A stretch of DNA of 64,000 nt from Branchiostoma lanceolatum (taxonomy: Eukaryota > Chordata > Leptocardii > Amphioxiformes > Branchiostomatidae). This document shows positions 1 to 64,000 of the stretch, one piece after another. The notes under the pieces are model-generated. The model was not told the origin of the DNA. It saw only the letters and a list, made by a program, of their open reading frames with translations, and searched no databases. The DNA is taken from contig NC_089731.1 in NCBI RefSeq assembly GCF_035083965.1, forward strand, positions 1,230,001 through 1,294,000. The letters run 5' to 3'. The first letter of the stretch is position 1. Every line of letters begins with the position of its first letter. A program made the position numbers and the translations under genes.

Positions 1-653
1 TAAACTGTGTGGAGATGGCTTTCACTTTTTTTCACCAGTGCTGACATGTTTTTTTTGTTGTTGAAAATATCTCTCATGCCTGTATTTCACTCCCTTCAGG
101 ATTCAAAGACTTGCTTGGGTTTCAAACCCAGCCCAGAACCTCTATATTTTGGGTTAAGGACTCTAACTGTAAATTGAATTCCCACAGTCTGGCATGTTTC
201 CTGTTATGTTCCAATATCCCCATGCCTGTAGTCAGCTGTTGTTAAGGGTGTATATACTTGGTACATTTTACATACTTTTTGACTATTGTGTACCGAACAT
301 TTTTTTGAGTCAGCTGTAAAATATTTTAGATTCATGCTCTGAGTCTGAAGAAGGGCAGTAAGGTTTGTACTTATGTATCAAAATCAACATATTTCCGATC
401 CTGTTGTGTTGCAATTTCCTCATGATCATGCCTGTTGTATTCAGCAGATAGTACATTGTACATGTATATTGTACAGACCGGGATGAAGTTTGAAAAGTCT
501 CCCTCAGTCTAGATCTGACATGTTTCCTGCTGTGTTGCAGTGTCTGCACGCCTGTAGTACTAGCACGCCTGTACTGTACTGCACTGTACTGTACTGTACT
601 ATACTGTACTGTACTCCCCACAGTCTAATCATATGATTCCCGTTGTGTTGCAG
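1..653 (+). other. Upstream intron of the PLC-eta gene
   Basis: No coding exon is supported here. The stretch ends at the TTGTGTTGCAG acceptor that opens the first visible PLC exon at 654. Three older versions of that acceptor lie upstream at about 190-240, 385-440 and 505-560, each with a cagtct...tgtttcctg...gtgttgca-like core followed by a ...catgcctg-like stretch. A short (GTACT)n-type array lies at about 565-616. The copies look like decayed duplicates of the exon 1 acceptor region; only the copy at 654 opens the PLC frame. Confidence 0.6.
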
Positions 654-3016
654 TGTCCTCGTGCCTGGCCCGGCTACAGGAAGGTTCTCTGCTGACCAAG
701 CTGAAGGACGGAGCCCGCAGTCTTCCCAAGAACTTCTACCTGGACCCGGACAAGTCCTGCATCCGATGGAAGCCCTCACGGAAAGGAGACAACGCAAAAA
801 GTAGGACAGCCAAACGACTTATAGATAGATAAAGGAATGGGCTCAGTCTTAGTCTTTAGTATATATACATGCACTTGTTCTCATTATATGTAATATATGA
901 CCATGCCGATTTGATCTGTTCATTGATGGAAGCCCTCCCGGAAAGGAGACAATGCAACAATTAGGAGAGCGCAGTTTTAGTCTCGCATTTGGGGTTCCAA
1001 AGTATGGAAACTCTCCAGGACATTATGCAAAAAGTAGGACAAGAGTTTTTTTTCCATTTTGTGGCCACAGACATTTTTTTGTCATTTGCATTCAAAATAT
1101 GCTTAATAATAATTAATATCATTTCTTGTTTTTTGAAAAAAGAGAATTTTGACAATAATGATCATGGTAGTGCGGCAAATCACTGTGGTCAACGGTCACT
1201 GTGTAGTGGCGGCCAGTGCAGCTTATTATTTGCAGGTTAAATTCTAGCGTGACATACAGCCGATAATGGTCTGAAATTGCCTTACATATACCTGTGTTAT
1301 GATTATCAGTGGGTTAGTAGAAACATCAATGAATATCAATCAATAATATTGATTTTGTTTCAGTTCCGATCACCTACATCACCGATGTGCGGGAAGGCTT
1401 GAGGTCGGCGACTGACCCCCCAATGAACCTTGACCCCACCTGCTGCTTCCATCTTATCCATGGCAACGAGGGGGAAGCCATAGAACTGGTTGCTAGGTAA
1501 CCGCCATGTTCATTTCACGCTTAAATGTGCAATTTTCCCCACAGAAAGAGCCTTGTGTTTCCTTTGTTCTCCTGTGGTTTGTCCTGATGCAATAATATTG
1601 TGGTTGGAGATCACTAGATGATATACAATTATACAAATCATACAATATTGATGTTATTCTATGCTATGCAAAATGACTCTAAACTCTGTGGCAATTTCAT
1701 TTCATCCTGTTTCTTTCTTTTCTTTTGAAGAGACGTATCAAGTTAGTGATACTCTCTTATAATTATAGATTTTAGGGTAAATTGAGTTTTATTCACTTGA
1801 TAAAAATTTCATTACTACCAACAATATGGACTATAACGAAGTTAATTTATGCTTTCTGTTCCATGTAATTTAGCATGATATTATGTATGTCAAGCTTGCA
1901 TGTTGGCAAACATATCTTTTTATGAAAGAGATTAAGGACAAAAAATGTTAGATATTTGTAGAGACTACCGCCCTTATTACACAAGTCCATGAAGCTCAAT
2001 CAAACGTGTCGTTTACGTCCCATTGTGTGTTTGAAATTATTTTAATGCAAAAAGTTTGAATCCATTATTCCTGCACCTGTGGTCCGACTGGGGCTCTGGG
2101 GCCAGCTGGGTTTTTAGTAATAACAGAAAACATCAATCACAGAAACTGGGAGGGATGTTTCTGTACGTAGCTCAACTGAATTCGAAGAAGAAACAAGGTT
2201 GAAAAGTGGTTTAGTTTCTCATGCATGAAAAGGCATAAAATCTTCAAAGACATTGTCAAAATATTTGATGAACTTTCCCCTCATATTTCAACTAAACGAA
2301 GTGGATATCTGACTTTCAGCAGAGCAAGTTGGCCCGCACACCTCAGGTCGCAGCTCAGTCTTTATCCTTCTATCTCACTTAATGTTACTGGGTGTCGCCT
2401 GCAAAGTCAAGATTGCAATGATTTGAATTATGGTATGCATATACATTCATAAAAGCCTTGTACATGTACTTTAAAATCATTCCCCGTTGTGCACCTTATG
2501 TCTGGGTCAGGCCAAGGACTTATTGATCAGCTCGTACATATGCTTATCACTTCAAGTCCCGGTGATGTTTCAGAACCCTGATGTACTTTGCCCCCCCCCC
2601 CCTGTTCACAGGGATTCAATTACGCAGTATAGCTAGAAAATGGAGTGTTTGCGGTTTGAAACTATAATAGACTAAGTCACAGTCACACAATGCAACGGCT
2701 TTTTGCTGGGGTTTAAGTTCCATCGAAAACCGAGAACATAAAACAACCGCAAACATTTCTGTATTAAATTTTACTGTATTTACTGTTCCAGTGACATTTA
2801 AGAACGCTGGTGTACTATGTGACCCCCCCTGTAGGTCAGGTGAGGAGGCGAACATTTCTGCATTACAGTATTACTGTCTCGGTGACATTTTAGAATTATT
2901 TGCCCCCCCTGTAGATCAGGCGAGGAGGCCGCCCTGTGGGTGCGCGGGCTGAGACATCTGGTCATGGAGATGAGAGAGGAGAGCGGCTTCGAACACAAAC
3001 CCATCACAAACTGGCA
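654..3016 (+). CDS. PLCH: PLC-eta exons 1-3: PH domain
   Basis: Exons 654-800, 1364-1496 and 2915-3016 give residues 1-126 of the visible protein. Recognisable pieces are the LTKLKDG...[17 protein letters not shown] segment, [10 protein letters not shown], and [18 protein letters not shown] followed by [11 protein letters not shown], the order expected of a PLC PH domain that docks the enzyme on phosphoinositide membranes. Exon 2 enters in phase 1 and exon 3 in phase 2. The end of exon 3 is unusual: the best in-frame junction is ...AACTGGCA followed by ATATCCTTT, a U12-type AT donor. A GT donor at about 3040 is an alternative but needs a less natural acceptor. Confidence 0.8.
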
Positions 3017-3146
3017 ATATCCTTTGGTTCACCAAGAAGGTTATGTTTTGGTCAGCACGCGTGTGTGTGTGTGTGTGTGTGTTTGTGTGTGTATTTCTGT
3101 GTGTGTCTATGTGTGTGTGTGTGTGTAAGTGTGTGTATGTGTGTGT

Positions 3147-3187
<41 letters not shown>

Positions 3188-6100
3188 TGTGCAATATCCT
3201 TTGTGTTACATCATATTCAAGGTGTTCATTTGCTTGTTCAGACCCTTGTGGTGCCTAGTGCCACATAGGGCAGCAAGTTTCCTTGCTGTTTGAGTAACAG
3301 GGTGTATTTTCACAACAAGGGGTTGCTAGCCCTTCCCCTTTAACATGCTCAAGGCACCTCCTCAAACATGGGACCCCCATTTTACGTCCCTTTCTAAAGA
3401 TGGGTGCACTACATTGTTGTATTTGCCCCAAACACCAACTGGCACTATCCTCTGCGTTACATCATATTTAATCCAAGATTGCAGCTACTAATCATCAATA
3501 ATTTTTGATCAAAAGTAGTGGCTATCTGTGTCCAGTATGTTGCTGGTATCTATCTTCTAGTATCCCAATCTTGGCGAGAGACCAGATACAAGATTTGATT
3601 AAACTTTTAAAGCAGGGAGACATGCAGGACCCTAATATATATGGCCTCCGTCGGTCAGTATTGACCATGGTAAAGACTGTCCTAATTTACAACAGCACTA
3701 CAGCATTGACTATGGCTGAACAGCCCTATACGAGAATGGCTGTCTCTGCCACAAAAATCACATCTGTATTATAAAGCTGACTCAGTTCTGTTACAAAGCT
3801 CTTTTCTGTGGATCCGCTTTTCTTCTGCGTTGCGCATCAGTCTGGCTTCTCCTGATTTGAGCTGTCTGAACAGTGTGCATCTCCACCTGGAACGGCCACT
3901 TGCAAGGTCCTCCCAGTGCTCCGTATCAATATCTAGAGCCTTCAAGTCCCTCTTGCAGACATCTCTGAAATGCAGCTGAGGCCACCCGGTGCTTCTCTTT
4001 CCTGAGATCAGTTCTCCGTAGAGAATGGAGGACCCTAATATCTCTGATGATTTTACTGGACCTTGTACACCGAACCGGGCATACTGCCTCATGGCAGAAG
4101 TAACGCCCCTACATGTGTATCTCACTGGACCCGCTGCATGTTGGTAACCTCGCTGCGACCAGGCAATTTGACAGAGCTCTCAGCGAATTTCATGGATAAC
4201 TTTATCTGTTTTATCGTCTTTTTAGTCATAATTGTGCATTTTGCATGACATTTCCATTATGAATCCAACTGTAACACAACATCCAATGTATGGAACAGCA
4301 AGGCCGCCAATGTGCTGCGGGTCCAGTGAGAGGGGGGGCTTAAGGAGGGAAAGGGTTCCCGTATTCACCAAATGAACTACAAGCCACACCAGTTTTATTT
4401 GTTTAGGTTCTCAACTTTGAAAAGTATAATCATTATGGTAGATTGAGTCTTAGGGGAAAGCCTGTACCAAGCTACACGCAGTTGCAGTGAGTAAGTATAC
4501 TGTAAATGTAGAAATGTTTGCAGGGATTAAATTTTACGATTGGAAGAAAATGTGTTTGCGGTGTTTTTGAGTTCGCGTTTGAAACAATAGAAGCGCTACA
4601 GTCACACAATGGAACAGCTTTTCGCGGTGGTTTTAAGTTCGCGGGAAAGAATTCACCGCACAAACCATGAACATACATGTAAAACCACTGCGAACATTTC
4701 TGCATTTACGGTAGTCAGATGCAAGTTTTCTGGTCCCAACCTTCTCTAGAATCTCAAGTTCCTGATGAATTTCTACTTTAAAATATTCAAGAGCCAAGAA
4801 AATAAATTGGTGTGGCCCTGTCTTATCCTATCCAGTTGGCATGTCTTTAACCCCAGAGGCACCGTGCTAAGTACGCCTTGCCTTCCCTTGATTAAATCTG
4901 TAACCCCAGCGCCACCCCCACTCACCACACCAGTGTTTCATCAGAGAACAAATCAGTGTTCCAGTTATAGAGCTGCCAGCCGGATGGATCGCTTCTGATG
5001 AAGGGGGACCGACGCAATCTGTCAAACTCAGGCCACACCAATTTCATTTGTTGATTCTCAGAATTTCAAAGAAAAAATTGGAGCGACAGGGCGAAAAAAA
5101 TAATGTAAAAAAATGTTTTGAAAATAGTCTAGGGTGAAGATAAGGGATTACATAACAGAGAGAATAATAGGATTATTCAGCTTTGTATGTCCAGTATGAC
5201 TCATTTAATGCAATGCACCCCTTTCCTTGATCTAGTACTATGATTTCAGTGACAAAATTACTTATGATGAAATGTGACAACACTTTTTAGGTATGTGCAG
5301 GCTTTTAGAATCTATCTTGGTGGCTATTGAATTTTACATTGAGGTTGCTGCTTGAGTGTTAAGTGAGATGTATAAGTGCGTTGTGTTGTACAGAGTTGCC
5401 CTTGACCTTACCCGTACCTACCAGTGGCTGCTGGAGTGTTTCTCCCAGGTCGACTCGGACCGTGACGGCCGCCTGACGTGGCAGGAGGCTCTCCTGCTGT
5501 TCGACAGGCTCAACATCTACGACACCAGCGGCAAGATACAGGACATGGTGCAGGTATAGCCAACTCCTTTTTGTTTGTTTCTTCTGCATGACTGGTAAAC
5601 TACCATTGGGTGTACCAGTTTTGTACAATAACGTAATCGTAGTGGAGAACATCAAGTCAATCGTACATCCTTCAGAAATAATGCTGTACTAGCCATATAC
5701 ATGTAGGTTCCGTTTAGCCCACACTCAGACATGTTTCGCTGTGGTATGGCTTCCTTGGGGGGAGGGCTCAAATGCGTACATTCAAGTACAATGTGTTCTG
5801 GCTTTTATAAGCCCTGAGTGAGTTTTGTACGGTAGGTATAAGATGCGTTAGACTGGACGGTAAGGTTTGATCCACTCACACCAGGAAGGACCCCCTACTC
5901 TTTTCAATAACTGTGGTGGGTTCTTTAACATGCTCAAGGTGTGGCCTTACCCAAAACGGGACCTCTAGCTTTACATCCCATCCAAGAGGAAAGTATAGAC
6001 CGTTTAGGACTGCTGGACTGGGAGGGGTTCTTGGGTCTGTACCGGACCATCTCAACTCGCCAGGACCTCACATTGAGCAGAAGTACCTAACTGTACCTTG

Positions 6101-9100
6101 TCTAATATTGTTCCAGAAAGCTGTGGAAGGTTCCGGACTGCTGGACTGGGAAGGGTTGTTGGGTTTGTACCGGACCATCTCAACATGACAGGACCTCACG
6201 TTGATCAAGAGTAACTGTTCGGCGATCAAAACTAACTGTTCCTTGTCTAATCTTGTCTTGTTCCAGAAAGCAATAGAGGGTTCAGGCCGTCTGGACTGGG
6301 ATGGGTTCTTGGGGTTGTACACGGCAAGACTTCACGTTGATCAGAAGTAACTCTTCGGTGATGAAAACTAACTATTCTTTGTCTGATTTTGTGTTCCAGA
6401 AAGCTGTAGAAGGTTCAGGCCTTCTGGACTGGGAGGGGTTCTTGGGCCTGTACTCGACAGGACCTGACAGAAGTAACTGTTCAGTGATCAAAACTAACTG
6501 TTCTTTGTCTAATCTTGTCTTGTTTCAGAAAGCTGTAGAGGGTTCAGGACTGCTGGACTGGGAGGGGTCCCTGGGTCTGTACCGGACTGTAACTTGGGTC
6601 TGTAACTGTTCAATGATCAGAAGTAACTGTTTCTTGTTATCTTCACTGTCTTTTTCCAGAAAGCTATAGAGGGTTCAGGCCTGCTGGACTGGGAGGGGTT
6701 CTTGGGACCATCTCAACTCGACAGGACCTCACGTTGAGCAGAAGAAACTGTTCAGTGATCAAAACTAACTGTTCTTCGTCTAATCTTGTCTTGTTCTAGA
6801 AAGCTGTAGAAGGTTCAGGCCTGCTGGACTGGGAGGGGTTCCTTGGTCTGTACAGGACCATCTCAACTCGCCAGGACCTCGTGGTTCTCCTTAAGAAGTA
6901 CTCCGAGGGGAAAGACTTCCTCACGGCTGCAGAGCTCGCTCAGTTCTTAGAAAAGGAGCAAAAGGTCTGTGAAATTGTTTTGTTTGCATATCAAAAAGTG
7001 TACTAACCGTTTACTACTAAGATCCAATCAATCAACAAAATTTGTATTGGTTATGGAGATAAGCAGCATATATATTGGAGAAGGTTACTTAACTATTAAC
7101 CTTCAGCCTGCTGAGGTATCCATTTGGCACAAAAGATATATTGGTTACTGGGTTAGCCAGCAGTTGCATTGATGAAGGTAAGACATCAGTCCTAAATTGT
7201 CTCATATCGATTTAAAGTTTTGGTTCCTCCAGTTCTTCCCTTTAGTCACTGCAAAAGACTGCGGATGCTGTCGGAAACGTCTGACTGTTTCAATATTTTA
7301 TCCAGTAATCACAGTTTCTTGAGTTACTATTTTTTGGCGTTACCTTCCCTGTTGTCAGGTTGAAGCCTGTGGGCGAGGGCAGTGCCTGGACATCATCGCC
7401 CACTGTGAGCCGCGGGAGGACTACATGCTAAACGGCTGGCTGGGGCTGGACGGTGAGTCAGCAAAAATTGTCAACAAGATCAGGCACTTTACACAACCTC
7501 TCTCACTCCACTCAGGTGGAAATGAATACCTAGCTTTGGTTAGGGACGTCCCTCGGATAGGGTGTTAAATGGAGGTACTGTGTTTTGGGAGAGCCACACC
7601 CCGCGCACGTTAAAGAACCCACCACACCTTTAAAGAAAGATTAGGGGCATGCCCTTGTGTGCGATGGTCCAAATGCTTAGATTCTTTTGTCTGGAGTTGG
7701 TGATGTCATGGAGTGAAAATAGATGGAATCTGTTTTCTTATTAATTTGTACTTTAGAATGTCTGAAAAGCAAGAAAATAGATTGATGTGACCTCACTGTA
7801 GTGTAATGATAATTTGGCAACACAAAATTTGAGCGGTCTTTCATTTGTGAGTTCTCATTACACTAAGATACCCGTATGTGTGCAATCCTTCATTCAATTG
7901 CAAGATACATGTAGAAAAATAAATTTTGCATCCTTTTTGAGTGCTTTCTAACTCCATTTACATGCACGAATAATTGAAGTCTACCTGATGGAGGTCTAAA
8001 ATCTGAATACAAAAATTCAGAAGAAGCACATAAGTCACATAATAAGAAGCACATAATAAGTCCTTTATATTGAAAGAAAAATGTAATAAAAATATATTTT
8101 CTTTCCATGTAAGATTTTGAATTTTACTCCTCCAGGTTTCACCAACTACCTGCTCAGTCACCACGGCGACATCTTCGACTCTTCCCATCATGCCGTTCAC
8201 CAGGACATGACGCAGCCGCTGTCCCACTACTACATCGCGACATCCCATAATACTTATCTCCAGGGCGACCAGCTCCTGTCGGAGTCCAGCGTGGACATGT
8301 ACGCCTGGGTGCTGCAGTCAGGGTGCAGATGTGTCGAACGTAAGTTTGTTGATTATGAGTTAAGTTATAAAGGAAACCCAAGGAATGTCAGGGCCCGCAA
8401 ATCCATGATGCAAAAATACGACGTCCCCGTGATGTGAGAACGTACTGAAAATCGTCGCCGGGGTTTTTGTAGACTCACGAAACTAAGGGAATCATCAAGC
8501 AGCATGTTTTTGCGCGTTTTATAAAATTTGCTCAAAGTATGAAGTTATTACGCAAATGTGCTTAAAAGTGTTAGTAAATGTCACTACCATAAAGATGTCT
8601 GCATTTTTTATATTTTCATATTTTGGGCCCTTATATTGCTCTGGTTGCCTTTAATGTAAATTCATTAATTTTCGCTGGGATTTTATTTCACCATAGAAGG
8701 GGAAAGAAGGCTTAAATTGGAACACTTCTGTTAAAGTAGTTACTGTTGGTATATTATACATTGGAAACACATATCATGTAGTGTCATGAATTTGCGGTGG
8801 GGAGACTTTCATTGAAAAATTCAGGTTTGCATTAGCCTGAACTCAATCAAGCTCCTGTAACGGCTTGCTGCCCTGTAACCGCATAGCCGCCCAAGACGGG
8901 GAGGGGACAGAAATCCCCGGACAGCTGGAGTTTGCGTTATACTGACTAGGTTTGCATAAGCTCCCTAAATGCTGCCCGGCCGTACATTCATCGTTCAGAC
9001 CTCTGCAGTGCTTAGTGGCACGTTGGGCAGCAAGTTTCCTTGCTGTTTCAGTAGCAGGGTATATGTTTCTACAGGGAGGGGTTGCTAGCATTTCTCCTTA

Positions 9101-10812
9101 GACGTGCTCAAGGCACCTCCTCGAACACAGGACCCCTATTTTACATTCCTTCCAAAAGACGGGTACAGCCTCAACAGAAAAGCTCTTTTAAGGATTGAAC
9201 AGGGGTATCCCATTTAGCAACTGATTGGGACCAGAAGCTCAACTGTGTGGCTGTACCAGTTGAGCTACAGGGACAACCCTACTAAATTCTGTAAAGAAGT
9301 GTTTAACTTTGGTGTGTTGTTGTTACAGTGGACTGTTGGGACGGCCCAGAGGGGGAGCCTATAGTGTACCACGGCTACACACTCACCTCACACGTCTATA
9401 GTCTAACTGTACCACAGGTTATAGACTAAGTGTGATATACATGTGTACATGTATGTAAGATTGGTGTGTTGTGTTACAGTTGACTGCTGGGATGGCCCAG
9501 AGGGAGAGCCTATAGTGTACCACGGCTACACACTCACTTCTCGTGTCTACTTCAGGGACGTCATTGATGTCATCGACAGATATGCATTCATCAATAACAG
9601 GTCGGGGTTTTTATGATACAGTCTAGGGATGAAAAAATTATTCTTTATTTGTTAAAACATGAATGTCCACATTTCTGAGTTCCCTTGCAAATAGCCTTCA
9701 AGTGTGGACGTTTGGAATTCTCTCAACTACTGCGCGTTTTGCATTAAAATGTGTTTTTTTTTTGGTGGGTGGGTATGACGTAAATGAAATACAACATGGT
9801 ACACATGTATATTCCAAAAGATCTAAGTGTCATATTTTGGATTGTTTATAGTTTGTTGATAGCTGATAACTTGGAGTTTGTTCCTTTGGCCAGTTTAACT
9901 CAAGAAGGTAGACTTGGTGTGGCTTTATAGTATTTTGATAGCCGATAACTTCAAGTTGGAGTTTGCTCCCCTCCCAGTTACCCTGCAATGCAACACGATG
10001 TATTCTGGATTGAGTCATATTTTGGATTGTTCCCCCCACAGTTACCCGGTTATCCTGTGTCTGGAGAACCACTGCAGTTTGGACCAGCAGAGGAAGATGG
10101 CGCTTTACCTCACACAGATCCTGGCTGGGAAACTGGAGGTTCCCCCCCTCCCCCCTGGGGCGACACACCTGCCCTCGCCTCAGGACCTCCGCGGGAAAAT
10201 ACTCATCATGGTAAGTAAACTACCCCTACCCCTAACCCTCCTCCCCCCTGGGGCGACACACCTGCCCTCGCCTCAGGACCTCCGCGGGAAAATACTCATC
10301 ATGGTAAGTAAACTACCCCTACCCCTAACCCCCCTCCCCCCTGGGGCGACACACCTGCCCTCGCCTCAGGACCTCCGCGGGAAAATACTCATCATGGTAA
10401 GTAAACTACCCCTACCCCTAACCCCCCTCCCCCCTGGGGCGACACACCTGCCCTCGCCTCAGGACCTCCACGGGAAAATACTCATCATGGTGAGTAAGAC
10501 TAACTAACCCTAACCCTACCCCTAATGCTAACCCTAACCCTACCCCTAACCCTATCCCCTAACCCTACCCCTAAACCCAACCCCTAAACCCAATCCTAAC
10601 CCTACCCCTAACTCTATCCTAACAGCCACCAATGTTGTGCTCTTGGGAAAGGCACTTAACATGACTTTCCTCCACCCAGGTGTAAGAATGAATACCTTAA
10701 TTCAGTTGGGAAGGTAAAAGACAGTGGAAGGAGAGGGATGGGCACCATCTTCCAACACCGTGCCCGAGACACAGTAAATAACAACCCACTGCCCCTACAG
10801 CATCAACATGGC

Positions 10813-10844
<32 letters not shown>

Positions 10845-13800
10845 GGTCGACCCCGGGGGGGGGGGGGGGTACGGGGCAAGTCCATGCACAACTTCCGACC
10901 ACACCAGTCTATCTGCCATGGCTGCACTTAGGTCTTCCATGTGAATTGAGGTGTCTCTAGATAGAGCCCCCGGGAAAGTCAGCTTTCTGGATTGGCTACC
11001 TTAAAGTCAACCTTTTTACTTCATGTCCCTTCCCCAGAGTAAGAAGCTGAGCCCAGGTGTCCCGGCCGACACCAGGTGTGGGGAGGTGAGTGATGAGGAC
11101 AGCGCTGATGAGATGGAGGAGGGGTACAAACTGCTGCCTGGAGAGGTCAGTACCTGGGGTTTCCTTGTAACGCATGATCTGTAGTACTTAAGGGTGTAAC
11201 ACACCTGGTCCAGTTTTTGTTCAGTAATCATTTCCTGATAGATTTGATCTACTCACACTGGGAAGGACTCCTACTCATATTGATGAATTTTTCAGCTATT
11301 ATGTATCAAAGTTATACTGTAGTTTTCAGCACAAGAAATTGGACTTTATGACTGACAAATTCCATTCTTTATCAAGGAATGAGCAATCCAATGTCTCTCA
11401 GTACATGTGACGTCACGTTATGCAGATAGAAAATGTGACTCGGTGAGGAGTGGATCATAAGTTGCAGAAAGTCTATGGCGCCCCCCGTCTCTGTTGAGGG
11501 ATGGTTGTAGAGATTGATTTGTCTTGGAATAAGTCTAGTTGTTACTGTAATTTTATATCTCCTTTCAGCTGATGGAAAGCTCCTGTAGAAAACACATTGT
11601 GGAGTCCTACGCCAGGAGCAAGCTGGCCACCCTGGCTAAGAGCGGCAAGAGTGTGGCGGCAGAGAAGGAGCACCACAAGGTTCCCGTGAGTCCGAGACAG
11701 CGGGCGAGACTTGCGCTGGCCAACTCCCCGCTGATCAGGCGACGGAGGGGAGCATCCAGTGATCAGGAGGAGACGGAGAAACGGCAGCGCGAACGGAGCA
11801 GGAGCAGGGAGAGGAAGGTGCGTTTATTTGTTTGTTTGTTTGTTTGTTTGTTTGTTTATTCATCTTGCATAACCGGTAAATGTATAACCATTTAGATTTT
11901 TAAAGATTTTATTGGAATTGCAACAGCTCAATACATGTGGGACACAGGCAGCTATTGCTGATGTCGTGACCCACATACATACAAAATGTAATGTACCAGT
12001 TTTTTACACTTGGTTGGAGTGAGGAAAATCGTGTAAAGTGCCTCTTTCCCAAGGGCACAAGATTGGTGGCAGCAGGGGATTCGAACCCGGGACCCTTGGG
12101 TTCTGGGCCGAAAACCCTGCCGTTGCTCCTCATGATGCCATGAACCATTTAGATGTAACACACCAGGTGTGCACGGCAGGTACGTTTGTACAAGCTGCGT
12201 AACATCAGTCTGTAAGGCTTGTGGCTGGTTCTTCAGAAGGAACACAGGTAACTTTCAAATCTAATCTCACCCGACAAGTTTGCCTTTCAGTCCAGCAAAA
12301 AACGACGTCTTGAAAACTGTTCCTAGAGGTCCGTCCAAAAACAATCTTTTGAAAAAATGTTTTGAATTTAAATTTATTAGCTGCTGTATTGAAAAAGGTA
12401 CATGTATGTCACCCTAGTGTTGTGGTGTGGGTTTATCATAAGCCAGTGTAGACTTATGGTGCAGGTAGACATTTATATACTATATTATATCATAATAACA
12501 GCAAACAGAGTGAACCTTATCGGCACTATGTTGATTATCTTTTTCTCATTCTTTATTTATTTATTATAAGTTATTTGATTGCTGAAAAAAATGTTATCAT
12601 TGATTTCTCCCCTGTGTTAGTTGGCTGGTATTATTTTGATTCTTGATTCTTTTCTTTCAATCGTTTGTTGTGTTATACTTTTGCTTTGGATCCGTGGTAT
12701 ATGTGTTGCCTTATTGTATTATCATTGTGTTTATTTGTTATTTTGCAAAATGAATAAAAAAAACAATAAAGTAAAAGTAAAAAAACAGTGTGATTCTTTC
12801 TGTTAAATCCTGATCCGACCTTTTGTGCCCCCAGGCCGGCAGAAGCAGCTCCTTCAGTGAGGCGGACGCCGTCGACACGCAGGACCGAAAGTTCGGGGCC
12901 AAAGCTCTGCATGACACATTCAGCAAACTCACGCACAGAAAGAAGGTAAAATGTTACTCTACTTTGATACTTATGAGACATGTCTGGAAACAATCTCCAT
13001 ATCTGATCCAGTTGTAGAGATTCTTTACTAAGTCTTGGAGTCTTGGATGTATAGCCTTCATCGGTGTAACTCTGCTTTGTGTTTGATCAACAAAAAAAGG
13101 AGAGGAAAACATTCAAGATTTCTTTCCAACTCTTTGTTGTAATCTTGCCACCTTGCTTATACATAATTTTGGTGATGCCTAATTACATGTAAGTTGAAAT
13201 CCTTCCGACATCTTTTGGCATATACATGTACGTGTAGAGTGCTCTAGAAAATACTGTTGGGCACTGCTCTATACCTTGAAAGTTGTGGGAAGGACTTAAA
13301 CTTGATTTGGCCAAACTAGTCGTCTTGTAGTCATGAGCCTTCACCCTTCAACTTTGACATAACAACCACGCACATGTGCATTTTAAACCTTGAATAGGCT
13401 TATTACACCAGTCTTTGTGTAGCATCCTTGAAAACTCCTAAAATCCCGTCCCCTTTACAGAAAAAGCAGCCTGTGGCGCCCCCCGGCCTCCCCACCCTAC
13501 ACAGTCAGGAGCAGCTTCAGGACGTCAACGACATCATCCCCGACAACAAGGATGCTGTTGCCATAGAAACACATGGCCCGGCAACGGCTTCTGTCGGGGA
13601 GAGAGCACAGGGGCAGAGAGGTAGATATTTATTTTGTTTGTTTGTTGTAAACTGCCTTTAGAAATATCACACCAGTTTTGTACAGTACAGTTTTCAGGAA
13701 GTACAGGGACAGAGAGGTCGTTGTTTATTTGTTTGTTTGTACACATGTATTCTGTATCTGTATCTGTATCTATATAGCCGGTATAACCGCCATTCGGCGT

Positions 13801-16800
13801 AACACACCAGCTTCGCAGGCACGCGGCGCGGCAGCAGCTGGTTATATTACACCGAACGACCTGTCTTGTCTAACCTTCGCATATCTAACTGCATGCATTG
13901 TTTAAAGCTATCTAATGAGGATGCTTCCACTGTACTTGGTTGTAACGAGTTCCACTCTACGATCGTTCTAGGAAAATACAAATTTTTAAACACATCAATC
14001 CTAGGTTGAAAAGTCTGATACTTAAAGGCATGGCTATTTCTTGTCCTTTTCTGAGCTATTGTATAACATATAAACTGCCTGTGGATGTAGCACCCCACTT
14101 TTTTAAGTAAGGTAAGACCGGACTGTAATCCACCCATTGCCACACAAGGAAGGAAGGACCCTTCTTTTCAATAAGTGAGATAGGGTCTTAAATGTGCTTA
14201 AGGAACATGAAACCTCTATCTCAAAACGTCCTGTACATTCTTAAATGAAGCAAGAACGTTTCCCATAATGGTTATTTATACAGTTTTTTTTGTCCCTGTC
14301 TCTTCTTCTTCTCGAGTCACCACTTCTGTCTGCTACACACGTCCTCTCCAATGTTCCGCAACCACCCTTCCTCTTGGAGTCAGGGCTTCCAGGTCCTCCC
14401 TGGTGCATGGCTCAGGCGGGGGGGACAGATACTGATAAGTATCTAATGCCAGCTCAGAAGAGGACTAGAAATAGTCATACTTTTTAAGTACCGGAGTTAT
14501 CAGCCAAGGATTGATATGTTCAAAAATCCGTATTTTCCGGGAACCATAGTAGAATGGAACTCGTTGTCATCAAGTACTGTAGGAGCACCTTCACTAAGTA
14601 GCTTTAAAGAACGTTTACAGTTAGATATGCAAAGACTAGGTGTAACAGACCGTTCAGTGTAATATAACCAGCTGCTGTTGCGCCACGTACCTGCGAAGCT
14701 GATGTGTTACGCCCTTTGCGGTTGTACCGGCTATATAGATACAGATACAGACGAGGAGGTGTCTCACGGTCCCTGTGAAACCCAAGAACATAAAAACACT
14801 GCAAATGTCTCCCACTTTACTGTAGTTACCACAACCACATTGTTGTTGTCCAGATCTCCCGGATGTAGGGCGCGGGAGGAAGGGAGGTGAGAAGCACACG
14901 AGAAGGATGCTGCTGGCTAAGGAACTGTCCGACCTGGTCTGGTACATGGGGACAGTCAGCACTGTGGACTTCAAGTCTGAGGGTGAGGAATGTTCATAAT
15001 ACATCATTAGTTCTTGTATAGTCAAACCTGTCTATAATGAAGGGACAATGGTGACTGATTCTTCAGTCTTTGCGTAAAGGAAGAACGTTTAGGCATTTTT
15101 TCATATGTTAACCCTTTAAGTGCTTGGATTTGCTATTTGAATCCATTGAGAGTATACTGTTAAATGCAGAAATGCGTGAACTCAAAACCTCTGCGAAATC
15201 TCTATTTTCTCCCTACTGCAAAATGAGATCCTCGCAAACCTTTGCATTTACAGTAAGGTGATAATAATGAGTTTTTTCTCTCCCCCCCAGTCCCGTGTTG
15301 GCACGTTCCGTCCATCAGCGAGAACAAGGCGACGGCGCTTTCCTCCGACCACGCCGCCAACATGGCCGCCTTCACCCGCGCCCACCTCTTCCGGATCTAC
15401 CCGTCCGCGCGCAGGGTCGACTCCAGCAACTACGACCCACAGCCACTCTGGAACATGGGATGTCAGATGGGTAAGGGAAACTTATGGTACCTGTCCTTAG
15501 TACTGAAATGTTAGCTGTCCTTAGTACTGAAATGTTAGCTGTCCTTAGTACTGAAATGTTAGCTGTCCTTAGTACTGAAATGTTAGCTGTCCTTAGTACT
15601 GAAATGTTAGCTGTCCTTAGTACTGAAATGTTAGCTGTCCTTAGTACTGAACTTGTAGCCGTCCTCGGTACTCGACTCCAGCAACTGTGATTCGCAGCCC
15701 CTCTAGAACATGGGATGTCAGATGGGTAAGGGAAACTTAAAGTGATCTCGATCCAGTTGAGTTCACTGAAGAGCTATTTTTTCACTGGTTGTGAGAGAGA
15801 AGACAGACACTATGTACAGTATTTACAGGTTCATTGTATCAGGGAAATTCCCCTAGCTCTTTTTGACGAGCACAATGAACAGTGGACCATGGCTTAACGT
15901 CAGTCCTAAGGACTGCGACCCTTTCCGGTAGCATGCATGTCAGCATTGAACTCAGAGGCAGGGTCGCTAACTACTGGGCTACGCACACTACACAACTTAG
16001 GCTAGCTGTCCTTAGTACTAGAATGATAGCTGTCCTTTTTTACTGGAAGGGTAGCTTTCCTTGGCACTGAAATGGTAGCTGTCTTTGGTGCTGAACTGCT
16101 AGCTGTCCTTGGTACTGAAATGATAGCTGTCCTTAGCATTTAAATGATAGCTGTCCTTTGTACTGGGATGGTAGCTTTCCTTGGTACTGAAAGGATAGCT
16201 GCCTTTGAAACTGAAATGGTAGCTGTCCATGGTACTGAAATGGTAGCTATCCCAAATTCTTTTGAGCAAGTGGAAGCAAATGATGAGAACAATTGTACTT
16301 AGATGTGGTTGTACTTAGAATCGAAACCTAAGTCATCTACATTCCTTTAACATTCCTCATTATAGAAGCTATGTTTAAAGATTTTCTTCAGATTTATGTA
16401 GTGAGTACATATTTCTTCCTTCTGTATTTGTAAGATTTCTGAAACCATTTCTGATTTTCCCAGTTGCGCTGAACTACCAGACAGAGGGGAGAATGATGCA
16501 GCTGAACAGGGCGAGGTTCAGCTCTAACGGAGGCTGTGGTTACACAATCAAACCTGCTGTCATGTGGGAAGGTAAGTTAGCCTTCATGCCTTGGTGTAAC
16601 ACACCAGCTTCTGTATCTTTATCGCTGGTATAACTGCCCTTCAGCATAACATTCCAGCTTCTGTGTCTGTGAAACCGGCTTAGCAACCACCTATCAATTT
16701 CTGAGTGCATGGAAGTGTAAAAAGGATGTCAATTCTGATCTTGTTTTTCTTTTTCTGAAGACAGCAAGTCGTTGAACCCTCTGACCATATCACAGTGCTT

Positions 16801-19800
16801 GTATTGCCATTACATTGCCTTGTTTCCCCTTTTCATTTTTGAGTGCATGAAAGAAAGAAAGAGGAAAGAAAGAAAAGAGTGTGAAAGTATTTTGTGGCTA
16901 CGCACGTTAACAATTTTAGATCATACATAAAACAAATTTTGATTTCTGTTTCATCTATGATTAATCTATTATATTTATGATTAAAGATTATTATTATGTA
17001 TTTATCTTAATATTCTTAACCTTCTCCCTGCTGCCTTACTTACTCTGTAACCAATAGGAAATTGGGTGCCAAACAGCTAATTCAGAGATCTAAAGCTTAA
17101 ATACGAAAGAATTGTACATTTTCAACTTCTTTTTCTCTCTTTTCTGAAGACAACAAGTCGTTCAACCCCCTGACCACGTCGCCCCTGCCCGGCGTGACCC
17201 GGCGCCAGCTGACCGTGCGTGTGTTGAGCGGTCAGCAGCTGAGGGGCGTGACCGCGGCCAGCGAGGGTCCAGCCGAGCTGAGGGTCGAAGTGGAGGTCAT
17301 CGGACTGAACTTGGACTACCACAAGGAGCAGACAAGGCCCCATAGCACAGACGGTGAGAGGATAGTGATATGCTCATCATGCATTTCTTGGTTCTTGGGT
17401 TTTTGCAGGAAACAAGTGGATTTGGTACGTCGACGACATCAAAGTTTTAAGACATGCAATAGGAAGACAAGGAATTTCTTTAATTGTTGGTGCCAAAATA
17501 GAGTATATTTGAGTTAATTCATATCCTGAATGGTACATGTGGTCTTTATCATGCTAGTAGAAAATGAAGTCCAAGAAATTGAATATGTGTAGCCTAAAAG
17601 ACATTAACAAGATGATGTTAAAATTCTTATTGCATAACAATTACTCTTGTGATGCTACTAATCATGATGTACAACTTTTCAAATAGGAGGTTTTATCTAG
17701 TATTGATTATTCATATTTTAATACAGGTTACAACCCGACCTGGGATGACACCATGACCTTCAACCTGACCCTGCCTGACCTTGCCATGGTCAGGTTCACT
17801 GTCGTCTGCTACTATGACCATCAGCAGGAGGTCATAGGGCATCGGACTGTACCATTCGTCAGTCTTCTCACAGGTATGTTAGGTGCTGTATAGAAAAATA
17901 TGTCTGAACAGGTAATGTTACCACTTAATATGTACTTCAAATTATAATGTCCGCCTTGATGAACCAAGTATGTTTATTTTCATAGCACATCTAATCTGTT
18001 TTGCAAGTCTGATAATTCAAAGTGCATAAATGAACATGTAAACAAGAAGGTTTATCAATTATTTTTAGCCACCTATAAGGCAGCAAGCAAGTCTACCATA
18101 CACTATTAAAGACCACTATTTCTTTTCCTTTTTTCAGGCTACCGACATGTTCACATGGAGGGACATCCGGCTTCTATCTTTGTGCATATTTCTGTGACTG
18201 ACTACCAGGGCAAGGTACGAAAATAGTTTCCTTGGAACTGAAATAGTTCCTGTTCTTGGAACTAGAATGGTAGCTGTGCTTGGTACTGAAATGATAATTA
18301 TTTTTCTTTCTCACAAAAGCTGTTTTCTTGATAACTATAGTGGACAATCATACAGTTTTCTTTTATTGCAATTTAAGGGAATTCAATGGATAGATTAGCA
18401 GGCTAACTGGAAAGCTCCAGAAATAGAAAACAACATTCCATCAAAAACTTGAAGAAACTTCAGCTGTTCTGTTCCTTTAAGAAGCGTTTTAAATGTTCTT
18501 CTTCAGGGCAAGTATCGAACTGGAATCAAGAACTTCATCACAAGGAACTGGAGCTTGAGACAGGGCGGATCCTTCAGGGAGACGTCGGCTCCCATCATTA
18601 AGAAGCCACCGGCTGTCAACTTCACCAAACGTCTTGGGAAACTCACCATGCCCAGGTGGCATCTTGGATCAGGTATTTTGAATCCTCAGATCTGAAGAAA
18701 TGATCCTCAGATTTAAAGAAAAGATCCTTAAATCTGAAGAAATGATCGTCAGATTTAAAGAGACGATCCTCAGATTTAAGGAAAATGATCCTCAGATTTA
18801 AGGAAAATGATCCTCAGATTTAAGGAAAATGATCCTCAGATTTAAGGAAAATGATCCTCAGATTTAAGGAAAATGATCCTCAGATTTAAGGAAAATGATC
18901 CTCAGATTTAAGGAAAATGATCCTCAGATTTAAAGAAAGGATCCTCAGATTTAAAGAAAAGATCCTCAGATTTAAAGAAATGATCCTCAGAGTCAGAGTT
19001 AAAGAAATTGATCCTAAGATTTAAAGAAAGGATCCTCAGGTCTTAAGAAACGATCCTCAGGGTCAGAGTTAAAGAAATTGATCCTCAGATTTAAAGAAAG
19101 GATCCTCAGATTTAAAGAAATGATCCTCAGACACAACAGTTGATAGATGCAACAGCTCCTGTGTCAAACAAACCCTTGCCGGACACTCAAGACACAAATT
19201 ACAGAACAAGCCTTCTATTCAGATTCCTTGTATCATATAGCAGAACCTGAATGGTTTTTGGGTTTGAGTTTGTTCACAAACTGATGATGATGCATTTCAG
19301 GCAGCGACAGTGGTTCCACTACTTCAGACGAACAGGACCACAAACCCGCGCCGGACGCCTGCGACGCCAACGTGTCGGTGGTGCGTGGGGACGGCAGCGT
19401 CGCCAGTCCGGCAGTCTGGGCAGCGGAGGGCAAGGGTCAAGCCAGACCGACCCATCTGACGATGGTGAGGGGGGATGGAACGGTCGCGAGTCCCGCCGTC
19501 TGGGCGACACCTGGGACAGGTAGTCACACTTTCACTTTTCACTTTAATTATAGTCACCTTGAATATTCACCTTGAAGCTCAGCCAGTAGGTACCCTTAAA
19601 GAGTAATGAGGCTGTGCCTATTCATTCCTTCCTTCTTTCACTCTTTCCTTCCTTCACTCATGCTAGTCTCGAGTTGAAGATGCTCACTGACTTGACTTGA
19701 AATTTGTAGTGCTTTTGTGTTTCTTCAGTTATTTTCTATGCTTCAATGAGGTGTGACTCTCCTCAAACATGGGACCTCTGGCTCAAATCCTGTGTATGAG

Positions 19801-22800
19801 GATGTCCCTAACCAATGCTAGGTTTTGTCTTTTGACCTGAATTGAGTGAAGATCGGCGTTAAGTGCCTTTCCCAAAGGCACAACTTCAAAGACAATTACT
19901 TTAACCACAAGGCCACTTATGCCACTCCCAGTATTGTCTTCTGTTGATATGTAATAGTATGTAGATCTATGAAATTGATATACTGTACAGAAGACTAATG
20001 TAGGGTAGAGACTTATGAATGTATTACACTTAGTCAGTTTCTTGATGTGACGTCGGCCTTGCGTAACAGATTGTTGGACTCTCGATGCTCACTATGCCCC
20101 GATGTTGCGCCCTTGGGAAAGGCACTTCACACAACCTTCCCTGACGGTGGAGTGACGCCCACCAAGCCACTTTGGCTAATCTGTCAAAGTGTGTGCCAAC
20201 AACATACTACTGATTTGGTGCGCCAATGTCGCAACAACTGCACATTGACATCCACCAAGAACCGTTGAATTCTTTTTTTTAAAGCTGTTTTTTTCATGTT
20301 TCTGCTGTTCTTCCGTAGGCAACGGTAGGATCCCAGAAGATCAGCTGAGACTCAGACGGAGAATGTCTCCCGCCCAGACTCCAGGAGACAACCGCTGTTC
20401 CTTCATCGTAGAAGACACGTCTATCGCAGGCAAGTTCTTCATCATATGAGGAACATTTTTTTATATCACACTTCTCTTGAAAAGCATGCCAACATGGCCA
20501 ATATGTCCACACCTATTTAACTTGTTGGTGTTCAGACATTTTGCAAGAGGACATCATGAAAACCTGAAGTCTAGAATGAAAAGTATGACTCTATAGACCT
20601 TTTCCTTAGACTCTGTTTTCATGTTGATGAACAACATTTTTAATCATTAAATCAAATAACAAAGAAATTACATGGGTGTGGTCTATTGTAGGCAATGTTG
20701 GTGTGGTACCAAATGGCATATGTATGATCGAAAAGCTAAGGACGTAATATCCTTCTTTTAGCTACTGCAACTTTTCAACATGAGCTTATTCACTGTTTTG
20801 AAGAAGTGCTAAAAGGAAAAAGTTTCATCAAAGGTTGTGTAAGACCCAACAATAGTAACCTCTACTGTTTCAATGGTATCGAAGAAAGGCATACTTCAAT
20901 GGTCATGTAGAATGTTTTTCAGTGGATTTTTTTTTTTAGTACAGACTACATTTGAGATCAATGTCCACGTTATTACATGAAAACTTGGTTGAGATGAGTC
21001 ACTTGGCAAAACAAATAGCTTTTCTTCTTGTTCCATGGCAGGTTTTCTTACAGAATTGTGGGACCAAAAAGCACAGGAATACAAGGAGTACGCCATCACT
21101 GAGGAAACGGAACATCCGGAGCAGAGCCACCTTGCAGGACAGAGTGGAACTGCATTTCAACAGGAACCCATCCAGCATGTCAACGGGCAAACTTACGCTC
21201 CTGTAAACACTTCTCAAACAGTCACCAACGGAAAGACAACGGAGACTGCGGTGGACCAAGACAGAGTCGTCGCCAAGAAAGGAGTCAAGTTTGAGAAGAA
21301 GCGTCCCGAGATGGGCCGAGCGTTCTACATCCAAGGCACCCGACCGAAACAGACCGCGGGGAGAAGCAGAAAGGACAAAGCCCCCCTCCTGCACAAGGAG
21401 TCATACCAACCCCCTCCGGATAACCAGCAGAGAACGGCTTACAAACATCTTCAGGTAATAAGACACCAAAGATCTCATACCTACTTGAAATATCTGCAGT
21501 TGTTGTGAATGTAAAACATCTACAGGTAATAATGCTTACAAACATCTTCAGGTAATAAGACACCAAAGATCTCATACCTACTTGAAATATCTGGAGTTGT
21601 TGTGAATTTCAAACATCTACAGGTAATAATGCTTACAAATATCTTCAGGTAAAAAGACACCAAAGATCTCATACCTACTTGAAATATCTGGAGTTGTTGT
21701 GAATTTCAAACATCTAATAGCAGGTAATAATGCTTACAAACATCTTCAGGTTAAAACACACCAAAGATTTTACACCCCCTTGAAATATCTGAAGTTTAAT
21801 TTTAATGCTTTATCCTGCACTATAACGGATAACACCCGGCAGTTAGTTAGTGGTTATCAAACCACCTGAATTAATTTTTAAGAGTTTTGGTATCAAACCT
21901 GGTTCTCTGGGTCTTCCCTTTGGTCACTGACGAAAGATAGCGGATGCTGTCTGAAACATCCGACTGTTACAACATTTGTATCCAGTTACTTGAGTAACTG
22001 TCATTTGGCGTATCTTATTGCCTGAATGTCTAACTTTCTTCAACAAATAACATATTATCATTTTACTTAATCATGTACTTCATCCCTGTCTGCATGGATG
22101 ACACTTGAATTCAGCAGAACAATGTCCACACTTTGCATGATGTACAAAATGACTAATGAACTTGTGGACGTACCGACTGATAAGTATCTAATGCCAACCC
22201 AGAAGAGGACTAGAAATAGTCATGCTTTCAAGTACCAGAGTTATCAGCCAAGGATTGATGTGTTCAAAAATTTGTATTTTCCGAGAACCATAGTAGAATG
22301 GAACTCGTTGTCATCAGGTACTGTCTAGGAGCATCTTCACTGAGTAATTAAAGAACGGTTGCAGTCAGATATACAAAGACTTGGTGTAACAGACCGTTCG
22401 GTGTAATATAACCAGCTGCTGCCGCGCCGCGTGCCTGCAAAGCTGGTGTGTTACGCCAAATGGCGGTTGTGCCGGCTATATAGATACAGATGCAGATACA
22501 GACAGATGACAGCGGCACTTACATGTACTCAATGGCATTGAATTTCCTTTTCAGGACAGCGGGACCTACATGTACTCAATGGCATTGAATTTCCTTTTCA
22601 GGACAGCGGGACCTACATGTCTCAATGGAATTGAATTTCCTTTTCAGGACAGTGGGACCTACATGTACTCAATGGCATTGAATTTCCTTTTCAGGACAGT
22701 GGGACCTACATGTACTCAATGGAATTGAATTTCCTTTTCAGGACAGCGGGACCTACATGTACTCAATGGCATTGAATTTCCTTTTCAGGACAGCGGGACC

Positions 22801-25800
22801 TACATGTCTCAATGGAATTGAATTTCCTTTTCAGGACAGTGGGACCTACATGTACTCAATGGCATTGAATTTCCTTTTCAGGACAGCGGGACCTACATGT
22901 ACTCAATGGCATTGAATTTCCTTTTCAGGACAGCGGGACCTACATGTACTCAATGGCATTGAATTTCCTTTTCAGGACAGCGGGACCTACGTGTACTCAA
23001 TGGCATTGAATTTCCTTTTCAGGACAGCGGGACCTACATGTACTCAATGGCATTGAATTTCCTTTTCAGGACAGCGGGACCTACATGTACTCAATGGCAT
23101 TGAATTTCCTTTTCAGGACAGCGGCACCTACATGTACTCAACGGAATTGAATTTCCTTTTCAGGACAGCGGGACCTACATGTACTCTGCGCCCTACAGAC
23201 TTCGCCAGGTAGGCACGCCCCCCGTGTCTCCCGCCAAACGTCCGGACAGCTCGCACCTGTTCCGCCACGCCAGCGCCGACCGCTTACACGAGGAGAGAGA
23301 GCACACCGGAGCGGAGAGGCGGAGAAGGGCGGAGAGCGACGAGAGGGAGTACACCGGAGCGGAGCGGAGAAGGAGCGACCAGCGGAGAACTGTGAACGTC
23401 GGGGCTGTGCAGGGATACAGGGAGGTAGGCAGGTCGAAAGATGAGATCACACACTTCAGGGGCAGGACGTCTAGGTTTAGAAACGCTACTTTGCCATTCT
23501 TAGTACAATTACTGAACGATAGCTGATCTTGTAATTACGTAAAGAAAAGAAAACTGAAATGGTATGTGTCAAGGTCATCGGGACCAGTGAAACCTATCAT
23601 GTAATCAACCATGCATCCAGGGTGGAAGAAATAGAGGTAGGCAACGGAAAAGATGGGAGGATGATGTCAGAGAATGGACAGGCAAGTGTGGAGAAAACTG
23701 GTAGCCAGATCCTCAGTGGTGCCTCTTATTATGATTTTGTCAATCAAACCATTTACTAATTCATCCATCCATTCATTCATTCAGGTGGCAGTTGACGTTC
23801 CTCCGGAGCTCGAGGAGAGAAGTTTGAGGGAAAGTTCGTACAGAAGGGAGCAGCACTCCGCCATCGTCAACCGGGTTGTTCCCGGCTCCAGCGGGGAGGA
23901 CTTCGGGGAGACGAGACATCGCAAGAGGCCTCCTTCCAGGAGCAGGGCCGAGAGAAGGAGCCGGCAAGGCCCGGTTCCCTCAGACATTGTGAGCACGGAG
24001 AGCAAGACGTCTTCAGACCAGGACGCTAAGACTCCTCCACAAGATGCCGTAGAAGATAAGAAAGTGGAAGTTCACGACTCAACGGAGGAAAAAAGCGAGA
24101 GCGATGGAGAATCGAAAAGGAGCGAGACGCCAACAGGAACCAGGTCAGCAAACAGCTATAGAATTTACCGTTACTTAGTATATAATGTATATAATAATAA
24201 TAATGTTTGTATTATAAATCCCGACGTATCCGTGCTCAACCTGTCTGTTTTAAGGTAGCGTTTATCTCTGATTTTAGAATGTATTTATTGTTGAATCCAA
24301 ACGATAATATTATTATTTAAAATTGGTAGATTGCCTAATGTCACCAGTTTTTAAATAACATAGTGTAAATCACTTAGCGGCAGGAAAATATAGTGGTTGG
24401 GGGAAAATGGAGTAGGCACTTAATTTTAACGGTGGGAACAAACATTACTGTCTCAAATATTATTGATCAAATATTAGCGATGATGAAATTTTAGGGGTTG
24501 ACTAGTGACCGTTAGATTAGGTAAAAATAAGTTACAGTTAACAAATCAAGAATTACAGTAACATGTAAAAAGTATGCAATTCAGCCTATGGCTGCAATGT
24601 ACTTTTCATATTCGTTCATAATGATCAAATAAAACCATTGAATTTCGTTCATTCACACAGCTCGCCCCCCATCCTCTTCAACAAGGACTCCCCCCCGTTT
24701 GTGAATGGGCTGCTCAGCGAGGAGGACCTGCGGTTCCTGCAGCAGGCGCCAGAGGACCTCCAGCGCATCCTGGCCACCGAGGACTTCACCAACAGGACCG
24801 ACGAGTACAAGCTTCTCCTGGAGCGCGCCAAGAAGAGCGTCCGGCTCAAGGAGATCCGGAACAGGCGGGAGTCATACCTCGCTGCCATGGCAACGGAGTA
24901 CAGCCCGTCGGGGAAGGAGGGCAGCGGGCTGGGGGGAAGGTCACCTAGAGGTCACAGGAAGGGGGCCTGCCCGAGAAAAGCTGTCGTGAAACCTCTCCAA
25001 CACGAGGAAGAAAGCGTGCCAGCCCCTGATGTGTCTGAGAGAAAGGAGGGATTGAGTGAGGCACAAGCAGACGACATGAAGCCGCCGCAAGAAAAACCAG
25101 AGGAAAAAGACGACGCCCTGAAACAAAAGGAAAATAAAACTGAGGACTGCAAAGATTCTGTTACCGTGACAACAGAAAGTGCAAAGGTCAAAGATGACAA
25201 AAGCACATCCGAGGAAAAAGAGGAAAGTAAAGATCTGACAATTGTTTCTAAACTTGATTTGGAAGATGAGACCAAGGAGACTTCAGCAGAACAAAAGGAG
25301 AAACAGCCGAAGAAAGAAGAGGAGAATTCCGACAGCTCGTCGGATAGTCCGTCGTCCCCAGTGAAAACAAACGCGACGTTCGGAGACTCACTTTGGGACG
25401 AAATCAGCGACCTGTCGGAAGTGTCGGAGTCGGTTTCGAGCAGCACGTCTTCGCTGGACACGGTGATCGACACGACCAACGACAGCATCGACCAGGAGCT
25501 GCGGAGTCTGGAGGAGGAGGAGAGAAGGGCGGCAGAAATCATGGGGGAGGCAAAACCGGAGAAAAGACCCGATCCCGAAACGATGATCCAGCAAGCAACG
25601 TCGGAGTTAGCATCATCAAAAGAACTGCAGCCACCGAAAGACGAGGCAAAACCAGAGAAAAGAACCGATCCCGGTACGATGATCCAGCAAGCAACTTCGG
25701 AGTTAGCATCATCAAAAGAACTGCAGCCACCGAAAGACGAGGTTGAAATGAAAAAGCTGAAGGAAAAGATCTTCAGGCCTCCTTCAGGACCTGCTGCAGA

Positions 25801-26749
25801 TGGAGGGTTGGAAAGTGTGGAAGTGTCATCGGATACGTCATCCGAAACATCAATCGAGTCCCAAAACGATGTTACTGTCGTTGAAAGCGAGAAAATCGTG
25901 CCAAAAGACATTGCCCCATCCTCAGAAGGGTCTAAAACAGCAGCTAACAAGGAAGCATCATCTTCAGGGACTGAAGAGGATACCTCTGATGAATCTTACG
26001 CAGTACCAAACAAGATGTCTGTTGCCATGGCTACCAGAAATGTCCGTCCCGAAACTGCGCAATCCAGCGACGAGACTGAATGCTTCGACTCAAACGGGAA
26101 ATCGAAAAGTCTCGGGGACATCACGTCGGAGGACATCCACTGCAACAAGTTTGACAGCAAGTACAAGACCATCAGCAAGAGCTTCATCACCAAGAAGATG
26201 CGCGAGCAGAAGCGCTTCTCGCCCCTCAGGGGCCCCGTCATGCCAAAGAAGCCGTTGGAACGCGAGCTCATCAAGCTGACGACGTTCACGCCCGAGGAAC
26301 GGGCGCTACCTCAGCCCGCCGCGCGGCTGGACCCCAAGACGTCGACGCCAAAGAAGCTGACTTTCTCGAGTCGGAGCGAGAGCAGAGTGAAGCACATCGC
26401 GAGCAGGAAGCGGACTCAGTCAGAGTCTGGCTCGCAGGATACGGAATCAGGCAGCTTCAGGAGAGGTGGAGACGCCGTGTTTGTTTTAACAGCAAAGGCA
26501 GAGGCTGTGCCAAGGAGGAACCGCCCTCCCACCCCCCCTATCTACCAGTACCGGCACAGCACCGGGTCGTATATACCCGGCTACATCGAAGGTCCCGCCC
26601 CACTGTTGGAGGACAGGGGAGTTCCAGAGGGGGCATGTTCAACCCCTGGCACAGCCCCTGACATCGTGCCAATGGCCTCTCCACAGGGGGACAGGGGGAA
26701 AGGCAAGTTGGAGGAAGAGCCAGAGATATACTTTCTACTCAATGTATAG
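654..26749 (+). CDS. PLCH: Phosphoinositide phospholipase C, eta class (5'-partial)
   Basis: Hydrolyses PtdIns(4,5)P2 to diacylglycerol and IP3 at membranes, usually stimulated by calcium. The hand-built exons are 654-800, 1364-1496, 2915-3016, 5394-5553, 6800-6964, 7359-7452, 8136-8339, 9480-9600, 10042-10210, 11038-11145, 11569-11817, 12835-12945, 13461-13620, 14854-14982, 15291-15470, 16464-16571, 17150-17353, 17727-17873, 18138-18214, 18507-18672, 19301-19519, 20319-20429, 21042-21454, 23164-23424, 23785-24143 and 24661-26749. All phases agree, giving 2127 codons plus stop after an incomplete first codon. Domain order is PH, EF-hands, X, linker, Y, C2 and a very long tail. The eta assignment rests on the X-box sequence and on tail motifs shared with vertebrate PLCH1 ([35 protein letters not shown]). 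Human PLCH1 is about 1,690 residues; this tail is longer. The start codon is outside the window. Many splice junctions have tandem copies, so the true junction could differ at some exons. Confidence 0.92.
3058..3196. repeat. (GT)n microsatellite in PLC intron 3
   Basis: Imperfect GT dinucleotide tract about 140 bp long, starting 41 bp after the end of exon 3. It gives long reading frames of Cys/Val or His/Thr on either strand, which are not genes. Confidence 0.95.
3238..3420. repeat. Interspersed repeat family (GCAGCAAGTTTCCTTGCTG type)
   Basis: A segment of about 180 bp that recurs at 8997-9170 on the same strand and at about 55719-55862 on the opposite strand. Shared blocks include gggcagcaagtttccttgct, ggggttgctagc, and tgctcaaggcacctcctc followed by gggaccccc. 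Identity looks roughly 70-80 percent by eye. I do not recognise a coding part; it is probably a non-autonomous element. Confidence 0.7.
3770..4125 (-). mobile_element. LINE 3' end (reverse-transcriptase ORF C-terminus), fragment
   Basis: Minus-strand frame with [49 protein letters not shown] and a basic end ([12 protein letters not shown]). This matches the C-terminal tail after the reverse transcriptase of a non-LTR retrotransposon common in invertebrates. The catalytic part is missing, so it is a 5'-truncated relic in PLC intron 3. Related tails are at about 50425-50535 and 57930-58030. Confidence 0.75.
4101..4335. mobile_element. Short element with CTCACTGGACCCGC terminal inverted repeats
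   Basis: The left end reads ctcactggacccgctgca and the right end tgctgcgggtccagtgagag, an inverted pair of about 20 bp. A second copy with the same ends and similar interior (cgctgcg.cc...ttgacaaagc, tttcat.ga) lies at 31624-31852. No coding capacity is seen, so it is probably a MITE. Confidence 0.7.
4498..4713. mobile_element. Palindromic AAATGCAGAAATGTTTGCGG foldback family, copy
   Basis: The element starts and ends near tgtaaatg..gaaatgtttgc and gcgaacatttctgcatttac, with internal ggtggttttaagttcgcg motifs on both strands. Other copies or fragments lie at 2610-2790, 15155-15256, 47308-47520, 52279-52500 and 53836-54210. It is non-coding and potentially hairpin-forming. This copy may be nested between two ends of another element (ggccacacc ends at about 4387 and 4820). 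Confidence 0.7.
5394..7452 (+). CDS. PLCH: PLC-eta exons 4-6: EF-hand region
   Basis: Exon 4 (5394-5553) carries a canonical 12-residue EF-hand loop, [12 protein letters not shown]. Exon 5 (6800-6964) gives the second half of the EF lobe, [16 protein letters not shown]...[17 protein letters not shown]. Its loop lacks the DxDxDG pattern and is shorter than in vertebrate PLC-eta, so it probably does not bind calcium in the usual way. Exon 6 (7359-7452) ends the EF region ([10 protein letters not shown]...GWLGLDG). Five extra upstream copies of the exon 5 acceptor plus exon start, and one older fragment, lie at 6003-6790. Confidence 0.88.
6003..6860 (+). repeat. Tandem copies of PLC exon 5 acceptor and exon start (7 copies)
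   Basis: Units of about 130-150 bp, each with a polypyrimidine tract, TTCCAG or similar, then AAAGCTGTAGAAGG and the [13 protein letters not shown] coding block, then a diverged TCAACTCG.CAGGACCTC part. Copies with acceptors begin near 6118, 6269, 6400, 6529, 6660 and 6800; an older fragment starts at about 6003. Only the 6800 copy continues in frame to a donor at 6965; the others hit stops or lose homology. The array supplies five decoy acceptors before the real exon. Confidence 0.9.
8136..10210 (+). CDS. PLCH: PLC-eta exons 7-9: catalytic X box
   Basis: Exon 7 (8136-8339) contains [11 protein letters not shown] with the first catalytic histidine and the calcium-binding asparagine. Exon 8 (9480-9600) contains [11 protein letters not shown] with acidic calcium ligands and HGYTLTS. 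Exon 9 (10042-10210) contains LENHCS with the second catalytic histidine and a calcium-ligand glutamate. All key catalytic residues known for PLC X boxes are therefore present and the enzyme should be active. A truncated duplicate of exon 8, with its own acceptor, lies just upstream at 9329-9400; it loses homology after HGYTLTS and runs into a stop. Exon 9 is followed by three further copies of its 3' end and donor. Confidence 0.93.
9301..9600 (+). repeat. Duplicated acceptor and 5' half of PLC exon 8
   Basis: Both copies read ggtgtgtt..gttacag followed by the [20 protein letters not shown] coding block, starting at 9329 and 9480. The first diverges after about 68 bp and meets a stop at about 9430; the second continues to a donor at 9601. 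Confidence 0.9.
10140..10497 (+). repeat. Four 93-bp copies of PLC exon 9 end plus donor, in frame
   Basis: The donor after ATACTCATCATG occurs at 10211, 10304, 10397 and 10490 (GTAAGT three times, GTGAGT once), exactly 93 bp apart. The whole block is open in the PLC frame, so use of donor 2, 3 or 4 would add 31, 62 or 93 residues between X box and linker. Each copy encodes [20 protein letters not shown]. Confidence 0.95.
10500..10625. repeat. Interstitial CCCTAA-like (telomere-type) tract
   Basis: Degenerate ccctaa/cccctaa repeats directly after the fourth 93-bp unit. Each 93-bp unit itself contains ctacccctacccctaacc, so the tract may have grown from the repeat intron portion rather than from a telomere. 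Confidence 0.75.
10626..11037. other. PLC intron 9 remainder
   Basis: Contains a fragment of a common interspersed repeat (cttgggaaaggcacttaac), a (CAT)n tract at about 10809-10843 and a G run near 10854-10868. No exon is seen before the acceptor at 11037. Confidence 0.6.
11038..13620 (+). CDS. PLCH: PLC-eta exons 10-13: X-Y linker
   Basis: Exons 11038-11145, 11569-11817, 12835-12945 and 13461-13620 give about 210 residues. The linker includes the acidic stretch [15 protein letters not shown], which matches the acidic X-Y linker of PLC-eta (autoinhibitory in PLCs generally), then an Arg/Ser/Glu-rich low-complexity part and a [18 protein letters not shown] segment. Exons 10-12 are all phase 0 at both ends, so exon skipping or inclusion would keep frame. 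The exon 11 donor is immediately followed by a (GTTT)n tract, and the exon 13 donor has a second degraded copy at about 13690-13740. Confidence 0.85.
13757..14143 (-). mobile_element. LINE 3' end with (ATACAG)n tail, minus copy
   Basis: The minus strand encodes [18 protein letters not shown]..., [16 protein letters not shown] and ...[13 protein letters not shown], the C-terminus of a non-LTR retrotransposon polyprotein, followed by a 3' UTR with ggttata.tacaccgaacg-like sequence and a tail of atacag units (13757-13780). It is 5'-truncated. The same family occurs at 14430-14760 and 22104-22505. Confidence 0.8.
14430..14760 (+). mobile_element. LINE 3' end with (ATACAG)n tail, plus copy
   Basis: Same family as 13757-14143 in the opposite orientation, about 290 bp away, so the two form an inverted pair in PLC intron 13. 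The frame is broken by frameshifts and stops. The 3' end reads ggctatatagatacagatacag. Confidence 0.75.
14854..16571 (+). CDS. PLCH: PLC-eta exons 14-16: catalytic Y box
   Basis: Exons 14854-14982, 15291-15470 and 16464-16571. Characteristic Y-box pieces are [47 protein letters not shown] and [17 protein letters not shown]. The Y box completes the TIM-barrel active site with the X box. The exon 15 3' end and donor are duplicated at 15674-15738, and a 24-bp array (unit containing CCTTAGTACTGAAATGTTAG) sits between the two copies. Confidence 0.92.
15490..15660. repeat. 24-bp tandem array next to PLC exon 15 donor
   Basis: About seven units of ctgtccttagtactgaaatg-tagct, starting 20 bp after the donor at 15471. 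A second degraded tract of the same unit covers about 16000-16255 (tagctgtcctt.gtactgaa), with isolated units at 18230-18295. A duplicate of the exon 15 end and donor follows at 15674-15738. Confidence 0.9.
17150..18214 (+). CDS. PLCH: PLC-eta exons 17-19: C2 domain
   Basis: Exons 17150-17353, 17727-17873 and 18138-18214 give [63 protein letters not shown] and GYRHVHMEG...IFVHI, the usual PLC C2 order. The loops that hold calcium in vertebrate PLC-eta look eroded: the usual IDPFVEVEI is replaced by AELRVEVEV, and the WDHDP-type loop by YYDHQQE. Membrane binding by this C2 may be calcium-independent (inference). A degraded duplicate of the exon 17 acceptor and start lies at 16748-16790. Confidence 0.9.
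18507..26749 (+). CDS. PLCH: PLC-eta exons 20-26: long disordered C-terminal tail
   Basis: Exons 18507-18672, 19301-19519, 20319-20429, 21042-21454, 23164-23424, 23785-24143 and the 2089-bp last exon 24661-26749. The tail is about 1,200 residues, mostly charged, Ser/Glu/Lys-rich and probably disordered. Conserved islands near the end match vertebrate PLCH1 tails: [54 protein letters not shown] and the terminal EIYFLLNV. Coding bases 25547-25738 hold a perfect-frame 96-bp tandem duplication ([17 protein letters not shown] unit, twice). Exon 22 ends in a GC donor (CGCAG|GCAAGT). The stop is at 26747-26749. Confidence 0.88.
18673..19135. repeat. About 20-bp GATCCTCAGATTTAAAG array after PLC exon 20 donor
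   Basis: More than twenty units of gatcctcagatttaaggaaaa and variants, beginning directly at the start of intron 20. It may have grown from the first intron bases (ggatcaggtattttgaatcc), but that link is weak. Confidence 0.9.
21434..21760 (+). repeat. Tandem copies of PLC exon 23 end and donor
   Basis: Four units of about 96-100 bp, each with ACAAACATCTTCAG|GTAATA (or a close variant) followed by agacaccaaagatctcatac. Inside each unit a second related motif, aacatctacaggtaataatg, adds another donor-like site. The first copy (donor 21455) is the end of exon 23. The unit encodes the end of AYKHLQ. Confidence 0.9.
22104..22505 (+). mobile_element. LINE 3' end with (ATACAG)n tail, plus copy
   Basis: Encodes [40 protein letters not shown], then a 3' UTR gttcggtgtaatataaccag and tail tagatacagatgcagataca. 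It is the best preserved of three copies in the window and lies in PLC intron 23, directly before the 47-bp acceptor array. Confidence 0.85.
22536..23180 (+). repeat. 14 x 47-bp array of PLC exon 24 acceptors
   Basis: The unit has the intron part attgaatttccttttcag followed by the exon start GACAGCGGGACCTACATGTA (DSGTYMY). Fourteen CAG|GACAG junctions are present; the last, at 23164, continues as exon 24. Units differ by a few substitutions and a 2-bp deletion (catgtctcaatgg) seen in copies 2 and 6. Because 47 is not a multiple of three, use of an upstream acceptor would shift frame unless several copies were included. Confidence 0.95.
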
Positions 26750-27506
26750 TTTTGAAAACGTAGTGATAAGATTGTACAGTTTTGATGACTATATAGAAAA
26801 CACTATGGCTATAATGTACTACTGTTGAGCAGTGGTATGACTTGTTTTAACCTCCCTACTGTTTCCTATGTAGAGCTGTGTACAAATTTTAGGTACAGCT
26901 ACAGGTACACTGGTTTAGGTAAAGGTCCGGACCTGAACCTGTACCTAAACTACTTGTTCAGATAATAGTAGATTTTCAATAAGGACAAAAGCATGTTTGA
27001 ACTGGTAGCAACATAATACTCAATTGTGCTAGGTATCATTTTTATGAAAACACAGATGAAAATTTTACTCCAGCCTTGCAAATGTGTTTTATGTGCTGGA
27101 GTATAGTATAGATCTGGCTTTAGTGCACTGCCACGGTAGTTTCATAGTTATTTTATCTGTCAAAGTGGCCATCCCCTGAGTCCGGCTTGACCTGATTAGT
27201 AACGTTACTTGTCCAGTACCGGTCCAGCAGGGTTCAGGTATTTTGGACCTGTACCTAACAGTGTACCGGTACACAGCTCTATTCCTATGCCATAGATGAT
27301 ACAAATCTTGTGCCATGAGGCTACCTCAGCGATGGGAAGGTTACCATTTATATTTTGTTACTTTACAGAATATTTCAACTTTTCTGTGCTCTTATTTCTT
27401 ATATGCACCTGTCCTTTTCTGATACATTAACACTGCTAAACATTCATTTTATTGAGATAGCAAATGTGTTCATGTACAATCTACCAACTGTATATTATTG
27501 TATTAG

Positions 27507-27663
27507 GCCACACAAATTTAATTTCTTGGTCAACGGATTTTTATTTCCCCCCCAAAAGAAATTTTTGAAAAAAATCCTTCTGTTTTCATGATTTTTTTTT
27601 CTAAAAATTTTTTTTGGGGGAAAATAAAAATCTGTTAACCAAGAAATTAAATTGGTGTGGCCT
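27507..27663. mobile_element. Foldback element with GGCCACAC ends
   Basis: The arms ccacacaaatttaatttctt and aagaaattaaattggtgtgg are inverted across a T/A-rich centre of about 90 bp that is itself partly palindromic. Partial copies with the same ends occur near 4387, 4815, 5025 and 7770. It is a hairpin-type MITE. Confidence 0.85.
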
Positions 27664-28119
27664 TATAACAAGTTAGAATAGGATCTTCAAAGTTACTACA
27701 ACAGAACAGATACATGTACTTAGCCAATAGACAATGTTGACTTCATAGTTTGGAGTTTAACCCTTGATCATCTTAGCCAACAATGTTGCCAATTTAGACT
27801 GTGGAAAATGTTACCAAAAATCGTCTTTCAGATGAAGTCAACAAAATAATACAGCAATCAGGTAGGAATAGTTATGATCATGTTAGAGTTATTAACAGAA
27901 AGTGTCTATTCCAAAGTGTATAAAGTTAAGTGATTGTTGAAATGCACTTCTATTATGTATGTATAAACTTTGTGTGAATGTTTTTAGTATACGTGTACAG
28001 TTCATACAATTCCATCACAAGTAGTAGTCTCTTTTGCAGACCTTCCAGGAGCTAGTGTTTTTTTTTAGCACCGATTCGCAATTTTCTGGAGGCGTAAACA
28101 GACATCAGAGAACCTAGTT

Positions 28120-28400
28120 AAGTTAAGTTCAAGTTGAAGTCCTCCCGCACCACTTGGTGGAGTTATGGCAGTGCCCATCTCCGATTCACAGCCCTTGGGC
28201 CAGACAACATTGTACAATCTCTACAGCAGGGGGCTAGTCCACTGGTAGTGATGTGTGTGTTTAACTACCATACTCTTTCCCAAATGCTGAGTGTTAAGCA
28301 GAGAAAGCAGTATGTACCGTTTTTAAAGCCTTTGGTATGACCCGGCCAGGGATCGAACTCATGAACTAGTCCCTGTCAAAAATCAGCGCTCCACCCAAAA
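28120..28400 (-). mobile_element. tRNA-like SINE family, copy 1
   Basis: A 200-300-bp family with four copies in the window (28120-28400, 41344-41670, 42559-42735, 63686-63915). Shared blocks are cagggggctagtccactgg and cccaaatgctgagtgttaag. Where the far end is kept (copies 1, 2 and 4), it carries B-box-like gatcgaactc or ttgaacccgggcc and a complement of a tRNA A-box-like segment, suggesting a tRNA-derived SINE read from the minus strand. Confidence 0.65.
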
Positions 28401-29756
28401 AAACGCTGGCGGCCCTAGAAGTCTGGGAGGAGGCTACATAAGTATGGTGAAGTCTATTCCTTAAGTCAGAAGAAGTTTTAAGTTGATGTGAATTTTCTTG
28501 TTTGTCAAATGTTGCATTTTTCGTATGAACCAAAGGTTGTTTGATGTTGCATGTTTGTGTGTTTTTGTCGATCAACAATTACTGTACAATATCAAATATT
28601 ACTTTTACGTCTGCAGAATATTTGAATACTAGTCTCTACTCGCAGAGTTGTATATGCTTTTTATTCAGTTGAGAAATTTTGTACATATATTTGTGTTCAT
28701 TTAAAACTTACGGCACACCAATTTTATTCTTATGTTTTGAACATTTGGCTATACTGATACAATATTCTAATCAATTAATTAAGCTATGCTCCTAAGTCAG
28801 TGAGAGGTTCTTGAAAATAGCCAGTAGTTTTTAAGACGTAGTCTTCCAAAGAACTTAAGAGTACACTGAGATGCATCTATAGTAGAATAACAGCACACAT
28901 GTAGACTAGCACTCCGCATTGTTGACACCAGTGACTCTAACACTCTATAGTTAGAGTTACTTTGATTTTAACATGTTTTAACAGCTTGACAGGCAGCTTG
29001 TAGTGTTTAATTAAAGTCGTTGCCAACTTGGTGATAACAAATTAAATTAAATCATTGTTATGTTTTTCAGATTATGTATGAATAATCTTCACTGCCAAAG
29101 TTGTTGTATGATAGAACAAAATAAGTAATGTTCTAGGCTTGATACTAAAACGTTTTTTTTATCATTATGAGACTTGTAAAACTGTTTAACATTGGATACT
29201 TTTTTTAGGATGAGTTATCAAGCAATACAATCATGTGTATGAAAGCAATTTGTATATTTTTCCCAATCATGGGGCCAAAACAAAACAGTAGGTTTGCAAA
29301 TCTGAATGATATAGAGAAATGTGCTATTGTTAGAAGCTTAGACATGGCCAAAGTGAAATCATGTATTTTGACAAAGTTGTGTGTAAAGTTTGAAAGTAGA
29401 CATCTGAATCATGTATTTAATGGAAATGGTGTAAGCATTGGTTTAGGGCTGTTACAGATGAATTTTTTGATATTCAGTCTGGTGGTTTTAAGAAAATGCT
29501 TTTTTGGAAGGTAAATGATTTAGCACATTGTATTGCTGTTATAAAGTTGGTGACTCAAACCTGTACAAGTGACCACCTCTGCATATGGTTAAGACCACTT
29601 GGCCACTGTGGCCACTTCTTGGTTGTACCTTAAGATTTTTCCCCATTGACACAAACATAGATAATCCAATCTTTACCCATCAGTCTACTAGCTAAGGACT
29701 TTAATAGTGGTCAATATAGAAAGGTTACTAATTATGGCAAATATTTCCTGTTTTAC

Positions 29757-30288
29757 AGTACACTTGCCTGTGCTTATGTTGTACAGTAACTTGTTGAATA
29801 AGAATACTCTTTTTACACAGCCAATGATTTAATTCAACCGACGTTTCGGTGACCATCTGTCATGTCTGTTGATCTCCAAGCAGATCTACACGGTGCCAAA
29901 ATCGTATATGCTAGCCAGAGAAGCTCCAGTCTGCCAGAGAAACACCTACGGTGCCTGAACGGAGCTTATCTGGCTGACTGGAGCTTCTCTGGCAAGCACA
30001 TACGATTTTGGCACCGTGTAGATCTGCTTCGAGACTAACATCTGTCACTTTCATCAAGGCAATTCCGACTGGTTCACATAGATGCGTTCCCAAACGCAAA
30101 GTATTTACCTACATACACTGTTACACGGAACAGCTTCCACCATGCGGTCCCAAACGTACAGAAGTGTAACACATGGTCATCGAAACGTCGGTTGAATAAA
30201 CCAATTGGTTGTGTAAAAAGAGTCTTTTTATTCGGCAAATTTTCTCTGATTTAAAGTGCACTGCCCCGTGCTAATGTTGTACAGTAAG
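29757..30288. mobile_element. Nested foldback flanked by 33-bp direct repeats
   Basis: Outer inverted arms: gaataagaatactctttttacacag...aattcaaccgacgtttcgg (about 29796-29850) against ccgacgttt/ttggttgtgtaaaaagagtc (about 30180-30235). Inner inverted arms of about 60 bp: gatctacacggtgccaaaat (29884) against attttggcaccgtgtagatc (30004). Outside both lie direct repeats cttgcctgtgcttatgttgt-acagtaa (29762-29789) and ctgccccgtgctaatgttgt-acagtaa (30261-30288). No ORF. Confidence 0.8.
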
Positions 30289-30479
30289 TGTTATTGTCTG
30301 ATAAGTGTGGCTGTGCCAAGTTTGTTTGGCAGCTCTCATTTGTGCCAAGTGACGACACTCACTTCTCATGTTGCAACTTGTGTTGTCAGAATAAAAGACT
30401 TCACTTTTAACTGCACAAATGTTTCGGTCCGTCATTACTTCTCCGAGGGAATGAATTGTTTTTGGCTTGTCCGTGATTT

Positions 30480-30520
30480 TGTGTGTGTATGTGTGTTTGT
30501 TGGTGTGTGTGTGTGTTAGA

Positions 30521-30555
<35 letters not shown>

Positions 30556-30593
30556 ATGCATGTGTGTGTGTGTTTGTATATGTGTGTGTATGA

Positions 30594-30628
<35 letters not shown>

Positions 30629-30677
30629 TGTCCGTGTGTGTGTGTGTGTGTGAGAGTCTGTGTGTGCCTGTGTGTCT
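30480..30677. repeat. (GT)n microsatellite
   Basis: Imperfect GT tract about 200 bp long in the intergenic region. Confidence 0.95.
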
Positions 30678-30718
30678 ATTATTGGTAGTCTCAGCTACAA
30701 TGTATTACTCAGTTCAGT

Positions 30719-31458
30719 TCATCCTCTTTTAGGGTTGACACAAGTGTTTCCACAAGTTCCTGTCGCACAAGACAGATTGAAGTTCCTCATCTTCGAGGCT
30801 AACATCCTCTTCGATTACTTTCTTTAGTGTCAACGACGGGCGACCACGCCTACGCCTTTCATTCGGCTTCCAGAGGAGAACCATACCCGCCATTTCCTTG
30901 TGGCGCATAACATGGCCGGCCAGAGCCAACCTACGGTTGCGAATTACCTTAGTAATCTGTGGCATGTCACCATACAGCTCACTGTTTGTTATGTGGCTCC
31001 TCCAGGAAATGTCGAGGGCTGCACGGAGTAGGCGGGTGTAGTTCCCATCAAGCAGGATACAGAATGACTTTGTTAATGTCCATGAATCAGCCCCATGCAA
31101 TAAAATCGATTCAACACAAGTTTTAAAGACTTTAAGCTTCGTTGACCTTGCTATTGGAGATTTCCATACTTTTGATAGGGCATTAGAGGCCCCCCATGCT
31201 TGCACAATTCTACATTTCACATCATACATAGTATTACCATAACTACCAAAGTATTTAAAATCTACTACTTGCTCATGAAATTGGAGAGCCGTCACTAGAC
31301 AGTAAAGGCATTGGCCTACTACTAGTTGGTGGATTTAGGTGCATAAACTTAGTCTTAAGTGTTACACATCCCCTGCTAGTATTTATACGTTGCTTATAAT
31401 TAGACCAGGATCTAGGACATGAGATATAATCATGGCTTAGCATTGCATAAACTGTCAA
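30719..31458 (-). mobile_element. LINE 3' end: post-reverse-transcriptase fragment
   Basis: The minus frame 30729-31295 encodes FKYFGSYGNTMYDVKCRI, WGASNALSKVWKS, LKVFKTCVESILLHGADSWT, ALDISWRSHITNSELYGDMP, RNRRLALAGHVMRHKEMAG and RRRGRPSLTLKKVIEEDV, the standard tail after the RT domain in endonuclease-RT retrotransposons. An upstream piece continues in another frame to about 31458, so at least one frameshift is present. RT active-site motifs are absent, so the copy is dead. Confidence 0.88.
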
Positions 31459-31623
31459 AGTTAATCTACAAAATGGCTAATATGTAAATTAAATTTATAC
31501 GTAAAATGTGTTTTTGAGATCAGCTGAAAGCTTGCAGTTCGTGGTCACAGTCTTTTTGCAGAATTAAACTTTTCGTGGTCTTTCTCATGATAACCGCATG
31601 AATCAAGACCAAGCATATGTAAA

Positions 31624-31852
31624 GTCCCCTCTCACTGAACCCGCGGCACGCTGGCGGCGTTGCTGCGGCCGATCGAATTGACAAAGCACTCAACTAATTT
31701 CATCGACGAAAAACGAATCTTTTAAAGCTTTGTATATTTTGTTGTCTTTTTGTTCAGACTTGTACGTTTTGAATGATAAATCAAATTCCCATCATAAAGT
31801 CAAGGGTAACACAAATCCAGTTGAGGATTGCCGCGGGTCCAGTGAGAAATTA
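31624..31852. mobile_element. Short TIR element, second copy of 4101-4335
   Basis: Ends cccctctcactgaacccgcg and ccgcgggtccagtgagaaat. Interior similarity to 4101-4335 includes tgctgcg.ccgatcgaattg and the caatttcat region. No coding capacity. Confidence 0.7.
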
Positions 31853-32245
31853 AGGGGGCTTATTAAAGGAGTGAATATCGTAGCCTCCGTTGCAGGCGCC
31901 CTCCGGCTGTTTTCTTTTAGGTGTCTTTTAGTTACCGCAAATTTTCTTACTGCATTTTTCTTGTCACGGGTCGGATAGATATTGTTCGCCTGGGACAAAG
32001 GATCGTGCGCGACTTTTGAGGAGGTGAATACGGTCTGCAAAATTTGAAGTCGTTAAGCAAATGTATGAAGTTATTACTACAATGTTAGTAAATGTCACTA
32101 AAGATTTGAGCATTTTTTCAATTTACAGTTTTTGGCCCTAATGTTGCTTTGGTTGTCTTTAACGCTGCTATATGTTGTGGCCTGTCCTGGAAAGACGATT
32201 GTCCGAAAGAAAGTCCACGGAGGGTGCAGGAATATACGGCCGTAC

Positions 32246-32350
32246 AGTTAAATAATGTGGCACCTGAACTTCGCAAAGCGTATTCATTCCGATGACATGT
32301 ATAAGGTGGGACGGTTTTCTTTTTTCAGTAATGTATTTTTTCAGGTCAAC
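32246..32350 (+). pseudogene. Degraded upstream copy of exon 1 and donor of the fucosyltransferase-like gene
   Basis: The segment tgtggcacctgaacttcgca...gtattcattc... followed by aaggtgggacggttttct matches 32625-32690 (exon 1 end, donor GAAG|GTGGGACAG and first intron bases). Reading frame and signal-anchor coding are not preserved. It is another junction duplication, 375 bp upstream of the intact exon. Confidence 0.75.
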
Positions 32351-32559
32351 CAAATTACCCATTTGCCGGGAGAACCACTTTTCCTCAGTCCCTCGAGCTG
32401 TTGATGAGACGAGGATTGTCTCTACTCGAATGCTATAATCAAGGAAGAAATTAGGGACAGAAATACCAAAAGGTCAAAGGTCGAACCAGTCCAACTGGGG
32501 TTAACGAAGTCCGATTCTCGTCCGATTCGCGCCTCATTCGCCATCGTTTCCCGACAAAG

Positions 32560-34967
32560 ATGTTGTTTAAACACCGTCGAAAGTTCTTGGCGATAGCGCT
32601 GGTTGCGTTGTTGTTTGCTGTGGGGTACCTGAACTTCGCTCGGCGTATTTATCACAGTGTAGAAGGTGGGACAGTTTTCTTTACATTGTAATATGTCAAC
32701 AGGTGTTCTGTTCCGTGACTCGTCTCCAAGCAGATGTGGGGAAGCTGAATCGTTACGTTCTTCTAGCTACTCTTTTGTTGCGCGGAACAGTTTGACTCAG
32801 AAGATGGCAGCTAGGAAAGCGTAACGATGTAATCCCTCCAAACATCTGCTTGGAGATAATTCAGTGATGTCTTATAAATTGTCAGAAACAAAACGAGGAG
32901 AGATTCAACACTGCGCATGCGTGAGAAATAGACTTAGAAATAAATGTCATTCCTTTTTCCCAGGGCTTAGATCCGCAGAGGCGCTCTTACGCTTGGGGAA
33001 ACCAGTCGCCGTCCACCACAACTCCAAATATGGCGGGCACACCAACGTCACGGCCTGCGTCATCGAGACGTCACTGTCAATGTGTGACGGAATCGGTTTT
33101 GGTTCCCTCGTGCTGCAGACGATCGATGACATCACGACTTGCCTGGTGATTTGAGATCTGGCACAAGATAACACCATCTCTCTCCCCCTCTCTCTCCCCC
33201 TCTCTCTCTCCTCTCTCGCTCCCCTCTCTCTCTCCCCTCTCTCCCCCTCTCTCTCCCCCTCTCTCTCCCCCTCCCTCTCTATCTCCCTCTCTCTCTCTCC
33301 CTCCCTCCCTCTTCTCTTTCCCTCCCTCCCTCTCCCGCCCCCCTCTCTGTCCCACTTTCTGAAATATTTTGTGCAATTCACAGCATGTAATTTCTCACTT
33401 TGCAACAGCTTTGTACGATTTACAGTATGGCCGAAAACTTTTTATTTATTTTTGGAAACGAACGAAAATTGATGCGCGCGCGGATATCTTTGCAGTTTTA
33501 AATTATTATAGGTTTATTGCAAGTTCTTGCCCGTAGGATAATTGCAAGTACATGAAACATGGAAGGACGGACAGACAATTGGTAACAATATAGCATGTAA
33601 CTATTCTAGTTCAAATACTAACACTAAATCATATCTTATTTGGGTTTGACTTCTTTTTTCGAGATAGTGGATTATCATCCATGTAATCAAATCAACATGG
33701 CCTAAACAATAAACAACCTTCGATCACACAACAGGCTCGAGGATTCCTGCCAACCGTCATGTGGACCGACTGTGATTACTGCGGGCCGCCTGGACAGGGC
33801 AGGAATTACTGGACATGGTACTTCCAAGGTAGAACCTCTCATCATGTTGTCTATCATTTCTAGTACGGGTGTCCCTGTAGCTCAGTTCGTAGCAGCCTCA
33901 CGGTACCTGTACAACTGGTAAAACCGCCCTTTATCCATTTATTTATTCAGATTTACCACATTTGTGGAAGGATTGACATAACAGGTGACTATCACCTTTT
34001 CAAGATGTCAACCCAGACTGTAAGGTTTGATCCACTTGGCCAGGACTCCTACTCTTTTCGATAATTGTGGCGGATTCTTTAACTTGCTCGAAGTGTGGCT
34101 CTCCTCAAACACAGGACCTCCATTTAACGTCCTATCCGAGGGGCGGACCTTACCAAAACTAGGTGCTCATTTCCACCTGAGTGAAGTGAGGAAAGTCGTT
34201 TCAAGTGCCTTTCCCAAGGGCACAACGTCAATGGGACAAATCAGGGGACCCCGGATTTGAACCAGGACCTCCGAGTGGGTTCTGGGCCAAACACCCTGCT
34301 GCCACTGCGCCACCAAGACGCCACTTAGGCGTAATACAGAATCTTAGCAGGCACGCGGCTTGTTGCTACGAAAGCCCAGAACGACAAAGCTCACAGGCCT
34401 CAAGAGAGGTGCTCACAGACCTCCGCATAGTAGTGAGCACCTCTTTTGAGGCCTGTGAGCACCTGTTTCCAGGCCTGTGAGCTTTGTCGTCTGGGCTTTC
34501 GTGTGTTTTCTAACCTTGTTTGTCTTCTACCATTCAGCTGTCAACGAAGGCATAGAACAGCATGCAGAGAGTCGGGTGTGCGTCCCGCCTAGCACACAGT
34601 TCTTAGACACCCGTTCGGTATGTATCTTTATCTCCATGCAAAATGGAGATAACGTTTTGGGTCTGTCTGTGCCTGTCTGTGTGTTTCCGGATATTTGTAG
34701 TAAGTATAACTCAATAACCTCTAAATGAATTATGATGATATTTTGTATGTGGGTAGGTGTTGGGAAGACGAAGGTCAAGGTCGATTTTGAGCTCCCTGGT
34801 ATGTGACCTTGGTACTGCAGCGGCAGAACCTTTTTTGTATCTTTTGACTTGGACGTGCTGTGGTCTTGATTTTGTTGTGGCAGATAGCTTGTGATGTAAG
34901 GAAGAAGTGGTGTAGGTTTGGGCCCCCTAGTTACCTTCGCCGAGAAGGTTATGCAGAGGGTAGCGTT

Positions 34968-35007
<40 letters not shown>

Positions 35008-37651
35008 TAAAGAAGCAGAATAACTGGACATTGCCTGGATGGATTGTCTTGATATTTGGTAGGTGGGTAGGTCTTGATGAGACTTGGAAATGATTAGATT
35101 TTGGGCCCCCTAGCGGCTTGTTGATGATGTGAACTTCATCAAACTTTTATGTTATCGGACGTGCCGACTAGTCTATATTTGACCCCAGGAGATGATCATG
35201 AAATGTGACCAGTGTCACTAATTTGTGTTTTTTACATCATCATCATTGGTCGGTAGCTTCCAGTTCTTACATACTCATACACATGTCTGTGGTCTTCCAT
35301 ACCAGAATTTCCCACGGGCAGTAAGTGGATAAGAGAGCCAAAGTAATGCAACGATACGCTGAAATGGATAATCTCTGCAATCTAGTACTAAACCAGAGTT
35401 CCTCATACTCTTTTTTTTATCAAATTCAACTTTATTCACAAACCAACCAAGATCAAAATTAAATTGCAAACTTAAATCACAACGGCATAACACTCAAAAA
35501 TACTACTTGACAAAATAGATAAAAGTAACATTACAGAAACAATACAACGTTGTTAACAAAACTTAACTAGCTATGACAAATAGGTTACTGAATTGAAAAT
35601 ATGGTATCATTACATACAAAATAATACTTAAAATAGTAAATAAAAAATAACATCATAATGGTTCTCATACCTTTGCCAATGACGTGCACCTTTACAACTG
35701 ACGCATTCTAAGGGTTCCTTGTTGATTATGCAAATAAGGTCCTCATTTTCGTAAGTTCTTGATGTCCGTTAACGGTCATCTCTAACCAAAATGTCGTTAT
35801 TGAACTGTGGATCAAGATGGGGTATTTTGTCTTGATCTTGTTCGATGAAATAGCAGAAAAGATCGATTCATTGATTAATCTAATCGATCTTGTTGATATC
35901 ATTCAGGTATACCTGACCCGAGCAGAAGCAGGCGGCAACTTGGTAGATTTCCGGTTTGCCGACATGGAACACAAGGTGAGGGAATACAATCAACCAATCA
36001 CAGCAGAGACTCGGGCCCTTATCAACCACGTCATATCCGGTTACGTCAGGCCCGCTGCCCGGGTAGAGAACGTCGTGAATGCTTTCTATAAATCCTTCAT
36101 GGCGGACACTGTCAACATAGGTCAGTTTGGCTGATATCACTGTTCATGTTTGTATACAACACGTACAAGTAAAACTAGAAGTACCATCTATGTTGCAAAG
36201 ATACATGTATGAATGTATATCCTCAGTTATGGGCGAAACCACCCTCATTTAGGCAATATAGCTTTTTGAAAAAAGCTGAAAGATAGGTTGGCGATGTACA
36301 TAAAATGTCTTATAATGCTAGTAATACATGCTAGGAAAATCTAACTCAGTTCTTATATTCAGCTTGATGGTGAATGTGAAACAACAGCAAAGTTCCAAAA
36401 TAATTTCTACAATACTCATCTTAAAGTAGACTTTTTAAAACAAATTGACAAAATTTTAAGTGCACAATGCTCCTCGTTTCCCCCTAATATCAACAGAAAA
36501 TTAATATTGTGCAAAAGAATTGACTTCCACACAAGAAATAGACTCCACATTTTGTACCATTTCTCTGGTCTCAAGATACGATACCTTCCGCAAGTATGAC
36601 GTAACCAAAGGGTCAAAGGTGGTTGGAAGCTGGTACCTGTCCCCGTCTCCGTTCAAGTGACGTGAGGGCCGGGTTGCAAGTTGCAAGTCTATTTTCAGGA
36701 AAGGTTGAAGCCTTAAGGACCCTTATGCTAAATATAGAAGAGAAATGCTGTCGATTCTATGGGGCAAAATGCTCTTGCATAATCTCCAAGCAGATATGGG
36801 CAGGCTAAATCTTTACGTTTTCCTTAAACGGGCAGAAAGGAAAACGTGCCAATTCAGCCTACCTCAACATCTGCTTGGAGATTAGATCTCACATAGAGAT
36901 GACACGTGAATGTCTTATGATTTCACCCACAGGTGTCCATGTGAGACTTAAAAGAGACCACATCAAAGAGATGAGCGACCTGTTCGGGCAGAAAACTCCA
37001 GACGTCCAGGATTTCGTTCGAGTCGTCCGACAGCTCATCACAGACGACGGCGCCGCCGCAGCGAACGCCGGGAAAGAGATCCGCATATTCTTGGCTTGTG
37101 ACATCGACGAGGTTTTGGCGGTCTTCAAGGCGGAGTTCGGAGATAACAAAGTCTTAAACATCGAGGCCTCGAGGGGAGATGATTTTAAGCACCGACAATT
37201 GGACACAGACCCCAACTCCGCGCGTTCGATAGGCGACGAGGTGTTCACTGACGTCTTGCTGCTGTCTAAGTGCGACTATCTCGTGCATGACGAGTCCAGC
37301 GTAGCAGCCCTGGCGTACTACATCAACCCGGACGTAACGACGCACTTTGTCAGCGGAGACGCCGCGGATCACGGACGGCTGAACGCGAAGCCTCGGTTTG
37401 ATGCCGAAGAACTCTTACGTCAGGCCAGGGATGCGAGCATTAGCCGGGACCTTTCCGACGGGCTTTGGATCCATTTCTGGAAACAGTGGCAGTTACTGGC
37501 GGTATTTTCCCATTCAGTTTCAGACACAGAAATCTTTCCTGATGTTCGATGTTTCTACAAGAATGTGGGATGGAGCAAGTGTAGCGCGGAGTTTGCAAGG
37601 CTTCGGCTTGACAGTAAAAGAAACGTAAGGGATCTGATCAACACCCCGTAA
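32560..37651 (+). CDS. Type II membrane glycosyltransferase-like protein (NodZ/FUT8-like fucosyltransferase fold)
   Basis: Exons 32560-32665, 32964-33145, 33735-33828, 34538-34617, 35907-36120 and 36933-37651 join in one frame to 464 residues. Residues 1-9 are basic (MLFKHRRKF), followed by a signal anchor (LAIALVALLFAVGYL), the layout of a Golgi glycosyltransferase. Next come YGGHTN, WTDCDYCGPPGQGRNYW and, at about 226-230, GVHVR, which resembles the HVRR nucleotide-sugar motif of NodZ/FUT8 (GT23). EIRIFLACDIDEVL and DVLLLSKCDYLVHDESSVAAL match the later motifs of that superfamily. The arginine after HVR is replaced (HVRLKRDH), so donor or acceptor may differ from FUT8. It is not an orthologue I recognise, and length and motifs differ from vertebrate FUT8. 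Two foldback elements sit in its introns and upstream copies of exon 1 exist. It is convergent with bmb. Confidence 0.72.
32723..32875. mobile_element. TCTCCAAGCAGAT foldback MITE, copy in intron 1
   Basis: Starts gtctccaagcagatgtgggg and ends aacatctgcttggagataat, with gttacgttcttctagct mirrored by agctaggaaagcgtaac inside. A related copy lies at 36781-36890, and the same end motif starts the inner hairpin at 29872. No ORF. Confidence 0.85.
33173..33352. repeat. (CT)n-rich microsatellite
   Basis: Imperfect CT/CCCT tract of about 180 bp in intron 2 of the glycosyltransferase-like gene. It produces Glu/Arg-rich minus-strand frames that are not genes. Confidence 0.95.
34018..34330. repeat. Interspersed repeat (GTAAGGTTTGATCCACT family)
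   Basis: Shared blocks are gtaaggtttgatccactca, ggaccctactcttttcaat, tctttaacatgctcaag.tgtggct, gacctc.atttaacgtcctatc and gtgcctttcccaagggcaca. Other copies or pieces are at 5858-5990, 7480-7680 (reverse), 14113-14235, 19735-19930, 20095-20150, 41685-41790 (reverse), 60905-61160 and 62270-62410. Ends with a tRNA B-box-like gatttgaaccaggacctc. Probably a SINE-like element; it accounts for much of the recurrent intron sequence. Confidence 0.7.
34369..34501. mobile_element. Foldback element, 133 bp
   Basis: The arm cgaaagcccagaacgacaaa is mirrored by ctttgtcgtctgggctttcg. Inside, aggtgctcacagacctccgc and tgagcacctcttttgaggcc form a second inverted pair. It is non-coding and lies 36 bp before an exon acceptor. 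Confidence 0.85.
34966..35005. repeat. (GT)n microsatellite
   Basis: Short GT tract in intron 4 of the glycosyltransferase-like gene. Confidence 0.9.
36781..36890. mobile_element. TCTCCAAGCAGAT foldback MITE, copy in intron 5
   Basis: Starts atctccaagcagatatgggc and ends tcaacatctgcttggagatt, with ttacgttttccttaaacggg mirrored by aggaaaacgtgcca. It ends about 40 bp before the exon 6 acceptor. Same family as 32723-32875. Confidence 0.85.
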
Positions 37652-39413
37652 TGAGCAGCAGTACAGAAGGCGGGCGCCCTTCGGAATCTATGGTGGGTTC
37701 GGGCGCCGACACCCGCAACTTCAGCAACAAGGACAGAGGCACTATCGGTACCTATGAGGTAACTTCAGTACCAAGGACAGAGGCACTATCGGTACCTATG
37801 AGGTAACTTCAGTACCAAGGACAGAGGCACTATCGGTACCTATGAGGCAACTTCAGCACCAAGGACAGAGGCAACTTCAGTACCAAGGACAGAGGCACTA
37901 TTGGTACCAATGAGGCAACTTCAGTACCAAGGACAGAGGCACTATCGGTACCAATGAGGTAACTTCGGTACCAAGGACAGAGACATTTTCAGAGTACCAA
38001 GGACGGAGCCATTTAAGTACTAAGGACACATTTTCAGTACCAAGGACAGAGGCAACTTCAGTACCAAGGGCAGAGATACTTTAGTACCAAGGACAGAGAT
38101 AAATTCAGTACCAAGGACAGAGATAAGTTCAGTACCAAGGACAGAGATAACTTCACTACCCGGCACATAGACCCGGCACAGAGACATTTTAGTACCCATA
38201 ACAGAGATACTTTAGTGCCACGGATACAGTACCAAGGACAGAGGTAACTTCAGTACCAATGACAGAGGTAACTTCAGTACCAAGGGCAGAGGCAACTTCA
38301 GTACCAAGGGCAGAGGCAACTTCAGTACCAAGGGCAGAGACAACTTCAGTACCAAGGACAGAGGTAACTTCAGTACCAAGGACAAAGACGACTTCAGTAC
38401 AAAGTGCAGAGACAACTTCAGTACCAAGGACAGAGACGACTTAAGTACCTAGCACAGAAATACTTTAGTACCAAGGACAGAGACGACTTTAATACCAAGC
38501 ACAGAGACAACTTCAGTATCAAGGATAGAGGCAACTTCAGTACCAAGGACAGAGGCAACTTAAGTACCAAGGACATACATACTCAGTCTGCTCCATAGAT
38601 ACAGTTGATAGGCTTTGGACAATAAGAATTGATATAAAACTACAACTTTATTGTTTTAAATTGCATGTTCATAATCAGTGACATTTACATTGAAATTGAC
38701 AGTTCAGTTCATACATACATATTGCACAAGCATTACAGTTCAAAGAATAATTCTACACACTATTGGAAGAGATCTTACATTTGTGAGAAGAAAACAGGAT
38801 AATTTAGTCATATCAATATGCTAATGGCATTACAAAAATGCCTATATCTTAGATATAGCTCAAAAAGAAATCACTAGTACAGATTCGAGATGAATGGAAA
38901 AATTTCAACTTTTGTTCTTTTTGCAGCAGTCCCCGAATACCCCCCAAAATAACTTTTGTATCATTCAAGTCATTATTAAAAGGCAAATCTTTATCGCAAG
39001 AAGCTAATCTGAAATGTCTTAAATTTTGTGACAGACTGTACATATATTGCGTATATGGAAAATATGGGAAGTTAATATTGGAGTGTTACATATGGAATCT
39101 GAAAGAAAAAAAGATTTTGAGCCCAGAGATTTTTTTATTTACTTTCATCTTAGCGGATCCATTGATTGAAAACATTGCCTTTAAGTTAATAGTAATATAT
39201 AGAATGGAAATAGTTGTTACCTTTGTTAGCCTTAGGGAGTGAAGAAAAGAATGTATTCATGTTGCATTTTTTGCTGCCTTCTTCGGTTTACTTGTTAGAA
39301 GAAAAAGTACATTTAACCACAGACAAGTTATACTTTTATCCTAAGAATGTTGTTTTTGTGAGTCAACTGAGGCTATGCATTAGACTAGGTGCATGTACGT
39401 GACAGTATGTTTT
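37652..39413. other. Convergent intergenic region between the glycosyltransferase-like gene and bmb
   Basis: Holds the minisatellite 37735-38590 and AT-rich sequence that is probably 3' UTR of bmb on the minus strand. A candidate minus-strand poly(A) signal (AATAAA) reads at 38647-38652. No ORF is supported. Confidence 0.6.
37735..38590. repeat. About 24-bp minisatellite downstream of the glycosyltransferase-like gene
   Basis: Roughly 35 units of cagtaccaaggacagaggca-act and variants, beginning about 85 bp after the stop codon (the first related unit is at about 37718). Imperfect, with several unit subtypes (cactatcggtacc, ggcaacttc, gagataact). Probably in 3' UTR or flanking DNA. Confidence 0.92.
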
Positions 39414-42400
39414 TCATCTTGCTGGTGAGAAGTTGGGAGCATGCACATGACAGTAGTCCTTGTCAGCTGCACACAGAACCCTGCACTGCGCTCCGGCCTT
39501 AGTGATCCCCTTGCAGTACTTCCTGGGGGTGCTAGGGGTCCTCCTGTAAACAGAGAAGATGGAAATGCACATGGAAAAATAGACAAGGCCTAGGGAAAAA
39601 ATGTTGAATTTCCGGTCGCGTTCCTGAATATGTGTTGGTACATAGGGATTCAGGCTTTGAGCAAGGATTGATAAAAGGTATCAAAAAATATGGGGGTAGG
39701 GGGCTTTCAAAGTCTGACTTCCCCAATTGGTTGTACGGATTAACAATTACCCGCTAGCTTTGCATGTCAATCAATTTTCATGCTGTCCCAGTGTCTGCTT
39801 TGAGGAAAATACAACAATGGAAGTGTGTCAAGTGTGTGTTGGGGGAACACATGTACACGTGTGTGTAATCACCAGGGATACAGGGCGTCCTCTGGGTGTC
39901 CCTGCAAAAGTAGGGTGTCTAATTTCTTTGTTTTCTAAGCGCAGGGTGTCCAAAAGACGCCCTGACACCATGCTAGCTACTAACCCATCTGCTATATTGT
40001 ATCTGACCCTTACCTCTTCCCTCATGACCTCAATGAAAAGCGGCCTGCGTGCCGAGTTGAGCTTCTCATGAATAAGCAAAGGTTCAAACAAACAAACAAA
40101 CAAACAAACAAACAAATAAACAAAGCCTGCTCTGACCTGTTCCCCTTGGAGGGTGTGCCAGAGGCACTGCTGTTGAGGGTGTGTGTGGGGGTTCTGGGAT
40201 GGGAGGGGCTGTTTCTTGGACTGCGTCTTGGAGACATGGAGACGTCTTCCAGGACCGCCCCAAGATGTCTCTTCACCAGCTCCTAAGGACATAGAAAGTT
40301 CTTGGATTAAAAACAAATGATGATGAAGTTGAAGATCAAGATGCAGGGCTTGAAATTCTTTTTGTGGAAATAGGTGCACTGGTGCACCCAACCCAAATAA
40401 GTGTGGCAATTAAAAATTATTGCCATAGCGAAGGTGTCTGGGTTGATCTTACCTAATTTTAAGGAAACTATCTACGTAGCACTCTAAGTTCTGCCATAAT
40501 ATTTGTTCAAAACGCACTTAGAAATTAGAAATGCGTCTGTCAAGCAGATCTAGAAAGGGACCATAACTTGATGAGTTCCGTAATTAAGTAGGACCTGCGT
40601 GCCAGGGTGCCAGACCTACCAACAAGGTATATAGTGACAGGCGGGCGTCCCCAGGGTTTGCGCGGATGGATTGCAGAAATTCCTGTGGAATTCTAGGAAT
40701 TCTTGCAAATCGGGCGTAAAGTATACTATTAAGCTTGCTCCTGAAGCTTCGCAAAAAAGTAGGTACACAGAAAGAATTTTGGGTGCACCACATAAAACAA
40801 AGATGAATGTCAGCAAAACATTAAGTTTAACCCTACTGCCTTTCTTAAATACTTCAATCTGTAATTCTATCCAGCTAACTTGAATTTCAACCAAGCAATA
40901 CGTCAAATGAAGTACAACAAAAGGTTATTTTGATTTTTCTGATACTTACATTTCAAGAATATGCTACATATACTAGTGTACTAGAGAACATTTACCTTAT
41001 AGCCTGCAAAAATATGTAGGTGCACTAGCTGGTGCACCCACATTCAAAAATTAGGTGCACAGCTCCAATTTGGTGTGCACACAGGTGCACATGCACCCAA
41101 CTATTTTGAGCCCCGAGATGGAAACAGAGCCTAAGAGGAAAGTCTGTGCTTTGGTACACACAGTTTCAGGGAGGGTATATAGTCGGATTCAAGTTTTCCT
41201 CATACATGTAGCCCACAATTACACCTCAACCTCTTGCAAAATTTCATTAAAATAGTCCGAGACCCAGGGAAATGTATAAGTGTGGCCTAAATTAAGCATA
41301 AAACAAGTTCCTGCTTCAGCTGTAATGTTACAGGTTGGATCATTAGTTAAAAGTTAAAATCCTCCCACACCATTATTGATGTATAGGGCGGTGCCCATCT
41401 CCGTTTCATAGCCCTGGGCCACACTGTTGTGCAATCACTGTAGCAGGGGGCTAGTCCACTGGCAGTGAAGTGTGTTTAACTTCCATACTGTTTCACAAGT
41501 ATGTACCATTTTTATAAAGTCTTTGGTATGACTCAATGCGCCTCTTGTCCAGAGATGCCCTACCCAGGGCTTGAACCCGGGCCTTCTGATCCAAGTAATT
41601 GGAACCAGATGTGGTGAGAGACAGAAGCGCAGACCACTACACCACAGGGACACCCCAAAGGTTGGATCATAGGGGCGTAAAACTGTATAGTTTGAGGTGA
41701 GCCACACCTCGAGCAAGTTAAAGAACGCGTCACACTTACTGAAAAGAGTAGGGGTCCATCCCTGTGTGAGTGGATCAAACTATTCTGGCTACATGGGGAG
41801 GGAATTTCCTGAGCAGCCTTCGTAACCCCTGCTCCTCCTATTGGGTCAGTCAGTCGTCACTCTTCGTGAGCAGTTGAGCTGGTCTCACGATGTTTCTGAC
41901 TTAGGCAGAAGAATCGCTGTTACAGTTGTATATGCATAACCTGTGATTTCAGAGTGGCCGGTGGGGTCACACCTTGAAGTGATATTTGGGTTACATGGTG
42001 ACCATTGAGTGAAAAACAAACAAACAAACAAACAAACAAACAAACCTTCCTAGCGGACTGCGGTGTGCCAGGACAGGGAATGTTGGTGGTGAGTCCAGCC
42101 CGTAAGTGCGGCGTGCTGACACGCACATCCACTGACATCTGCTGCCCGGCCCCGAAACTCATGTTGTTCGACATCGGAGTGAAGGACATGCCTCTCGGTG
42201 TGTTCGGCTGCAAGCATCAATAATAAGTTTATTGCAAATTCCTGGCCGAAGGCTAATTGCAAATAATATACATAAAAGAACAGGGTACAGGCAAAATGGG
42301 TATAAAAGCGGCTAAACTAGATAATACAAACGTAATTGTCTATAATTAGTGAAGGGTTTGGCTTCTCTTTTGTAAGCAATGGAAGACGTAATGTCCCACC

Positions 42401-45400
42401 TTTTCTATAATTTGTGGGTTTTTCTTTTCTTTGTCTGTAAGCTTAGAGAAATTTGGATACATTTTAGTGGTCTGAATAGACAACTCATTCTTAAGTACAT
42501 AGGTAGGTACATTCCTGTCCTGTACATTATGTTAAAGAGTCCAACACACTTATGAGCTAAGTTAAAGTCCTTCCCAGACCAGTTGGTGCATAGGGCAGCG
42601 CCCATCTCTATTTCAGTAGCTCTTCGGCCGCACAATTCTGCAATGACTACAGCAGGGGGCTAGTCCACTGGTAGTAGAGTGTGTTCAGCTGTCACGCTCT
42701 TTCCCAAACGCTGAGTGTTAAGCAGAGACAACGGTATGTTTCTTGCAGGTTCGACAGGAGTTCTTTACGTTCTTTACAGGTTTGATGGGACTTCGTAAGG
42801 TGCTTAAGTTCCTTTCCAGTTTGACAGCAGTTCTTAAGTTTCTTACTGGTTTGACAGGAGTTCTTAAGTCTCTTACAGGTTTTTAAGCAGTTCTTTTTGT
42901 TCCTTACCGGTTTGACAAGAGTTCTTTAAGTGTTTCAACTTTCATATTTTTTACAGTTTTGACAAGAGTTCTGAAAGTGTTGAAAGTTTCTTACTGGTTT
43001 AAAAGGAGTTCTTGTTCCTTACCAGTTTGACAGTTCTTTAAGATCCTTACCGGTTTGACAGGAGTTCTTTAAGAACCTTACCGGTTTGACAGGAGTTCTT
43101 TAAGAACCTTACCGATTTGACAGTTCTTTAAGATCCTTACCGGTTTGACAGGAGTTCTTTAAGAACCTTACCGGTTTGACAGGAGTTCTTTAAGAACCTT
43201 ACCGATTTGACAGGAGTTCTTTAAGAACCTTACCGGTTTGACAGGAGTTCTTTAAGGACCTTACCGGTTTGACAGGAGTTCTTTAAGGACCTTACCGGTT
43301 TGACAGGAGTTCTTTAAGGACCTTACCGGTTTGACAGGAGTTCTTTAAGGACCTTACCAGTTTGACAGGAGTTCTTTAAGAACCTTACCGGTTTGACAGT
43401 TCTTTAAGATCCTTACCGGTTTGACAGGAGTTCTTTAAGAACCTTACCGGTTTGACAGGAGTTCTTTAAGAACCTTACCGGTTTGACAAGAGTTCTTTAA
43501 GAACCTTATCAGTTTGACAGGAGTTCTTTAAGAACCTTACCGGTTTGACAGGAGTTCTTTAAGAACCTTACCGGTTTGACAGGAGTTCTTTAAGAACCTT
43601 ACCGGTTTGACAAGAGTTCTTTAAGAACCTTATCAGTTTGACAGGAGTTCTTTAAGAACCTTACCAGTTTGACAGGAGTTCTTTAAGAACCTTACCGGTT
43701 TGACAGGAGTTCTTTAAGGACCTTACCGGTTTGACAGGAGTTCTTTAAGAACCTTACCAGTTTGACAGGAGTTCTTTAAGATCCTTACCGGTTTGACAGT
43801 TCTTTAAGATCCTTACCGGTTTGACAGGAGTTCTTTAAGAACCTTACCGGTTTGACAGGAGTTCTTTAAGAACCTTACCGATTTGACAGGAGTTCTTTAA
43901 GAACCTTACCGGTTTGACAAGAGTTCTTTAAGAACCTTATCAGTTTGACAGGAGTTCTTTAAGAACCTTACCGGTTTGACAGGAGTTCTTTAAGATCCTT
44001 ACCGGTTTGACAGGAGTTCTTTAAGAACCTTACCGGTTTGACAGGAGTTCTTTAAGAACCTTACCGGTTTGATAGGAGTTCTTTAAGAACCTTACCGGTT
44101 TGACAGGAGTTCTTTAAGAACCTTACCGGTTTGACAGGAGTTCTTTAAGAACCTTACCGGTTTGACAGGAGTTCTTTAAGAACCTTACCGGTTTGACAGG
44201 AGTTCTTTAAGAACCTTACCGGTTTGACAGGAGTTCTTTAAGAACCTTACCGGTTTGACAGGAGTTCTTTAAGAACCTTACCGGTTTGACAGGAGTTCTT
44301 TAAGGACCTTACCGGTTTGACAGGAGTTCTTTAAGAACCTTACCAGTTTGACAGGAGTTCTTTAAGATCCTTACCGGTTTGACAGTTCTTTAAGATCCTT
44401 ACCGGTTTGACAGGAGTTCTTTAAGAACCTTACCGGTTTGACAGGAGTTCTTTAAGATCCTTACCGGTTTGACAGGAGTTCTTTAAGAACCTTACCGGTT
44501 TGACAGGAGTTCTTTAAGAACCTTATCAGTTTGACAGGAGTTCTTTAAGAACCTTACCGGTTTGACAGGAGTTCTTTAAGAACCTTACCGGTTTGACAGG
44601 AGTTCTTTAAGAACCTTACCAGTTTGACAGGAGTTCTTTAAGAACCTTACCGGTTTGACAGGAGTTCTTTAAGAACCTTACCGGTTTGACAGGAGTTCTT
44701 TAAGAACCTTACCGGTTTGACAGGAGTTCTTTAAGAACCTTACCGGTTTGACAGGAGTTCTTTAAGAACCTTGCCGGTTTGACAGGAGTTCTTTAAGAAC
44801 CTTACCGGTTTGACAGGAGTTCTTTAAGAACCTTACCGGTTTGACAGGAGTTCTTTAAGAACCTTACCGGTTTGACAGGAGTTCTTTAAGAACCTTACCG
44901 GTTTGACAGGAGTTCTTTAAGAACCTTACCGGTTTGACAGGAGTTCTTTAAGAACCTTGCCGGTTTGACAGGAGTTCTTTAAGAACCTTACCGGTTTGAC
45001 AGGAGTTCTTTAAGAACCTTACCGGTTTGACAGGAGTTCTTTAAGAACCTTACCGGTTTGACAGGAGTTCTTTAAGAACCTTACCGGTTTGACAGGAGTT
45101 CTTTAAGAACCTTACCGGTTTGACAGGAGTTCTTTAAGAACCTTACCGGTTTGACAGGTGTTCCCCCCACACTAATGATGCTCTCCTCCAGATATCCGTT
45201 CGTCCTCTCTTCAAACGACTTGTTCAACAGAACCGAGGTGTTGTGTACCTGCAGCACTGCACAAAGAAACAAATAAAAAAACAAAAACAAACAGAGAAAA
45301 CATATATTATACATCTAGATCCATTTCTACAAATGTCAAATATTACACAATCATATGAAATACAAGCTCACTCAATTTTGTGCGAACATAATTTTGTGGT

Positions 45401-46095
45401 AGAAGGGGAAAGGAGGCTATTGGAAGTTCACCGTTGAAACGATTTTGTGGTCAAGTTACTGTTACAGTAGTGAATGAATGAATGTTGGGCCTGACACCCA
45501 ACTCAGTGATACCCTTTTTGGGGTGGTTTGAGGATACCGAAAAGAAGAAAAGTATTCAAACAGTTCAATTGTTCACTCAGTACTGCAACAGCGGAATACA
45601 GTGGACTATTATTTTGAACACTTTGTAGTAGTAATAGTACTACTACAAAGTAGTACTACTACAAAGTAGAGTAATATAATTTAATCGTTACCACTGGAAA
45701 AATACAATGAAACGTTTCGGGCGTCCTTCCGACCGCCCTTTGTCAATGAAGAGAATGATGTTTACATGCGGAGGCATCAAGAATATTCTTTAGTTCTAAA
45801 TAAACAAAAGGTAACGACTAAAGCGTCCTAAAATATGTTCTAAATAAACAAAAGGTAATGGATAAGAAGTTAGTTCTAAAATACAAGTCATTAGAAGATA
45901 AGTCAAAGCGGCTTGAAAAGACATTCACAAACGTACTACATGTACTACAAAGTGTTTAGAATTCTGGACCATGCCCACGTACATGTCCGATCAGCCATCT
46001 CCAGAGTCTTGATGCTGTCCTGGATGATCTGCTGCATGTCGGACTCCAGTTTAACCGGACTAGTTTCATCCTCCGAGAACATCGGTTGGGCCTCC
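39414..46095 (-). CDS. bmb: bmb exons 10-14: C-terminal tail with Cys/His motif
   Basis: Exons 46095-45983 (SEDETSPVKLESDMQQIIQD), 45256-45147 (VHNTSVLLNKSFEERTNGYL), 42207-42046 (PNTPRGMSFTPMSNNMSFG), 40282-40137 (Ser/Pro-rich, MSPRRSPRNSPSHPRTPTH) and 39543-39414. The last exon encodes KYCKGITKAGAQCRVLCAAD then KDYCHVHAP, a Cys/His pattern of the C-x-G-x-T-x(2)-G-x(2)-C ... Y-C-x(2)-H type that probably binds zinc. Exon 11 uses the inner acceptor TGTGCAG|TGCTGCAG to keep frame. The exon 11 donor is the first unit of a 2.4-kb array. Confidence 0.82.
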
Positions 46096-46809
46096 CTGAA
46101 AAAGTGAAGGAGGCATTTTTAAAAATCGAAGTAGTGCAAGTACTTGTGATATCCACCTGCGCCAGCCCTTATTTTGTTTCCTGTGTATTTGATCTGATAG
46201 TTACAAGCTGTTTCTAAACAGATACCAAGTTGATCCATAGTTTCTTGCGTCACCTATTGTTTAATGTATATCAAGCGATCACAATGATGTCACGATGATG
46301 CAGTGGAAGGCAAAAAATGGGTGGTAGGTAAAAGATTATGCTTTAAATATAAATTGGTATATGATCTGCTAATCTAATCTGCTAACATCCTTTCCGTCTA
46401 CGCAGAATTCTGTGGATGTTAACAAAAACAGTGATTGCTGGTATTGGGCTCAGAAATCAGTCTAGCTTGGCTTTAATTGATTATGCAACTGGTAACAGAT
46501 CAATGAAAAAGTAAACAAAACAGTGCAAATATGCAGGGAAAAAGCATTTCTAGCCTTCTATCTAAAGCTTTAAATGCTTAAAAGACCTTTTTGGTTTCCT
46601 GCAGGGACTAGGTAAGGTGACGATGGCAGGAGGCGGCAGTGTGCTGTTGAAGTACTTTAGAAAGTTGCTAGGGGGCTCAAAATACAATCAGTTTGCAGTC
46701 TCATTACGAACTACCCACATACCAAATATGAAGACAATCCACTGAAGCATTCTTGAATTATCGTGTTCACACACAGACTAACACACACACACACACACAC
46801 ACGCACGTA

Positions 46810-46860
<51 letters not shown>

Positions 46861-49800
46861 ACAGACTAACACACAAACACTTGCACCCGAAAACATAACC
46901 GTCTTGGTAAAGGTAATACATGCTAAAATCTGGCGAGACCTTTTTGGTTTCCTGCAGGGACTAGGTGAGGTGACGATAGTTGGAGGGGGCAGTGAGCCAG
47001 TACGGGGACAGGAACACAGAGTTCTGATGGGGGAGGGCATGTCCCGGCACCGGGGCCACAGGTACTGAGCCAGCCAGATGAGCAGCCAGTTACCTACAGC
47101 ACAACAGGAAAGTGACTTAGAAAGATTGTTACAAGACTGTCACTCACACAAATTGAGGCCACAGGTACAAGCCAGGTCAACAGCCAGTTCCCCGATACAC
47201 AATTATAGAAAACTTACAACTTACATGTACGTAACATAAAAACTATCACTCTCACAAACTGTTTGGATGATATCAACACAAAACAGAAAGCAACACTATG
47301 TACAATACTGTAAAGGCATTTAAGTTTGCATGGTTTTCATTTTGCGCTAAGGCGAAAATGGAGTGTTCGCGGTGGTGTTAAGTTTGCGGCAGTGCTATAG
47401 TCACATACTGCTACAGCACTAGACAAAAATGATCGCATATAGTTTTAAGTTTGTAGTGGAAAGGTCGCAGCGAAAAATGCGAACATAAAACCACCACAAA
47501 CATTTCTGCATTGACAGTTACGTTTAAAGAACAAAAGATATGAAGAAAGACCACTGTGACAGTAAAAAGTACACCGACCTACAACAGTGATGGTAAGGAG
47601 CACGGTGAGACTCTGGAAGTCGAGGCTTCGTCGGTACCTGACCTCCGACACCACGTTGGTCGGAACAAGCACCAGCATCACCGCCCGGGAAAGGGCGGGG
47701 CTCTGCAGGAACGTCATGGTTACCATGGCAACCAGAAAGTACCCAACGTGGAGAACGCAGGAGGCGAGGACAGCCAGATGGTCTCCTGGTGGGAAATGTG
47801 AAAAAGATAATCATCGTTCACCTTGTCGTCACAACAGCTTCTGTTTCACTTGAAGTGTAAAAGAATATGAGACATGCAGGATACAAGAGGAAAAGAGTTT
47901 AAGAATGGAGAATAAAGAAATGGCCGAGGCATCAACTGGCCATGCATAAATGTCCATGACATACATATTTATTCCAGTAGGAATCGCTTTGCAATTTCAA
48001 GTGGGATTTTCTTTTCATTGGAAAAAGTTTTGCCCACAACTTTTGTTGAGTTTTGAACCATTCCGCAGTTCCCATATCTGATTTTACCCTCACAACATCT
48101 CAGGTCTGGACATGGAAAAGAGACAACTCACCGGCGCCCCCTAGCAAGACAGCCAGGAAGTCCATCTTCTTGTCAAGCCCAGTTTTCATTGATGTTGTCC
48201 ATCAGGTGCAGAAGGTATGTTGGTCATGACCAATGGCCAATGCAATACAAGGAAAAGACCACTCACCGGCGCCCCCTAGCGAGACAGCGAGGAAGTCCAT
48301 CCTCTTGTCCAGCCCAGTCTTCATGTCATCCATGAGGTGCAGAAGGTAGTTCACGGTTGGTCATGATCAATGCAATATAAGGAAAGACCACCCACCGGCG
48401 CCCCCTAGTGAGACAGCAAGGAAGTCCATCCGCTTGTCCAGCCCAGTCTTCATGCTGTCCATCAGGTGCAGAAGGTAGTTGATGGTTGGTCATGACCAAT
48501 GTAATATAAGGAAAGACCACTCACCGGCGCCCCCTAGTGAGACAGCCAGGAAGTCCATCCGCTTGTCGAGCCCAGTTTTCATACTGTCCATGAGGTGCAG
48601 GAGGTAGTTCACCGTGGCGTTCATCTGGCGCAGGTTGGCGAGAGTCACGTGAAACTGGTCGGAGGTTTCCTGGTGAAACGTTGCCATTTCCTGGCTGTTG
48701 TGGTCTGTTGTAGAAAGAAGAGAGTAATTGTTTTAACGTCATTATCAATTCGGATTAACTATACAGTGATTTCAGACCTTAGAATTTTTGTTTGCCCATC
48801 CACTCCAATTGCTCTGATCATCCGTACTGTTTTAGGTTTCATTGGAAAGTAATGTTCTTTCCTTTGCATGCAGAGAAATTAAATTTCTTTTCTCTGGGGA
48901 ATTTTTCCTGACTGATGTTGCAGTTACTTTCCTTTCAGGGCCTGAATGTCTACTACTACTCCTGGTTGAAACCTTGTGTTGTGGCAAGGGTGTGATCCTA
49001 AATGTGACTATTTCCCTTCTGCATGTTCATGACTGGCATGGACACCTGCGGCAACAAGTAATAGAGTCCATTCAGGTCTTATAGACTGGTAGCAGAATTG
49101 TTACAAGGCATTCGCATGTTATTTCTAACTTGCACTCATAAGTTTGTGTGGTGCAGGTATAATTTGCCAACTAGTGCAGGTATGCATTTGCACACAAAAC
49201 TCTTTTAAGCCCTGCTTACCTTATCTTGAATGTATGACTGTGTATCTCTGCTATATTTCATCTGACCCTTACCTCTTCCCTCATCACCTCAATGAAAAGC
49301 GGCCTGCAGGCTGAGTTGAGCTTAGCATGAATAAGCAAAGATTCAAATGCAAAAAAATTACCATCAGGTGATTTATTGGGTATGCAATACAAAAAACAAA
49401 CAAACAAACAAGTAAACAAAGAGTTACCGATTTTGTCCCAGAGCTCCTGAGCCTTCTCCCGGACCGTCATCAGGTCCTTCAGCAGCTCCTCGTGACTCAT
49501 CTTCCGGTCATTCAAACAAATAAACAAACAAACAAGTAAACAAAGTTACCCATTTTGTCCCAGAGCTCCTGAGCCTTCTCCTGGACCGTCATCAGGTCCC
49601 TCAGCAGCTCCTCGTGGCTCATCTTCCGGTCATTCAAACAAACAAACAAACAAACAAACAAACAAACAAGTAAACAAAGTTACCGATTTTGTCCCAGAGC
49701 TCCTGAGCCTTCTCCCGGACCGTCATCAGATCCCTCAGCAGCTCCTCGTGGCTCATCTTCCGGTCATTCAAACAAACAAACAAACAAACAAACAAACAAA

Positions 49801-52800
49801 CAAACAAACAAATAAGTAAACAAAGTTACCGATTTTGTCCCAGAGCTCCTGAGCCTTCTCCCGGACCGTCATCAGGTCCCTCAGCAGCTCCTCGTGGCTC
49901 ATCTTCCGGTCGTTCAAACAAACAAACAAACAAACAAGTAAACAAACAAGTAAACAAAGAGTTACCGATTTTGTCCCAGAGCTCCTGAGCCTTTTCCCGG
50001 ACCGTCATCAGGTCCCTCAGCAGCTCCTTGTGACTCATCTTCCGGGCATTCAAACAAATAAACAAACAAACAAACAAACAAGTAAACAAAGAGTTACCGA
50101 TTTTGTCCCAGAGTTCCTGAGCCTTCTCCCGGACCGTCATCAGGTCCTTCAGCAGCTCCTCGTGGCTCCTCTTTCGGTCGTTCTCGTGGAGCAGCAACTC
50201 GGTTGTCGCCGATTCTGTCAGACACAGAAGATGTCAGTTATCATTGATATCAGATGAATTACATGGCCCGTCTCCCACAGTTGAGACTTCCTGGGCCAGG
50301 CTGGAGGCCTGCCCGCCTTAGCCCGGGACCTCAACTCCCCCCCTACTTTGCCCCTGAAGGGGTTATTTGGGGGCAACCCCCTATGTAGATGTAGAATTCA
50401 GCAGTGACTGACCATATCATATGAATTGTGTATATCATGATCAGTCTCCGCCACATAAGTTACATCTGTCAGCTGACTCAGGTCTTTTCTGCGGATCCGC
50501 TTTTTTTGTCTGCACTGTGCATCAGTCTAGCTTCTCCTGTGACAGAACATGTCACAAGAAAAAATGGTGTAATAGACTTGGATTGGCCCAAGGTGACCGG
50601 GCTCTGATTTGTACTTCTTTTTCAAAATCAGTCTCCTGGCTTAGAGGTTGACAAACTCTGCACAGAGCCCTGGACATTATTGTTACATATTATTTTGCCA
50701 GGTCCATTCTGTCCTAATGGATCTAGCGATTGAGATGTTTGACTTTAAGGTATTCAGAATATAGAGTAGGATGGGGGGAGGGTGCCAAGCGCAAGATACG
50801 TGTCGCGAGGAGGGAGGTTTGGAGGGGGGCGCACACATCTCAAAAGGAGAGCGGCTGTTGAATTTTGCCTTTTTCAGACATAAAGGAACTCATTTCCTGC
50901 AACTTCAGCTTTACATCTGAAATTTCAAGTTTTGAGCAAAACTACAGGCTTTGCTGGGTAAAAATTGGAAGATATACCCTAACTTTGAAAATCAACAGGA
51001 TGGAGCTGGGATTAGAACAGGATGGAGGAGCGCCACTGTTCCATTCTTTAGGGAGATCCCTGGGTATTGTTGAAGGGTGGCTGAGGAATTTTGGGATGTT
51101 TTTGAAAAAAACCCTTTCTTAGTTTGATAACAAACAAAAAAAATCGCCAAAAATCGATATTTCAAAATATACTCGTAGGCACGTATCATTCTTTAAGTAT
51201 TACTATCATGTACATTCCTGCAAATTTATATTGATAAACATCCAAGCGCAAGCCAGGGGGAGCGTTTTTTTCCAAAAAAGGGGCGTGGCCTTATAAATCT
51301 TGATGATGTAATCATGACATCATACTAATTTGCATAAATTATCACCTTGCTATAAGGTACTACCTGAAAAAAATCAAGGTTGAGGAAGGTTTATAAAGCT
51401 GAAGAAAGGTTTTTTTCAAAAACATCCCAAAATTCCTCAGCCACCCTTCAACAATACCTTAAAACATTCAAGACTATGAATTTCCAGTGCAAGAGGGCCA
51501 CACAATGACCTGGAAACCATTAGCCTACACAGGTACACACGACACAGCTTAGTTTCTCTATTGATAAGTTATTGTTACAAGTTGAGCCATAGAAGTGATG
51601 TGCACCAGTGCCCTCTGTTGACTTACCGAAGGACTGCAAGCAAATGTCCAACATCTGCTTCAACAACAATACTTTGAACACGTTCTTTAGGTCTCATGCC
51701 TGTATTACTCCGCGTGTAGATGCCCAAATAGTGCGGGCTAAAAAAATGATTAGGCCCCAAAGGCAGGTGTTTAAGTCGATCATAAAATGCCTTTGATTGA
51801 TCCCACCAGATATCAAAAGGATTTGAGATGAAAGCTTGTTCATCTCTGACAGGATAAGGCAGGAAAGTTTCGGCATCCAAGCGATTGTCGGACGTACATG
51901 CTATTTAGACCTGAGTACTACGGTCGGGCTCCGTCGGCACCAGAGAGCCTATTGCGGCTGGTAGGTAATTGCAGTTTTAAATGACAGTACTAGATTTTGG
52001 TGACAATTTTTTCATTGTCTAAAGAACGTGTGTGCTTGCAATAGAAAGTAAAACATCTCCGGAAACTCTGTGTTTTTATTGGAATTAAGGCCATGAAAGG
52101 TTCGTGTTTTAACGCTATTTCCTACGGGATGGCCTAATTGCCGTGTGAGACCTTAACTTAACAAAAAAATAGAGAGAGAGAATGGCTTTGGATGTGAGAT
52201 TGATTGATTTTAGAAATGACCTCCTTCAAATTGATAAACGACTAGCATTCCAACAAAATAGCATTGCCGTTAGTTATCATACTATAAATACATTTAAGTT
52301 TGCATGGTTTCTATTTCGCGCCATTAGGCAAAAATGGAGTGTTTGCGGTGGTTTTAAGTTCGCCACAGCGCTATAGTCATGCACATACTGCTACAGAATT
52401 GGACAAAAACGTTTGTGGCGGTTTTAAGTTTGCGGTGAAACGGTCGCCGCGAAAACTGTGAACATAAAACCACCCCAAACATTTCTGCATTTACAGTATC
52501 CCCTAGACCTGCAAAGGGCAAACATGCACATGACCAAAACTTGCAGAACCAGGGCTATAAAATTTGGGCTAAACCAACTCAAACTTCAGTGAAGGGGGTA
52601 ACACAGATTCAGCTGGCTTATTGCATACAGACAGAAGGTACTTCGGACATAATGCATTTTTTAAAACTTAATCAAGTTAAGTAATTAATCACAAAATCTA
52701 TTTCCTGTCCATAAGCATTATCTTAGCAAGTTCGTTGCCTAGGAGTGAAAGAAAAGATACCTAAAACAGTTTTTAGTCCCGCCCAAAGCAGACATGCTTC

Positions 52801-55800
52801 AAGCCAGCCCTAAGGTGGGCAGCCCTGTCAGCAGGGTTAAAAATCATGGCGGCCTCACCATCGAGTTTGGGGACACATTTCACGACAGACAAGGCAAGAC
52901 AAGGCGAACGTCAGCCTCAGAGGATCACATTTGGTGGAAAGGGGTCAGACACGGGGCGATTCTGGTATCCACGCGGTGTAACAGTGTCAGAGGGAGGGGA
53001 GATCTTCGTAGCAGACTCTTTCAACAACAGAATCCAAGTTTTCACCCTGCAGGGAACATTTCTTTGTCAGTACCTAACCTTAGAGCCAGGTGGACGGAAG
53101 ATAAACCCGCAAGATGTGGCCCTGGATGGGAAGGGGAACCTGTGGGTGGTGGGCGCGGGGGGTACAGAGTCTCCTGTGAAGAAGAACAAACAGGGCAGGG
53201 TGATGAGGGGAACGGACCTACAGAAGACGGTGTCGGACAGAGGAGTTGCCGTGGACACCAGGAATAACCACATCCTCATCACACACGTCACAGATGATGC
53301 GTACGATTCAGCACATGGTGAAGTGCTGGTGTTCAGTCCCGCTGGGGAACTTGTGAGAACTGTAGGTGGAGACTGCAGCTGGACCGGTTGGTTTGCATCT
53401 CTCCTCTGGCGGCAGGGGATGCGGATAAAAGACCCACAGTACATCACCGTGGACGGGGAAGGGAACATTCTCGTGTCAGACTGGGGCAATCACTCTGTCT
53501 ACGTGTGCAACGAGGACGGAGTGTATCTGTTCCAGTTTGGAGGTGGGGGAAGTGGTGAAGGTCAGCTGAAGCATCCCTGTGGCATCTGCACAGACAGGGC
53601 AGGCAACATCATCGTGGCAGACATGGGAAACAGCCGTGTGGAGATGTTTGACAAGACAGGCAGATTCCTCAAGCACATCACTACAGACATAGAGAAACCT
53701 CAGGCTGTTGCCATGGCACCACAGGGACAGCTGGTAGTAACTGATGCCCAAGAGCACAGTGTCAGCATATTTCAGAACTTTTGAATTGGAGTGAGGTACT
53801 CGTAATCATACTTAATCTGTATACATACATATATACTGTAAATGCATTTAAGTTTGCATGGTTTTCATTTTGCACCAAGGTGAAAATGAAGTGTCTGCAG
53901 TTGTTTTAAAGGCAGGCTAAACTTAATTTCGTAAAGCATACTGCAGTATTTTAAATATACCACTAAGACCAGTTCTGACTTGTTTTACACTAGTCCATCA
54001 TAGATTAGCGTTTTTACAACATTTGAAATTCGCGGTGTGGCGATGTAATACTGGCGACGTCCAAAGACCTTTGACCTTTGTGACGTCAGATTCCGAGTAC
54101 AGTATTGGACTAAAAAGTTTGCGGTGGTTTAAAGTTTGCAGTGAAACAGTCTCTGTGAAAACCGCGAACATAAAACCGCCGCGAACATTTCAATTTGCAT
54201 TTACAGTAGTTAATTTACAAGCTAGGATACTATGGTCCAGCACTGTTGATATATAAGTATATCATCAGGGGAAGCAAGATTTAAGCATCTATTCATACAA
54301 AAACAATTTACTGGTTTGCATCATTCTGTATTGTTGAATCATTGAATCATTATTGAGGAGGTTCACACAGTAGTGGATAATCTTACACTAGTTACAGTAT
54401 AAGAAGGTAAAAAAAAAAAGATCAAACTTTTAAAGGTTGGAGACAAGCAAGATATGACGGTTAGACATCCAGTTGATAAGATACGCAGAGGTTAAACAGT
54501 TACTAAAAGCAACCGAAGTCACTCGGATAGCTCAACTACTGACTGACTATACTATTCTGTAGTATTCATTATGAGAAGAAGAGATGACAAACCCAGTTTT
54601 TGCTTCATCTTATCGGTCATGTCTGCCATCATCCCCGCCAGCTCTCTCTGTCCGGACGCGATCAGGGCCTTCTCTCTCGCCAGGTCCTTCAGATTTCCTG
54701 GAATAGATTAAACGTCCGTATTGTATCCATGAATAATTTCATCAGGTTGGCTAATGACTGAATTGGAAGGTTCTTTTATTCACAACCAAGTATTTTACAA
54801 GAGCCACATTTTGATGACTGGTTCAGTGCACTGTGAACCAGTCAGTATTGCCCTGATGAATAGTCATCAAAACATAGACTCTTGCAAAATACTTGGTTGT
54901 GAATAAAACAACCTTGCTATTTGATAAGTATTGTAATCACAACAGCACAATAACGAGCACATTACATGCACACTCTACATCATCCCTGCCAGCTCTCTCT
55001 GTCCAGACGCGATCAGAGCCTTCTCTCTCGCAAGGTCCTTCAGGTTTCCTGGAGAAAATCAAACATCTGTGTTGTAATTAAAACAGCACAATAACGAGCA
55101 CATTACATGCACACACTACATCATCCCGGCCAGCTCTCTCTGTCCGGACGCGATCTGAGCCTTCTCTCTCGCAAGGTCCTTCAGGTTTCCTGGAGAAAAT
55201 CAAACATCTGTGTTGTAATTAAAACAGCACAATAACGAGCACATTACATGCACACACTACATGTACATCATCCCCGCCAGCTCTCTCTGTCCAGACGCAA
55301 TCAGAGCCTTCTCTCTCGCCAGGTCCTTCAGGTTTCCTGGAACAAATCAAACATCTGTGTTGTAATTACAACATAGCACAATAACGAGCACATTATATGC
55401 ACACGCTAACACATAAACTCACTGTCTGTTTAATGATCTGTTGTTCTTCGCCTGGCGGGGTTAGACGTGCTTGCACTTATCACTTTGGGAACACCAATTC
55501 ATTTCCTCCCTTATCAATATAAAGTTGAAAATCAATTGTTTGAGACTTTATGACACCTGTAGTTGCATTTGGGTCTGTAACAGGATGATTATTTCTTTTT
55601 GACTTTGACCAATGAGGTTATGTGTTTGGTATTAGAGATGATGTCCTTGTGGCAGAACTTGCAGCAGCCAGAGTCGGGACATCTTGGTTGGGGCTTTCGG
55701 AAGAAATGTAAAATGGGGGTCCCTGTTTGAGAAGGTGAATCAAGCATGTTAACGGGAAAGGGCTTAAGCAACCCCTTCCAGTGAAAATATACCCTGCTAC

Positions 55801-58575
55801 TGAAACGTCAAGGAAACTTGCTGCCCTATGTGCCACTAGGCACTACAAGGGTTGGAATGACCTTCATCTCACCTTGAATGTGTGAGGCGATGGAGACCTG
55901 GGAATGTTCCAGCTGCTGCTGCCTTCCCATGAGCCTCTCCTGCCCCTCCGCCACAGTCTGGATGGTGTCGGCTGCCATGGTCTGGATCTCGGCCTGTCCA
56001 GTCTGACAGGAAAAGGAGAAAAAAAAAAATTCTTATCAAGAATAGAAAAATATACAGTAAGTAGAAATCATCGCCTACAAAGATTTTTAACTGCTCTCAT
56101 ATTAAACATGGTGCTATAAGACCATATTGCTATGACATCAAAGTACATCTTTTGTTACATTCTTTGATGAAAGAAAAAATAAACAGATGCAAACCTTGAT
56201 GCTCTCCATGGCCTGTACTGCTTGGTCTTCAGACCTAAATGTTCTAATTTTTCTAGGTCTTACAATACTAAAGAAAATCCACAGATTTTTAAGAAACTTA
56301 CGATGTAAGATTATGTGATAACTTCTAGAGGAGAACAAAAAGCAGATGCTAACCTTGATGCTCTCCATGGCCTGTACCTGCTGGTCGGCTGTCATGACCA
56401 GCTTGTTGACCGTCTGCTCGGTCTTCCTGCGGAACTGCTGTTGCCGGGTGGCGTAGCAGACGGACCGCGCCCGGTTACTGATGATGTGGTACGCGTTCCA
56501 CACATCAGAGTCCATATCGGCCGTGCAGTCCGCCAGACTCTACAGGATTACAAAATTTACTCAAGTTTTTGCCTGTTTTCACTCCTCACCTCACCTATCC
56601 TATCCCCTGACCTTTTTGGGTTGTTGGGTCGTTGGATTTTGGGTTAAACGGACGTTTTGGGGGTCCTCACCCAAATTGGGGGGTGAAAAGGAGGGAAAAC
56701 TTTTCACTCCTTGGGTCCAGGTAAAATGGGGTAGGACCCCCCAAAAATTCATGTTAAATCTCAAATTCAGTTGGTAGTGTTGGGTGGTGGTGCAGACACA
56801 CACACACACTCACTCACTCTCCGGTGATTCGTCTGCATGAAAAAAAAACAAATGAAAAAAAAGGTGCATGAAAACAAAACAATAAAAAAAGTGAGGTGAA
56901 GTGCTATGTACATTCTGGCATGCTAGGGCCTGACTTTAATCCTCAGCTGGGCTGGGATAGCCATACTACTTGGTTCTAATTGGCTCTTCTCAATTATCAT
57001 TAGTCTGCACCAAGTAATTTTTATGGATGACGTCCTTAGGAAACCCTAAATCTAATGCAAGAGCGCGAAAAAAACACAAGAAGGGCCGAAAAAAACAAGA
57101 TGCCTAGATTTGAAATGCAATAGTCGACGACACATGTTAGGACACAAATTGAACAAGAGAACACAGTGTAACAACTAAAAATTATTTTATTCATCATGAA
57201 AACAGCAATAATTTGAATAAATCAGATGAAGTTGAACAGCAGTTGTTGTCCTGCCCTGTTTCTTTCCATATCCCATTGATTAACTCTTTGGTCATAGTTA
57301 CAGGAAGCGGAATTTCTTGTTTTTTTTCTGGGAACAGACCAAAATCAATGCGTGCGCGGACGTCATCCATAAAAATTACTTGTTGCAGCCTTATCTAGAA
57401 ACAGCTGGTTGTTAAACTGACCATCTCCTGGGTGCAGGGGAAGGTGGGCCGCCCCTCCACCTGTGATTGACAGTTCAGCAGGGCCACGCCCAGTTTGGCG
57501 ATCTCCTCCTCCGTCATCTCTCCACAGGAGCTCTTCAGCTCCGCAATTATCTGGAACAACAAATTCTTAAAATCTAGGATATGGGAGTTTCATCTTTTTC
57601 ACACCCAGTAAATTCTCACCTGCTGATGTTTTGGTGTCTGTTAGACACCTTCGTCAGAGTTTCTGACTTACACTCGAGAAGCGGTACGTCCAGTCAGAAG
57701 CTCTGAAGAAGGTGTCTGACAGACACCGGAGCGTCAGCAGGTGAGAATTTACTAGCTGTGAAAATGAAATCTCCCATATCCTGTGTTCTACCAACCTGAG
57801 GAAATTATTTTGGGAACAAATAAGCTGTCGATGAAGGTTAGACATCCAGGTCATAAGATGCACAAAGTGAGTAGTTACTCAAGCAACTGCATAAAATTTG
57901 AAAACGGTCATTTGACCATTTTATGCAGTTGTTTGAGACTGCGGATCCACAGAAAAGAGCTTTGCAACAGACCTGAGTCAGCTTACAGATGTGACTTATG
58001 TGGCAGTGACTGTGTCATTCTTGAGTAGGGTAACGTTAACTGTTTAGCCATAGCCGAAGGGCTGAGGTGAATTAAGCTTAGCATGGCCAATATTGTCTGA
58101 AGGAGGACATAATACTTATACTAGTCTGCATACATTTACCATGTCCAGATGTGTTTTCTTTATGTTTCAAGGGCCTTCACCTTTGACCTGCTCATGCGCA
58201 CTTGGATCCGTGAACACGCTTATACAGTTCTTCAGATTTCAACAATTACTTGACACCAAAAAAGTGGGTTCACACTTCAAACTACACAGAAGAAGGAGTG
58301 CATAGTATGAACCATACCCTGTCGTTGCAGCCATCCAGCGGTGACAGCTCGAACTGTTTGGCCTGCGCGAGAAACCGCTCGTCTGAAGTCGCCATCTCAA
58401 ACGGGACCTGGCTCGGCACAGCGCCGGGCGATCTCTGGTCGTCTTCGTTGGGTTTCTGGCTCGAAAACGGCCAAAAGAACGCGGAACAGGGGTTAAAAAT
58501 TAACCCAAAGATACAAAGTACCATAATAAGCTGCATTGCGGCCATTTCGGCGAGATATAAGAAGAGAAATCGCAA
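39414..58575 (-). CDS. bmb: Brambleberry/KAR5-family nuclear envelope fusion protein
   Basis: Exons in transcript order: 58575-58318, 57550-57422, 56539-56354, 56002-55873, 54697-54593, 50214-50098, 48704-48525, 47785-47579, 47093-46940, 46095-45983, 45256-45147, 42207-42046, 40282-40137 and 39543-39414. All phases agree and give 708 residues. Zebrafish Brambleberry is needed for fusion of pronuclei and micronuclei in the cleavage embryo, and yeast Kar5 for karyogamy. The family signature is clear: KSSCGEMTEEEIAKLGVALL, WNAYHIISNRARSVCYATRQ, LAREKALIASGQ. The order is signal peptide, Cys-rich luminal domain, coiled coil, hydrophobic segments and a C-terminal Cys/His motif. The start could be 58545 (MAAMQLIMV), which gives a more typical signal peptide. 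The exon 9 donor (GTCTCG) is the weakest junction. Six or so junctions carry tandem copies. Confidence 0.88.
40084..40122. repeat. (AAAC)n tract
   Basis: Caaa-type tetranucleotide repeat just after the bmb exon 13 donor (minus strand GTTT). Similar tracts follow bmb exon 12 (42012-42045) and several copies of exon 6, and PLC exon 11 (11821-11858). Confidence 0.9.
41344..41670 (-). mobile_element. tRNA-like SINE family, copy 2
   Basis: Same family as 28120-28400. This copy keeps the tRNA-like end: gcttgaacccgggccttc (B-box complement) and accactacaccacagggaca. Confidence 0.65.
42559..42735 (-). mobile_element. tRNA-like SINE family, copy 3 (partial)
   Basis: Shares cagggggctagtccactgg and cccaaacgctgagtgttaag with the other copies. 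It ends where the 31-bp bmb array starts, so the array border cuts the element. Confidence 0.65.
42738..45147 (-). repeat. 2.4-kb array of about 77 copies of the bmb exon 11 donor
   Basis: The 31-bp unit reads, on the minus strand, tcctgtcaaaccg|gtaagg followed by ttcttaaagaac. The first unit at the gene side (ACACCTGTCAAACCG|GTAAGG, donor at 45146) is the true end of exon 11. Most units keep a perfect GTAAGG donor; some lack 4 bp (tttgacagttct). Units decay toward 42738, suggesting growth from the exon side. Confidence 0.95.
46585..46655 (-). repeat. Duplicate of bmb exon 9 end
   Basis: The block ctttttggtttcctgcaggg-actagg followed by gaggtgacgat-like sequence occurs here and at 46938-47000, where it encodes the end of exon 9 on the minus strand (CRKPK). 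No donor better than GTCTTT is seen in the copy. Confidence 0.75.
46780..46866. repeat. (CA)n/(CGCA)n microsatellite
   Basis: Two CA tracts flank a cgcacgcacgca stretch, in bmb intron 9. Confidence 0.95.
46940..47785 (-). CDS. bmb: bmb exons 8-9: membrane segments
   Basis: Exon 8 (47785-47579) encodes hydrophobic stretches LAVLASCVLHVGYFLVAMV and AVMLVLVP, separated by short loops, then SLTVLLTITVVG, which continues into exon 9 (47093-46940) as NWLLIWLAQYLW. Two to three transmembrane or hairpin segments are likely, anchoring the protein in the nuclear envelope. The exon 9 3' end (SPCRKPK then GTCTCG) is a guess required by phase; a related copy of the exon 9 end lies at about 46585-46650. 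Confidence 0.7.
47308..47520. mobile_element. AAATGCAGAAATGTTTGCGG foldback family, copy
   Basis: Contains ggcatttaagtttgcatggt, gtgttcgcggtggt and, at the far end, accaccacaaacatttctgc. The same family is at 4498-4713 and 52279-52500. It ends about 60 bp from the bmb exon 8 donor. Confidence 0.75.
48128..48704 (-). repeat. Tandem copies of bmb exon 7 end and donor
   Basis: Three copies (about 48390-48497, 48264-48370 and 48128-48230) lie downstream of the true exon. Each contains the DKRMDFLAVSLGGAG-coding end, the CGCCG|GTGAG donor and about 45 bp of intron, spaced about 130 bp apart. Confidence 0.92.
48525..56002 (-). CDS. bmb: bmb exons 4-7: coiled-coil region
   Basis: Exons 56002-55873, 54697-54593, 50214-50098 and 48704-48525 give residues 192-368, heptad-like throughout (EGQERLMGRQQQLEHSQ, GNLKDLAREKALIASGQREL, SHEELLKDLMTVREKAQEL, LANLRQMNATVNYLLHLMDS). 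It is probably the rod that pairs apposed nuclear envelopes (inference from family). Exons 5-7 share phase 1 at both ends, so they could be skipped without frame loss. Each of exons 5, 6 and 7 carries three to five tandem partial copies. Confidence 0.87.
49428..50214 (-). repeat. Six copies of bmb exon 6 end and donor, joined by (GTTT)n tracts
   Basis: The true exon is 50214-50098. Five downstream copies end at donors near 49964, 49828, 49682, 49549 and 49428. Each encodes DRKMSHEELL.DLMTVREKA and QELWDKI, then ATCG|GTAAC. The first copies stay open in the bmb frame across the (GTTT)n linker; later ones shift. Copies lack acceptors, so only donor choice is affected. Confidence 0.93.
50425..50535 (-). 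mobile_element. LINE 3' end relic
   Basis: The block ctgactcaggtcttttctgc and ggatccgc...catcagtctagcttctcct matches 3778-3850 (cagttctgttacaaagctct, ggatccgc, gcatcagtctggcttctcct), the end of the LINE ORF found there. Too short and mutated to encode protein. Confidence 0.6.
51060..51462. mobile_element. Foldback element of about 400 bp in bmb intron 5
   Basis: The left arm ttgttgaagggtggctgagg...aattttgggatgtttttg is mirrored by caaaaacatcccaaaattcc...tcagccacccttcaacaat. The arms are about 60 bp and the centre about 270 bp without a long ORF. Confidence 0.85.
52279..52500. mobile_element. AAATGCAGAAATGTTTGCGG foldback family, copy
   Basis: Contains aatacatttaagtttgcatg, gcggtggttttaagttcgcc, ggtgaaacggtcgccgcgaa and aaacatttctgcatttacag. 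It lies about 350 bp upstream of the NHL ORF. Confidence 0.78.
52846..53784 (+). CDS. Intronless NHL-repeat protein nested in bmb intron 5
   Basis: A single 312-codon ORF opposite in direction to bmb. At least five NHL blades are visible: FWYPRGVTVSEGGEIFVADS...NRIQVF, INPQDVALDGKGNLWVVG, RGVAVDTRNNHILITH...GEVLVFSPAGELVRTVGG, DPQYITVDGEGNILVSDWGN...VYVCNEDGVYLFQFGG, HPCGICTDRAGNIIVADMGN...VEMFDKTGRFLKHI and a last PQAVAMAPQGQLVVTDAQE. This is the beta-propeller that ends TRIM2/3/TRIM71-type proteins, which bind RNA or protein partners. RING, B-box and coiled-coil parts are absent, and nothing upstream supplies them. It may be a retrocopy of a TRIM-NHL 3' end or a free-standing NHL gene. Start chosen at MAASPSSLG because homology begins soon after. 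No poly(A) tract is evident. Confidence 0.75.
   Translation: MAASPSSLGTHFTTDKARQGERQPQRITFGGKGSDTGRFWYPRGVTVSEGGEIFVADSFNNRIQVFTLQGTFLCQYLTLEPGGRKINPQDVALDGKGNLWVVGAGGTESPVKKNKQGRVMRGTDLQKTVSDRGVAVDTRNNHILITHVTDDAYDSAHGEVLVFSPAGELVRTVGGDCSWTGWFASLLWRQGMRIKDPQYITVDGEGNILVSDWGNHSVYVCNEDGVYLFQFGGGGSGEGQLKHPCGICTDRAGNIIVADMGNSRVEMFDKTGRFLKHITTDIEKPQAVAMAPQGQLVVTDAQEHSVSIFQNF
53836..54210. mobile_element. AAATGCAGAAATGTTTGCGG foldback family, enlarged copy
   Basis: The ends gtaaatgcatttaagtttgc and caatttgcatttacagtag match the family. The centre is longer than in the 52279 copy, with an insertion at about 53910-54090. It starts about 50 bp after the NHL ORF stop, so the ORF lies between two copies of this family. 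Confidence 0.7.
54593..55400 (-). repeat. Tandem partial copies of bmb exon 5 with acceptor
   Basis: Three copies (about 55345-55262, 55196-55116 and 55056-54968) precede the true exon 54697-54593 in transcript order. Each has a CCAG or CAG acceptor and the GNLKDLAREKALIASGQREL block but breaks after the LAGMM codons into common intron sequence (cacaataacgagcacattac). Only the last copy has the full exon and donor. Confidence 0.92.
54767..54915. mobile_element. Foldback element, 149 bp
   Basis: The arm ttattcacaaccaagtattt is mirrored by aaatacttggttgtgaataa; the centre has actggttcagtgcactgtga as a second palindrome. It lies between the true exon 5 and its first upstream copy. Confidence 0.88.
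56135..56400 (-). repeat. Duplicate of bmb exon 3 end and donor
   Basis: The coding end QAMESIK and donor AGCATCAAG|GTT occur at 56353 (true, GTTAGC) and again at about 56193 (GTTTGC). The copies share about 60 bp, including the first intron bases gcatctg.tttt. Confidence 0.88.
56354..58575 (-). CDS. bmb: bmb exons 1-3: signal peptide and cysteine-rich domain
   Basis: Exon 1 (58575-58318) begins with a hydrophobic signal (MQLIMVLCIFGLIFNPCSA), then FELSPLDGCNDR. Exons 2 and 3 add GEMTEEEIAKLGVALLNCQ, FPCTQEM, LADCTADMDSDVWNAYH and ARSVCYATRQQQFRRKTEQ. The evenly spaced cysteines are those conserved across Brambleberry proteins and are probably disulphide-bonded in the perinuclear space. The exon 3 end and donor have a duplicate at about 56190-56240. 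Confidence 0.9.
57576..57782. mobile_element. Foldback element, 207 bp, in bmb intron 1
   Basis: The arm aggatatgggagtttcatct...agtaaattctcacctgctga is mirrored by gtcagcaggtgagaatttac...aaatctcccatatcct. The left arm is only about 25 bp upstream (in transcript sense) of the exon 2 acceptor. Confidence 0.9.
57930..58030 (+). mobile_element. LINE ORF C-terminal relic with Cys motif
   Basis: The plus frame reads [20 protein letters not shown] then GSDCVILE and stop, the end of the same LINE family as 3770-4125, including the CxxC...C knuckle of its tail. 5'-truncated to about 100 bp. Confidence 0.7.
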
Positions 58576-59247
58576 CTCAAATCACAGCTACAAAACTCTG
58601 GTCAGGGCTTCGACGATGCTGAAAATTGCAGCGTGAACATTTGGCGCCAAATTTGACCGTACGTTCTGATTGGTGAGCTTGCTAAACTTCTGAACGCTGA
58701 TTGGCTACAAGTACGGCTCGATTACGCATGCGCAATAGTAGCCGCTTTCAGGTCACCAAAAGGTCAGAGTTGAAGAAATGTCGTCTGCAGATGTCTGGTT
58801 GTTATATTTCCTGATAAATATCATATTTTACTGATAATAGACGGTGGGGAGGCACTTCACATGGTTCCTTCATAACAGGTAGAGTTTGTGTTTACGTCTG
58901 AGAAAAGAGAAGGAGGAAAATGGCGGGAAACTAGGGAGGGTACGAAGCGAAAAGTGAGGGTGGGAGGGGAGGGGAGGCTAGGCTAACTAGGGAGGGAGGC
59001 AAAGAAGGGAAATAGAAAAGGAGTATCCTAGGAAGTTAGCAAAAGAAAAAGGTGATTGACAGAAAAATGTATCTAGCTAGAAGGGTGGAAGGGTAAAGTC
59101 GAAAGAATTTTAGTGGTGACACTTGTAATGTTAGTAAATAATGTTTATAACATTTAAACCTTTATTTCACAGAAGTTCATATTGCATTATTCAAAACACA
59201 GTACAGTACTTTCTTCTCCTTTTTCAGTGAGCACTTGATCAGCTAAG
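58576..59247. promoter_or_regulatory. Bidirectional promoter region of bmb and MAD2L2
   Basis: The 672 bp between the two start codons. Visible elements are a perfect palindrome TTTGGCGCCAAA at 58640-58651 (two overlapping E2F consensus TTTSGCGC sites), inverted CCAAT boxes (ATTGG) at 58669-58673 and 58700-58704, and an NRF1-like ACGCATGCGCA at 58724-58734. All are within 160 bp of the bmb start. The rest is purine-rich. No TATA box is evident near either gene. E2F plus tandem CCAAT is typical of cell-cycle or germline promoters (established knowledge); activity here is inference. Confidence 0.7.
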
Positions 59248-62200
59248 ATGGCATCGTCATCTATTCACCAAGACATCAATGTGGCTCAGAGTGAGTACAC
59301 TTGTCCTTGTTTATGTTGTATTAAAGGTGAAGGCCCCTGAGACGTAAGCAAAACCCGTCTGGACGTTGTTATGCAAATCTAGACGATGTCGAGACGAGAA
59401 CTGTTTACAAGCCTTCACCTTTGACACCGCACATGCGTAGTCGGAATTACGAATGGGCTTGTTAGGCCACTCGTGGCCACATGATAATATCTCTTCACAG
59501 AGTCTGAGGGGAAAGTCTGTTGCCCAATTGGCACACACAGTTTCTGGGAGTGAAGAGAGTCAGATTCAGGTTTTCCTCACAGTCCCCTAGGCCTGTTTTG
59601 ATCATATTCTCTTGCTAGAATAACACTTAAAATGTCAGCTGAGCAAAGAGAATGAATCGGTGTGATAGCTATAAGAAACATGTGATATTTCCATTTCATA
59701 TTCAATTGATACTACATGTATATGGTACATGTTAACTGCTTATCAATGACTAAAGGATACAAATTTCAACATCTGTGTAGTCGCTCAGCTTTTCTTGTAA
59801 AGAAGACCAGATTCTCTACTCCCTTGGGTGGTCATTCAGACAAGGAAATAGAAAATAGATGTGAAGATACGCACTTCATGTTTTTACTGTTCCCTGCTGC
59901 TGTTTTCCCTGCAGTTGCAGCAGACATCGTGTGTAAGTTAGGGTGAGGGTTAATGTTCCCTGCTGCTGTTTTCCCTGCAGTTGCAGCAGACATCGTGTGT
60001 GAGTTAGGGTGAGGGTTAATGTTCCCTGATGCTGTTTTCCCTGCAGTTGCAGCAGACATCGTGTGTGAGTTAGGGTGAGGGTTAATGTTCCCTGCTGCTG
60101 TTTTCCCTGCAGTTGCAGCAGACATCGTGTGTGAGTTAGGGTGAGGGTTAATGTTCCCTGATGCTGTTTTCCCTGCAGTTGCAGCAGACATCGTGTGTGA
60201 GTTAGGGTGAGGGTTAATGTTCCCTGATGCCCTTTTCCCTGCAGTTGCAGCAGACATTGTGTGTGAGTTAGGGTGAGGGTTAATGTTCCCTGATGCTGTT
60301 TTCCCTGCAGTTGCAGCAGACATCGTGTGTGAGTTAGGGTGAGGGTTAATGTTCCCTGCTGCCCTTTCCCCTGCAGTTGCAGCAGACATCGTGTGTGAGT
60401 TAGGGTGAGGGTTAATGTTCCCTGCTGCTGTTTTCCCTGCAGTTGCAGCAGACATCGTGTGTGAGTTAGGGTGAGGGTTAATGTTCCCTGATGCTGTTTT
60501 CCCTGCAGTTGCAGCAGACATCGTGTGTGAGTTAGGGTGAGGGTTAATGTTCCCTGATGCCCTTTTCCCTGCAGTTGCAGCAGACATTGTGTGTGAGTTA
60601 GGGTGAGGGTTAATGTTCCCTGATGCTGTTTTCCCTGCAGTTGCAGCAGACATCGTGTGTGAGTTAGGGTGAGGGTTAATGTTCCCTGCTGCTGTTTTCC
60701 CTGCAGTTGCAGCAGACATTGTGTGTGAGTTAGGGTGAGGGTTAATGTTCCCTGCTGCTGTTTTCCCTGCAGTTGCAGCAGACATTGTGTGTGAGTTCCT
60801 GGAGGTGGCGTTCCACCAGATCCTGTACATCAGGCAGGTGTATCCAGCCGGCATCTTCCAGAGGAGGAAGAAGTACAACATTCCTGTACAGGTGGGTAAC
60901 TCTTCAGATTTATTTGATCCACTCACACCAGGATGGAACCTTACTCCAAGTGTGGTGGGCTCTTTAGCATACTCAGGGTGTGGCTCTTTTCCATTTAACG
61001 TTCTATCCGAGGGACGTCCCTAGATAGGTACTCATTTTCACCTGAATCGAGTGAGGAAAATGGTGTCAAGTGTCTTTCCCAAGGGCACAACATCAATACA
61101 AGACCTGTCAGGGATTTTAACTCAGTTCTTCAAGGTTCCGAGTCAACAACCCTAACCACAAGACCATGTTGTTCCCAGATGTCGTGCCACCCTGACGTGA
61201 CCCGGTACCTCCAGGACACCCTGCAGACTATCCGTCCACTGGTGGGGAGGGGCGAGGTCGACAAGGTCGTTCTGAACGTGACGGACAGACAGGCGCGCCC
61301 GCTGGAGAGATTCTTGTTTGAGGTCACGCCCCCCGTTCAACCATCAGTCAAGTAAGTCTGTGCAGTAATATAAAGGGTCAGGACTGGAAGGGTGTGTATG
61401 TGTGTGTGCATGTTTGTCTGTCTGTGTATATGCGTGTGTATGTGTGTTTGTAAACGTCACCGACAGACGGGCGCGCCCGCTGTGTGTATGTGTGTGTATG
61501 TTTCTGTATATATATATGTGTGTGTGTGTTGCATGAAGTGGGTGAAGTCTGACATCTCTGTTTGCTTCGTCTATATTTTAGTGCTGTCTACGATAATCAA
61601 TATTACGCTATAGAGATAATGTTTGTACCTAGCTGTCTTTTGTATAAGACTCTTGACTATCTTCCCTGATGTTCCAGTGATGACAGCTACCTGCTGAGAC
61701 TGGAGCAGGCCCTGAGAGCATTTGTCCTGAAGATCAACGTGTGCGACTCCATGTTGGATACACTACCACAAGGTGAACCAAACCTCTCAGATAATTACTA
61801 GCAAGTAGCAATAAGACTTGATTGTAGTCATTTTTGCAATAGATATGAATACATGTAAGTCTGCTTTCACGTGATTTCAAGCTACAGACTTGGGTCCCCG
61901 TTTTATGCAAATTCATCAGAAAGTCATGTGAATGTATGAAAGCATATGGCATATAACTTGGACACAGGTTTTAGTCCCCTTTGTATACAGTAGTACACCT
62001 TCCAGTTTCTGATTTTACTTTACTATGGAAATCCTTGCAGTGTCTATTGACATCTGCCTAATAAGTAATATCCATATAACTTTACATACTTAACATTCCA
62101 GATGTGACGTTCAGTGTCCATGTGTACACACAAGACTCAGCGGCGGCCAGTCTGGAGCAGCAGCAGCTGGTGCAGGTGGGAGGGGCAGATTTCTCTTAAT

Positions 62201-63657
62201 TTTTATTTCTTTGTTTTGCATAACCAGTAAACCACCATAAGGCATAACACACCCGGTCCAGTTTTGTGCAATAAGTACAAGCTGGGTAAGACCAGACTGA
62301 CACCGGGATGGACCCTAACTCTTATTGATAGGTGTGCTGGGTTCTTTAATGACTGCTCAAAGTGTGGCTCTCCTCAATCAGGAGATTCCCAGCTTTATGT
62401 CCCATCCTTATAGGATGCCCCAAAGCATTTGATCTTACATCTTAATTTTTCGTTTTTATTGAATATCCAGAATGCATGTAGGCATTGCCACATTCCAGTC
62501 GTACTTGCTGCTACATTGTGAGATGAAAGCCTGTAGAGTGTTTTCACTCTGTCCATATCAATGAAGCTTGCAGGTGCATGTTGGTGTCCTTCATTCGCAT
62601 TTCAGGGATCGTCATGTTTGTTCCCAGGGTTAAAATGAAATGCCGTGAACTACTACCTTTCCCCCCAAGTGCTAGAATTTCCAGCTGCAATATGAAATCA
62701 CCCTCATTAAATCAGGACCCCTATCGCTCCACGTTGCATCGCTCGCGAAAGGGGCCCTGATAATCACCGTCGGCTTCCCAGCGGCAGCGAAAGCCAAGCA
62801 AGCCAACTGACCTTGTCCGCAACTTCCGTCTGGAGATTAGTTCATCAGTCCGGTCATTGCCAAATAAGGCCAGCTCATTAATTATTCGTGAGCAAGTGTC
62901 GGCGACGTCGCCAGAACCATGTCTGGCGGCGGTGATTATCAGGGCCCCTTTCGCGAGAGATGTAACGTGGAGCGATAGGGGTCCTGATTTAATGAGGGTG
63001 TATTAAATGGATTTACAGTATAATGTGTCTTTCTCTGCAGAACTTCCCCTGGGTAGAAGCAGACAGTGACAGTCTGAAGATGCCCAATGCCAGGATCATC
63101 CCACTCAAAACCATGACTTCAAATGTCATCAAGGTACGAATCATGAATAGCTATTTGTTAATCCCGTCTTAAGCTTTGGATGCATTTGTTGATTCCCAGA
63201 AGGTAACTGAAATGGAAAATCGCCAGAGAATCTAGCATAATTTTCACCTGAACATCTAGCCCATCACGATGGATGGGGCTTTCAGCATCTGCGAACATCG
63301 GTTGTCTTACTGCCAAAAATGTCCTCAACAGTTTGCAGACTCGTCGTCTGATTGATTTTCCTTGTGTGACAGGGGCATTATATGTGTCACTTGTATAGCA
63401 ATGTGATAACTTCCCACTTCATTTTTCATGTCTCCTGTATATTTTTGCTGATTTCCGCAATTTTGGGGTAGATTTTAAATGGTTTTATCTCTATTTTGTA
63501 CAAGTTTCATGGCACTGTTGACGTTCGAATGAAAAGGTTGACAAATGTGATGTTTTTATTTTTGTTCATCAGGGTGTTGACGAGAACATCTATCTAACAG
63601 TGTCTTGTCTTATAGATGCAGCTCTATGTGGAAGAGGGTGACAAGACTGGCAGATAG
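59248..63657 (+). CDS. MAD2L2: MAD2L2 / REV7, HORMA-domain protein (complete)
   Basis: Exons 59248-59290, 60773-60891, 61179-61351, 61678-61772, 62102-62175, 63041-63133 and 63616-63657 join in one frame to 212 residues; human MAD2L2 has 211. REV7 is the accessory subunit of DNA polymerase zeta in translesion synthesis, part of shieldin in end-protection, and a regulator of APC/C. Recognisable blocks are [73 protein letters not shown] and the C-terminal MQLYVEEGD. The HORMA domain covers most of the protein, with the seat-belt in exons 5-7. Exon 2 follows a 14-copy array of its own acceptor; a fragment of exon 3 is repeated in intron 3. It is divergent from bmb. Confidence 0.95.
59882..60800 (+). 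repeat. 14 x 66-bp array of MAD2L2 exon 2 acceptors
   Basis: The unit is a polypyrimidine tract ctgctgttttccctgcag, exon start TTGCAGCAGACATCGTGTGT-GAGTT, then agggtgagggttaatgttcc. The fourteenth copy (60773) continues as exon 2. The order of variant units shows a higher-order duplication: four successive types in copies 11-8 (counted from the left as 4-7) recur in copies 6-3. The unit is open on the minus strand (a 22-residue repeat), which is a by-product. Confidence 0.95.
61388..61530. repeat. GT-rich tract with embedded MAD2L2 exon 3 fragment
   Basis: The GT microsatellite is interrupted at about 61453-61483 by aacgtcaccgacagacgggc-gcgcccgctg, a near copy of exon 3 bases 61276-61306 (aacgtgacggacagacaggc...). 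The exon fragment inside the intron cannot be explained by the microsatellite. Confidence 0.85.
62698..63003. mobile_element. Foldback element, about 305 bp, in MAD2L2 intron 5
   Basis: The left arm ccctcattaaatcaggaccc...tcgcgaaaggggccctgata is mirrored by tatcagggcccctttcgcga...gtcctgatttaatgaggg; arms are about 74 bp. The centre has a second partly inverted pair (ccgtcggcttcc / ggcggcggt). It ends 37 bp before the exon 6 acceptor. Confidence 0.9.
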
Positions 63658-64000
63658 CACAAGAACACACCCGGCATTTGTTAGTCAAGTTCAAGCTCTT
63701 CTCACACCGTATGGTGAAGTGTTACGGCAGCGGTGCCCATCTGTTTCCGTAGCCCTTGGGCCACACAGTTGTACAAACACAGATACCACTACAGTAGGGG
63801 GCTAGTCCACTGGTAGAGGGGGGTGTTCAACTTTCATACTCAGTGAGTACCATTTTGAATTGGTTGGGGATCAAACCTGTCTGAAAGGCAAGCACTCTAC
63901 CCACTAGGCCCTTACACTGTGCATATAACAGCTATTGCTGCAGTGCGGTTGTCATTGTATTAGCGTCATTTCATTGCTCTCAGACAGAAATGTTGATCTT
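63658..64000. other. Downstream of MAD2L2
   Basis: No gene is seen. Most of it (63686-63915) is the fourth copy of the tRNA-like SINE, with cagtagggggctagtccact and a B-box-like end ggggatcaaacctgtctg. The rest is unassigned. Confidence 0.6.

Follow-up and report, generated by a model that had tools for sequence, protein, structure and literature searches.

Introduction

Whether tandem duplications arise preferentially at exon/intron junctions is the question raised by a 64-kb stretch of the Branchiostoma lanceolatum genome (the window, meaning the whole stretch of DNA that was analysed). According to the accessible parts of two papers (PMC3087553, PMC3902484), amphioxus minisatellites called mirages occur in the Adh3, globin (BflGb6 and BflGb9), troponin C and PGBD5 genes; the initial annotation, which had named them at Adh, was thus correct, and the list is longer. 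A published mirage is a tandem segment across an intron/exon boundary, at an acceptor or a donor, with a unit of 10 to ~160 bp; the AG or GT is kept in many, not all, copies, and the copy number differs among haplotypes or assemblies (PMC3087553, PMC3902484). The globin paper, in its accessible part, places mirages in 2 of 15 amphioxus globin genes, along with one intron with degenerate repeats (PMC3087553, PMC3902484). An amphioxus huntingtin paper mentions several elements repeated in tandem as well as errors of assembly, and in its accessible part junctions are unmentioned (PMC2206037). No genome-wide count of mirages was found in the literature searched, which was covered in part.

Judged by sequence, the arrays described below are mirages, a kind of minisatellite that is already known. 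They likewise cross exon/intron boundaries, in a cephalochordate, and their units of 31-141 bp lie inside the published range of 10-160 bp. In contrast to the published cases, the 64 kb analysed here held nine long-unit arrays and nine further junction duplications distributed over four genes, one U12-type AT-AC donor was involved, and the association with junctions was explicitly tested against random seeding. Two other traits of mirages are the use of a single copy in normal mRNA and, at Adh3, somatic instability. The density of mirages in the accessible literature looks lower than that in the window.

Gene models and splice junctions

Four genes were rebuilt in the window, which yielded 95 splice junctions; intron sequence occupied 69% of the window. 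The PLC-eta-like gene (PLC; 654..26749, + strand) had 26 exons, and its 2119-aa model was an exact part of the B. lanceolatum protein P0241; its first coding exon was sought in the 64-kb window and was not found. The MAD2L2 gene (59248..63655, + strand, 7 exons) showed one mismatch to B. lanceolatum MAD2L2 P0001. Because the PLC and MAD2L2 models match annotated B. lanceolatum proteins, their junctions were located independently of the repeats. The brambleberry-like gene (bmb; 39415..58545, - strand) had 14 exons and 698 codons without a stop, and a model lacking 11 residues was 87% identical to the B. belcheri brambleberry-like protein P0121. The glycosyltransferase-like (GT) model was built on an open reading frame together with a match to FUT8 under the Pfam cut-off, and its 6 junctions are the least secure of the 95.

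Two earlier readings were dropped. Frame checks and the annotated proteins replaced a GT-AG reading of PLC intron 3 with AT-AC, and the last copy of bmb exon 5, not the first, was found to be functional by frame and protein checks. An Rfam scan of the window gave nothing at the gathering score.

Duplicated junctions

Repeats were sought by ungapped local self-comparison (+1/-1, offsets 12-1000, short-period repeats masked). At a threshold of 17, 732 hits were obtained in the real window versus 2, 0, 2 and 2 in four shuffles. A junction was counted as duplicated when a repeated segment covered it and extended 5 bp or more to either side. Under this rule, 18 of the 95 junctions were duplicated (A, acceptor; D, donor): PLC 1A, 1D, 3A, 3D, 5A, 8A, 9D, 15D, 17A, 23D and 24A; bmb 3D, 5A, 6D, 7D and 11D; GT 1D; and MAD2L2 2A. 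Seventeen remained when 8 bp were required on either side, and 17 or 16 when the threshold was raised to 21; the weak members were PLC3D (score 17, exactly the threshold) and GT1D (score 21). About twenty junctions with extra copies had been claimed initially, and 18 of 20 passed the threshold; by exon, only PLC exon 13 and bmb exon 9 were lost from the list. The PLC13D copy (13700-13718) scored 15, below the threshold of 17, and the copy of the bmb exon 9 end contained just 4 intron bases, which fails the flank rule.

In PLC (+ strand), acceptor arrays were found at exon 5 (6109..6880, unit 129 bp, the last copy being functional with the exon start at 6800) and exon 24 (22508..23186, unit 47 bp, 14 acceptors including the functional one, exon start 23164). 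Donor arrays occupied the ends of exon 9 (10143..10516, unit 93 bp, the first copy being functional with the exon end at 10210) and exon 23 (21437..21796, unit 97 bp, exon end 21454). MAD2L2 exon 2 carried an acceptor array on the + strand (59884..60797, unit 66 bp, 14 acceptors including the functional one, exon start 60773). On the - strand, bmb had donor arrays at exon 11 (43017..45163, unit 31 bp, about 70 copies, exon end 45147), exon 7 (48118..48615, unit 129 bp, exon end 48525) and exon 6 (49389..50183, unit 134 bp, exon end 50098), and bmb exon 5 (54697-54593) was accompanied by three extra upstream copies of its acceptor and exon start (54593..55408). The TRF array there (54931-55404) stopped short of the functional junction and was classed as junction-derived by similarity alone.

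Nine further junctions were duplicated outside these arrays. PLC exon 1 (520..1041) had an acceptor copy at 520-554 and donor copies at 925-970 and 1017-1041; PLC exon 3 (2823..3454) had an acceptor copy at 2823-2849 and, for the U12-type AT-AC donor that follows 3016, diverged donor copies at 3428-3454 (score 17) and ~3191-3203 (by eye). Single extra acceptor copies were present at PLC exon 8 (9321..9549, junction 9480, copy 9321-9398) and exon 17 (16739..17176, exon start 17150, copy 16739-16787). A 24-bp satellite array separated the PLC exon 15 donor (15417..15739, donor 15470) from its second copy, at 15672-15739. All of these lie on the + strand, as does the GT exon 1 donor duplication (32256..32682, exon end 32665), the diverged copy of which precedes it by 360 bp and lies ahead of the start codon. 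The bmb exon 3 donor (56175..56386, - strand, exon end 56354) had a single extra copy at 56175-56227.

Altogether, 43 repeat families of any kind were found, of which 18 held one junction each and 25 held none. The units of the arrays were mutually unlike, each having the sequence of its own junction. None of the properties compared (GC content, GC skew, predicted folding, splice-site strength, exon length) distinguished the 18 duplicated junctions significantly from the remaining 77.

Association of long-unit arrays with junctions

The window contained twelve tandem arrays whose unit measured 30 bp or more, a cut picked post hoc after the arrays were seen. Nine were junction-derived (eight by overlap, one by similarity), one lay within an exon and two lay outside exons. 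Under a null in which units are seeded at random, 1.4 junction arrays were expected among the 12 (P = 3e-7 for nine, 6e-6 for eight). When whole TRF arrays were placed at random, 5.9 of 12 were expected (P = 0.05 for nine, 0.16 for eight). The unit null is preferred because an array is one amplified seed. In these array nulls, nine and eight were entered as fixed observed numbers, and the eight strict overlaps were separately confirmed. With all 20 arrays of unit at least 13 bp, P was 2e-6 for nine and 3e-5 for eight; none of the eight arrays with 16-24-bp units spanned a junction in an earlier table of 93 junctions.

Among all repeat families, 18 of 43 held a junction; the expectation ranged from 2.7 to 10.9 with the unit length assumed. 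Random placement of whole families, which used the earlier 93-junction table with some model errors, gave 16 of 43 observed versus 8.8 expected in the window (P = 0.003) or 10.1 in genes (P = 0.012), and 13 versus 8.3 for the 37 gene-centred families only (P = 0.03). Per base, junctions were not enriched in repeat coverage (18 versus 16.3 expected, a value reached in 36% of circular shifts); this test was not relied on because the extra copies of the arrays themselves fill introns and raise the background. The proposal that repeats overlap junctions beyond random positions, a proposal that arose from the very window used for testing, held there for long-unit arrays under unit seeding (9 of 12 versus 1.4) and not per base.

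Divergence of the copies

It had also been proposed that copies retain the splice site while their flanks decay. Among the 254 splice-dinucleotide positions of the copies, 7 were off consensus versus 246 of 5079 positions elsewhere, a difference without significance. Eight arrays had none of 108 such positions off consensus; the 73-copy bmb exon 11 array had 7 of 146, which was higher than its own background (71 of 2117), and retention is therefore a weak trend at most. The inner copies of eight arrays, aligned with gaps and pooled, differed at 141 of 3445 positions in the exon half and at 162 of 5029 in the intron half; taken singly, three of these arrays had the lower divergence in the exon half and five had the higher. 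An apparent better conservation of the exon half in seven of nine arrays was absent from the gapped pool and was read largely as a product of aligning unit ends without gaps. Since splice sites were not significantly better kept and the two halves were alike when pooled, the copies look neutral.

Extra copies lay on the intron side at 17 of the 18 duplicated junctions. In P0241, every array-bearing PLC exon end occurs once, as the outer copy alone. P0242 and P0124 are annotated as coding for some inner copies; the head of PLC exon 8, present twice in the window, occurs five times in the B. lanceolatum protein P0242, a count made at the protein level from annotation only. Within PLC exon 26 (25547..25742, + strand), 96 bp were duplicated in frame, and this duplication was absent from P0242, P0243 and P0244.

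Discussion

The arrays are probably best explained by seeding or early expansion biased toward junctions, followed by minisatellite growth that leaves neutral passenger copies in introns. A segment of ~30-140 bp including a splice junction would duplicate in tandem, and nine such duplications would then have grown to ~3 to 70 copies by slippage or unequal exchange. With the exon-edge copy used in splicing, the extras would be disregarded in vivo and remain intronic, leaving the protein unchanged, and would drift neutrally. Ordinary intronic minisatellites share the head-to-tail growth, near-identical copies and neutral drift, but the seed here takes in a splice site together with a coding edge.

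As candidate causes, the initial annotation had put forward amplification at junctions (through R-loops, an RNA template or replication slippage), perhaps as a property of the whole genome, or else tolerance of duplications. If duplications arose anywhere and selection purged only exonic ones, intronic and junction-spanning copies should persist equally. The two wholly exonic repeat families are indeed in-frame (offsets 84 and 96), and the extra copies do lie where splicing hides them; however, a tolerated-placement null predicted only 1.56 of 12 junction arrays (P = 8e-7 for nine, 1.5e-5 for the eight strict overlaps), and just one of the 12 arrays was purely intronic without junction-derived sequence (a GT-rich run at 61393), despite the large share of introns in the window. 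Tolerance as the sole cause is decidedly unlikely. Alternatively, duplication may begin in exonic DNA, with units longer than the exon edge having to cross the junction. Exon-derived sequence was present in 10 of the 12 long-unit arrays, as this reading expects, but exon-only arrays showed no excess (1 versus 1.25 expected, a count weakened in that frame-breaking exon duplications would be purged unseen), and junctions lay closer to the unit middle than expected (P = 0.012; nine arrays, hand-measured positions). It has some claim to being right and is judged somewhat unlikely. A bias of detection or retention, by which the constrained functional copy keeps anchored repeats recognisable longer than repeats drifting on both sides, could explain diverged two-copy cases such as PLC 3, PLC 17 and GT 1, and the excess over all families was modest with the longest-unit null (18 versus 10.9). 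As an account of the whole pattern it is unlikely: the big arrays look young, with ~3-6% average mismatch to consensus in seven of nine and 12-13% in two (ungapped), and, pooled over eight arrays, the exon half of the inner copies was no better conserved than the intron half.

A selected function, with the extra sites serving as spare or alternative splice sites or as raw material for new exons, would fit the inner copies annotated as coding in P0242 and P0124. The unit lengths (multiples of three in five of nine, not in four) could be read in its favour, but they were not selected for reading frame; the copies evolve as neutral sequence does, each array-bearing PLC exon end is single in P0241, and such a function is improbable. 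Amphioxus is highly polymorphic, and two haplotypes or misjoined reads might be stacked at conserved exon edges during assembly. One globin mirage was wrongly assembled in the draft genome, whereas the PGBD5 authors upheld their original repeat sequence with new data, according to the accessible parts of these papers (PMC3087553, PMC3902484). Arrays in which units of 31-66 bp are repeated ~14 or ~70 times are not two haplotypes, and peptides within P0242 and P0124, other B. lanceolatum proteins, seem to be made from PLC8, bmb6 and bmb7 copies. An assembly artefact is very improbable.

Junction-biased duplication has a parallel in the gain of introns when AGGT proto-splice sites are duplicated in tandem in the genome (Rogers; Zhuo; Gao and Lynch, cited in the accessible part of PMC3087553): in both, a tandem duplication bears splice signals. 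In that process, however, the intron arises between two copies, whereas no family here holds two junctions. When 100 bases round each end of 47 introns were compared, the best score was 11 and none reached 17, versus up to 19 among 396 mismatched donor/acceptor pairs, a test that is blind to anciently gained introns that have since decayed.

It is possible, though tentative, that lancelet junctions are a genome-wide birth hotspot for tandem duplications, U2 and U12 alike, with introns lengthening from their ends and copies that may supply new exons or introns. Should the excess extend to the whole genome, exon/intron borders would be hotspots of mutation and a directly testable path to intron growth and new exons, and they might account for some misannotated lancelet proteins.

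Gene models and splice junctions

Four protein-coding genes were found in the window. Exons were placed by reading frame, by splice signals and by comparison with homologous PLC structures, and annotated proteins served as a subsequent check. The 2119-residue model of the PLC-eta-like gene (654-26749, + strand) was contained letter for letter in the B. lanceolatum protein P0241, and that of MAD2L2 (59248-63655, +) differed by one residue from the annotated lancelet protein P0001. An earlier model of the brambleberry-like gene (bmb; 58545 to 39415, - strand), which was 11 residues short, shared 87% identity over its whole length with P0121, the brambleberry-like protein of B. belcheri. The glycosyltransferase-like gene (GT; 32560-37651, +) gave only a sub-threshold FUT8 match. 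Together, the four models contained 48 acceptors and 47 donors, 95 junctions in all. PLC exon 22 ended in a GC donor (CAG|GCAAGT, 20429-20436, +); P0241 was consistent with splicing at GC, and P0242, annotated on a different B. lanceolatum contig, had six additional residues there. A long open frame at 52777-53781 (+), NHL-repeat protein-like by eye, lay within the largest bmb intron on the strand opposite to bmb, and an open frame at 30732-31334 (-) was similar by eye to part of a LINE reverse transcriptase.

PLC intron 3 (3017-5417, +) started with ATATCCTTT and ended with AC. These ends match the U12-type pattern, and the intron looks like a U12-type AT-AC intron. The residue predicted by this boundary was present in the annotated lancelet proteins P0241, P0243 and P0244; the annotation of P0242 differed there. 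One diverged copy of its donor lay near 3191, and another, with a score of 17, occupied 3428-3454; junction repeats are not restricted to one spliceosome.

Repeats at exon/intron junctions

Local self-comparison of the window, at a threshold giving 0-2 matches in each of four shuffles, yielded 43 repeat families, 18 of which contained one junction each (18 different junctions). The junction list of the initial annotation was recovered, by exon, in these families except for PLC exon 13, whose copy was below threshold, and bmb exon 9, whose copy had just 4 intron bases.

With TRF (units of at least 30 bp, score at least 50, overlapping rows merged; a low-complexity filter removed none), 12 long-unit arrays were obtained. 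Eight contained a functional junction, and a ninth was made up of three bmb exon 5 acceptor copies, which lay upstream of the functional acceptor; the units of these nine were 129, 93, 97, 47, 31, 129, 134, 141 and 66 bp long. One array was exon-internal (a 96-bp in-frame repeat in PLC exon 26), and of the remaining two, one was a compound of a 24-bp satellite, located downstream of the GT gene, and the other was a GT-rich run. None of eight further arrays with 16-24-bp units spanned a junction.

The extra copies were located on the intron side at 17 of the 18 junctions, downstream for donors and upstream for acceptors; the lone exception was GT exon 1, with a copy upstream of the start codon. 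On average, exon and intron each made up about half of a unit, and in nine arrays, with positions taken by hand, the junction was closer to the unit middle than under uniform placement (mean distance 0.12 versus 0.22 of the unit, P = 0.012). Donor and acceptor ends of the same intron resembled each other above chance in none of 47 introns. Therefore, the junction repeats do not represent new introns created by a recent duplication.

Three short-unit arrays (18682-19131, 15484-15672 and 18231-18293) began 9, 13 and 16 bp into the intron, directly past the donor, which they excluded. The 24-bp satellite, about CTGTCCTTGGTACTGAAATGGTAG by by-eye comparison of TRF consensus sequences, occurred in both orientations at four sites, in PLC introns (15484-15672, 16003-16252 and 18231-18293) and after the GT gene (37717-38575), as if it were mobile. 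In-frame tandem duplications inside PLC exons were observed at 25547-25742 (offset 96 bp; absent from P0242, P0243 and P0244) and 19373-19505 (offset 84 bp).

Dependence of the excess on the null model

Junction-linked repeats are real as an observation, and whether they exceed chance depends on the null chosen. When every base was counted, the proposed enrichment disappeared: 18 of 95 junctions were covered versus 16.3 expected under circular shift. Under a seed null, in which an array was treated as one amplified unit and a unit of equal length was placed at random, 1.4 junction arrays were expected among the 12 (P = 3e-7 for nine, 6e-6 for eight). The expectation was 1.55 for all 20 arrays of at least 13 bp (P = 2e-6 and 3e-5) and 1.56 with tolerated placements only (P = 8e-7 and 1.5e-5). 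Random placement of whole arrays gave 5.9 (P = 0.05 for nine, 0.16 for eight). For all 43 families, the expectation ranged from 2.7 (recognised length) to 10.9 (full offset), with P from 5e-12 to 0.004; rigid random placement of families with an earlier junction table gave P from 0.003 to 0.03. The seed null was preferred because copies of a junction unit add no junctions but enlarge the repeated fraction of the intron. Since the hypothesis was drawn from the window itself, these P values are no independent confirmation.

Divergence and number of copies

In gapped alignments of inner copies from the eight arrays other than the 70-copy one at the bmb exon 11 donor, differences occurred at 141 of 3445 positions in the exon part and at 162 of 5029 in the intron part, and single arrays went both ways. 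Splice dinucleotides were not significantly better conserved, which does not support the earlier suggestion that copies retain the splice site while their flanks decay. The extra copies therefore appear to evolve neutrally. The head of PLC exon 8 was present five times in P0242 versus two copies in the window, and P0242 was without the second copy of the PLC exon 26 repeat. The annotated protein P0124 contained peptides apparently read from inner copies of bmb exons 6 and 7. Judging by protein annotations, copy number appears to vary within B. lanceolatum.

Relation to mirages and possible origin

This kind of repeat is already known as a mirage, a minisatellite whose tandem unit spans an exon/intron boundary. 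According to passages of two citing papers (PMC3087553, PMC3902484), mirages were named at amphioxus Adh3, in agreement with the initial annotation. The passages of the globin paper (PMC3087553) describe mirages in BflGb6 and BflGb9, term the mechanism unclear and suggest intron creation by mirages as possible. Those of the PGBD5 paper (PMC3902484) add PGBD5, cite troponin C, and report that copy numbers vary among assemblies and that the original sequence was confirmed with new data. No genome-wide count was found in the literature searched, which was covered in part; as far as these searches show, the individual cases and how densely they occur in four genes are new, as are the U12 case and the random-seeding test.

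Two origins had been proposed, amplification at junctions and tolerance of those duplications that leave one working junction. That long-unit arrays confined to introns are almost absent is not explained by tolerance alone, and a formation or expansion bias was therefore favoured. Its closest rival is an exon-prone process in which duplicates that break the reading frame are removed by selection. Composition, skew, predicted folding and splice strength did not predict which junctions acquire repeats. For this window, a bias in formation or expansion at splice junctions is the leading reading.
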